Below, one piece after another: positions 1-64,000 of a DNA stretch of 64,000 nt. Location: assembly GCF_963675165.1 (NCBI RefSeq), contig NC_087381.1, forward strand, positions 806,001-870,000. Direction: 5' to 3'. The notes under the pieces were generated by a model, which saw only the letters and a program-made list of their open reading frames with translations, did no database searches and was not told the origin of the DNA. The translations under genes were made by a program, and so were the position numbers. The DNA is from Halichondria panicea (lineage: Eukaryota > Porifera > Demospongiae > Suberitida > Halichondriidae). Position 1 is the first letter of the stretch; each line of letters starts with the position of its first letter.

Positions 1-4
1 TTTA

Positions 5-369
5 TACCGTATAGCAGGTAATTTTTGTGGGGTAAAAAATTCGTTTATCTGGAAAATGGTGGTTTTCGTGAGTAAAAATTTCGGTTAGTCTCTCTCGTTG
101 CCTGCCTGTCCTTTCCCCACTGAAATTGAATACACCTTCAACGCACATACTTGCTTACAAATCTCATCTGCAATTAGGGTAATACATGTGTACATTTTGG
201 TTTGAAACTCACCATGTTCATCAACTTCCTTCAACACAGAAGAAATCCCTTTTGCACTGCATTTGTACGTTCCGGTAAGCCACACCTACGTTAAAATTTT
301 GTGGAGGTCAGCTTGCCCACGAAAATAACGAATTTTTTACCCAACAAAAATTACCCGCTATATACGGTA
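5..369. mobile_element. MITE family A, divergent copy
   Basis: Terminal inverted repeats: TACCGTATAGCAGGTAATTT at the left and its partner ending ATTACCCGCTATATACGGTA at the right. The interior differs from the other family A copies. The rest of 1-432 shows no gene. Confidence 0.7.
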
Positions 370-432
370 GTGGTTAATTGTGCAAGCATGTTACGTTGCA
401 TGTGTCATCCATTTTCTCTACACTGCATGTAG

Positions 433-2095
433 AGGGTTCCGTGCGACTAAGGTCTAATGGAGGGCTGGGATCAACTGGTCAGAACGTATCTACTGGTCTA
501 CTGGAGGTGTACGCTGGGGGTGTGTGGGGGACCGTGTGTAATCACCTGTTTAACCAGACGTCAGCTGACCTTGCCTGTCGTCAACTGGGATATTTATTTT
601 CAAACAGCTTTGGAAATGTTACATCGTAAGTTACGTATGTGTACGGTACTAATTACTAGCATGTATGCATACAGTCGTATAGGTTTATAAGTTACTCTGT
701 GAGCAGCCACTTTTTTCCACTTATAAAGAAAGAAAGAGGCTGTCCTTTAGTGGGAGATTAAATATCACCACAATATTGGTGCCATATTAGAAAGGTCCTT
801 TACTGGTAGGAAATTATATGACCGAAGATTTACTATGATATAAAGCTGTTCTCAAATCAAGTATGCTTGCTTAAGTAGAATTGGGTCGAAAGCAGCAAAA
901 AGCCCCTCTGCAATTGGACTTCCCTACAAAATGTTTTTGGCACTTGCATGCTCTAATATTTTTCCTGCAGATCCAGCAGCAGCCTGCCGATTCTATTGGA
1001 CGATGTACAGTGCACAGCAAGTGACGAGTATCTCCTCCTCTGTAGTCACAATGATATCGGGTCACATAACTGCAGTCACTCAGAGGACTTGGAGTTGTCC
1101 TGTTCCTCTGAAGCTAGTGATTCAGTATCTAACAGTGAGTCACCATTCAGCTAGGGGTACATCGAAAACCAGTTCCTTTCTTTTGGGAAAGGGAATGTTA
1201 AGCTATTTATCACGGAGTTGTCCCAGCGGAATGCAATCCACAAATTACGTAATGCGTGGGTGGAAAACATTCAGACTCGAGTACAAGCCGCCATAGATGT
1301 GTTTGTAATCGAGGCTGGTAATTGTGTGTGTGCGTGTGTGTGTGTGCGTGCGTGTGTCTGTTCCAGCTGTAACTGCTCAACGATTGCAATGCGACGAAAG
1401 CTAACAGTTTCTAGCCACGTTCTCTTGGATTTTGATTCCGTGGATTAGCAAACTAAAGCTTCTTTCTCGAGTTATGGCTAGTTTGACTTACATTGAAGGC
1501 TGTTGCAGAATCTTTCATAGCGTCATCTGTCCGCACAAACTTTCTATTCAACATAATTATGAGTTAGCCTTGCACTAAAGCGCTAGCTTTTTGTTAGCTA
1601 CAATACTCACATTCCCCATGTGTGAGAAAATGATAAGCTAACTTTAATTAATATAAAATTCATTATAGAAACTAATAATTATAACACTCTAATAGTTTTG
1701 AGCGAAAGCAAAAACATGGGGAGAGGCATTAGCACAGCGCCAGCTTGAACACTAGTTATTATAGTATACTGTGACTATATATAACACATAAGTCAATGGC
1801 CTTCATTCTAATCTTCTAATCTTCAATCCAATTCTGCATTTAACTTTCATTGTACTAACAATGTCTTGCCCACCTCCCCAAACACACAATAGTCGGTGTT
1901 ATAGTGGGCGTTTCCACCGCTGTCCCTCTCATTCTTATCATCTTGTTTCTCGGCACCGGCTGGGCTCTGTGCCACTTGTACTACTACAAGAAGACTGGAT
2001 CATCTAAATCCAATCAAGTGGCTGCGGCTGCCTGCTCTCTGGAGAACGAACAACCCCCAGCTCCCTACCCATCTGGCATAGTAGAGGCTCCATAG
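433..2095 (+). CDS. SRCR-domain transmembrane protein, 3' part (gene 1)
   Basis: Three exons are supported: 433-625, 971-1134 and 1893-2095 (stop TAG). The first two encode one group A SRCR domain split by a phase-2 intron, with all six cysteines (contexts TVCN, ACRQ, QCTA, LCSH, NCSH, LSCS). The third encodes a membrane helix starting IGVIVGVSTAVPLILIIL, then a short tail with QPPAPYPSG. SRCR domains are extracellular ligand-binding modules, so this is a type I membrane receptor; the ligand is unknown. The 433 exon opens in phase 1, so upstream exons are needed. None is visible in 1-432, so the 5' end lies outside the window or is lost. The gene is a close paralogue of the last SRCR and membrane exons of gene 2. 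Its tail is cut short by a stop (see findings). Confidence 0.8.
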
Positions 2096-2908
2096 CCTCG
2101 CGTAAAAGATACCCGACCTATTATAATATTATATATTTTTAGCCCAACCTTGTGCGACTATTACATGAACTATACCATGTTTTCACTATAATTATTGTGC
2201 AATCATGCTTATTAATTCATGAAGTGGGTGGGGCTGGTAAATTGTTGTGGATGCTGGTGATGATCGGCATTGTTACTTGTCTATTAAATCGGAAGTCAGG
2301 CGCTAGACCACCTCCCCACGAAGCAGAGGAGGTGGACACGCGTCATAATGGTTTACGGAGGAAATGTGTGTGCATAGAGAGATATACGGAAACTTGCAGG
2401 GAACATTAACAGTAGCTATTCAGCCAAGTCAAAAGCCTGCAAGCGATTTTAGCACTCTATACTAGTAGTAAATTATGCTAAAAATACCCAGTGAAACTAG
2501 AAACTGAGTAGCATAGTCATCTACTAGAAGCAATGAGCCAGAAACTTAGATTAATCTAATAGTCACAAACATCGAGTTGTTGCTGCACTTGCCTTTGTTT
2601 TTTTACTCCTGTCTTGATGTAGCAGGTAAGGTATAGCGATCACAGTGTTAAACTACTACGACTTATTAACTATTAAACAATACAAGAGGGATAAACGAGC
2701 AAGAATGGAAGTTAAGTTAGGTAAAATGCTGACTGGGCAGGATAGAAGATTTTTCATAATTATTATTGATGACTACTAATGACTAATAGATGACTACGCG
2801 GATGACGCGTGTCCAGCCCTGCCCACGAAGCATGGGCATAGCAACACTGTGGGTGTGGCAGCACTCATAAAATTCACCAATGATTATTTTATCAACAAAC
2901 AAGGAATA
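2096..2908. other. Intergenic, gene 1 to gene 2
   Basis: No gene is seen. The first bases after the gene 1 stop still align with the coding tail of gene 2 (GTAAAAGAT block, 2101-2112). At 2224-2270 a GGGGCTGGTAAA...GCTGGTGATGATCG segment is homologous to 10602-10637 downstream of gene 2, so gene and 3' flank were duplicated together. Confidence 0.6.
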
Positions 2909-9684
<6,776 letters not shown>

Positions 9685-9953
9685 GATCCAGCCTTACCAC
9701 TGTACACTGACTGCTTAATTGTAATAACTGTAAGAAACGTATCTTTTAGATTGGACGAATGTTGCTAGATCTAGTATAGTATATATACAATGCTGTTTTT
9801 ATTCCATTCAACTTTATTCATTGCAATTAAAAATTTTGAGAAAACAATCCTTATAGAGCAAACTTTTTAATTATTTTCTATGCATCATGTGTTCTTTGTT
9901 GTTTACTAAATAGCTAGTGTACACGTTGTATTTATATATTTGCATGAATAAAA

Positions 9954-10587
9954 TAGTCTCGAATACCCGCCTCAACCTAAAAGCTTGAGTCTGGTCAAAC
10001 TCACATATGAACTTTGTTCTGCACAGTCAGCAAAGTCAAGTGGACTACACGCCCACAAGCATAGCATAGTGATAAAGCCACAAGCCACCGCATGTTAGGG
10101 ACAGAACATACACAGAGGGCTATATCAGACAGTGTATCAATTAAGGCTAGGAGTTGAAAGCCTACGAGAAAAACACTGAGCTTGAAGCCATCATTGCACA
10201 GAGCTAGAGGGCCATGAAACCATGGTCGACGGTCACATTCACATAAATGAGCATTTAGGCTGTTAATTAATTTCGACAAGGTGTTCCAAAGGTCCTGTTG
10301 CTAGATCTAGTCTGGAGAGTTCTAGTATCATATCCTTACAACTCTCTCCATGAATTTTCCTACGTCGCCTTCTGCATGTCTGGGGCTAATTCTTTCTACT
10401 AGTAACAATCCATGCTGCTGTGGCGGTTAGCTATAATGATATTCATGTAGACTATAATTTTATTCATGTTCCACACCCACTTGTGGCCAATTAAATGTCC
10501 AAGAAATTCCTGGACACACTTGAACCAAACCACAATGTGAGTTTGACCAGACTCAAGCTTTTAGGTTGAGGCGGGTATTCGAGACTA
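9954..10587. mobile_element. 634-bp inverted-repeat element with 9-bp target duplication (MULE-like)
   Basis: Perfect 53-bp terminal inverted repeats at 9954-10006 and 10535-10587 (TAGTCTCGAATACCCGCCTC and onward), flanked on both sides by TGAATAAAA (9945-9953 and 10588-10596). No transposase frame is present, so it is non-autonomous. A 9-bp duplication with long inverted ends is typical of Mutator-like elements; the assignment is inference. Confidence 0.85.
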
Positions 10588-10697
10588 TGAATAAAATGGG
10601 AGGGGCTGGTAAACTGTGATGAGCTGGTGATGATCGTCTTAGCTAGAAACTGAAAACATCAACTGAAAAGAAGATAGGACTATAATATAGTCCTATT

Positions 10698-11030
10698 AGG
10701 CCATGCAAAGTCAATTTGTAGTTTATCAGGTCCTCGCGCGCTTGGAAATTGGCAGCTTTACAAAAAAGTTAAATATCACGTGACCTCAAATTAAAGGCAC
10801 TAAAAGAAAAGAAAAGGATAAATTTGTATGGTTTTTTGTCATGAATATAATTATGACTAAAATTAATAGGTAAAAATTATGCACTTCCGCTTATTGAGGA
10901 AGTTAGGGGTGTGTTTTCAATTAAAATTCTATGAATATCATTATCATTAATATTTATCAAATGCCTCAATCCGCTTGCTATTTTAGGAATATAATAGCCT
11001 GAGAAACTACAAATTGACTTTGCTTGGCCT
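10698..11030. mobile_element. Foldback with 33-bp imperfect inverted ends
   Basis: Arms 10698-10730 (AGGCCATGCAAAGTCAATTT...) and 10998-11030 are inverse complements with a few mismatches. The interior is AT-rich with no open frame. Confidence 0.6.
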
Positions 11031-11206
11031 TATACTGATCAGATTGTTGAGTACCATTTACTTCTGTTTAACTCTTCATATAAACTTCAATGCAGGTAAA
11101 TCATTATAAAATAATGATGGTGTATGCAGTCAGTCTATATAACTACATCATTGGATCATGCAGTCTTCTAGCTAACATAAACTGCATGCATGCAGTAACG
11201 TAGCTA

Positions 11207-11328
11207 GCAGAGTTCAAACGTGGGCGGAGGAATGTGTGCATTTGCATGAAGTGCTAAAAATAGAAATGTATATTTTTAGCATTTCATGCACAGTCATGCA
11301 CATTCATCCGCCCACGTTTGAACTCTGC
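11207..11328. repeat. Long hairpin / short foldback
   Basis: GCAGAGTTCAAACGTGGGCG at 11207 pairs with CGCCCACGTTTGAACTCTGC ending at 11328. Pairing continues with small bulges to a TAAAAATA...TATTTTTA centre, so nearly the whole 122 bp folds back. Confidence 0.8.
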
Positions 11329-11573
11329 TCATAGGAGTTGCATGCCCTCTCTTCTTGTATACGCCCTTGATATTACCATGCATGCAATCAGTCAGATCCA
11401 TTGTTATAGAATGTCACATGACTACAAATAATTATAGAGGAAACGGAATTGTCTTGGGGAATTAACCATCCTATAGTATATTATACAGTATGCAGTACAA
11501 TGATCATGTTTGTGTGTACAGCTAGCAATACTCCATAATAAATGAATAATTGCTTGCTTGTATATACGTATAG

Positions 11574-14264
11574 GTTTAATGAAACCCTCTCGTCTACTTC
11601 AATCTGGCTTGATGAACTGAGTTGCCGTGGTGATGAGGAACGATTGCTCAACTGTTCTCACAGAGGAGTTGGGATGACTCAGTGTAGTCATAGCAACGAT
11701 GTAGCCGTCATCTGTTATGGTGTTGTCTCAACAGCTGGCAATCCAACAAATGGTACACGTATACGCGTAGTTTAACACAAGAATGTCATCCATGCATGGC
11801 ATGTATACATACTGTGTATGCATGTATACATACTGTGTATGCATGTATACATACTGTGTATGCATGTATACATACTGTGTATGCACTATATGCATGGTAT
11901 ATGCACTGCTGCACACAGTTGCTATGTTACTGCTGTCCAAACATGCAGGTTTAGATGACAGCTAGTGACTTGGTGCATGGTCCAATACATTTATACTTCA
12001 CATTGTCAATTACTTAGTGCGTGTACGTCGAATTTGTATACAAACGTGTTTGCAGATTTCTATCATTTTTCTCTCTTTATAATTACCCTTATAGGTTGAA
12101 CACAGAAGGGGTCTCATTCCCACGCATTCATTCTGGCCGTCTGGAGGTATATTGGAATGGGGAATGGGGAACTGTGTGTGATGATGGATTCGGACAAATG
12201 GAGGCTGATGTGGCTTGCCGGGAGCTGGGATACAAGTCTGCCCTGTTTTATGACGATGTCGACAGAATTGGGTCTGTATAAGTTTGAAATGTCTACATAC
12301 GTTTATACAGTTTTTAAAGCCCCCTTTTTTTTTCTTTACTTATACAACGTGCATCAAAAGTTTTATACAACAGTTGCATGTGATGAATCAGTTTTGCATA
12401 CCTTACACTTGGCTTCTATTAACGACATCCTTACAAAATATCTTACTGTGCTAAAACTCACCCACCCACACCCCCACCCCCACACCCACACGCACACACA
12501 CACAGCATGTCTGAAGCCTCCTCTGATGCCCCAATATGGCTGTCACTCCTAACCTGTTCCCCTGGCAGCACTATATAGACTCACAGACTGTGTCACCACT
12601 TTTCCTCTCGGCACCGGCGACTGAAAGATGCTTCCATTTCGAGGACATTGCTCTGGTCTGTCTCGGATGTAAGTGCATGCATGGGTTAACTTGTGACTGT
12701 TGCGATTTCAGGCCTTGCAATTGTCCATTTTCTGAAAATGTTTTTCTATAGAAGGCCTGTTTTCGGAGCTATTTTTGATTGCTCATAACTTGTATTAAGA
12801 ATGTCCGATTTTAGTATACTTTTAGCTTTGATATAGTTCTGCGGTTGGTAATTATATGAAAGTGCTTTTCCTTCCATTTTTAATGGCTTGTAGGTAGTTC
12901 ATGCATGCACAAACTCTATATTACTCTGTCCGTGCAACAACCACTTTTCGGCCCACAGCTGGTTCAATTCGACTCCATGGCGAACGAATTCAATTCTACC
13001 TATCCCTCAACTTCTAGTGGTAGACTGAAGATATACGTTCGTGGGGAATGGGGGGCAGTGTGTGCTGACACTTTTGACCAATCAGATGCTGACGTTGCTT
13101 GTAGACAGAATGGAGATAGCAGGGCATATGATTTTGGACCAGTTGGTGATTTGGGGTGAGGCTAACTACATACACATGGCTCAGTGAATTTTTCACAATC
13201 TATATATGATAAGCTATGCAGCCATTTGAAACTTGCATGCATATACTATATACCTAGAGAGATAATTAATTATAGGAGAGTTCTGAGATTCGCTTATAGC
13301 AGTAGTAATTGACAATGTATCGAACCCTCAACTATAAGGACCCCTATATATATGCATGTATAATAGCCAAAGGGCTCTTTCCCTGGGTTTCACTGTATTG
13401 TACTGTATATACTATTACGATCATCCACCCCTCCCCGGCACACACACACACACATGCACACATGCATGCAGGTACACGTCCAATCCTAATGCTCCAATAT
13501 GGTTGCAATGCTCTGATGCATCACCGTCCTTCTTCATATGTCCCAGTGACAAGCTTAATATGAGTGGGTGTGGTCAGCAAGTTTCTCTCTCCTGCTCCAA
13601 ATTCTTTCAACGGCCAAGGGATAATACGGCACATGCAGGTATACGATAAATAATTATAATTTATGGTCGTGATGCATTATACAGTGTACATCTAAAGAAA
13701 TCACCTGATTATCTGTGATTTAATTTTTGTGATTTTAAAAGTAAATCTTTTATACTCAAGATTTGTTATAAGCATGCCACCGCTGCATTTGGAGAATTAA
13801 TGTAAATTTGAGTTTTTTGATGCTGTGTGTTATTTATTCCCCCTCCCCACACATACACACACAGTTGGTGTTACACTGGGCACTATAGCAGCTTGTGTCA
13901 TCTTTGTGCTCATCATTGTGTCCATCTCATTCTGCAAACTGGAGTGGTGGTGTTGTCTTTGTCAACGATATTTCAAGTGGAGGAGAAACTACAAACAATC
14001 GCTGAACAGAACTAGAGAAGAACTGGAAAACGAAATAATTATCGAGCCTAATTATTGTGTGAAGCCCAAGAACCTCCAGCTCCGTATTCACAACTGCCTT
14101 CACAACAAATCGACAATGTTGACGGAAATCCATCAGCAAATCCGAATTTTTTTGAAGAAGTAATGTTGACGTATGCGGATATACCACCACCTGACCCTCC
14201 GAGGCCTACACAAAGACTCACTAGGGAGGGCCCCCCCACTTATATAGACACTGTCACTAACTAA
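11574..14264 (+). pseudogene. SRCR transmembrane gene with frameshifts, probable pseudogene (gene 3)
   Basis: SRCR-coding blocks are recognisable at 11574-11752 (second half of a domain), 12106-12271 and 12506-12668 (one domain), 12959-13155 and 13472-13638 (another). A membrane/tail block starts at 13864 with VGVTLGTIAACVIFVLIIV. The frame does not hold. In 12506-12668 the WLSLL-C part is followed by an in-frame TAG at 12576-12578, and the CFHFEDIALVC part lies in another frame. The exon at 12959 fits phase 0 although its upstream donor is phase 1. The membrane exon ends at TAA 14161-14163, but the tail resembling gene 2 (QEPPAPYSQ to PPTYIDTV) continues in the next frame to TAA 14262-14264. 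The acceptor chosen at 12106 is weak. No first half for the first domain and no signal peptide were found. Assembly indels would explain the same picture. Confidence 0.55.
11800..11883 (+). repeat. 21-bp tandem repeat, four copies
   Basis: CATGTATACATACTGTGTAT plus G, four near-perfect copies in an intron of gene 3. The open frames across it are repeat artefacts. Confidence 0.92.
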
Positions 14265-14550
14265 TAGCTTTTTCTATTTTTATACCATATACATGCACGT
14301 ATATACTTTTTGTCTCTAATATCTGAGAGTGTGTCAGCTGGAGCTGCATGAGATTGACTGATTTATTTTTGGGTTGGGGCTGCTCTTTGCATGCATGCAT
14401 GCTTGCAGCTAGCTCAAGAATGATCTGCACATGCATCAAGGCAGACTGACACATTCCAATGAACATGTATACATGCCACAAGTCAATCCAACTTTGCTTC
14501 ATTTAGAATCACTGCATGTGCTGTAGCTATATTAATAGCTGCTCTGCAAG

Positions 14551-16241
14551 ATGAAGTTGATATTGTGTTGCTTTCTGACAGTCATCACTGGTGCTGCATC
14601 ACAATTTAGTAAGAATATAATTATAGTGTACATTAAACTTTTTACTGATCTTGTATATAATTATAATTATAGGCATTTGGTCTGTATTAATACTATTGGC
14701 TCCTACTAGCTACTATAGTACTACTTCGTATTAAATCTTGACGATGCCTGGGTGGCCGCAGGTTTGTTCGCGCTTACAGCTTTACACCACCCCCCCTCAC
14801 ACGCACACACAGACAGCATCAACACCATATTCGGACCACCTGATGGACTGGACTATCTTCTCAAGAATGGAGTATACGTTCACTTTATCAGTACAAGTGG
14901 TGTCTATGGGCAACTGCAGGTATCACCAGGTGACTATTATATAATTATAGTGAATGCTGAATATTTTTGGATTAAAAAATAACATTTGCATAATTATTGG
15001 TTCCATTTTTTGCAGCTGGTTCTGGCCAGTATGAGAGCGTGTGTGATGGTGGGTTCGGTCAGACTGAGGCCGATGTGGTGTGTAAAAGACTGGGCTGGAA
15101 CAGGTCCACCGGATACGAGAGTACGGTGTCGGAGTAAGTGTCCTCTCTGCCGGGAGCAGCAATTAACATGTACCGTATAGCTGGTGATTTCCAGGGGGGG
15201 GATATTCGTGGTTTTCGTGGCTGAAGCTCTGACCATGAATATTTTACTCACAAATGAAGCGATCTTGCCTACCTTTACTTGCAGTGCAAGTAGCAACCAC
15301 TATATCCACGAAGTGGTTCAACCACGAATGTTTGCCCCCCAAAAATTACCGGCTATATACTGTATAGTTATAGCTAACTTGTAGCCTCGTTCTAGCCCGT
15401 ATCATAAATGCAGTACCATGCACCCATGTCTGCTGCTATATATACACAGTAGGAGGACAGATCTTATCCATGGTCTGGCATGTTCCATGACAACCCTGAG
15501 ATGCAGTCTAACTGTTGGCAACTGTGGAGAGCATGAGCAGCAGAATACTGTCGGGTTGTATTGCATTGAGAAACGTACGCCTGATATTTAGTAAAAATAC
15601 AAATTTTAATACTTGCACTTGTATATACAGAGATAAGCAATCTTTTCAACTAGCAAAAAAGCCCAATAAAATTCCTAGTACCACCGTAATTCATACACAT
15701 ACACACACACATGCACACAGTCTCGCTGTTTGATGTCTATGCTGCCATAATATCTGCAAGTGTGGTCTCCTTTGTCGTCTTTATTGTCATAGTAACGGCT
15801 ATCGTTGTTTTGATTTGCTGTTGCATGTGTGGATGTTGTGCTGTATTATGTGGCTGCGTTAGAAGAAAATACGAAGACCGAACTGAAATCAACAGTGGTG
15901 GTGCTCAAATGACCGTTGTTAATAGCAACCAGACGGCATCTGCCCCTGGAATCAGTTCCCAATTGTACCCGCCCACTCAACAATTACATCCTCCCACTCA
16001 GCAGTTGTGCCCGCCCACTCAACCATGGTATGCCTACCCTCCTCCATACGATGTCGGTGTACAAGCAATTTTGGAAGCACGGCAACTCGAACAAAATAAA
16101 GTTGAGAATACAAATGAATGTATCGGCCCTCAGGCACTTCATCAAGATCATGCTAACGAGCAGTCAGTCCAACAGGTTAATGTGATGGTTGAGTATCCAA
16201 GCGAAGAGGCTCAGTCTGAGCAGGAGAGTGATCTAAACTAG
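14551..16241 (+). CDS. Single-SRCR transmembrane protein (gene 4)
   Basis: Five exons give an intact 312-aa frame: 14551-14608, 14813-14929, 15016-15133, 15450-15574, 15721-16241. The first encodes a signal peptide ([19 protein letters not shown]). Exons 2-4 encode one divergent SRCR-like domain with six cysteines (contexts SVCDGG, VVCKRL, ACSM, RCSL, NCGE, YCIE). The usual GRLEVY start is replaced by unrelated sequence, and an extra phase-1 intron (14930-15015) cuts the first half. The last exon encodes a membrane helix (VVSFVVFIVIVTAIVVLI), a cysteine-rich juxtamembrane stretch, three PPTQQ/PPTQP repeats and a PPPY motif, then a Gln/Glu-rich end. It is probably a surface receptor like genes 1-3 but diverged. 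A MITE (15171-15364) sits in the intron between the two domain halves. Confidence 0.78.
15171..15364. mobile_element. MITE family A copy (gene 4 intron)
   Basis: Ends TACCGTATAGCTGGT and ACCGGCTATATACTGTA, with the family A core GCCTACCTTTACTTGCAGTG inside. It lies between the two SRCR half exons of gene 4. Confidence 0.85.
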
Positions 16242-17261
16242 TGCAGAGAGTCAGTCCTCCTTTGAACATGTTATGGCCCAGAAAATTGAACATGTACACT
16301 CACCATTTTGGTTGTTATGATTGTGCAATGTTAATTAATGTATTAATTTAATTTACACGTAATTAACAGATTGCCTCTGCAAATTATTGATCACTAATGC
16401 GCATGCGCCAATAATTCCATTACGGTAAAGATCCTCAAGTGAAGATACATTCCCACATGGAGGAGCAGAAAGTGAAACTGTGAAGTGAAACTGTTTGCAG
16501 CCATTCAAAGCTATCATTATAGAGTGGATTTATTCAGCTGCCAAGATAATTAAGGTGCCGTATATAATAACACTTTTTTTGCTCCCCCTGTTTTTTTACG
16601 ATTCACTGCAAAGCCAGCTCTCCCTGCACTCATTTTAGAATTAGAATCTTCATTAGAGAGTATTAGATTACACTTCATGCATAGTTGTGGTTGTCCCTCA
16701 ATTCCTGTGGCTGAGTCTAAGTGTGGGAGAAAGCAAAGTTGTCGAGATGATGATATTGATCCATCCTTAGATTGTAACAAGATACTGCATGCAGTTATGC
16801 TAGCCATCGTGCATGCGTGCAGCCCCACCTAGTACACAGGAAGTACCACACAACTGCTTATAGACTGCATGATTGGATTGCTCTAGTATAGTTGCACTGC
16901 TATCTAGCTAGTGTAACACTTCAGTTTATTTGTGAGACGGAGCTAATATATATTTTCCAGTGTGAAAGAAATCTCTATACAATATTCGTTGCAATATAAG
17001 GTACGAAGAAAGCAACCCAATATGAAGCTAAGCAATTATAGCCAGAGCTTTCCCTCTGTACATTATAGTTTGTTAGTTTTTCATGACTTTATGATTGAGA
17101 TTAATTTGTTTAACCAAAGTGAACCCATAAAATATTCTGTGCTTTTGTTGCAGAACTTATACGGCTTACTGAACAAACTTTTATGGAGCGGCATTTTCAT
17201 TATACATTCACTGTTTAATCCTGTTTAGGTATACAACTGTTCTGAATAAGTTCTGTGCGAA
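16242..17261. other. Intergenic, gene 4 to gene 5
   Basis: About 1 kb with no gene visible. The right part must hold the gene 5 promoter and 5' UTR, but no promoter element can be named from sequence alone. Confidence 0.5.
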
Positions 17262-20200
17262 ATGGCAAGGTCCATTTTTGCTCTGACTGCAGTCGTCTTG
17301 GCTCTGAGTTTTTCTGGTGAGTTATATAAAAATCTGTAGTGAAACTGGTTTATAGTAACCGCCCTAGGGGCAGACCCAACAGCAGTGCATGGCTGTAGTA
17401 TAAAGAGGTGGCCTGCTAACACAGGTCCAAACATATGCTATGGAGACTTTGGGGCCCATTAACCTGGCTGTATTATAAGGTGGCCTGCTAACACAGGTCC
17501 AAACACATGCTATGGAGACTTTGGGGCCCATTAACCTGGCTGTATTATAGAGGGTGGCCTGCTAACACAGGTCCAAACATATACTTGGGGCCTTAGAGGG
17601 TGGCCTGCTTATAATTATAGAGTGAAAATAGACAATTTGCAATGTATGTTAGAGTTCATTCTCAGCAGCCTCTATATGTGCACGACATGTCTGCACGGTC
17701 TCTATATTTTGCATGAAATGATTTATTATTAATCTTCGAATTCTTTCTACTATTCTGCAGCTCAAGCTCAAGCTCAAGACGTGGGCTCCATGTGTGAGTT
17801 GCTGTAATAGCTGAAGCAGTACTGTTTATTGCAATATCTAAATTCAGAAGGGTTTATTTTCAGAATTTTAACTAATACTCCAAAAATAATGCAAGTGTGT
17901 AAAAATTAGTGAGAGCCTTCTACAGTAGTAACATTCCCAGACTATATTGTAGTCACATGCGTGTAATTATTGGAACAAAGTTGGTATGCTTTTCGGCACT
18001 GAAACTGTCCTATATATGCGAGCCTGCCCTTATATCGGTGTGTGTAGTAGTATCACGCAATGATCCCGTGGTTTAGGGCGTGCCGGGGTGTCAGGTCACA
18101 CAGGAGTTTGTCTATAATAACAGTTATTGAAATACTAGTACAACTCCAAAGGTGGGAGGATATGAGATGAATGTAAGGGATACCTACACTGTTCATTGAT
18201 GTAGTCCAAGTGCTTTGGGCTTGGAATTCAAAACTAGCTGAATGAGAGTGACAATAAAGCCATATTTCATTTCATGTATACGTATAGATTCAGAAATTCC
18301 CATTGCCCTTTGTAAATATTAACTTTGAGGTATGTTAGCTAGAGCCTTAATTGTGATGCTTGCCTGTAAACATATTATATACTGAAGTTCTCTCATTGGT
18401 TTGTAAATATTAAGTTCAAGGTATGTGCTGTAGCTATTGGTGTTTGCATTGTTTAATATCAACAAAGGTAGCTTCACCTACTTGTGTGTATATAGGCTGC
18501 ATGTTCGTGGTATTGACACACGCTCAGCCTGTAGCATAATACCGTCAGCAGAGCCCATACTAGTACTGTGCATTTAATTAGCATTACTGTAACATTGCCC
18601 ATAGATAGAAGAAGGAAATTGATTGCACAGTGTGCTTAGGTTGTTTATCTTGAGTGTATATAGTTGGCTGTGTGAGATTTGTGTAGCTCTAGCTTTGAAT
18701 ATGTACATGTATTTTCACACTGTACTGTGCTTAAAAACCCAGTCAATCATTTTGTGTACCTACTTGTAGAAAAGTAACTAAGTGTATGTATGTATATAGC
18801 TAGCTCCTAAACAAACATCAAAAAACAAAATACACGTTGAAAAACAAAAAAACTTTCATTACTATGTTTGATGAGTGGTCACTGTTAAGTGGTCTAATCT
18901 CACACGCTTCCCACCTACGTACTAAGTACATACAATAATTATGTCATGCGTTTGTTTATTTAGAAAATTAGTGCCCAGAATTTCTAAGTAGTGGCTATTT
19001 TCAATCTCAATTCAGCACATAAATTTACCTCTTTTATAGCCTGTTAGGTCTAGGGCACACCACTAGCTGTATGAATGTGTTGTAAACTGATGTGCTTGAT
19101 GTTATAAGGTAGGTAGGCTGGCATATAGCTTCTGTAACTGTGTCTGGTGTATTAGAGCATTATTCCCACCCCCCACATTCACCACAAAGCACCCCCCACA
19201 CTGTGTATTATGATACCCCCCACACTCACTTTCACCACAAAGCAACCCCCCACACTCACTACAAAGCAACCCCCACATTGTATTTTGACCTTTGTGATTT
19301 AAAAGTCACTGCATGCATGTACATACATAGTTTTTTGTTTCAATATTTGGACAACTGAGGTGTTGTAATCTGATTAGTCAATTAGACGATGACATCATAT
19401 CCTGTACAAGTGGGTTGTGTCTAATAGGGGTAGTTTTAGTCCATTCATATCAGCAGGACGTAATGAACTCCTGATGTAATTTAATCCTTCCTAAATTGCA
19501 TGCTTTATGGATATGCATTCCATCGTCCTTTTTAAGTTAATGAACGTGCAGACGATGCCCATTAATCGGTGATTGTTGCTTAAGCACCCGTGATGACCGT
19601 GAGGAAACTACATGCCCTTATGAGATAATCGTGTACAGTACTTTAATATATCAAAATCTGATTTGTCTGAACTCGTAAATTAAATTAATTAATATGGCTA
19701 ATTACCGTGAGTACTCATGCAGCCAATCAGCGTATTTATAGAACATACTTTTTTATCCCCTCGATATCTTGTCCCATTCGTCCCCCCTAGTTAAGCGACA
19801 GAGGTCGAGGTACGACACGAGCACCTCGATTAGGCTTGGTCACGTGCAAAATTAAACAGTAAAGTCATAGTTGCATGTGACTAATTAACTCAAGTTTAGC
19901 CCAATCGAGGTTTGTGTCGGACCTCCTCTGGTTAAGCAAAGTTCTTAAGTATTACCGTGGGAGTGTGTGAGAATGCTAACTCCAGGTCCAGTGGGAATTA
20001 AATAAATACGGGCGTAGCAAAATTGTTATCATAAAATTTAAACGCTACATACGTTACGAGTGATTGTTTTTATTTTCCAACAGTCTGCGACTATGGGTTG
20101 TACATGTGCCCTGATATGTATGGATCTTCCAACGTCTCTTGTATCAACTATACTCTTGTGTGTGACGGAACAGTACATTGTTACGGTGGACGAGACGAAT

Positions 20201-23200
20201 CGCTTTGCGGCAGTAAGTAATGGACACTAAATCTTGTGTGTGTGTGTTCTGTGGTACAGATGTACCGTATAGCGGGTAATTTTCGGGGGACAAAATATTC
20301 GTGGTTGAGCAATATTTAGCCACTTCGTGGATAGTGCTAGCTGCTTGCACTGCAGGTAAAGGTAGGCAAGGTCGCTTCATTCGTGGGTAAAATATTTGTG
20401 GTCAGAGCTCCAACCATGAAAACCACGAATATTTTACCCACGAAAATTACCTCCTATACGGTATACATATGTCTACATCTATAGATCTCTAGTTTGACAT
20501 TTTACCTGATAATACTGCGTGGTGAAGTGTTTGCTGCCTTGTATAGTGTAAAGCAGGTACATTTTCCGATGACGGAGGCAATTGAACTTTATTATTGGCG
20601 GATGTTTAATTTTACAATCGTGCTGCAATATCAATTATTAATTTATCACATGCGATATAATACTGCTAGCTAAAATTATCCGCTGATACGGCAGTGGCGT
20701 AGAAAGTGGCGGCCCCCATCTTTCTAGGCTATTAAGTAGAGATGACCAATCAAGTTGCACTATGTAGATCGATAGGCGTACTTTTTCCATTTAAAAAACT
20801 AGAGCCTCCCCCCCCCCCATTGAGAAATTGCTTCCTACGCCATTGTACGCTATATATGCATGGGATATATGTACTCAAATTTCCCTCTCAACAATAATCA
20901 TAATTATAATTATTTTATTCATTCATTTTCCTGCAGACTGCAGCAGTGGTTATATCCAGTGTCCCAACACGGATACTTGTATCAGCAACACTCAAGCCTG
21001 CGATGGCGTCGTTGACTGCACGTTGGACGATGCTGACGAGACAGTTCGTGCATGCGGTGAGACGTCTATCATGTGATACCTGTCTGCCCCTCAAACATTA
21101 AGCTAGTTTTTGTAGATTTTAGTGATAATTATTATCCCCCTGTAACAACGTATATAATATGCAGGTTGCGTGAATGATAACCAGGTCCCTGTGTGCGGGA
21201 GAAGTATGAATGACACCACGAGGTATTGCCTCAATGAGACGCTGGTCTGTGATGGGATTAGCCACTGTATGTATGGTGAGGATGAGAGCTCGCAATACTG
21301 TGGTCAAGGTAAGGGGGTCTGTTAGCTGTGGGGGGTAGCTATTGTTAGCCATGGGGGGGTAGCTATTGTTAGCCATGGGGGGGTAGCTATTGTTAGCCGT
21401 GGGGGGTAGCTATTGTAACTGTTTTATATGCTATAAGATCTACGTAAGCGTTTGACTCGTTGTTGCCGTGACTACTCGTAGAATGTGAAGGGGATCTTCT
21501 CTCGTGTTTTGACAACGGGACGTGCTATGAAGTATACGAAATGTGCAACGGTGCCTTCGAATGTCCAAATGGTTTTGACGAAGGAAATTGCAGTGGTAAG
21601 CATCATACCATATAGCGGGTAGTTTTCATTCGTAAAAATATCTAGAGCGGAAGTACATGTGATGTGATATTCTTGTGACGTTTCTAGTGATCTGGATTAA
21701 TCGTTGCACATGTTCTTCTGCTCTAGACATTGTAGGTGAAAGAACTCTGAAAATAAAAATCTCTGTATAGGTCTAGTTATCGTATATGCTCGATCAGAGG
21801 CCGCTCTTGTATAAAGGCCACACTCAAATAGTAGCCTCCGTTGCTAGCAAAATGAAACATTTAGTAGCCGCTCTCTCATAGTAGCCTCAGTGAACTTTGA
21901 CTCTAGCATTTTTGCACGTGGCAGCCAAAAAAATTCTTAATACTAGGAGCTAGCTACATGTACGTAGCTACAAAAGTCACACAAGATCTGTTAAAGCAGC
22001 TAGTTCTAGCAACATTACACCATTTGTAGTCTTCAAGCAATGTATAGTTACCGGGAAGTAGAGTTCGCATATACGTGGATAGTCAAACACTAGAGGACAC
22101 ACAGTACATAAGATGTTGTGTTGTCACGGGTGCGCCAGTAACAGGGTCCATCTGGCGTTGGAATTCTGAGCATTTATATTAAGTTGTTTTTAATAATTTT
22201 CCGCATTGCTTCATTGTTTTATTGGTAGTCACATATATATACTGTGTGTGCTTTGCAACTGTAGTAGCAGGCTTATTCGTTGCCAGGCAATATAGTTCCG
22301 GTATTTTGATATTTTGTGGACTGTTGATTTCTTAAATACGCCATGTAATTAGTTTATTTATTGTCAAGTATTTTGGTAGCAGTTTGTGTGTGGGCTCTTG
22401 TGTGTAGTGTCGTATATTGTATCAGGTTTATAACACGAGGTTAATTGATTGTGAATGACACTGTACAAGCATTTGATTGCGTTTCTAACTGTAGAAATTG
22501 CATGCAAAACATGGGAAATGGCATTCAAAGCTTGTCTTTGTGTGTCTTTAGATATAATTATGTGAAAGCTCGCAATTTATGATCAACAAAATGTCGCATT
22601 TGAAACCTAATCCTCAGTATGCGGTGTATGCATGGAGGAAAAGATGTATTTTCGTTCAAACTTAAATGTTTAGATAATATCTTTAACGGAAAAATAATAC
22701 ACATAGGATGGTGTCATCTTTCTCTATTATTATAAGCCTGGACAATTTATTTGATGTTCGATTGTGTTTTTATAACATCTAACTTTTTTTTTATTGCCTT
22801 ACAGATTCGGCTGCGGACCGATGTAAGTTGATACAGAGTGTGCTATTTTCACACCCGTTTGAAGTCGACATAAATGCATTCTCGACAAAGTTATTCTTAT
22901 AGTTTTAAAGCTGTCCTATTTTAAACTTGCTTTCATACATGCCTACCTACCGTATTGCTAGAATATTTTACAGGTGAAAAACTTTTGCGAATGAGCCAAA
23001 TCAGCAGAAAATTTGACTTTTTGCGATGTTAACTATTGTGTTCTGGCAAGGATCGTGCGTCATTACCAGTATACTAGTTTATAGGTTTTGCTGTATTTGC
23101 AATTATTGCAAAGTGATCAACGTTGGCAAAGTTCATAATTATATGTTTGATGCTCGCAAAACATTCTAGTAGTACCGAATTTTAGCTATTACTAGAATGT

Positions 23201-25966
23201 TTTGCGAACATTAAACATGTGCGAACTTTGCGAGGGTTGATCAATTTGCAACAATAAAATCTGCAAAACCTAAATTATTACTAGTAAATACACACGATCC
23301 TTGCCAGAAAGATAGCAAAGGGTCAATTTTTCTGCTGATTTGGCTCATTAAAATAATTGCAAAGGTTTTTTACCAGCAAAATATTCTAGTAGCTAATACA
23401 TTACTAGAGAGTCACACTTTACTCCATTAGTCGACTATTAGATCATTTACCACTCTCTGGGTGTGTGGGCAGCTCCAGTGTTTGCATGGTTACCATTCTT
23501 TTGTAAAATTTAAATCAACATAATTATTATGCATTTTTTAGTCTGCCCATATGCCACCTACAATTGTCCAAACCTGGATGGCAACGGCGGTCGGACGTGC
23601 ATCAACTACACTCGTGTCTGTGATGGTACCAATGACTGCTACAATGGAACTGACGAAGCATTTTGTGGAGGTACGTAATAACAAAGAATTTCATTTTTAT
23701 TATCTTAACTGATGCTTGTGTACTACGTACTGTCTCATTTCCGACAAATTAATTATCTTATTATAATATATATATATAGCTCACAGTATATTTGCCGGGC
23801 CTAGAAATGGCCTTTGACTTAAAGGCCTCTCTCTAAGCTTCCAGAAAATCCCTAAAATAACGATATTGTACAAACAGAACTAAACTTACAACCTTAATTA
23901 AGTATCAATATGACAAGAATGCTTTTACACACTCTCTCTAAACTATCAAATATCGACAAGCTCCCACGAGGGTTAAGACATGCTATATACTCTAATTATG
24001 ATTTCCCCTCCTCCACATGCAGACTGTCCCATGGATAGCATAGCATGTGCAAGTAACTCGTCCATTTGCGTTGAAAACACTCGTACCTGCGATGGGATCC
24101 AAGATTGCCCTGATGGCTGTGATGAAAGCATCACTGCCTGTGGTGAGTTGGGTCTCCATTGTCATTCGTAGATATTGCAAATTGGTATAAGATTTTACAC
24201 ACAAAACATATTAACTTTGCTCTGTTCTTTGCTTCTGTTGTACTGTGCTGGCTATAACTCAAGGTATCTGTCTTATATTTAAAGTTCCCTCTTCTTCCCC
24301 ACTGCCCCTTACTCTCCAAACCAGCTATTAAAAAGTCTATTTGCATTGAGTTTGGCCCCGGAAGTTATGTGGTCAATTATGGTTTCATTTATGCTTTATG
24401 TGGTGGAGTATGCCTGAGACTTCTACGTGAAAAATGCTAACTTTTAACTGGTTGGAGCTTACCAACACTACAGCATATAGATAGAAGCGCTTTTTAACAA
24501 GGAATCCAATGGTATATGAAACTTTGAATTTCAGTGAAGTATGACAAAGTTATGACAACTTTGTCAAACTCAACACAAATAGACTTTTAGCTAGCTCTTA
24601 TAATTTAGTCACTTGGTTTTCTAGGACGTAATTGAGAAGCATAATAATTGCGTTTTAGAGCTTAGTTGTATGTCTTGTGTTGTGTGTCCAGGTTGCAGTG
24701 ACTCTGCCCAAATCCCCGTGTGTCGAGATGGCAACGGCAATCCCTACTGTGTCAATAGAACAGCATTATGCGATGGCATGTCTGATTGTATGAATGGGGA
24801 AGACGAACAGTTCCCGTATTGTCCTACAGGTGGGTGTGGTTTAAATGTACGTTATCAGCATAAAATGCTATAATTGTGTGTCCTGTACGTGTGTGGGTGT
24901 GTGTGTGTGTGTGTATGTGTGGGTGTGTGTGGGTGGGGGTGTGTGTGTGGATCATGTTTGCAGTACCGTTACTTTCACTTTCATTTTCCAATGACAGCAA
25001 CGACTCCTCCACCAACAACCAACCCACCTGTGTGTAAGTTGACTATTGCACAATATTTAATTTTCCCCGCAACTATACCGTATAGCGGGTTATTTTCGTA
25101 TGGTAGAAATGATACTGTAGAGCATCATATATATAATTATACGAAAATTAAAACTGCGAAATTATTCAACCGCAATAGGTTCAACGTCACTATCCTGAGC
25201 TGTACGAATATTCAGTTTAATCATACGAAAATTTGCATTGACAAAAAATTAAATTACTTGCTATCGGTATCCCTTCCTCCTATGCACAGCCTGTCCTACT
25301 GGTTACGTGCCGTGTGCTACTTTCTCTAATTCTGGTCCTCCTTGCATCAACAACTCGCTGGTGTGTAATAGCTTCAGTGACTGTGCCGACCAATCAGACG
25401 AGTTCTACTGCAATGGTAAGTATGTACCGTATATCTGGTTTATAATGCGAGGTTAATTGATTGTGAATGACACTGTACAAGTCTGTTATTGCGTTTCTAA
25501 CTATTGCAAATTGCATGCAAATCATGGGAAATAGCATGCTCACTCTCTGCGTGTTTTTAGTTAGCAAATTATGTAAACATTCGCAATTTTGAAGAACGTC
25601 GCATTTGCAACCTGATATTATATACACTAAGTACATAATACACGTGACCTATAGTTTTGTACATGGGCCGTTTTTTAATTGAGAACCTTCAACACAGTAT
25701 ACATGTATATATATCACGTTTTTTCGTCCAATCAGGTTGTCCTACTGGTGAGCTGATGTGTCAAGGACTCAACTTTACCCAATGCGTGGCTAACACCTAC
25801 TTGTGCGATGGAGACAATAACTGCCCTAACGGGTTTGACGAGTCTATCTGCACTACAGGTACGCGTCGGTGTGTGGGTGTGTGTGTGTGTGTGTGGTGTG
25901 TGAACGAGTCTATCTGCACTATAGGTACGCGTCAGTGTGTGTGTGTGTGTGTGAGTGGGTGTGTGT

Positions 25967-25997
<31 letters not shown>

Positions 25998-28900
25998 GTA
26001 AAACATTTCGTTTGCTTCATTATGTGTACTGTATTACATGGTTTTGTGGATAAAATTTTCGTAGAATGACTCGAGGTTGTGTGGTATACAGTCTTGAGTG
26101 TGAGCTGTAACTTGTACACATTTAATATACTAACTCGGCCTTTTATTTTATTTTCAGACAATATCATGCCCACTGGCACACCCACTGGCACACCCACTTT
26201 TGGTAAGATATATTATTCACCTGCTACGTTACAGTGTACTTGGTATTAGTTACTGACGTGCATGTGACAAATGTAGATGATCTGATTGGACGCTTAAATA
26301 CTCCAACTATATTATACGTATTATTTCACATGGAGATTTAGTTGATATACCATATATAGCGGGTTATTTTCGTATGGTGGACATTTTTGTATAATTATTT
26401 CGTATTGAAGAGCATTACACGAAAATTAAAACTGCAAATTAAATTATTATTCTACCGCAATAATATAGGGTTACGTTACTATCCTGAGCTTTACGAATAT
26501 TTAGAATACGAAATGTTTAATTGCGTAGTTCATATGAAAATTTGCACCAACAAAAATTACCTGCTATATATATATGGTATATCCCTTCCTCCTATGCACA
26601 GCCTGTCCTACTGGTTACGTGGCGTGTGCTACTTTCTCTAATTCTGGTTCTCCTTGCATCAACAACTCGCTGGTGTGTAATAGCTACATTGACTGTGCCG
26701 ACCAATCAGACGAGTTCTACTGCAATGGTAAGTATGTACCGTATATCTGGTTTATAATACGAGGTTAATTGATTGTGAATGACACTGTACAAGCATTGAT
26801 TGCGTTTCTAACTGTAGCAAATTGCATGCAAAACATGGGAAATTGCATGCTCACTCTCTGCGTTTCTAATTATGAGAGAAAATTCGCAATACGGAATCGA
26901 AAGAACGTCGCATTTGAAATCTGACACAGTAATTATACGCTATAATTATATAGGTGCGTAGTTAAACTTCTGTACATGGGCAATTTCCTACAATTAGATC
27001 CCACCTGCAGTTGAGTGTGCTTGGGATCCAAATTATTATGAGCATTGTACATACCAGAGGAGGTGGGTACGACAGGTGCGGTGCAGCTCAGGCAATTAGC
27101 TTTTGATTGAGCAATAATTATCCGCCCACGCCCCGGCTGCCTACGTCGTATATTTTTGCTGAGAGTAATCAGAGGCAAATTGCTTGAGTCGCACCGCGCC
27201 TGTCGTACCTACCTACTCTGGTACGTATGTATAACTGATTGCTAGGATACAAATGATATGTAGCTCCAATCAAAAGTGGAAAAATCTACCATTACATAAT
27301 GTGCCAGTCTGTTTACAAAGGAATAAATTATGTCAACTTATTACTTACTTATTAAACTTAAATTCCTGATTTAGTATATCTCATAATTAACACAGTATAT
27401 TCCTCAGTATGTGTGGTAATCACTTTTTATTTGTCCAATCAGATTGTCCCACTGATGAGCTGATGTGTCAAGGACTCAACTTTACCCAATGCGTGCCTAA
27501 CACCTACTTGTGCGATGGAAACAATAACTGCCCTAACGGGTTTGACGAGTCTATCTGCACTATAGGTACGCATCAGTGTGTGGTGTGTAGTCAATTTTAA
27601 TATTCGATTATTTCTAGATACGTAATAAATTATATGGAGATCATTATCTATATACCAATGTTTTAACTATGCTCCGCTGTTTTCTCAGTCGGCCCTAAGA
27701 TTTCATGTTGTTAGGTGCATAGCAAAAGTAAACAGTCTTGAGTGCAACTTAATTGTCACAAACGTACTTTTTTTTAATGCTAACTCTTGTTTCAGATATC
27801 ACCACACCCACTGGAATGCCCACTGGCCCACCCATTGGTGGTAAGTCACGACAAGAGTGGACGATCATGATCTAATATATAATTACAATTACTCGGTGTT
27901 AGTTACTGGCGTGCATGTGACAATTGTAGGTGATCTGATTGGATGCTTGAATACTCCGACTACGTCTTTTTCACGTGGAGATTTTAATATCATAATTATA
28001 TAGAACTCTGACCTCTGACCTCATTGCAGATTCTCACTCCCTTTTTCATTGACACAGGAAATTTAGAATAATTATTAAGAACAGTTTAAAATAATAGTTA
28101 CGTTGGTACAGTTTTATTATTTATTTATGCACATTTCTACAGGCCCTTGTCCAAATGGAAGTCTACCCTGTGGTTTCAACTTCTCAAACTGCTGGGTCCC
28201 GGAGCAAGCCTGTGACGGTGTCAATGATTGCGGGGACGAGCTTGCTTACGACGAGATACCTGGTTTTGTGGAGTTGTCAGGAGAATCTTGTATCACTGAT
28301 GGAGGATCTGGATCTGGATTTTTGGGTGGAACAAACGATTGTAAGAAAAGATATTTCGGGACTGTACTTATTGTATGTACCTAGAATACCTACTAGAGAG
28401 ATGACTATCAACTCTACGTGCGAGCAAAAACCAAAGCCAAATAGATTTAGATATTACTGTTCACTTTAGTTTTTGCTCGCAAGCTCCCTCTCTCTTTTTA
28501 TACGCCCTTGACAATACGTGTTATAGCTACATTGTCCATGTAAGCCTTTTGCGTAAGTAGGTATAGCATGAGACCGATTGAGTGTTTTTTGCAATACACA
28601 GACACAAACACGAAGGCGAGCTGCCTGTATATTTCATACAACACGAGGATTCTCATGCTTTATAATAATTATCACGACGACCTTTATAACACAAAAAGGA
28701 CTGGTGTTACACGCTTGTAACCTAATTGACAACGTGATATAATGAGTAGTGATTTAATAATGAAGTTTTTACCCCCCACAGTGATGATTAGTGTGTCATG
28801 TGACTGTATTACCCCCCACAGTGGTCATTGGTTTGCTAGCCCCGCCTTTCTTTGATGGTTTGATACCGTTTTCGGAGTTTGGAGGATCTTTTTCATTCTG

Positions 28901-31900
28901 CATTGTCCGAGGGGGGGTTTCGTCTAGCGACGAGTTCAATGTTACCGTGACAACTACTGATGTAAATGCAGGTAACCATGACGACAACATGCATTAGTAC
29001 TATGTACAGCTTGTGTATAAGCATTTTATTATTGGTCGATACAGTTTTAATTGGGAGAGAGGCCGAGTTTTAAACGATCCAATTTCCCAACACAATTTTT
29101 TTTTGTAGTTCCAGCAAAATTAATTTTTCCCGGCCATAGCAAGCTTATAATTATATATCTGTATAAGACTTCGAGTATTAATTTTGTCATTTTGTTAAAG
29201 CTGAAATAGGATCATCGAAATTTATCATGATTGAACCACTAGATGTATGTAAATTGTATATAATTATATGTCTGCAGTTGCCGGCTATGATTACGAGGAT
29301 GCCACTCAAACTCTGTATTTTGGTAGTCAAGACAGCATAATGTGTATCAACGTGACAATCATTGAAGATGATTTGATTGAATCGACCGAGAACTTTACGA
29401 TATCTCTGTCTGTCAGTGCTGACGTCAACTACACCTTCATTGGCCCAACGGAAGCTACTGTTGTCATTCTAGATTTTAACGGTATGTTAATCACGGTGAC
29501 TCGTTGAAAAACATCCAAGTTGATATATTGCCAAGCAATTAATACTTGAAATAATTATGTTTTGATAAAATTTAATTATACGTATGTGTTTTTTTAATGC
29601 CTATATAATTATACTAGAACCTCGATTATCCGGACACCTTGGTGTCAGAAGCAGGCCGGATAACCGGATAATCGAATAGATAAACCACGCCTTGATCCAC
29701 CCACTTTATTGATAAACAGCAGTGCCACATGGTTGTCTGCGCATAAGCAGGCCTGTCTCCATAGTAACAGCTGCACGCGCATGCGCATTTAAGGAACACG
29801 CCCATTTTCTGAATATTAAAAAGAAAATTGCCAAGCCGGATAATCGAGGTTCCGGATAATGGAGGGCCAGATAATGGAGGTTCTACTATACTACAATATA
29901 GTTATAGGCAAGTATTATGGTTATTATATCCGCATTTTATATCTGCAGGTATTGGATTTGATTTGGTTACCAGCAACGTGACGGAAAGTGACAATGCAAC
30001 ATTTGAGTTGTGCATCACCTTGACGGACATAAGAGGGGGTCTGGAGCGTAATGTCACTTTGGAAATAAGACAAATAGATTTCGGCCTCCCTACAGGAGCT
30101 CAAAGTAAGTAATGATTACCGTATAGCGGGTAATTTTCGGGGGATAAAATATTCGTGGTTGAGCAATATTTAGCCACTTCGTGGATAGTGGTTGTGCTGC
30201 TTGCACTGCAGGTAAAGGTAGGCAAGGTCGCTTCATTCGTGGGTAAAATATTCGTGGTCAGAGCTCCAACCACGATATCCACGAATATTTTGCCCCACGA
30301 AAATTACCCGCTATACGGTGCGTATATAACTGCCATAGTTGGATACTCCTCTTTATGAACTCCTGGTAATATTATAATTATTTATTCAGACGGAGTGGAC
30401 TTCACTATTACAAACCCTTTCATCACTATCCCGCGAACGGCCGAGAATGGAACAAAGATGTGCTTCACTTTTGCCAACGTGATTAACGACGAGAGAATTG
30501 AAGATACCGAAAGAGCTATATTTTTTCTCACCTCCAACAACTTTGCAGATGTGTCTCGAGACACTAGCTTTACTATCGAAATCATTGACAATGATTGTAA
30601 GTCTGATAATCACCTAGCAATGCTCATGGCAACATGTCTATATAATAATAATAACAATTCTTGTGCCCTCATTGTCAAAGGAATGTACATTATGTGTAGT
30701 AAGTACTTGGGCAGACCAACAGTGGCTGTATTATAGAGGGTGGCCTGTTTATAATTATAATATGTGTTTGGACCTGTGTTAGCAGGCTACCCTCTATATA
30801 TAGGGACACCACAATATCATAGCCTCAATACATGCAGTATCAAGTTGTTTTTTTGTTTTTTTTGACTACATGCAGTTGTCCAGTTTGAGCTCTTAAATGC
30901 CACTGAGGTTCAAGTTGAAGAAGATCGTTCTATAAGTTTGTGTTTGGCTCCTGTTGGGAACGTCTCGGCATACTACGATCGATTACTGCCCTACATCACT
31001 GTCATCTTCAACGTGACGTCAGAGACAGCTGGTCAGTGGTGCTCCCATGTGCATGTGTCATAATTATGTCATATCGTGTACGAACTTACATTTTTTTTCA
31101 CTGAGTGTGTTTGTCTAGGAACGAGTTTGTATGGTTTATATGAACTTAAAGTTGTGGAATATTTATATACCTGCAAGTACACTTTTATTCGCTTTTTGCC
31201 CCAATCTAGATAATGGAGACTATTACACTGGATCTGTATATCAGTTGTTTGATGTTCGAAGCAGCGATATCGTCTGCGTTATGATAATCACTAGAGAAGA
31301 CAGCCAAATTGAGAACACAGAGACGTTGAGAGTAACAGCAATAATATCTGATCCAGATGTAGTTGTCGGACCATCGCAAGTCAGAGTGTACATCTTGGAC
31401 AGAGACTGTACGTGTTATATCATTGCCGTTATAATTATGTAGACAGTAGGTTGCAAAAATTCTTCTTAGGGAATATTTCTCATAGGTTTAACGACAAAAA
31501 TTACCCAAAAAAGTGTCTGATAAATACGATATGTACATGTACATAAATTGTTACCCCTCAGAAACACCTCACGAAAATTAATGCTAAAATCGCTCTCTAA
31601 ACCAAAGCAGTTGATTCTCACAATGTAATTATTATTTTTCTTCATCGCAGCCGCTGAGTTTGAGTCATCATCCTTCATGCCGCACATTGCCATGCGTGAG
31701 GCGGACTGGTATCTAGGGGCACCACCTCGTAGCTTCTGCTTCGCTCCGACCCCCCTCACCAGAGTTTTCCTGCAAAGAGATGTGACTCTGACATTCACAC
31801 CAAGCAGTCTGGGAGCAAGTAAGTATTAATTTTACCGATTTACGCTACAGCTCTTCTCTAGGAGATTTTCAGTGAATATACGATCTCATAAGTTTCGTAC

Positions 31901-34900
31901 TTTCGTCAGGGCCCTCAGGGAATAATTGAATATGACTTACCTAGTCACTCGGCCATGGCAGATATTTCATATCTTACTCATTAGTTGTTTTTCAGTTACT
32001 CAAGAATAAAGTTTCCTGTAATGATATAACTATACGTACGTACGTTTGTGCTCGTAACCAACTATGCATGTCTCTGATATTAATGAAGAGTTGAAATATT
32101 ATTTTATTTATTTATTTATTATGCACATTTTCTTTCTTCAGTGAGAGGCGAGGATTTCATGATTAATGACACAGAGGTGACCTTCTATCACCAAGGCGAC
32201 ATGATGGAGGTTTGTCTGGAGCTGGTTATTGTTAACGACTTGTTTATTGAAGATCTCGAGAGATTCACAATTGACGTTGTCCCTAACAACCCGTACGATC
32301 GCATCCTTGGGAACAACCGAACAGAGATCTCTATAGAAGATAATGACTGTAAGTTACTATAGGCAGTGATAATAATTATTATAGTCACAGGGTGACAGGA
32401 TTTTGAAGTAGTCTAGAGCTAGAGGGGGAAATAAGGCATGCTTTGAAAAGTAACCAGAAAATATTGCTAAAAAAAGGTCAACTGTTATTTCAATACCCTG
32501 TTAGTATGTAACATTGCCAGCTATGGACACTCAGTCATACAACTAGTACCTGAATGCAACTTTTATGCTACTGCTTTCACTTTCATTTTAATCCATTCTG
32601 CTAGTTTGCAACGTAATTAACAAGTTTGTACGAGTAAATATTCTTGGCTGTAAGGAAGTTTTTTATTTTACGATAATTATTTAAAATCCTCACGCATGTC
32701 ACAGTTGCCGAATTTGTGTCACCGTTTAATGCGATGATAGCCATGCGTGAATCTGATTGGTTCCCTGAGAAGGAACCACGGTCGTTTTGCCTCGTTCCAA
32801 CCAACAGAACAAGAGACTACCTGCGGAGAAGCGTTGCGGTGACCTTTACACCTAGCACGTTGGGAGCAAGTAAGTTCACAAATTGCATAATAATAAGGAT
32901 TATATACAACGGATTTCTATACCGTATCTTTTTGACAGCCACTAATATTAAATTTGATATAGCGTACTATGTGATAGCTAGATCTCCCTAAGAGCTTTAT
33001 TGATCTTAGCTATAGTTATCGGCAGTGAAAGCAACTTCTTCTAAGTTATTAATTAAAAAGTGTGTTTCCTTCTGTTCGGGTAGTGGCTTTAACAGCCTTA
33101 TTGTTCCGGGCCCAAATTGTTGGTTTATATGGTTCTATAAGTATTGGGTGGTTCTCCTCAGCCCTTTAGTCTGACATTAACAGTATATATGCCTCAGATT
33201 TTTGGACTACATGTACATAATTATGTAAGCATACATTTCGGTTGATAGGCATGCGCAGTTAACTGAATTACGTGTATATAGCTACAAAAGTCAATGTAGC
33301 TGGGTTGATTCAAACTAAGCACCCACTAACGTACGTATGACCACACCACCTTCAGTGATGGGCGAGGACTTCATGCTGTACGGAACAATGCAGACCTTCT
33401 ATCAAGACAACACTTCAGTTTGCCTGCAGCTGCGTATCATCAACGACCGTCGTATTGAATACACCGAGAGCTTTGCCATCGAAATCTCATTGGATAACCC
33501 TGACGACTCTATCGTGGGCGTGAATAGAACAGAAATCTCCATTGCCGATGACGACTGTAAGTTACTATCTATATGTTACACGTACGTACGTACACGTAAA
33601 AGAAATTTAATGGCTTACATTACATGGTCAACAATTTAACAGTGTATTTTGTTGGTTTTTTGTAATCCTCTGCTTCAGTTGTATAATTAGAATTATGTAC
33701 GTATGTGCTTTCTAATTAACCAATACATGTATATTACGTATAATTAAGTTCAATTCTTGCTCGTCATGTTGTACGTATATTTATACAGTTGTTGTGATCG
33801 AGTTGGAGCTGGTCGCTAACGATGGCTATGTGTCGGAGGGAGTGGACAATTTCAACGTATCGGAGGGAGACACTTTCAACGTGAACCTCGTACTGGTAGA
33901 TGTAATGGATGGACTGGAAACAGACGTGGAAGTCAATGTAACCGTTGGAGGTACGTTTATATGTGTGTGTGCATGTGACTCGATCAATAATCATGTGACA
34001 GTACGATAAATAGCTAGCATAATTGAAGCATATCAATAATTTATTTGTGGTATTACTATTATTAGGCCAATAACATACGAATTGCTGATGCGATACAATT
34101 ACATGTTTACAATGTACTACATGTGGGAATGCAGCCGATACTGTATACTTGAGACCACACCTACTAGACCACACCTACTTTCTGTACTGTACGTATATTT
34201 GTGTATAGTATCCATGTATTACGTACAAACGTATTTCCTTCTTTATTGCCCTACAGTCAATTCGCTTGTAGTGAGGAGACATGTTGAAGTCTATGCAAGT
34301 TCTAACGAGTTTTCTCCTTTCGGGGTTCAAATACTGACCATACCAAGCTCTTCAATGAACGGAAGTGTAGTTTCTCTGACGGTAACTGTAGTCGATGATG
34401 AGATAGTCGAGAATGACGAGGGACTAAGGATTAGTGTTAACCCTGGCAACCAGTATCAGGTGACTAACGAACAAGCTGGAACTGTGGTCCTCACCATTAT
34501 GGATAATGACGGTAAGTGCATGTACAACGTGTACAAAACACTTTTAATAATGGACAAATTATGTCCAGGTGACGTATCATTATAGAGGGGGGCTTATTTC
34601 GAAGAAGTACGATCATTTTTACTTAAAAATGCAAACCTTATTAGAGACACAATCTAAGTCAACCGCCTAACATACGTATATTGTTATAAATATTGCATAT
34701 TATGTAAAGAGTTTAGAACTTGCTTTTGCTTTCCCCGTAAATCTCTTAATTAATATAAAGGTTGTGTTATTATCTCATACGTATACGTATTATATCAGGT
34801 GTTTCTCTGTTCTTGTCGACCAATGAGATTATGAGCCTCGAGGGTGGTGAGATCAGTGTCGCCGTGTACGTGGACATGGAGTCACCAGTACGTAACAGAG

Positions 34901-37900
34901 ACGTACAAGTGAACGTTACCATCGACTACAACAATGCTGGTACGTACAAAAAACTGTCCACAATTATACACATGTAGACACTACTAAGACAAATTTACAT
35001 ACGCATGCAGTTTATAAATTCTTAATTGTAAGAAATTTGTCTTTCGTACGTACATGTGTATACGCGCCTTTTTTTATATATAACACTAAAGTTTTGAAAA
35101 TTAACTTAAATTCTGGTAATCCAATTTCAATGATATTCTGAAAGCTTGCAATGAGCCCTTATCAAATGATGTATGGTATGTGAACATTTCTATTTTTGCA
35201 AGAAATTTATTCGAGTCTACGTATCTTTTAACTCTATACAGATGCAAACGACACTGGTAATTTCAGTCAAGTTCTTGTCTTCACTCCTGATATCAATGTC
35301 ATCACTGTCACTATCCCCGTTGTCGCCGACAACATTGTTGGATCTGATAAGATGTTCACGGTGAACTTCAACCCTACAAATAGTCTCGACACTTTCATCG
35401 ATGGCTCTAATAGCGTTTCCGTGACGATTATTGAGAGTAAGTTACAGTAACCGTATTGGGTTTTAAAATGACACATTTTTTTTTCGTTTTTACGAATTGC
35501 AAATTTTTGCATAATTCGCATAATTGGAAATAACATGTACGTATATGTACCATGCAATGATGATTGCTGTGTGTTGCTAGGTGCCAATCTGACGCTGACC
35601 CAGAGGAACATGATGGGCATGGAAGGGGACGTGGTTGAGGTGTGTGTAGCACACGCCCACACACTCGAGGATAGCGTCTCAGTGCTGCTCACTCTGATAA
35701 CAGGCACTGGTACGTCGTAGTAATACCATAAGTCTGTTATTATACGTTATAATCATCGTGCAGCTTGTGTGTGTGTGTACGTATAATTATGTATTATACA
35801 AAAGATTCCTATTGGACGCTCAGTATAATTATATTGGCTGCATATACATATAGCTACGTACTTATAATAATTGCTAAGTAATTATATCTCCCAAATATAT
35901 GTACAATGTAAGTGCACTGAAATATTATGAGTTACTGTCACTCTTAAAAGCATGAATTCTATGCAATATTCTTTTTCATTGTACCTACGTATTTCATAAT
36001 ACAGCTGAAGAGGCGGACTTTGCCTTTTATGCCACGATGGAGCGCAGCTATACCGTCACCTTTAACAACATAACGTCCAACCAGATTTGTGTAAATGTAT
36101 CCCTGATTGATGATGACATCGCTGAGAATTCAGAGTCGTTTGTAGTTGTCTTGACAGCCATCGATACAGATGACACTATTGGGATCAACAGTACAAATAT
36201 AACCATTGCCGACAATGATGGTAAATGAAATCCTTACATTTGACATGTACGTAGACTTGCTACGTTTCCATGGTGTTGGAATCATCGTAGAGGATTAAGA
36301 TTGAAAGTTAAGAATTTTCTAGGATATAAGTTCGAGTTTTAGTGGCCACAGAATGTCTTGCGTATTTCATGCAGCCATTAAAATTTTTAATGGACTCTGT
36401 ATTATAGTATTAAGCTGCATGCTCGTATTAGTGCTATATATACACTGTATTACTATTAATAATATTTTGCTAGTGGAATAATCTTTGCCAATGAGCCAAA
36501 TCAGCAGAAAGTTGACCCTTTTGCGATCGATCTACTACATTGCGTTCTGGCAAGGATCGTGTGTATTTACCATGTTAGGTTTTGCGATTTTATTATTATT
36601 GCTAAGTTCACATATAATATAATTATGTTTGTCTTTGATGCTCGCAAAATTTTTATTGTTGTGATATATGCACATTTTATTTGTGTGTGTGTAGGTGTCA
36701 TGTTCAGCTCACCAGATGTGGTGGCCACTGAGACGAACGATGACCAAAATGTACTCGTGTGTGTTATCATGACTCCACCTGCCGGAGGTCTGGATAGAAA
36801 TGCAGCAGTTTCAGATGGAGAGTCTGGAGGTATTGTTTTAAGAAGCTATTTTATCATTAATTTCTTAAGTACATGTATGATAACCCCCCCCCCCCCACCC
36901 CTGCAGCATAACATAATTATTTGGCACTCTGGTCCCAAATAAACATTTAATTTTTATGTGCAAAAACATCCCCTCAACAAATAAATGCCACCTCTTCTAA
37001 TAACCAAATTTATTCCCCAAATAAATGATAGGAGAGTTGGTTGCACAACTGATAATGATGCTCAAGACGCTATATTATACTCCTCTGTCTCTCTCTGTAG
37101 TTACACTGACATTCTCACCAACTAATGTGGAACAGACACAGTGCGTTAATGTCACCGTTTTCGGGGACAGAATAGTGGAAAGCAACGAAACCGTGAATGT
37201 TACTTTCCACATTCAATACCCTCTGGATAGTATGAATGGTAGTCTTTACTTCTCAGCAAACATCATCATTGTGGACGATGATGGTAAGAACATCTATTTA
37301 AACAGCTGCAGTTAATTAGTGTGCAAAGTACGTGTACGTTTTTTTTACCAATGAAGCAGATAACAAGATGATTGCATCTGTGTACGTATAATTATACTGA
37401 TTACTCTTGAAACATTATTAAGTACGTACGTATATATTTTTTGCGATCAAGCACGTACGAAGTACAGGTATGAAAACGTATCGTATTTATGCATGGAGAC
37501 CATAATAATTATATTATAATTATAATGTTGTACTGTCTTTGTGTCCATTACAGGTGCCACTGTTAGCTTCACTATTCCGAGCCAAGATGCAAATGAGGAC
37601 GCTGGTAATGTGAGTGTGTGTGTCACGCTAGTTGACGTCGATGGTGGTCTCAATAGGACTGTACCGTACACCATCACATCAGGTGAGTATATATAAGTAC
37701 CATTTTTATATATAGTTACCGTATAGCAGGTAATTTTTGTGGGATAAAAAATTTGTTATTTTTATTGGCAAACTGATCTCCACGAAAACATAGGCATGGT
37801 TTATCGGAACGCATGTATTGAAGTCAAACGAAATTTTTACCCCACGAAAATTATCCGCTATTAGACAGTATATTCTCTTTAATATTCTAATTAATGGACA

Positions 37901-40900
37901 CTCTCTTCATAATTATGTTTTACCGTACAGACATGAGAAATATATGGAACGATGAATTTCCTGGAAATTCATCGGCTGGTCAGGAGAAATGCATCACTGT
38001 GTACATTGAAGAAGATCAAATCGTTGAAGATCCCGAAATCAGGGTATTCACGCTGGCTGTTGTCAATGGCAACGATCTCCTTGGAGACATCGTAACACAC
38101 AATGTGACAGAGATTGATAATGATGGTAGGAAGTGTAATTATGTTTTTTGTACAGCTTTTAATTAGTGTGTCCGAAAGTTAGTTTTCTGCTTCTATAGGA
38201 AAATAAAAACAAATTATCGGGATTATAATAGTTTATAGTATGCATGTTCACATAATATTAAAAGTCAGTCATTTAACTATTATGTATACACCTGTACATG
38301 TGTAGGTGTTTCCATCACCCTGATGCCCATTGGTGAGGTCATGGAGAACCAAACAGTTGATATTGAGTTCTTTGTAGAGGGTATACTTGACAAAGACATC
38401 ACTGTAACAGTCTACATTGAGGAAGGTAAGTATTCGATGGATGTTGATAACTATGATACAATTTTATATTGTCGGGAAGTTCTCGTTTGTGTTATAATTA
38501 TGCCTAACTATATTCTGTGTATAGTGTAATTATGGCTCTTTGTGTTACTGTGCACAGAACGCACGGTATTTTGCACATAATTATGTCTATTATACCTATA
38601 CTGTTACCCTCAGCAAATTTTACCCTTTATACAGTGTGTCTGACAGGCTGGGTACGTAGCTCTGTATATAGTTTTGTGTTAGCTATGTAGCATTTAATAT
38701 TTTTGACCATTTCCAGATTTGAGTGAAAAATTTTTCTCTCCATTTAATAGATACGAACGACACGATGATTATCGATGGTGATCTGATTGTGTCTGATAAT
38801 GGCACATATACAGTCGTACTGGTTGTCATTGGTGACAGTATCATCGAGAACCCAGAGACATACACAGTTCAGATCAGGTCTGATAACACCTTCGATGAGA
38901 TCGGACCAGCACAGGACTTCACCATTATCGATCAAGATGGTAAGATTTCTCACTCTTCATCTCATCATAATTATAATTAAAACAAGCTAGGGTGCATCTT
39001 TAAACTTGAGTCTAGAATACGTATTTTGTGTGCATGGGGCTTTCAATAATCTATGCCTTGTGTCTCCTATAATGAAGGCCTCTCTCAAATTGTAGCCTCC
39101 TTTGCCAGCAAAATGAAACATTTAGTATAACCGCAAAAAATTAATAGTAATTACTGTGTTTTGTGTGGGACTTACGTATGATGGACCAATTTTACCATCT
39201 TAAAAGACTAATGTGTATAAATTGTAAAATAGTGATACGGCTATAAAGTAAATTGACATTTCGTTCCTCAGGAGCCACAATTCAACTAGACCTTATCAGT
39301 GACATCACTGAAACTGATGAAGATGTCAACATCACCGTCTCATTCTCAGTGATGGGAGTGTTTGAGAGGCCATCGACCGTGACCGTCGGCTTGGTTCCAG
39401 TGGGTAAGTATATCACTGTAGCTATGTTTGAAATGGAATGCTTATAAACTTTTAATCAAATGACATTATTTATTTGAACAACTGTACCAACTGAAAGAAC
39501 TTCCATAAAACCACACAATAAATTTGAACCACCAGGACTAAAGTTATGGTCACTCAAAGAGCTTTCTAAACCTATGTATTAAACAGAAGTCTGTGCCAGC
39601 TAGTACAGATTTAAAAATTCCCTGTGTATAGAGGAAGGAAAGAGAAATACTTGACATCAACTTAATGTGTAACTATGATGTCATACCTCGCAGATACCAA
39701 CGATGTCAGGATTGTCAATAATGTTATAACAGTTGCTGAAAGCGGAGGGTACACCGTAACCATGGTGATAGTGGGAGATGTACTGATTGAGAACACTGAA
39801 GACTTCCGATTGATGTTTGTATCCGACAATGACAACGATGTCTTCTATCAAGGTCTCGGTCCCGAGATGATTGAAGATGGTAACCTGAGTTTCAGTGTGA
39901 TGGACAATGACGGTGAGTTGCTATAGCAACATGTAATCACTACCGGCCCAGTAAGACACAGAATCCCATGACACAGCCGCACATAAGACTGTAGAGTACA
40001 TTTATTTTAAATAACTGCTAAGTTTTGATTGCCTGCAATAGTTCATAGCTATCATAATTAAATGGGTATTTTTTTTAATAATAATTTATCTATCTGAGCA
40101 GGTGCTATCTTTACCCTGGCCACTATCAGTGATGTCACTGAGACTGATGTTGATATCACCATTCCCGTCAACTTCACTGTGACAGGGCTGTTTGAGAGAA
40201 ACTCGACCGTGACAGTCCGACTAGCTCTGGGTGAGTTGAGTATGTAGTCCATAAATAAAGATCATTTGGTAATAGCTAGTATTTTAAATCTTCCTTTAAC
40301 ATAATTTACAGCATTTAGCTATGTACAGTACATACTTTAAAAGACTCTGCGTATGTCTTTAAAATTGTAGTTTGGCTTCAAAGTTCAATTCCATTTTCCC
40401 AAAGCATAATTATACAAGTCTTGGTGCATGTATATTTACCTTTTGGCAAATCTATTGTTTGTATAATTATTACCGTATAGCGAGTAATTTTTGTTGGTGT
40501 AAATTTTTCGTATGAACTTACCAATTAATTTTTATATATTCGTTGTTGTTCTCCCGCTATTAATTTTTATATCACAGACACGAATGATGTCATTATTGCC
40601 AATGGAGAGGTAACTGTTTCTGTTGCCGGGGACTATTATGTCGAACTGGTTGTCGTTGGCGATGAGATCGTAGAGAGTGATGAAACCTTCACAGTGGAGA
40701 TAGCCGTGTCTAATCCACTGGACACCACTCCTGGTCCCACGCAGACATTCACTGTATCCGATGACGATGGTACGTATAATATTTCTTATAATAATTATTT
40801 TTTATTGTGAGCAACCAGATTATAGGCCCTATAAAAACAAAAGTATGAATCAATATCTCAACAACTATCCAACTCCATATTGCTATATGTGTACCTGCGT

Positions 40901-43900
40901 ATGATAAGTACAGTTTACTGTGCTCGCTGGCTTTTCAAATGCGTATAATTTAATAATTAGCACGTTTGATGCTCGTAGTAATACTACCATGAACACGTGC
41001 AGGTGCTGTCATCACACTGATGGCTATTGGTAACGTCATGGAGGACCAAACAGTTGATGTTATGTTCTCCGTGGAGGGTACACTTGAGAAGAACATCACT
41101 GTAACAGTCAGCATTATTGGAGGTGGTAAGTACACACTCAACTTATATTAGTACAGTTGAATATAATTATGCAGTCATTTTCGTTTGTTGTAATCATTCA
41201 AATTTCATGGGCTGCCTTTTGCTTTGCATGCAAGCTAGCAGCGGGTATATTTCTAGGATATAAAATGTTCACGGTTTTCGCTGATTTTAGTTTATACCCT
41301 CGAAATATACCCGCTATAAATGATGGTATAAAATTAATAAGCATTGTTCTGTCACTAATTTTATACATATACGGCTTCCTTCTATATATAATTACGTTTT
41401 TGCATGCAAGCTGTGCATGCATGGAATTTCTATGTAAATAGCTAGCTATTGATTTTCATTGATGGACCGATCGAACTTTGATCTCTCATTGAACAGATAC
41501 AAACGACGCCATGATCATGGATGGTGTATTTATCGTGTCCGCCAGCGGATTATATACAGTCGTACTGGTTGTCATTGGTGACGCTATCATCGAGAACCCA
41601 GAGACATACACAGTTCAGATCAGCTCTGATAACACCTTCGATGAGATTGGACCAGCACAGAACTTCACCATTATCGATCAAGACGGTAAGAGAGGTCATT
41701 AATTTAGAGTACATACAGGATTAGCATCTTAGACTGTTATTAATTTGAGTGTAGAATGTGTTCATGATAATTATATTATTTCTTCAAGTAAAAGATAAAT
41801 TTGCGATTATCAGATTGTACGTTTAGATCGAGCTAGATTACACAAATCTGTGATGGGCCAAATCCATCGTTTTATAAACTATAGGGTCCTGATTATAATT
41901 ATGCAATAATGTTTTGCTCTCATGCAGGAGCAACAATTACATTAAGCCCTATCGACGTCATCACTGAAACTGATGAAGATGTCAACATCACCGTGTCCTT
42001 CTCAGTGATGGGAACGTTTGAGAGGCCATCGACCGTGACCGTCAGTTTGACACAATCGGGTGTTTCTGAATCGGGTAAATAAATAACTATTGTAGCCATT
42101 ACGATTGCATACAAAGCTGTGATTATATAACTGTACGTTCGTATATGTGCATAATCAAGGTACGCTATTACCATAGTAACCATGCAAGTGTTACATCTTG
42201 TGCTTCTTTGCAGATATAAACGATGTCAGGATTGTCTACGACGTTATCAATGTTGCTCAAAGTGGAGAGTACACTGTAACCATGGTGATAGTGGGAGATG
42301 TACTGATTGAGAATACGGAACAGTTCCGATTGATATTTGTATCCGACAATGACAACGATGTCTTCTATCAAGGTCTCGGTCCCGAGATGATTGAAAATGG
42401 TAGCCTGAGTTTCAGTGTGATGGACAATGACGGTGAGTTGCTATAGCAACATGTAATCACTACCGGCCCAGTAAGACACAGAATCTCATTAGTTAGGAAA
42501 CACAGCCACACATAAGACTACATTTCGTTCCTCAGGAGCCACAATTCTACTAGACCTTATCAGTGACATCACTGAAGAACTTTGATTGTCACTTGTTCAT
42601 TGTTACCCATGCAGCTACTATAATACAACTCCGTTATTTAAGAAACAGTGCATCTATACGTGTATAGAAGCATACTGATATTAATGGCCATCATGATAAT
42701 TATGGCTATTGCACTACTTAACTAAAACATTTTCCTTTCATGAATACCTAGGTGCTATCTTTACACTGGGTGAATTCGAAGTTGCCGAGGAGACTGACGT
42801 TGATATCACCATTCCCGTCAACTTCGCTGTGACAGGGCAATTTGAGAGAATGTCGACCGTGACAGTCAAACTAGCTCTGGGTGAGTGGAATGCATGCTTT
42901 ATAGTGCTCAGCAATCGTAAATTGCGCATCTTATTTAGGAATAACCTTATAGCGTACTGTCACGTACATATATCATGTTTTTTACAATCCCTATATTATT
43001 GTGGTTTATTTGGCTCCAAAGTTTCTACAACAGGAAAATTAATTTGGCGAGTCTTTCAATTTGGCAATTATTTTGGTGAATTCTACTAAAAACTGTTCTA
43101 AAAATGGCACATTTGCCAAGTATAATACTTGCCTTTATGTGGTATTTCTCAAAACATGTGCCATCCATCTTTCATTGATCCCCAAGTTGAGATTTGTTTG
43201 CATGTATATTATCACAGACACGAGTGATGTCATGATTACCAATGGAGAGGTAACTGTTTCTGTTGCCGGGGACTACTCTGTCAACCTGGTTGTCGTTGGC
43301 GATCAATTCGTAGAGGGTAGCGAAACTTTCACAGTGGAGATAGTCGTGTCTAATCCACTGGACATTTCTGGTCCCTCACAGATACTCACCGTATCCGATG
43401 ACGATGGTACGTATATTTGGTATAATAATTTAATGACGTAACATTATGAGCACAAAATATTTCTAAACACCAACACCATGCACCATGTTAATTGGTTTGA
43501 AAATTGCAACTATTGTGCAGTTGTATACAGTTGCACCTTCCAGCCACCATAATTCATTATCTTTAGACCACTTAATCTCAGTCGCTCTATATAATCTCAG
43601 CTGCATACGTATATTATAATTATAATTATAGATTTCTTAATGCTACTGAGATCAGGGAATTCCCCTCCCACAATTACTGCATTATAGCCCGGGGAATCCC
43701 CCTACCACCATTACTGCATTATAGCCCGGGGAATCCCCGTCCCACCATTACTGCATTATAGCCCGGGGAATCCCCGTCCCACCATCACTGCATTATAGCC
43801 CGGGGAATCCCCGTCCCACCATCACTGCATTATAACCTGGGGAATCCTCCTCCCACCATCACTACATTATAGCCCGGGGAATCCCCCTCCCACCATCCTG

Positions 43901-46900
43901 TGTATTGTAGTTCCACTCTCCGCGTCATTTAACCAGTGTGTGTACTGTTCCTGTGTCCATACATGCAGGTGCTATTGTTCTCTTGGAGACAACGATGGTT
44001 GATCTGGCTAAGGGAGATGCAGTGAGAAACACTACTCAAGTGTGTCTGAGCGTTACTTCTGATCTTGGTCTGCTTGAAAGAAATGTGACTATATCAACAA
44101 GTGTTGATGAATCTGGTAAGCTTGAAATATACGTAGCTGTGTATATATCTAACGTACGTAATTCAGTTATCTATTTATGGGTTCATCGACCAATTCTAAG
44201 TAATTTTAAAGTACATTAATTTTGTTGATTATTATGATATAATTTTATTCCCTTTATGCACAGGTTTAACTGTTGACAGTGAGCTCGCCATTACCATGGA
44301 AACAGGGAGGGTGTGCTTTGAAGTATCTGTCATTGACGATGGAGAGGTCCTAAATTCAGTCCTCTCTTTCCAAATCACCTTCTCTCTAAGATGGCCGGTT
44401 GATAACTTTGAGCAATTCTTCATCACTACCATTTATGGTAATTTTGTATTTTGCATGTATAGATTACGACGATTAGATTATAATTATAACATCATGTGGC
44501 TCAACGACACAGTAATAAACAAATCCCTGCCTAGCTGGATTTACAAACCTCTTATTATGGAACTCCGTAATTAAGCTAGAAAAAAGCCAATGATTAATGA
44601 AGATGACTTAATTGCATAGCATACATAATAATTATTATAAACGAAAATAACTATTCACCATAGTACATGTAAATAAAAAATAGTATATGCTCAAGCTAGA
44701 TCTAACACACCTTCCTCCATGTTACAGTCACACCGCTGGTCACTGATGTCAACTACACTCCGTTCATTGATCTCGCTGAGGACGATGGCGTGAAACTACA
44801 GCGCCTGACCAACACCGACGATGGCTGCTCCAGCCTCATCTACATCAACAGTGGTCTTCCCTACGGTTCTAAGAGCGAGACGTCACTCAGGGTAAGGTTC
44901 CCTCAGGCTTATAATATTGTTACTATAATTATTATTTCATTTTCTTAAGAGCTTGAAAAATCTACAATTATGGTCTGATTTCAAATTTACAGATACTTCC
45001 TACTGCATATAATAATAGCATGTTTTGAGGGAAATGTGAAGTTATTCATTGTACATATGTATACATACCGTGAGGCTTCGTATTCCATTGGTCGTCATAA
45101 TGCGTAAGTGAAAAGCAATTAATAGCTGTACGTATAGTTCTGTTTTCACAACATCAATTTTCTTGATCTTCCATGCAGGTTTGTGCCAATGGAGCCATCT
45201 CAATTGGCACTGAACATTTCAATTTCTTTTCTCCGAGTCGATTCCCAAGCTCTTCGAGTCAAATCAGTTCCTCTAACGTCTTGGCCCCGTACTGGAATGA
45301 CCACGACTTGCGTGGGGATGGGAGTTCTATAAACTACAAGGTCTACACCCGAGAGCAGGGCAGTCGGGTCAGTGATGCAAAACTAGATGCTATCAGTCGT
45401 TTGATTTCAAATAAAGAAGAACTCAGTTTCAGTGGAATATGGATGCTTGTAGCCGAATGGAACGGTGCACCTGCCTATCCGTTTAATACTGACAAACCTC
45501 CACGAAATACGTACCAAGCCGTAGTGGTTACGGATGGTACTCAGACGTTTGCCGTGTACACTTACAACTGCGAGCAACTGGAATGGGAAAGCGGACAAGG
45601 TAGCAGCGTGTACTCCGTTATCGGCTACAATATTAATGATGGAAATTCACTCTTCTCATCAGTCAATCCATTTATGAATCATCCGTTAAGCAGGTCCAAA
45701 GGTGTCCGATCGGTAGCATGTATGAACAATCCCCTCCGTGTGGAGTGGTCGAACCTCGTGTATCTAGTCGGTAACGACACGGGAGCTGGTCAGCTTGCTA
45801 GGGCAAACTGCATCAACAGAGCTAATAAAGATCAAAGCTCGTTTCAGGCGAAGTCATTTAACAGTCAACCGTGTCCCTGCTCCTTTGCTCAAGCGGGGCG
45901 TGATAATCGTTATAGATTCGCCCGTAATACTTTATTCTTCATCACTAGAGATACTAGTTTCTTTGATAATTTCTGTTACGTACAGCGTTTCCGTTCCACC
46001 AATGGTGTTCAACTCTGCTGCTATAGTCGACAGTGAGTTTGTACAATTGGGTATATAGTATTGAGTGGGATAATTTTTCACCCTTGGACTAAAATCCTGG
46101 ATGCGGCCCTGACCGTAGAATATAGTTAGCAAGGTTACCGTATAGAGGGTAATGTTCGTGGGGCAAAATATTTGTGGGTTAAAGATCTGACCACGAATAT
46201 TTTACCCACGAAGGAAGCGACCTTGTCTACCTTTACCTGCAGTGCAATCAGCAACCAGGAAAATATTATCCACGAAATGACTAAAATTATATTGCTTCAA
46301 CCACTAATATTCCCCCCCCCCCCAAAATTACCCGCTATACGGTATCTAATAATGGGAACGATGTGGAGGGAGGCCGGTAATTTTAGAGAGACACCTCATT
46401 AATTAGTGCTTTTCCGAAATTATATTTATATAATACACCATTTCCCGTAGGTCTGGAGCGTTGCTAGGAGACCGTACATCTGGCAGCGATGCAAGTAGTA
46501 GCTCTCTTCTGCGATTCAATCCATTTTCTCAGCAATCGGATTATCTAGAGTTCGACTACAATTTCCAAGAGAGCTGCTGTAAGAACAGTGACATGTGTCA
46601 AGAGTACACACGTCTGCGCCCCAGTCATGACTGTAGCTCGTATAGGCCTCAACGGAGAGGTATGTATAATTATGATTGTCATTATGGTATTATGAGCGGC
46701 CGCTGTTATACAGCAGTGCTAGAAATGATTTTTTATTGACTGTATATATGGTCAAATGTCATTTGTGCCTGGTCATACTGACTGGACACATGCATGGTCA
46801 TTCTAATTAAACGTCCGGTCAATGACCAATGGCTGTGAGTAATTTCCAACACTGATACATACGTAGAGAGAGTGTTACTTGCATACATAAGTGAACTCAC

Positions 46901-49433
46901 GTAGTACGTAATTACTATATTATAGATTACTCTGATGGTAAAACTTTCAAGTTCATAAAACTTGTCACTAATTTTAATTGTATATAGTCGTACCTTAATA
47001 ATTATAATTATAACACACAGGATGGTTTTGGGGTGACCCTCACGTCACTACCCTTGATGGGGATGTGTTCACCTTCAATGGCTGGGGGGAGTACAGCCTC
47101 CTCGAGTTTACTACCGACACGACCGCCTTCACATTTCAGGGACGAACAGGCAATGTCAGTGACTCTGAACGCTCTGCTACAAAACTGATAGCTTTCGCTT
47201 TTGGTGTGAGCACCGAGATGCGCGTTCAGGTGAGTAAGAGTTTCACAACTTGAGCAGAGATAATCTTACTTTCTTTGTCCCTTTTAAGTTGACGTAACTT
47301 GTCTTGAATTCGTAGCCATAGGATTGTATAACTACTATTATGATACAGTACAGTGTGTTGTCAACCTACTACTTGTCCCTAATAGGTGGACGTAAATGGC
47401 GATACTGGACTCACGGTGTTATTTAATGGAGACGACATATCAGCAAATGTGTCAAACACGAATGATAGTTTCACAATCGATCAGCTGTCCGTTTCCAGGG
47501 AAAGCGAAAATTCCTTGACAACTAGTTTTGAAAACGGGATTGGGGTCACTATTACGGCTTCGTTTGAAATGTTGTCCTTTGTACTGTCAATGCCAGAGGA
47601 ATTCCAGAACGTGACCCGAGGGCTAATGGGAAATTATAACGGAGATCCTACGGACGACATCGTGTTTAGGAACGGAGATATGCTCTCTGGAAACGTGTCT
47701 GACAGGATGATACATGACTTCGGACAATCATGTAAATATAAATACATGTACATTAATGTGTATAGGCAGGCAGCAACCAGATAAATGGGCAATTTGAACA
47801 TATGCGTAGTACGGTTGCGAGTTTTGTAAAAAGTACACGTACGTATGTCTTAAGCTATAGTCCAATCTATTAATTCTAAGTCACCAATAATGCTATATAG
47901 CCTTCTCTCTTCTCGATCTCTCTTCTTGAGATACATGCATAACTGCATCAAAATCAGTACATGGCATGGCGGCGTGCCTCGGTTATAACTTTAATCCCAG
48001 CTGTAATTGTATTCACTCTTATATCTACGTGTGTACCCACAGGGGAGATCAGTGCACAAGATTCCTTCTTCACATACCCTGAGGGAATGTCTGCAGCTGA
48101 CTATTCTTTTCCCAATCACGAGCCCATATTTGCGGATGAAGCGGCGGACAGTGTTCCACAAGATGTGCTCGATGCTTGCGGTGATAATCAAGAGTGTATC
48201 TTTGACGCTATTCAGACTGGAAACCTGGAAATTGGCATGGAAACCTTGACTACGAACAATGGGAATATTGATGATCAGAATCAAGCAAGTAAGTGCAGTA
48301 CAGTCTGTAAGCAGGTCACCCTCTATAATATATACAGCCGGGCCCAAAGTCTCTCCGTAGCATGTGTTTGGACCTGTGTTAGCAGGCCACCCTCTATAAT
48401 ACAGCCGGGCCCAAAGTCTCTCTGTAGCATGTGTTTGGACCTGTGTTAGCAGGCCACCCTCTATAATACAGCCGGGCCCAAAGTCTCTCTGTAGCATGTG
48501 TTTGGACCTGTGTTAGCAGGCCACCCTCTATAAAATACAGCCAGGTTAATGGGCCCCAAAGTCTCTCCGTAGCATGTGTTTGGACCTGTGTTAGCAGGCC
48601 ACCCTCTATAATACAGCCAGGTTAATGGGCCCCAAAGTCTCTCCGTAGCATGTGTTTGGACCTGTGTTAGCAGGTCACCCTCTATAATACAGCCAGGTTA
48701 ATGGGGCCCCAAAGTCTCCATAGCATGTGTTTGGACCTGTGTTAGCAGGCCACCCTCTATAATACAGCCATTTAATGTTAATGGGTCCCGAAGTCTCCAT
48801 AGCATTCATTTGGACCTGTGTTAGCAGCTCACCTTTTTGTTATAGCCACTGTTGTCTGCTTAGTCCTAAGGGTGCCGCAATGATAATCTCCCAACTTAAT
48901 ACCAGCTGCCTATAATGTTAAGTGCATGTATACAGTACTTACGAGACTCAGTCGCAGATATTTCGCTCATTTTGATATGTTGTGAGCGTATCTGCTGTAT
49001 TTTTTCCACAGGCAACAGCCCCCCACTAATCACGGGACCAAACATGCTCCGTCTTGATGTGGGCGTCATGGCAATCCTCCGTTTCAACGTATCGGATGAT
49101 AAAAACATGTTCAACGTCACGGTTGTCGGCGGTCTACCAGAAAACTCACAGCTAACACCGACTGTTATGGATGGGTACACGGACTACGAGTTCGACTGGA
49201 CACTATCGACTGTGGAGTCAGCGAGATCGATCATGTTTGAGGCCAGAGATGAACTTAATGCGAGTGCCGTACTGAATGTGCAAGTGCAGACCTGTGCCTG
49301 TATGAATAGCAGTGACTGCACTATTGAGGGCATCGCTGACACAACTGCTAGTAGCATTGTTCTCAACTGTGAATGCTCAGAAGGTGTGTTTTAAATGTGT
49401 AGCATGCGACTGGTGGAACTGGCCTCTGTGTGC

Positions 49434-49478
<45 letters not shown>

Positions 49479-52400
49479 CGTGTGTGTGTGTGTGTGTGTG
49501 CATGTGTGCGTGTGTGCGTGTGTGTGTGTGTGTGCGTGCGTGGGTGCCTTTATGCTAGCAGATGTTACTGTAGGCCTATAGCTAGTCAGTCTAGCTATAT
49601 TTACTGAGTATATAGCAACTGCATGGTGTACTGGCCTATATAGTGTGTATGCACTTCCTATTTATCTTACAGCCTGGATGGGAGAGTTCTGTGAAGAGGA
49701 CGTCGATGGTTGCATGGAGTTCATGTGTTTTGATGATGTGGCTTGTACCGACGTACCGGCTCCAGGAGTGGGGGCGGCGTGTGGAATGTGCCCTGATGGA
49801 TACGTGGGCGACGGAGAGAAGTGTGAAGGTGTGTGTTGTGTGGATACATAGTTTCCTTAATATCTGTTGATGAGCATGGAAAATTGTACAGTGTCAAGAC
49901 AAAATGTACATGTAGGTATACAAGTTGTATTTCTGCAAGGCAATAGACTATAAATACATGCGTACTAGCATTAACAAGTCATCAACTACTTGAGGGTGTG
50001 TCCCTTCCCGTGTCATCTATCTATTGTCACGTGACATACAGATATCAACGAGTGTACGAACGGTACGCATGGATGCTCTCAGATCTGTAACAACGTTCAG
50101 GGCTCCTTTGAGTGTCTGTGTAATGAAGGTTACAGGCTCGCCAATGCAACATACTGTGAGGGTAAGTACACCGATGCAGCTTATATACTTTTGTAATTTT
50201 GTGTAAAGCAAAAAATAATCTTTATACAAGCTATTATGGGATCTAATTAATCAACAAATTACAATATTATTGTGGCCTACATACAGGGTGTAGTACTATT
50301 TATCATGATGTCATTGTTTTCCCGGACAGATATCAATGAGTGTGACATGTTGAATGGTCGCTGTCACCAAAACTGTACTAACAACGATGGTGGTCACAGC
50401 TGCAGCTGTTTCGAGGGTTACGAGCTGAGCAACGACAATCTAACATGTACAGGTATGTACGGAAATCAATGATGTATAATTTATAGTATAGTTCTCTGTA
50501 GTTTATGGAATATTTCGTGTACATACAAATCATGTGCACGTGCCTGCATGTTTGCAGATCGAACACGTACTGTTGTTTTGATGCTATATACATGTATGTC
50601 TCAAATTTTGTATCTTGTTATAGTGATGATGTAATTTATTTTAACTTGTTCCCTATAGTGCTACCAACTTTCGTGTGCCCAGTCAACAACACCTGCTCAC
50701 AGAACTGTGTAAGTCTCTTAGGAGTGGAGACTTGTAGCTGTAACCAAGGCTACCAGCTCGCCACGAACAACCAAACTTGCTCGGGTAAGTGCATGGGTCA
50801 GGCAGGTGCTGGGTAATCCTCTCAGTAGAGTTTAAGATATGGCTGTTTTACTTTTTAGACGAGTGCTTTAGTACAGATCGATACTTGACTGCTAATCTGA
50901 GGTAGCAAAATATACTTTGCAGTATTTATTATGGTTGTGAGGTGTACATGTACATAATTATGTTAACTTTTATTTAGTATCAAGATGACTAAAAACTAGA
51001 GAGATGGTTCTCTATTTGAATTAAGGCTGCACCTATATAATTATCTCTGTACTTGTATATAATTATAGCTTTAATGTAATGTATAGTTATATAGTATGAG
51101 AACTGATTATTTGTACACGTATATACGTAGCTCTTCTAAAGTAATGCTGTTATGATTGTGCATGCATGTATGCAGATGTGGACGAGTGCCTGGAAGGTCC
51201 CTGTGGGCAAGGATGTAACAATACAGATGGAGGCTTTGTATGTTACTGCAGAGACGGCTATACACTGCAACCGGATGAAACAACATGCATGGGTACGAAC
51301 AACCACGATTTATGTAACTCTAATTTTAGCATAAGTAGACATATAGCGGTGCATGTGCAATGTAACCCCTACATAACGACCTGTATAGTAAACACATTTA
51401 TAAAGGGAATATATATAATTATATATAAGTTCATTATTTTGGGACCTATACCCTGTATATTAATTGGGGTATAAATGTTCGTGGTTTTCGCTGATTAACA
51501 TGTACTGCGAATGTTTATACCCACGAATTTAATATTGCATGCATGCATGCTGCAGAAAGGCTGCTATTCCGCAAAAACCTTTCTATATCGGTCATTCTGC
51601 GTATAAATTTATACCCTCGAAATAATTATACCCGCTATACGGTATTTATTTAGTTGATAAAATAATGTATAATGAGTATATGACACATGCATCCATTGCA
51701 GACATTAATGAATGCCTGGTGTCGGCTATGAGTGGTGTTACTCTGTGTACCTCTCCCATGTTCTGTGTTAACATGCCTGGGGATGCGGGGAAGTACTCCT
51801 GTCAGTGTCCGGAGGGAACTATACAAGCCGGAAACACGTGTGGTATGTGTGGGTGTGTGGGTAGTGTCTGTAGTAAGTGTGGGTGTGGGTGTGGGTGTGT
51901 GGGTAGTGTCTGTAGTAAGTGTGGGTGTGGGTGTGTGAGTAGTGCATGTGTGTAGTATGTGGGTAGGTTAATTAGTTTGGGTGTGCGAAAATTAACTGTC
52001 AAGTAATTTTTCTATAATTATTATGACGTATAAATTGTAATTATTTTCATTTTCATTAACTCTTTTCACATTTGTTGCCTCCTTTCCTGTAGTCATGCCG
52101 ACCACGCCCCCACCTACTATCGTTGTGCCAACAGGCACAGTTCCATCTGCGTTCAGAGATAATGCCGTTGTCATCACACTTGATGGCCGAACAGCTGAAG
52201 AGGTACAGTGTATATATGTACATGTACGATATAGTGTGGGTGTGTGTGTGGGTGGAGTGAATAATTAATTATTTGTTTATTATGCCTATAAAAAATAATT
52301 ATATCAACAAAAATGACAACCTCATTTTGAACCTCGTTGAGTCTTTGTTTGATATCAACAGGGTATTGAAAAAGTAGTTTACCTAGCAAATGAAAGCATC

Positions 52401-54463
52401 GCGGGTGCTGATGCCTCAGTGGAGGTGTCAAAGCTACATATATAATCATTTTTCTTTCCCATCCAGTTTGATGAGACCCAAAGACAGATGTTCCGAGTCT
52501 CAACTGCAAACGCTATCAACGCGTACTGCAGAGAGAATCCCTGTACTTTTAGCAGAAAGTAAGCTTGTTATAATTATACTTGCACGTAATTAACAATATC
52601 TGAGGCTAATCAAATACCAGGGTGTCATACAGGGGAGGGGGTCCAGGGTGTCATACATCCAGGGAGGGGGGGGGTGCCAACGGTAATCCCAAAATCCACG
52701 TAGTCGACACATTTTCAGGAACATCAACAGGGCATTGAAAAATCAATTCACCTACATGTATATATAGCAAATGAAAGATCTCCCCCCTCTACTGCAAAAA
52801 CACCCTGAAAGCATTCTCTTCATTTAGGGATGTCAGTTTCAATGCTCTATATTGTGTGATAGCTAGATGATACAAAACTGTGTGGGTGGGTATATCAAAT
52901 TTGGAAACTATGAGTGATTTTAATTCCCTTTCTATATATTCATATCTGGTTTTTGTGCTTTCCAGGAGACAAGCAGCCACGGTAACAGCAGATGATGTAA
53001 TAATCGAAAACGTGCGTGACAATAACGCTGGCCACTTGACCTTTGACATGTACGTCCAGAGTGGTGGTTCCGCTGCACTGCCTGCATCAGCTGTACAAGA
53101 GGCCATCGAGGTGGGTCAATTAGGGTACCCATATCAGTGTTCGTACAAAATGTAGGTAAAGATATTGAATTTTTAGGCCTAAATACAAACATCACGTACG
53201 TATAATAATTATAAGTCCATAACTTATGTTTTTATTATTGTCATATAAGCAGTCTATCTTAATTTTGCTCTGGAATAACATTCTTTAATATACGTATTTC
53301 TAACATATATCTAACATATATAATTATACATATCTTTCAGCGTAAGTTGATATTACACTCTCATCTCATACAGGAAAACCCCAATTTCTTCCCGGGCCAG
53401 ATGGTGATGGTGGAACCCCTCGAAGCTCCGCCCACTACCATGCTCCCCATACCAGTGGGTCTGAGCACGGCCGAGATCATCGGGATAGCTGTTGGGTGTG
53501 CTGTGGGAGGCATTCTACTCATCGTGCTCATCGTTGTCCTCATTGTCTGGTGAGCTATGCACAGTCACAATATCAGGAGTATATGTTATCAGTCCATGCA
53601 CTTAGGAGCAGAGTTTTGGCTGTTACGTACCTTATAGCGGGTAATTTCCGGAGGACAAAATATTCGTTGTTTTTTCATGGTTGAAGCTCTGACCACGAAT
53701 ATTTTACCCACGAATGAAGCGACCTTGCCTACCTTTACCTGCAGTGCAAGCAGCAACCACGAAAATAGTATCCATGAAGTGACTAAAATTAATATTGCTC
53801 AACCATGAATGTTTTGTCCCCCGAAAATTACCAGCTACAGTACATGCATGCATGCAGAGGTGGCCTTTGTTGAGGTTTTTTGTACCTAAATTGTTCTTGG
53901 GGACCTGGTCCTGGGCTTTTTATCATAGTTGGCCTTTCTTCTGAGATATTCTATTGTTACATTGATTGCAGCATTGTTTTCCACTTTCTGTATAATTATA
54001 TATCTGCCGACCAAGTACATTTTACATACTGTATAGCATAAACACAAAGCTAGTTACACTACACCCACACACACACTCATACGCCCACTCACCCCACACA
54101 CACAGTATCATCCGTTACCGTCACAAACACCAAAAATCAGTCAACTTCAGCTACGGTATCGAGTATGACAATCCAGTTGCCGATAACGACGACGACATCG
54201 AACCAGCCAACACTCGTCCTATGAATGGGGTTGAAATAACAGTTGCTGCTCCTGACATCTACGTCAATCCTGGAGACCTGAGTGAACAAGCTGAAGAAGA
54301 GCCCAAGGCAAAAGAAGCAGCTGTTACTGACGAGATAGCTGAGAGAGACGAGGGTGCATCAAATTCAGACCGCTCAATGCAGAGCTTGATTCTCAAGTTC
54401 GGAGATGATGATGATAATGCCAGTCAGCATTCTACCGAGAAAGAAGAGCTCACTTCTCTCTGA
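17262..54463 (+). CDS. Giant LDLa/Calx-beta/NIDO-AMOP-VWD/EGF membrane protein (gene 5)
   Basis: About 70 exons join into one frame of 11,736 nt (3,911 aa). The start ATG at 17262 opens a signal peptide ([18 protein letters not shown]); exon 1 ends at 17316 and exon 2 (17761-17793) adds an AQAQAQD stretch. Approximate residues: LDLa modules 30-607, Calx-beta 608-2557, NIDO 2558-2840, AMOP 2840-2966, VWD 2967-3233, linker domain 3234-3357, six EGF 3358-3618, SEA-like 3619-3734, membrane helix about 3768-3793, cytoplasmic tail to 3911. The NIDO-AMOP-VWD-EGF-TM order is that of the MUC4 membrane mucins; Calx-beta repeats are known from sponge aggregation factors and bind calcium in other proteins. 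The inferred role is a very large calcium-dependent adhesion or recognition protein. No internal promoter, signal peptide or terminal exon splits it, but only transcripts can prove that LDLa and Calx-beta parts are joined. Confidence 0.8.
17387..17613 (-). repeat. Minisatellite family M, three units, inverse orientation
   Basis: Units contain GGTGGCCTGCTAACACAGGT and GGGGCCCATTAACCTGGCTG, the reverse complement of the 48311-48830 unit. It lies in gene 5 intron 1. Confidence 0.85.
18041..19035 (+). repeat. Dispersed repeat family G, copy 1 (gene 5 intron 2)
   Basis: Two blocks, 18041-18182 and 18494-19035, recur in the same order and orientation at 59888-60017 and 60571-61100. The second block is about 540 bp and nearly identical by eye. 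No protein frame is seen. Confidence 0.85.
19160..19285. repeat. C-rich low-complexity repeat
   Basis: Irregular repeats of CACAAAGCA/ACCCCCCACACT in gene 5 intron 2. Confidence 0.8.
19788..19937. repeat. Imperfect foldback (gene 5 intron 2)
   Basis: The left arm (AGTTAAGCGACAGAGGTCGA...ACCTCGATTAGGCT) pairs with the right arm (AGCCCAATCGAGGT...CCTCTGGTTAAGC). It looks like a small MITE of its own family. Confidence 0.65.
20263..20463. mobile_element. MITE family A copy (gene 5 intron)
   Basis: Ends TACCGTATAGCGGGTAATTT and CCTCCTATACGGTA, with core CACTGCAGGTAAAGGTAGGC. It follows LDLa module 1. Confidence 0.9.
21321..21416 (+). repeat. 26-bp tandem repeat, four copies
   Basis: Repeats of GGGTAGCTATTGTTAGCCAT plus a G run, starting a few bases after the donor of LDLa module 3. 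Confidence 0.9.
21780..21975 (+). repeat. Dispersed repeat family F, copy 2
   Basis: Close match to 3445-3620, including CTCGATCAGAGGCCGC and the GCTAGCTACATGTACGTAGC end. It lies in the intron after LDLa module 4. Confidence 0.8.
22423..22625 (+). repeat. Dispersed repeat family E (three copies in the LDLa region)
   Basis: The segment starting GAGGTTAATTGATTGTGAAT recurs at 25440-25620 and 26760-26935. The latter two arose with the LDLa block duplication; this one lies in another intron. Confidence 0.75.
22957..23392. mobile_element. About 435-bp palindromic element (family D)
   Basis: The two halves are inverse complements over most of their length: GAGCCAAATCAGCAGAAA near 22992 pairs with TTTCTGCTGATTTGGCTC near 23328, and GGCAAGGATCGTG near 23046 with CACGATCCTTGCC. 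A half-like copy lies at 36466-36650. Confidence 0.8.
25076..25270. mobile_element. MITE family C copy 1
   Basis: Starts TACCGTATAGCGGGTTATTT and ends TTGCTATCGGTAT. It lies immediately before LDLa module 8 and is duplicated with it at 26348-26580. Confidence 0.75.
26348..26580. mobile_element. MITE family C copy 2
   Basis: Homologous to 25076-25270 with small indels, before LDLa module 10. It marks the left border of the second LDLa block. Confidence 0.75.
27054..27221. mobile_element. Foldback element with about 31-bp ends
   Basis: CCAGAGGAGGTGGGTACGAC at 27054 pairs with the right arm ending GTCGTACCTACCTACTCTGG at 27221. It is absent from the paralogous intron after LDLa module 8, so it inserted after the block duplication. 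Confidence 0.75.
29612..29890. mobile_element. Inverted-repeat element (TAGAACCTCGATTATCCGG family)
   Basis: The left end TAGAACCTCGATTATCCGG pairs with CCGGATAATCGAGGTTC near 29834, followed by two imperfect repeats of GATAATGGAG to TTCTACTATA. It lies in the intron between Calx-beta domains 1 and 2. Confidence 0.75.
30117..30319. mobile_element. MITE family A copy (gene 5 intron)
   Basis: Ends TACCGTATAGCGGGTAATTT and AAATTACCCGCTATACGGT, nearly complete. It splits the two exons of Calx-beta domain 2 and is very similar to 20263-20463. Confidence 0.9.
30718..30802. repeat. Minisatellite family M, inverted fragment pair
   Basis: CTGTATTATAGAGGGTGGCC in one orientation is followed by GGACCTGTGTTAGCAGGCTA in the other, so two family M pieces face each other. 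Confidence 0.7.
36466..36650 (+). repeat. Family D half copy
   Basis: GAGCCAAATCAGCAGAAAGT and CTGGCAAGGATCGTGTG match the left half of the palindrome at 22957-23392. Confidence 0.7.
37717..37870. mobile_element. MITE family A, divergent copy
   Basis: Ends TACCGTATAGCAGGTAATTT and AAATTATCCGCTATTAGACAGTA. The interior lacks the family A core and resembles the 5-369 copy. It lies between the exons of Calx-beta 10. Confidence 0.7.
41239..41317. mobile_element. MITE family B, short copy
   Basis: AGCGGGTATATTTCTAGGAT pairs with CCCTCGAAATATACCCGCT. Family B is marked by GCGGGTATATTTCGAGGGTA ends. Confidence 0.7.
42536..42585 (+). pseudogene. Broken Calx-beta half exon
   Basis: GAGCCACAATTCTACTAGAC and the next 25 bases match the start of the exon at 39272, including the CGTTCCTCAG acceptor in front, then read ITEEL and a TGA stop (42583-42585). 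The rest of the exon and its donor are missing. It is left out of the gene model. Confidence 0.75.
43644..43902 (+). repeat. 37-bp tandem repeat, seven copies
   Basis: The unit reads ATTATAGCCCGGGGAATCCC plus 17 bases; units start at 43681, 43718, 43755, 43792, 43829 and 43866, with a diverged unit in front. It is the most GC-rich stretch of the intron before Calx-beta 17. Confidence 0.93.
44728..46032 (+). other. Gene 5: NIDO (nidogen-like) domain
   Basis: Exons 44728-44891 and 45179-46032 are joined in phase 0. The sequence runs [41 protein letters not shown], then [30 protein letters not shown] and YSVIGYN. This is the NIDO pattern of nidogen, MUC4 and tectorin-type proteins: an extracellular domain with a conserved 'APYW.D.D' stretch and a 'NTYQ..v.tDG..tf..y.Y' core. 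The 854-nt exon is by far the longest in the gene and continues into the AMOP domain. Confidence 0.88.
45857..46659 (+). other. Gene 5: AMOP domain
   Basis: It begins near [16 protein letters not shown] at the end of the 45179-46032 exon and continues in 46451-46659, joined in phase 2. Cysteine pairs PCPC, LCCY and SCCK with the end CSSYRPQRR match AMOP (adhesion-associated domain in MUC4 and other proteins), which directly follows NIDO in MUC4. The intron between the two exons holds a MITE copy (46136-46344). Confidence 0.82.
46136..46344. mobile_element. MITE family A copy (gene 5 intron)
   Basis: Ends TACCGTATAGAGGGTAATGT and TTACCCGCTATACGGTA, with core CCTTGTCTACCTTTACCTGC. It lies in the intron splitting AMOP. 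Confidence 0.88.
47021..48288 (+). other. Gene 5: VWD (von Willebrand type D) region with GDPH
   Basis: Exons 47021-47229, 47386-47731 and 48043-48288. The first opens [20 protein letters not shown], the standard VWD start. GDPH is coded at 47032-47043; in MUC4 and other mucins an Asp-Pro bond of this motif is cleaved autocatalytically. The second exon has [13 protein letters not shown], the usual VWD end. The third ([30 protein letters not shown]) matches the segment after VWD in MUC4 and SUSD2-type proteins. Confidence 0.85.
48311..48830 (+). repeat. Minisatellite family M, main array, about seven units
   Basis: Units start at about 48311, 48382, 48449, 48516, 48594, 48670 and 48745 (67-79 bp) and contain GCAGGCCACCCTCTATAATA, CCAAAGTCTCTC and GCATGTGTTTGGACCTGTGT. 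The first units lack an AGGTTAATG segment found in the later ones. The array starts about 20 bp after the donor at 48289. Confidence 0.95.
49012..49383 (+). other. Gene 5: linker domain between VWD and EGF (Ig/cadherin-like)
   Basis: A single 372-nt exon reads [17 protein letters not shown], then beta-strand-like segments ([40 protein letters not shown]) and four cysteines near the end ([17 protein letters not shown]) that lead into the first EGF. The position matches the region between VWD and EGF in MUC4-like proteins. A cadherin/Ig-type beta-sandwich is inferred from the pattern, not proven. Confidence 0.6.
49427..49547. repeat. (GT)n with GC interruptions
   Basis: About 120 bp of TG/CG repeats in the intron before EGF module 1. 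Confidence 0.95.
49673..51842 (+). other. Gene 5: six EGF-like modules
   Basis: One module per phase-1 exon: 49673-49828, 50042-50161, 50330-50452, 50659-50784, 51176-51292, 51702-51842. Modules 2, 3, 5 and 6 begin DINEC or DVDEC, the calcium-binding EGF start; module 2 carries [18 protein letters not shown] and module 5 [16 protein letters not shown]. Module 4 ([17 protein letters not shown]) lacks the calcium-binding start. Confidence 0.88.
51449..51643. mobile_element. MITE family B copy
   Basis: Contains GGGTATAAATGTTCGTGGTT near the left end and TACCCTCGAAATAATTATAC and CCGCTATACGGTA at the right. It lies in the intron before EGF module 6. Confidence 0.7.
51845..51955 (+). repeat. GTGTGGG tandem repeats
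   Basis: Repeats of GGGTAGTGTCTGTAGTAAGT separated by GTGTGGG runs, directly after the EGF module 6 donor. Confidence 0.88.
52093..54463 (+). other. Gene 5: SEA-like region, membrane helix and acidic tail
   Basis: Exons 52093-52202, 52467-52558, 52966-53110, 53374-53549 and 54106-54463 (stop TGA). A Pro/Thr linker ([14 protein letters not shown]) is followed by an alpha/beta region ([37 protein letters not shown]). Its size and position before the membrane suggest a SEA-type domain; no GSVVV cleavage motif is seen, so this is a weak inference. The helix is [20 protein letters not shown] and onward. The 119-residue cytoplasmic tail starts [12 protein letters not shown], contains EYDNP and is rich in Asp/Glu (GDDDDN near the end). 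No catalytic domain is seen. Confidence 0.78.
53628..53842. mobile_element. MITE family A copy (gene 5 last intron)
   Basis: Starts TACCTTATAGCGGGTAATTT and ends AAAATTACCAGCTACAGTA, with the full core GAAGCGACCTTGCCTACCTT. Confidence 0.88.
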
Positions 54464-55221
54464 ACAAACTGAACTAACTGATAATAATTATGTGACTCAG
54501 TTTTTTAGCGGAATATTTTAGAAGGTAGAAGTATAATTCGATTCATTTTAAGCTGATTTATTTTATTTGCTTTTGTCATTAATATCAAACTATATAATTA
54601 TCCTTGTGTTTTGATTTCCAATTTAATTCTTTCTTACTAGCATCTGAAGAAATACTATAATTTATGAAGTACCAATCAAAATAATTATATATTTTGTAGT
54701 CAGCTAATTATCTGGGGCAAAAAATATTCAGCTATAATACTACTAGATTCTTCTACAATTTACAGCAGTTCAATATGACTATATTTATTATAACAGTCAT
54801 GTACAGCTAGTGCCTCATAACTACATTACAGCAGCATCATGTTAGGCTAACACTTGATGAATAACAAACGATGTTGCCAATCTTTTCTCTGTAGTTGCTG
54901 TGACATTTTTAAGTGGATCGTTGCCCAATGTCAGATAGTTATTCTGACGACCAGTAGTATTCTGATGACCAAGCTCACAGATGATCGTCTGCCTATCGTT
55001 CGATGACCGTGATATCGCTTCAAATTGAAATGTTGGAGGACGACTGACCTGTATAATTATGCCGGATATTTATTAGACAGATTTTGCTCATATTAAATAA
55101 AAATGCAGGCACATGCATAATCAACAAGATGCTTGTAGAGCGTGCGTTGAGCTTCATCATTGCATAGTGGCAAACTGTTAGTGGTGCGCTGAGGAATGCA
55201 TAACACATGCAGTATAATTAG

Positions 55222-55395
55222 ACCATTTAGCAGGTCTATTTCGAGGGTATAAAAATGTTTGTGGTTTTCGCGAATTAGGCACGTACCGCGAATTTAATAT
55301 CGCATGCTGCAAAAAGGCACTATTCCACGAACATTAAACCCGCGAAAACCTTTCTAAAGGCATTTCCGCAAACATTTATACCCTCGAATACAGTA
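55222..55395. mobile_element. MITE family B copy
   Basis: TCTATTTCGAGGGTATAAAA at the left pairs with TTTATACCCTCGAATACAGT at the right; the interior GCGAATT and AACCTTTCT segments match the 51449 and 56124 copies. Confidence 0.75.
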
Positions 55396-55547
55396 CACCA
55401 CAAAATAATAGTTGCGAACTATAATTATAGGATCCCTATTAATGAGGTGAGGGCGGTGGGACTATTTGCATGCAGGAGTCGGGAAAGCACAGGAACGGTA
55501 CATGCAGAGAGTGGGAAATTATCTATCTCACATAATTGTTATACCTC

Positions 55548-55576
55548 GGTGCGCATGCGCAAGCGAGGTATACGGT

Positions 55577-55632
<56 letters not shown>

Positions 55633-55880
55633 CTGCTACAGCTGCTCAAGGATGAATCAAGTGCAAGTAAGAGTTTCTATAGGCTTCTAGTCATGTTTAC
55701 TTGGATTTTAATTCGTGGATTTGCAAAATAATGCTTCGTTCTCGAGTTATGCCTAGTTTTGCTTACTTGGAATGCCATTGCAGCCTTTTCAGAAGAGTAC
55801 GTATAGCCAAACTTGTTTACCGAATGTTGCTACTCTACTTAGTAATTAGCTCTGCACTAGAACGCTAGCTGCAAGAGTGA
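55548..55880 (+). repeat. Dispersed repeat family H, copy 2
   Basis: It begins with the hairpin CCTCGGTGCGCATGCGCAAG, then a GT tract, then a segment with TTCTCGAGTTATGCCTAGTT. That segment is related to 1320-1600, where TTCTCGAGTTATGGCTAGTT also follows a GT tract. A reversed fragment lies at 56355-56385. Confidence 0.65.
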
Positions 55881-56123
55881 GAAGAGAGCTCCAAGGCTCT
55901 GCAGACGGCAGCCATTAATTCTAGACTTGAACTTTTGGCATCGATCGTTTTTAACAACAATCATGGTTTATCAACTCTTTGAGTTTGCATGCACGATTGT
56001 GACTGCTATTAGTAGCTTTATGTTATGTAGCTTTGGCATCTCCACCGAGGCATCAGCACCCGCGGTGCTTTCATTTCCGTAGTTTTAAAGTGTTTGCAGC
56101 CACCAATAGCTAGAAATTCTATA

Positions 56124-56258
56124 TACCGTATATAGCGGGTATATTTCGAGGGTATAAACTTTCGCGGAATGACCGTTATAGAAAGGTTTTGCGGTGCATG
56201 CTTAATCAGCGAAAACCACGAACATTTATACCCTCGAAATATACGAGCTATATAGTAG
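56124..56258. mobile_element. MITE family B copy
   Basis: Starts TACCGTATATAGCGGGTATA and ends CCCTCGAAATATACGAGCTA, with TATAGAAAGGTTTTGCGG inside. Confidence 0.78.
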
Positions 56259-56785
56259 AATAACTAACTATAGATCTACCCATGAGTTTGAGGAGACTGC
56301 AATGGCAGATAATAAGCTCAATCCCCTTCCTCTTTATCAATGGCAATGGCCGTCAAGGTAAGCAAATCTAGCCATAACTCGAAATCCACAACCAATAAAA
56401 CCTTGCTAAAAGCCTATAGCTCTTATATACCTGTTCTTAAATTTTAAGTGTGGAAATTCTTCCTTTGCAAAAAATAACTAAATCCTACCACTTGCAATTT
56501 CATACCTTATGAAATATTACTGCTGAGGTTGCTGCAGGTTGTCAACGTTTTTCTTGTCTTTTTTTCTTGTCAGTTCTCTACAAAATCTTTAAGTAGCCTT
56601 CTGCAAGCTCTCTTGGTGTTCTAGAGTCTTATATATTTCTTTATCTTTCTAGCTGTTTTCTTTCTCTTAAACTCGTCTTCAACTGGGAGAACTCAATTTT
56701 GTTGCTACGCATTCTTCTGGTTGATAAAGCAACCGCATGTTGCGCATGCGCAGTTTCTGCATTTTGGTTGCCAAGCAATAAATGC

Positions 56786-56875
56786 ATTATCCCATGGATA
56801 CTGATGATTATCACTCGTCCGTGCCTATAGTAACTGTCACAGACTCGTGATAATCTTCAGTATCCATAGGATAAT
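56786..56875. repeat. Hairpin overlapping the gene 6 stop codon
   Basis: ATTATCCCATGGATACTGAT at the left pairs imperfectly with ATCTTCAGTATCCATAGGATAAT at the right (56853-56875). The right arm includes the last codons (SYGY) and stop of gene 6. Confidence 0.75.
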
Positions 56876-59399
56876 ATCATATTTTCACGGAACTCACAGC
56901 TGAGGGGAATTGGTTCGGTATCAGTAAAGAAGAGCGAGTCATCAAAGAGTGTCTTATTACGAGTATCCGTTTTTAGGAAGAATCCACTTCCAAGTTGTAT
57001 GACAACTTGAACAGATCCATATTGTAAGAGTAGTTGAGCCAGCTGTAAAGAAATTCCGATGAAATTGCTCAAAATAATTACTGAATTATTTTACCTGTGA
57101 CGCTGTGAGTGCTGGTCCATAAGTGACTTGTTCTACACCAAACTGTGTTAATTGGCAATACAGAGAGCATGATTATACTGTAATAAGTATATAATAATCG
57201 GTGCCATGATGAGGTGATGGCACTATAATAATTGCGAGTAAAATGATTTAGAAGCCGCCCAAAGGCATTGATTTAGTATCCCGAGCGTAGCGAGGGTACT
57301 AAAGTGGCTGAGGGCTTCTAAATCACATGGACACCGACAAAACAGTGTCTAACTCATTTATAGTGTGCATGCGCAAACAAACATTACAATTACTTGACAA
57401 GGTATACTAAGTCCCATAGTAGTATAATTATACCTACTCTGAGGCACTTTTCCCATGTACTTCCCATGTATATCTTATCAACAAGTGTCTATTTTATGTT
57501 ATTTCTGCGAATGAGAGTGAAATCGTGAAATATTGTACTCACGGATAATTGGAAAATGCAATGAACCTCAGACCGCACGAGAGTAATTACCAACGCTATG
57601 AATAACATTAATTAAGAGCTGCAACAAGTAAGTCGCCAAACTCTGTCAGACATCGAAGAGGTAAAACAAGATTGATTCAAAAACTAATTGCCCACTCTAA
57701 CAGATCAATGGCCATGCATTCATGTACATGCATGTATAACAACTAACTAACTAACTGGTCTCGTTCCCAGGCCAAGATTTTTCGTTCTATATAATTATAA
57801 AAAAATAGCATGTTGCCACAAAGGCATAAATATAACTATATAACAAGCATTTGTCTATAATTATTATGCGTATAGCACGAAATGTTTGTGGAATGGCCTC
57901 TAAAAGCATTTTATTGCACAATGTTCGCACAATGACTGCTTACCGGAATCCACATGCACCTTTAAATCTTTGCATGTTATAGCTAATCAGTTAAAGAACA
58001 ATTTTCGTGGACTTAATTTCGTGTATAGGATTGCTAGCCCATGAAATTTTCAAGGGGCTTAATTTTCGCGCTATAATTATGGTACATGGATTATAGTCTT
58101 TATATACTTTACTCACCGAGAAGCAATAGCAGTTGTCTGGTGAGCTGCTCTCTTCAGCCACAATGGTACCTGACTCGGGCTTCAGGTAGTAGGTCACGAT
58201 GTTGCCTTTGCTGTTGATTGCAGTTGTGTAGAGAGCAAACTTTGTTTCTGAATCAGTATTCTTGCAAAGCTTGAACAGCTGGCTTTGGTAAAACATCTAA
58301 TAATTATTATGATCAATGTTATTATTTTGACTCTATAATTCAATAATGTACCTCTTCTGACTTCTTATCAAACCTCACAGCTCTCTTCTTCTTCGATCCG
58401 AAAGTTTCGTCAGTCATGACTTTGAGGTAGGTATCTTTGACCACAGGGTTTGTGATAACATAGCCGTGTTGATCGCTGTCTCCCTGCTTCTCCAACTTGA
58501 CCATCTTCATCACAACTATATTAACAGAAAATTGCATGCATCTCTAGTGGGGGGGAGGGTACATATAATTATGTGGTCCAAACTGTATAATTTATGTCAA
58601 CACACTATTTTTACATCTGTTAGAGGGATCAATAATTACACTGCTAGTATACAATACTACATACGTAACTGTAAATCATCCTTTGCCTCGGGGCTTCGAG
58701 GATTACTATAATTATACGTTAAGGTTATACTATTAGTATTTATAGCGTTATCAGATTCTTCTCTACTAATTAATTTTTGGCGGATTTGTAGCAAATTCAT
58801 TAGCACAAAATATGTATATAAAGTATGAATCTCTTAATAAGGTTCAGAGGAAAAAGGGTAGCATATAATTATACTGTCAAACAGCACATTTTCATTAGAA
58901 TAATTAATGATTAATGAGATTCATAATAAATTTTTTTTGAATGCGTTTTATTATTAGCACAGACTTAATTTAGCGTTAATTACAACTAAAATCGCTCTAT
59001 AATTAAAAATTTTAATGTATAGCATGACATACTAATTATTATATATACCATCTAATGTATATAGCATGTAGCTAACAGTCATAATTATACCCGAGGAACT
59101 CTTGCAGTTGTCTGTTTTGGGAGGAGGGTACATCAGCCCATGGTTGTCAGAGCTCTCATAACACAGATACTCCTTCCCCTTTACGTCAACTTCAATCTTG
59201 AAGAAGGGTGCATCACTAGCTGCTCTTGTTTCAATCTGCATGCATTATTATCATCAGTTACAAAAAACAAAGCTATATAATTATAGCTACAACTAGATAC
59301 AACACAACAGTTGCTATTACATGCATTTTGTTTGATTTGATTTACCTCGGGTTCTGTTAACATCGTAACATCCTTGACACAGTTCAATGGGGTTGCCAT
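56857..59399 (-). CDS. Unrecognised 258-aa protein, six exons (gene 6)
   Basis: On the - strand, exons 59399-59346, 59235-59091, 58515-58352, 58296-58117, 57142-57095 and 57042-56857 (stop TGA) join with consistent phases into 777 nt. The protein starts MATPLNCVKDVTMLTEPE, with no signal peptide or membrane helix, so it is probably intracellular or unconventionally exported. It looks beta-strand rich, with two loosely similar segments: FFKIEVDVKGKEYLCYESS...PPPKTDNC and FALYTTAINSKGNIVTYYL...SSPDNCYCF. A basic patch GSKKKRAVRFDKK lies between them. I do not recognise a family; a beta-trefoil-like fold is only a guess. The last codons and stop lie in one arm of a hairpin (56786-56875). It is in opposite orientation to gene 5, so the two genes converge. 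Confidence 0.68.
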
Positions 59400-59587
59400 G
59401 ATAAAATTTGCTTTTGAGAATTTGTGGACTACAATCCGATGTCACAAGTTAATAATTATTATAGGTAATTGTATTCTTACCTTATAGCTATACTGTATTC
59501 TTGGTTGAGTTGTAGAAGTCACCAGTTTCACAAGTTGTGCAGCTATGATCAAGTTGTGTAGCTATAATTATATCATTAGCAGTTGAG

Positions 59588-59797
59588 TACCATATAGCAT
59601 GTAATTTTCGTGGGGCAAAATATTCGTGGTTTTCGTGGTTGGAGGTCTGACCACGAATATTTTACCCACGAATGAAGCGACCTTGCCTACCTTTACCTAC
59701 AGTGCAAGCTCTAACCACGAAAATATTACCCACAAAATGTCTCAATATTGCTGAACCACGAATATTTTGTCCTCCGAAAATTACCCGCTATACGGTA
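59588..59797. mobile_element. MITE family A copy
   Basis: Starts TACCATATAGCATGTAATTT and ends ATTACCCGCTATACGGTA, with core GAAGCGACCTTGCCTACCTT. It lies about 190 bp upstream of the gene 6 start codon. Confidence 0.9.
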
Positions 59798-59887
59798 TTA
59801 TGGGATACTTTAAATATGTAACTACATGGTAACACTGAGTCTCTGTCACTGATAACATAGGAAGTGAATGAATACTGTCACACCCTT

Positions 59888-61100
59888 GTGTAGTGGTGTC
59901 ACGCAATTATCCCGTGGTTTAGGGCGTGCCGGTGCAGGTCACACAGGAGTTTGTCTATAATAACAATTATTGAAATACTAGTACAACTCCAAAGGTCGGA
60001 GGATACAGGGATACCGTATATCTTCTAATTTATCGGACAGCAAAAAATAATTATTTTGGAAATTGTCCGGGTATTATTGGCCACAAAGCAATTGCTGAGT
60101 CATTAAAGATGGCGGAATTGTCTAGGTAAGAGAAATAGAGACTGAGAGGTCATCTGCCTCGTGGAAGCAATCACAAATCTGAGGAAGCGCTTTGTAATCC
60201 AGGTTGTAGTCGTTTGGAAACCCTGTGCAGAATGTCCTGGAGATGGCTGTACTTGGAGTAAATGCTGGGCAAGAAACTTACTTACTTACTTACTTACTTA
60301 TAGTCAGTCAGACAAAGAGCGGTGAAACGTGGAAATAGTGCAATTTTTAAAATGAAAATATTCATTCATTAAAATGTTTATGGATTATAAAATGAGAGAT
60401 AGTCTACAAAGAGAGAAAAGGCTAAATAAACTATCTGTTCAGCCAGTTTCTTGATGTGGCCTTTCCCTGCAGAGATAGAACAGTTTGAACATGAGTCAAA
60501 ATAATTGAAATATTGCTAAACACAGGCAAACCCACTGCCAATCCTATGTAAAACCTACTGGTTTTACTAATAGGCTGCATGTTTGTGGTATTGACACACA
60601 CTCAGCCTGTAGGATAATACCATCAGCAGAGCCCATACTAGTGCTGTGCATTTAATTAGCATTACTGTAACAGATAGAAGAAGGAAATTGATTGCACAGT
60701 GTACTTAGGTTGTTTATCTTGAGTGTATAGTTGGCTGCGTGAGATTTGTATAGCTCTAGCTTTGAATATGTACATGTATTTTCATGCTGTACTGTGTTTA
60801 AAAACCCAGTCAATCATTTTGTGTACCTACTTGTAGAAAAGTAACTAAGTGTATGTATGTATATAGCTAGCTCCTAAACAAACGTCGAAAAACAAAATAC
60901 ACGTTGAAAAACAAAAAAAAACGTTCATTACTATGAGTGATGAGTGGTCACTGTTAAGTGGTCTAATCTCACACGCTTCCCACCTACTAAGTACATGCAA
61001 TAATTATGTCATGCGTTTGTTTATTTAGAAAATTAGTGCCCAGAATTTCTAAGTAGTGGCTATTTTCAATCTCAATTCAGCACATAAATTTACCTCTTTT
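59888..61100 (+). repeat. Dispersed repeat family G, copy 2
   Basis: The blocks 59888-60017 and 60571-61100 match 18041-18182 and 18494-19035. The segment between the blocks differs between copies and contains a TTAC tandem run near 60280-60300. Confidence 0.85.
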
Positions 61101-61354
61101 TAGCATCATTTTAAAACGGCACCATTTTTTTAAAACCCTCCGTAAAAAACAGCGTCATTTTTTAAAACACATGCACCTCTGTAAAAAAAAACAGCGTCAT
61201 TTTTTTACTGCTCATTTTGGCGGTGATCACCTCCCATAGCTGCCAGAGGAGGCTGGAACCACTTGACCTTAGCTAATTAAGGTCACTAATTGGATTTATC
61301 CAAACTTCTCTTGCAGACTACTTCAAGCCTAGTTTTTAGTGTCTATCAGTTTAA

Positions 61355-61517
61355 AAATTTTATTTTTGCCAATTTTGCTCATAAGCAGAGATACAATTAA
61401 AAGTCTTGCTCTTGTACTAGCCTCGATATCATGAGCGGCTTGTTCTCGAGGTCACTGCATAGCTGGGTTTGAGACTTGTATCTCTGTTTCTGAGCAAAAT
61501 TGGCGAAAATAAAATTT
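61355..61517. repeat. Foldback
   Basis: AAATTTTATTTTTGCCAATT at the left pairs with AATTGGCGAAAATAAAATTT at the right; AGCAGAGATACAA and TTGTATCTCTG continue the stem. Confidence 0.75.
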
Positions 61518-63149
61518 GACCCCCCTGAAAAACCAGGGTTCGAAGAGATCATGCCCCTTACCTCTTTTGGCACTTTTAAGATTCAAGGACCACGAGACGC
61601 TATATTCGCGAGTAGCCAAGGATGTATACACTATACACAAACCCATATATAGCTACTTATCTGACAGTAATAGTACAGTAATAGTATGTGGTATCATACA
61701 GGAGCATAAACTGCAAAACTGCACAGTGTATATCTTTGCCACCTAGCTACAAGACTTTGGCATTCCATGTATATACGTGCCGTCATAACTGCACAGTTTT
61801 GCCTCTCAACTGCATGAACAATTGTGCACCTGGATGGACTCTCGGTTACGTAATACACTCGGCTGCTCCATATGCGCCACAAGTCCATCCTCAGCACACA
61901 GATTAAAATACTATAGCTAGGTGTGTTCTACATGTATAACTATAATTATAATTTATCATTGTTTCCTGCACAACACACAGCTGCATGCATGCACTGTTAA
62001 AAAGGATATAATATTAATAATGCTTACTATAATTCTACAGTGGCCTATAGATATAGCATATAGCAGATGTGCGCTTTGAGCTCCATGCATGCAAGTATAA
62101 TAGGTCCAAAGGGTATAATACACCAGGGCTCTTATATATAAGGCCGCTTTTTTTCGAGAATTGAACATTTATTATAGATAGGATCTTTTAATTGTGCCAA
62201 ATGCATATTATCCTGACTCAAGTGTGAGCACTCAAATGGCTTACAATAGGCAAAATAGGCCCATTATAATGATTTGGAAAATCACTGAGGCTATATACTT
62301 TTAAACAATGATCATTATACGTACACACTTTTTCCACCTATAGTCCGTGGCAGCACCACCAGCTGGTGCAGCAGTATTTATATGCGTAGCTGTGGCAACA
62401 CTTTTCTGTCTGATGCTGGTAATTATGAATACGATTTGATAACACGTATACATGCAGTGCATGTGGCTAGGCTGTAGCTGTGGCTCTCATGAATATGATT
62501 TTTTGGCATTACACTTAGGCCGGCCGGCCATGATTATGCTTTTTATCACCTATTCCTTTTTGTCATGAGAAGGTCTTTATGCAAAAATTAATGTAATGAT
62601 CTCTACCGCGGGTGAAATTTTGCTCCGCGGAGCCCTCAGTCAAAATTTTCTAATATTTACGTTTCAATGCTAGGAAACCACATCCACAATAGCTTTACAT
62701 GTGAGAAATACCAGTGTGTGGGAGTTTATCCCAGTTTTAATTTTCGCGCTGCTCTGCCCATTGTTTCAATATCTCAGCTCAATTAATAATTTCGTCTGAC
62801 AAAAATATTCAGCTATAGCTATACTTACTGTGTTCCTTAACTAATTTGTTGCATTTTGAGTGGGCAGATCAAAGGAAACACTGTGCCAATATCTGCCATA
62901 TGGCACAGGTCAAGCCTTGAACTGTGCCACTATCTAGATACTGGCATATAGACCTGAAACGGTCCGTTTTATAGTATAACACTGTTAACAGATTCAGTGG
63001 TAGGCAGAAAACGTTTTTCATGCGTCTGGTGCATTCCACAGCCGACCACAAGTAGTTGCAAACTAGTTGTCCTACCTAGGAGTGATGTGTACGCGGAAAG
63101 GAATGCACAAGGAATGCAACAAATCAGTTATTACACAGCTCACTAGCTC

Positions 63150-63288
63150 GTGCGCACATCAGAGGAGGTACGACATCCGCGTGTCATCCGCATGTCTTTA
63201 ACACACACATTCCAAACTTTAACCTAAGGAATGTGTGTGTTAAAGACATGCAGATGACATGCGGATGTCGTACCTCCTCTGTGCGCAC
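63150..63288. repeat. Long hairpin 1 of a pair
   Basis: The left arm GTGCGCACATCAGAGGAGGT... continues through TCTTTAACACACACATTCC, and the right arm is its inverse complement up to CCTCTGTGCGCAC. Each arm is about 60 bp with few mismatches. Confidence 0.88.
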
Positions 63289-63375
63289 ATGGGATATATT
63301 GGCTCAGTAGTGACTTAGGCCTGAGGGCCGCAGGCCTCGAGGGAAAAGGCACTATACTGAGCCAATATATCCCAT
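63289..63375. repeat. Hairpin 2 of a pair
   Basis: ATGGGATATATTGGCTCAGT at 63289 pairs with ACTGAGCCAATATATCCCAT ending at 63375. It abuts hairpin 1 directly. Confidence 0.88.
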
Positions 63376-63841
63376 GTGGCACTCGTGCATGTGTCACAAC
63401 TATAACTTACACAACAAGATCCGTATCAAGAAATAGTGTACTGACTGATAATTATAATATTTCATTAGTTACAGGCTACTCTTTAACGGTGGATTAATCT
63501 CCCTCAGTTACCCTCACAAGATAATAGCAAATGACGTTGCTCTGCTTCGGTCCCTAGTCATGTGACTTCTTTCTGGTTATCATCATCATAGTCTGGTAGA
63601 CCCATGCAGGCTCATTAAATAAAATTGTATTCTGTCGGGCTTGGAAGTAATCAAGCAACGGAGGAGGATCGACCAATGATGGAGGAGGATTGACTTATAA
63701 TTATTATTGTGGCATAAAGTTTACACATACCGATGCATGCAGCTGCATACATGATCAATTAAGACTAGGGCACCATCATTTTTCTGTACATGCATTGTAT
63801 GGCATTGTGCGGTCATTGAAGAATAAGTGATTATATCTCAC

Positions 63842-63901
63842 CTGCTGAAAACGCACTACTCCATCTGATATATAGCAGTGTTCAAACGAACTTGCAGCCA
63901 T
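63842..63901 (-). CDS. Possible first coding exon of a - strand gene (gene 7, partial)
   Basis: Reading the - strand, ATG at 63901 opens MAASSFEHCYISDGVVRFQQ, 20 codons ending CAG|GTGAG at 63842, a good phase-0 donor. I could not find a convincing second exon further left in the window. A 60-nt open stretch can arise by chance, so this is a weak call. Confidence 0.25.
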
Positions 63902-64000
63902 ACATGCAGTCAACACCACCACCATGCACCCTATATATACACCACACATGCACACAGAGCATCATTCACTATAATCATTATAGCCACCAGAAGTCGGTTA

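Follow-up and report, generated by a model that had tools for sequence, protein, structure and literature searches.

Calx-beta arrays are found on cell-surface or matrix proteins such as ADGRV1 and FRAS1/FREM. The sponge aggregation factors, which are extracellular, secreted and devoid of a membrane anchor, also carry a long Calx-beta array, their hallmark being the Wreath domain. Calx-beta and LDLa modules both bind Ca2+, and the YWTD propeller is a feature of the LDL receptor family. Mucins contain a PTS domain (PMC1552070). For MUC4, an outer subunit bearing a tandem-repeat mucin domain is described, and the human protein is presented as undergoing a putative autocatalytic cleavage at GDPH that gives rise to the alpha and beta subunits (PMC8660890). 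Mucin4-like proteins of the sea anemone Actinia are reported with N-terminal CUB, ZP or FN3 domains and, for some of them, a C-terminal SEA domain; the same article reports the proposal that MUC4 descends from a SEA-bearing ancestor (PMC9080433).

Here, we consider a window of 64,000 nucleotides of the sponge Halichondria panicea (C5:806001-870000), all comparisons being made within the same genome (131 Mb, 39 contigs). Positions given below without a contig are those of the window, and the parts of the gene lie on its plus strand. It is likely that all the domains found at 17262-54463 are encoded by one gene, specifying a single-pass type I cell-surface protein predicted to be a Ca2+-dependent adhesion or ligand-binding receptor, and we infer that the stretch is read as a single transcript. 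Rebuilding it with an independent, hand-curated splice model gave 68 exons that together form a single uninterrupted reading frame (3,893 aa and a stop codon), with GT-AG borders in 67/67 introns, phase 1 in 60 of them and a median intron length of 302 bases. The preliminary description had proposed the domain chain in one frame of 3,911 aa, and the new model recovers it, including the junctions 28340/28822 and 44437/44728. The order is as follows: signal peptide, 12 LDLa, 17 Calx-beta, NIDO, AMOP-like, VWD with GDPH, C8-3_MUC4, unnamed domain, six EGF, possible SEA-like domain, one membrane helix and a 119-aa acidic tail. C8-3_MUC4, the unnamed domain (125 aa) and the SEA-like candidate were absent from the earlier list. 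A Pfam search, which the preliminary description proposed as a check, was run on the 3,893-aa translation in three pieces and places LDLa, Calx-beta, NIDO, VWD, C8-3_MUC4 and EGF over cut-off.

For training the splice model, domain-bearing exons in the window were taken, 66 of the 69 typed peptides having been placed for this purpose. By manual editing, an 18-base exon at 22805 was taken out, exons 25736 and 51702 were trimmed of their GT-repeat extensions, and the last exon was made to start at 54106 rather than 54151, because a basic stop-transfer results. A run with zero start and stop costs was rejected, as it yielded many separate fragments, most of them nonsensical. The model is devoid of a reliable gene-end signal and fuses the whole window into one gene; its exon joining and gene borders were therefore not counted as evidence for a single gene. 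Exon 1 (17262..17316) encodes the signal peptide (18 residues), with an ATG, a hydrophobic core, a donor score of 7.6 and an end in phase 1, and ranks top among six candidate first exons at 16251-20084. It is followed by a tentative short linker exon without domain (17761..17793; acceptor 8.1, phase 1-1). Upstream of the gene, SRCR modules are found in exons at 214-16241, with a membrane-helix-like stretch in three frames (9070-9684, with a proline-rich PPTY tail; 13801-14163; 15690-16241), which suggest several SRCR receptor genes. In the same region, a CA/GT microsatellite (about 4190-4740) extends over more than 500 bases and stays open in several frames. An interspersed repeat, probably a MITE-like element, occurs in introns at 20341-20481, 30134-30366 and 53638-53805, with similar nonsense peptides in translation.

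The 12 LDLa modules (20084..28340; Pfam PF00057, 143.7 bits, 10 stretches) are encoded by one exon each, starting at 20084, 20937, 21165, 21482, 23542, 24023, 24692, 25290, 25736, 26602, 27443 and 28143, and two short TP-rich linkers lie inside the array, at 26158 and 27796. At least six Cys and a DE motif are present in 12/12 LDLa exons. Modules 10 and 11 match modules 8 and 9 at 90% and 88%, respectively. Among 17 genomic matches of the array at E <= 1e-5, 12 correspond to the gene itself and five are on C17 (37-57% over 41-63 aa); no close copy of the array was found elsewhere in the genome at this threshold. The 17 Calx-beta modules (28822..44437; Pfam PF03160, 119.7 and 73.2 bits, five and four stretches) are encoded by two exons each, in phase 1-1. 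Both counts come from exon alignment, and for Calx-beta also from a profile, Pfam alone giving 10 and 9 stretches. With this profile, built from seven modules of another gene, 17/17 modules score above all 350 controls (340 shuffles and 10 other pieces of the protein), modules 17 and 15 only narrowly (10.0 and 9.8 bits versus 9.6 for the best control). Modules 14, 15 and 16 match modules 11, 12 and 13 at 77%, 83% and 75%. When modules 1-7 (856 aa) were used in tblastn, matches outside the gene were at 34-41% among the best 53 of 140 candidates, none of which exceeded 41%. Pfam also lists Ribophorin_II_3rd among the Calx-beta modules, at 23.7 bits for a cut-off of 23.4 and with no single stretch passing; this match was taken as spurious.

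The C-terminal half was described earlier as being of MUC4 type, and this holds: NIDO, AMOP-like region, VWD with GDPH, C8-3_MUC4, EGF and helix follow each other in MUC4 order, as in MUC4 and the cnidarian mucin4-like proteins. NIDO with its N-terminal extension (44728..45724) is encoded by exon 44728-44891 and the first part of exon 45179-46032; Pfam PF06119 gives 73.2 bits at aa 2592-2776 (44883-45724), and a genome search gives 78.4 bits at C5:851170-851724. The AMOP-like region (45797..46659) occupies the rest of exon 45179-46032 and exon 46451-46659. Its own sequence has no Pfam AMOP match at E <= 1. It aligns with paralog B at 43% and with paralog D at 35%, and the resulting three-row profile aligns with a C12 sequence over nearly its full length (hhalign 96.5%, E 7.4e-10). 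In this C12 sequence, Pfam recognises AMOP at residues 6-92 with 35.3 bits (cut-off 25), and the region is therefore named AMOP-like. The VWD (47021..47731; Pfam PF00094, 68.4 bits) matches FCGBP and gel-forming mucin structures, and contains GDPH at aa 2953-2956, starting at 47032. It is followed by an exon with a MUC4-type C8-3 (48043..48288; Pfam PF23263, 47.5 bits, cut-off 25, match at 48141-48260), then by the unnamed domain of about 125 aa (49012..49383), which is kept in paralogs (tblastn, 34-50%) and has no Pfam match at E <= 5. NCBIfam returned nothing on the 622-aa piece from NIDO to C8-3. Six EGF modules (49673..51842) start at 49673, 50042, 50330, 50659, 51176 and 51702; this part matches Pfam cEGF (103.4 bits, five stretches), FXa_inhibition and EGF_CA. 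No YWTD propeller was found by Pfam at E <= 1.

Between the EGF modules and the membrane, a possible SEA-like domain (52093..53549) is encoded by exons 52093-52202, 52467-52558, 52966-53110 and the start of exon 53374-53549. Homologous exons precede the helix in paralogs (44% over 96 aa, E 1e-23 versus paralog C). The candidate has no Pfam SEA match and no PDB match with a four-row profile; it has a weak Collectrin match (E 0.11). The transmembrane helix is in exon 53374..53549 and corresponds to the strongest hydrophobic window (19 residues starting at aa 3759, KD 3.51), two weaker hydrophobic windows (KD 2.19 and 1.83) falling within Calx-beta modules. The last exon (54106..54463; acceptor 4.7, in frame, hand-chosen) encodes the stop-transfer RYRHKHQK, the acidic tail (119 residues, 23.5% D+E) and the stop. 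A YxNP motif is present in the tail of the window gene and in paralog C. It was found neither after the helix of paralog E nor in the tail of paralog D, so that no claim is made on it.

The block from NIDO to EGF, hereafter the cassette, belongs to a family. When 858 aa from the C-terminal half were taken as tblastn query, the best 53 of 354 candidates gave at least 85 matches, of which 8 fall in the window and the other 77 form 25 clusters elsewhere. In the DNA examined for paralogs (26 stretches, each of 10 kb, plus 2 kb of C12), the cassette was read outside the window in eight genes or partial genes (B, B2, B3, C, E, two of D-type and one at C1:3.54 Mb), with GDPH at the VWD start in 9/9 cassettes, gene C contributing two. 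LDLa and Calx-beta lie upstream in the window's order in four of the nine cassette genes, that is, the window gene and B, B2 and B3; the pair was not seen in five of the eight others read, and the N-termini of the D-type genes and of the one at C1:3.54 Mb are of other kinds. The three tandem genes B, B2 and B3 (C1:4.02-4.08 Mb) show the order LDLa, Calx-beta, NIDO, AMOP-like, VWD, C8-3 and EGF. The order given in the preliminary description thus recurs in them, which argues that it probably belongs to one gene.

Gene B (C1:4022766-4035307, 12.5 kb) is covered by one ab initio model, with a signal peptide (by eye), an LDLa pair, Calx-beta and EGF, then NIDO, AMOP-like, VWD, C8-3 and EGF. This model is imperfect, since it has two zero-length exons and partly skips NIDO, which was placed by genome search at C1:4028365-4028950. 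Calx-beta (92.7 bits), VWD (63.2), C8-3_MUC4 (35.7) and EGF types are over the Pfam cut-off, LDLa (17.0 bits, cut-off 24.1) and Sushi (16.6 bits) below it. The LDLa part aligns with that of gene F at 35% over 119 aa (E 9e-18), and LDLa of F passes Pfam at 27.9 bits; the LDLa call in B therefore rests on homology to F. An IgGFc_binding-like piece (23.4 bits, cut-off 25.6) lies before NIDO. B, B2 and B3 differ from the window gene by having two LDLa and few Calx-beta modules instead of 12 and 17, and by having Sushi-like, IgGFc_binding-like and EGF parts ahead of NIDO. Moreover, a different domain forms the C-terminus of B and B2, whereas the window gene ends in the SEA-like candidate and helix (the end of B3 is beyond the DNA read). 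From their sequences, B and B2 look secreted and the window protein membrane-anchored.

Other loci combine the same modules differently. At C1:4036960-4045993, a tandem copy of gene B has its NIDO-to-EGF cassette deleted: homology to B breaks off within an EGF exon (B 4028079) and starts again, after 9 bases, in the intron that precedes the C-terminal exon (B 4033786). Gene C (C5:3523485-3559461) starts with Ig-like and many Sushi-like exons and has two MUC4-type cassettes, as well as a 1.1-kb PTS-rich exon and SEA-like exons (by eye, not Pfam), and may be a truer mucin relative. Gene F (C5:1416910-1423185), beside which lies a tandem copy, is made of an LDLa pair and a Calx-beta array (302.4 bits, eight stretches) and is a possible aggregation-factor relative; its ending resembles ITI_HC_C, below cut-off. 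The C-termini of B and F show a weak likeness (24.6 bits, E 0.001). A shared inter-alpha-trypsin heavy-chain C-terminal domain was first considered for them; with F reaching 20.6 bits for a cut-off of 27 and B having no match, it is a weak lead. Two further loci, both on the minus strand, carry Calx-beta arrays with NIDO. At C1:15285001-15325000, outside the listed MUC4-type tblastn matches, a long array is followed by NIDO and Sushi-like exons; at C2:269229-281085, NIDO lies upstream of twelve modules with near-equal scores, eleven of which have a spacing of about 405 bases.

By assembling these elements, a mode of action can be proposed. Ligands would be bound at the distal tip by the 12 LDLa modules, which would be carried by a long rod made of the 17 Calx-beta modules and stiffened by Ca2+; next to the membrane, the NIDO-AMOP-VWD-C8-3-EGF block would act as a unit of MUC4 type. 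As in the scheme put forward for MUC4, cleavage would probably take place within the VWD, between Asp and Pro of GDPH, and leave an outer part of 2,954 aa and a membrane part of 939 aa. The outer part might then stay bound to, or be releasable from, the membrane part with its acidic tail. Ca2+ binding, adhesion and shuffling are presumed from the domains and their arrangement. The cassette, lying between phase-1 introns, would have come to stand in many genes behind differing N-terminal parts. In its broadest form, the scheme would have a shuffled phase-1 cassette joined to many adhesive arrays, tethering here an aggregation-factor-like, GDPH-releasable Calx-beta arm with an LDLa tip, so that the family yields both membrane-bound and secreted (B, B2) recognition molecules; we regard this extended version as speculative and rather unlikely to hold as a whole.

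The same family could be seen otherwise, the protein being an immune-type receptor, one of many copies in a large, fast-turnover family, whose array would be a variable microbe-binding region without adhesion role. The size of the cassette family and its differing N-termini, the recent internal duplications of LDLa and Calx-beta modules, the adjoining SRCR exons and the paralog copy with a deleted cassette are all in line with this possibility, which we nevertheless hold to be doubtful, as nothing close to the LDLa array was found in the rest of the genome and the modelled frame is open throughout.

A second question is whether the adhesion-receptor reading, in which all the domains belong to one protein, joins what are in fact two or three adjoining genes, namely an LDLa receptor, a Calx-beta protein and a MUC4-like receptor, fused by prediction. 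Such neighbours are conceivable, given that the genome contains cassette genes without visible LDLa and Calx-beta and that gene F combines LDLa with Calx-beta but lacks the cassette. With almost every intron in phase 1, the frame is no test, and the span splits in the model with free starts and stops. However, the two doubtful gaps, 481 bases between LDLa and Calx-beta and 290 bases between Calx-beta and NIDO, are exceeded by 9 and 37 of the 67 introns, respectively; they are of ordinary intron size, which counts for one gene without being decisive. The Calx-NIDO gap contains two polyA-type hexamers, which speak for a gene end there; at least one such hexamer is present in 20/67 introns. Neither gap holds a signal-peptide-like first exon among the 13 candidates of the approximately 37-kb span (exon 1 included), several of which sit in other introns. 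This absence is weak evidence, because 0.27 candidate would be expected in the gaps (13 per 37 kb). More weight against a fusion comes from the tandem genes B, B2 and B3, where LDLa, Calx-beta and NIDO follow in this order, many exons being tens to hundreds of bases apart. Altogether, separate genes appear improbable at this locus.

That the single protein would be a true membrane mucin of MUC4 type, as its NIDO, AMOP-like, VWD with GDPH, C8-3_MUC4, EGF and helix in MUC4 order might suggest, is most improbable, since the PTS domain is missing, P+T+S reaching at most 29% in sampled windows. Indeed, no PTS or mucin stretch is present in the model (100-aa windows taken every 20 aa), and the window protein is therefore MUC4-like without being a mucin: where the outer part of MUC4 has a tandem-repeat mucin domain, it has 12 LDLa and 17 Calx-beta modules. 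Among the parts compared, the Calx-beta array is the one that it has in common with the aggregation factors; they are secreted, whereas the window protein has a strong helix with a stop-transfer, LDLa modules and a MUC4-type block. The idea, put forward in the preliminary description, of a link between mucins and aggregation factors thus finds no support in these data, there being no PTS stretch on one side and one part recognised as shared on the other. ADGRV1 and FRAS1/FREM also share the Calx-beta array with the window protein, which shows neither 7TM nor CSPG by Pfam at E <= 1.

In the open-licence articles searched, no described protein with this full domain order was found. AMOP and Calx-beta occur together in one article, for different genes (PMC11788884), and LDLa, NIDO and Calx-beta are named among Halichondria panicea receptor domains in a figure legend (PMC8242945). 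Judged from its sequence, the domain combination looks new and the kind of adhesion receptor known, namely a MUC4-type receptor in which LDLa and Calx-beta arrays replace the mucin domain. The paralogs, with their common block and differing ends, offer natural comparisons for the function of this block. Furthermore, the SEA-like candidate before the helix touches on the proposal of a SEA-bearing MUC4 ancestor reported in PMC9080433. Finally, a MUC4 ectodomain standing in a sponge without a mucin domain, behind adhesive arrays, bears on the origin of MUC4: the NIDO-to-EGF block may be older than the mucin part of MUC4.
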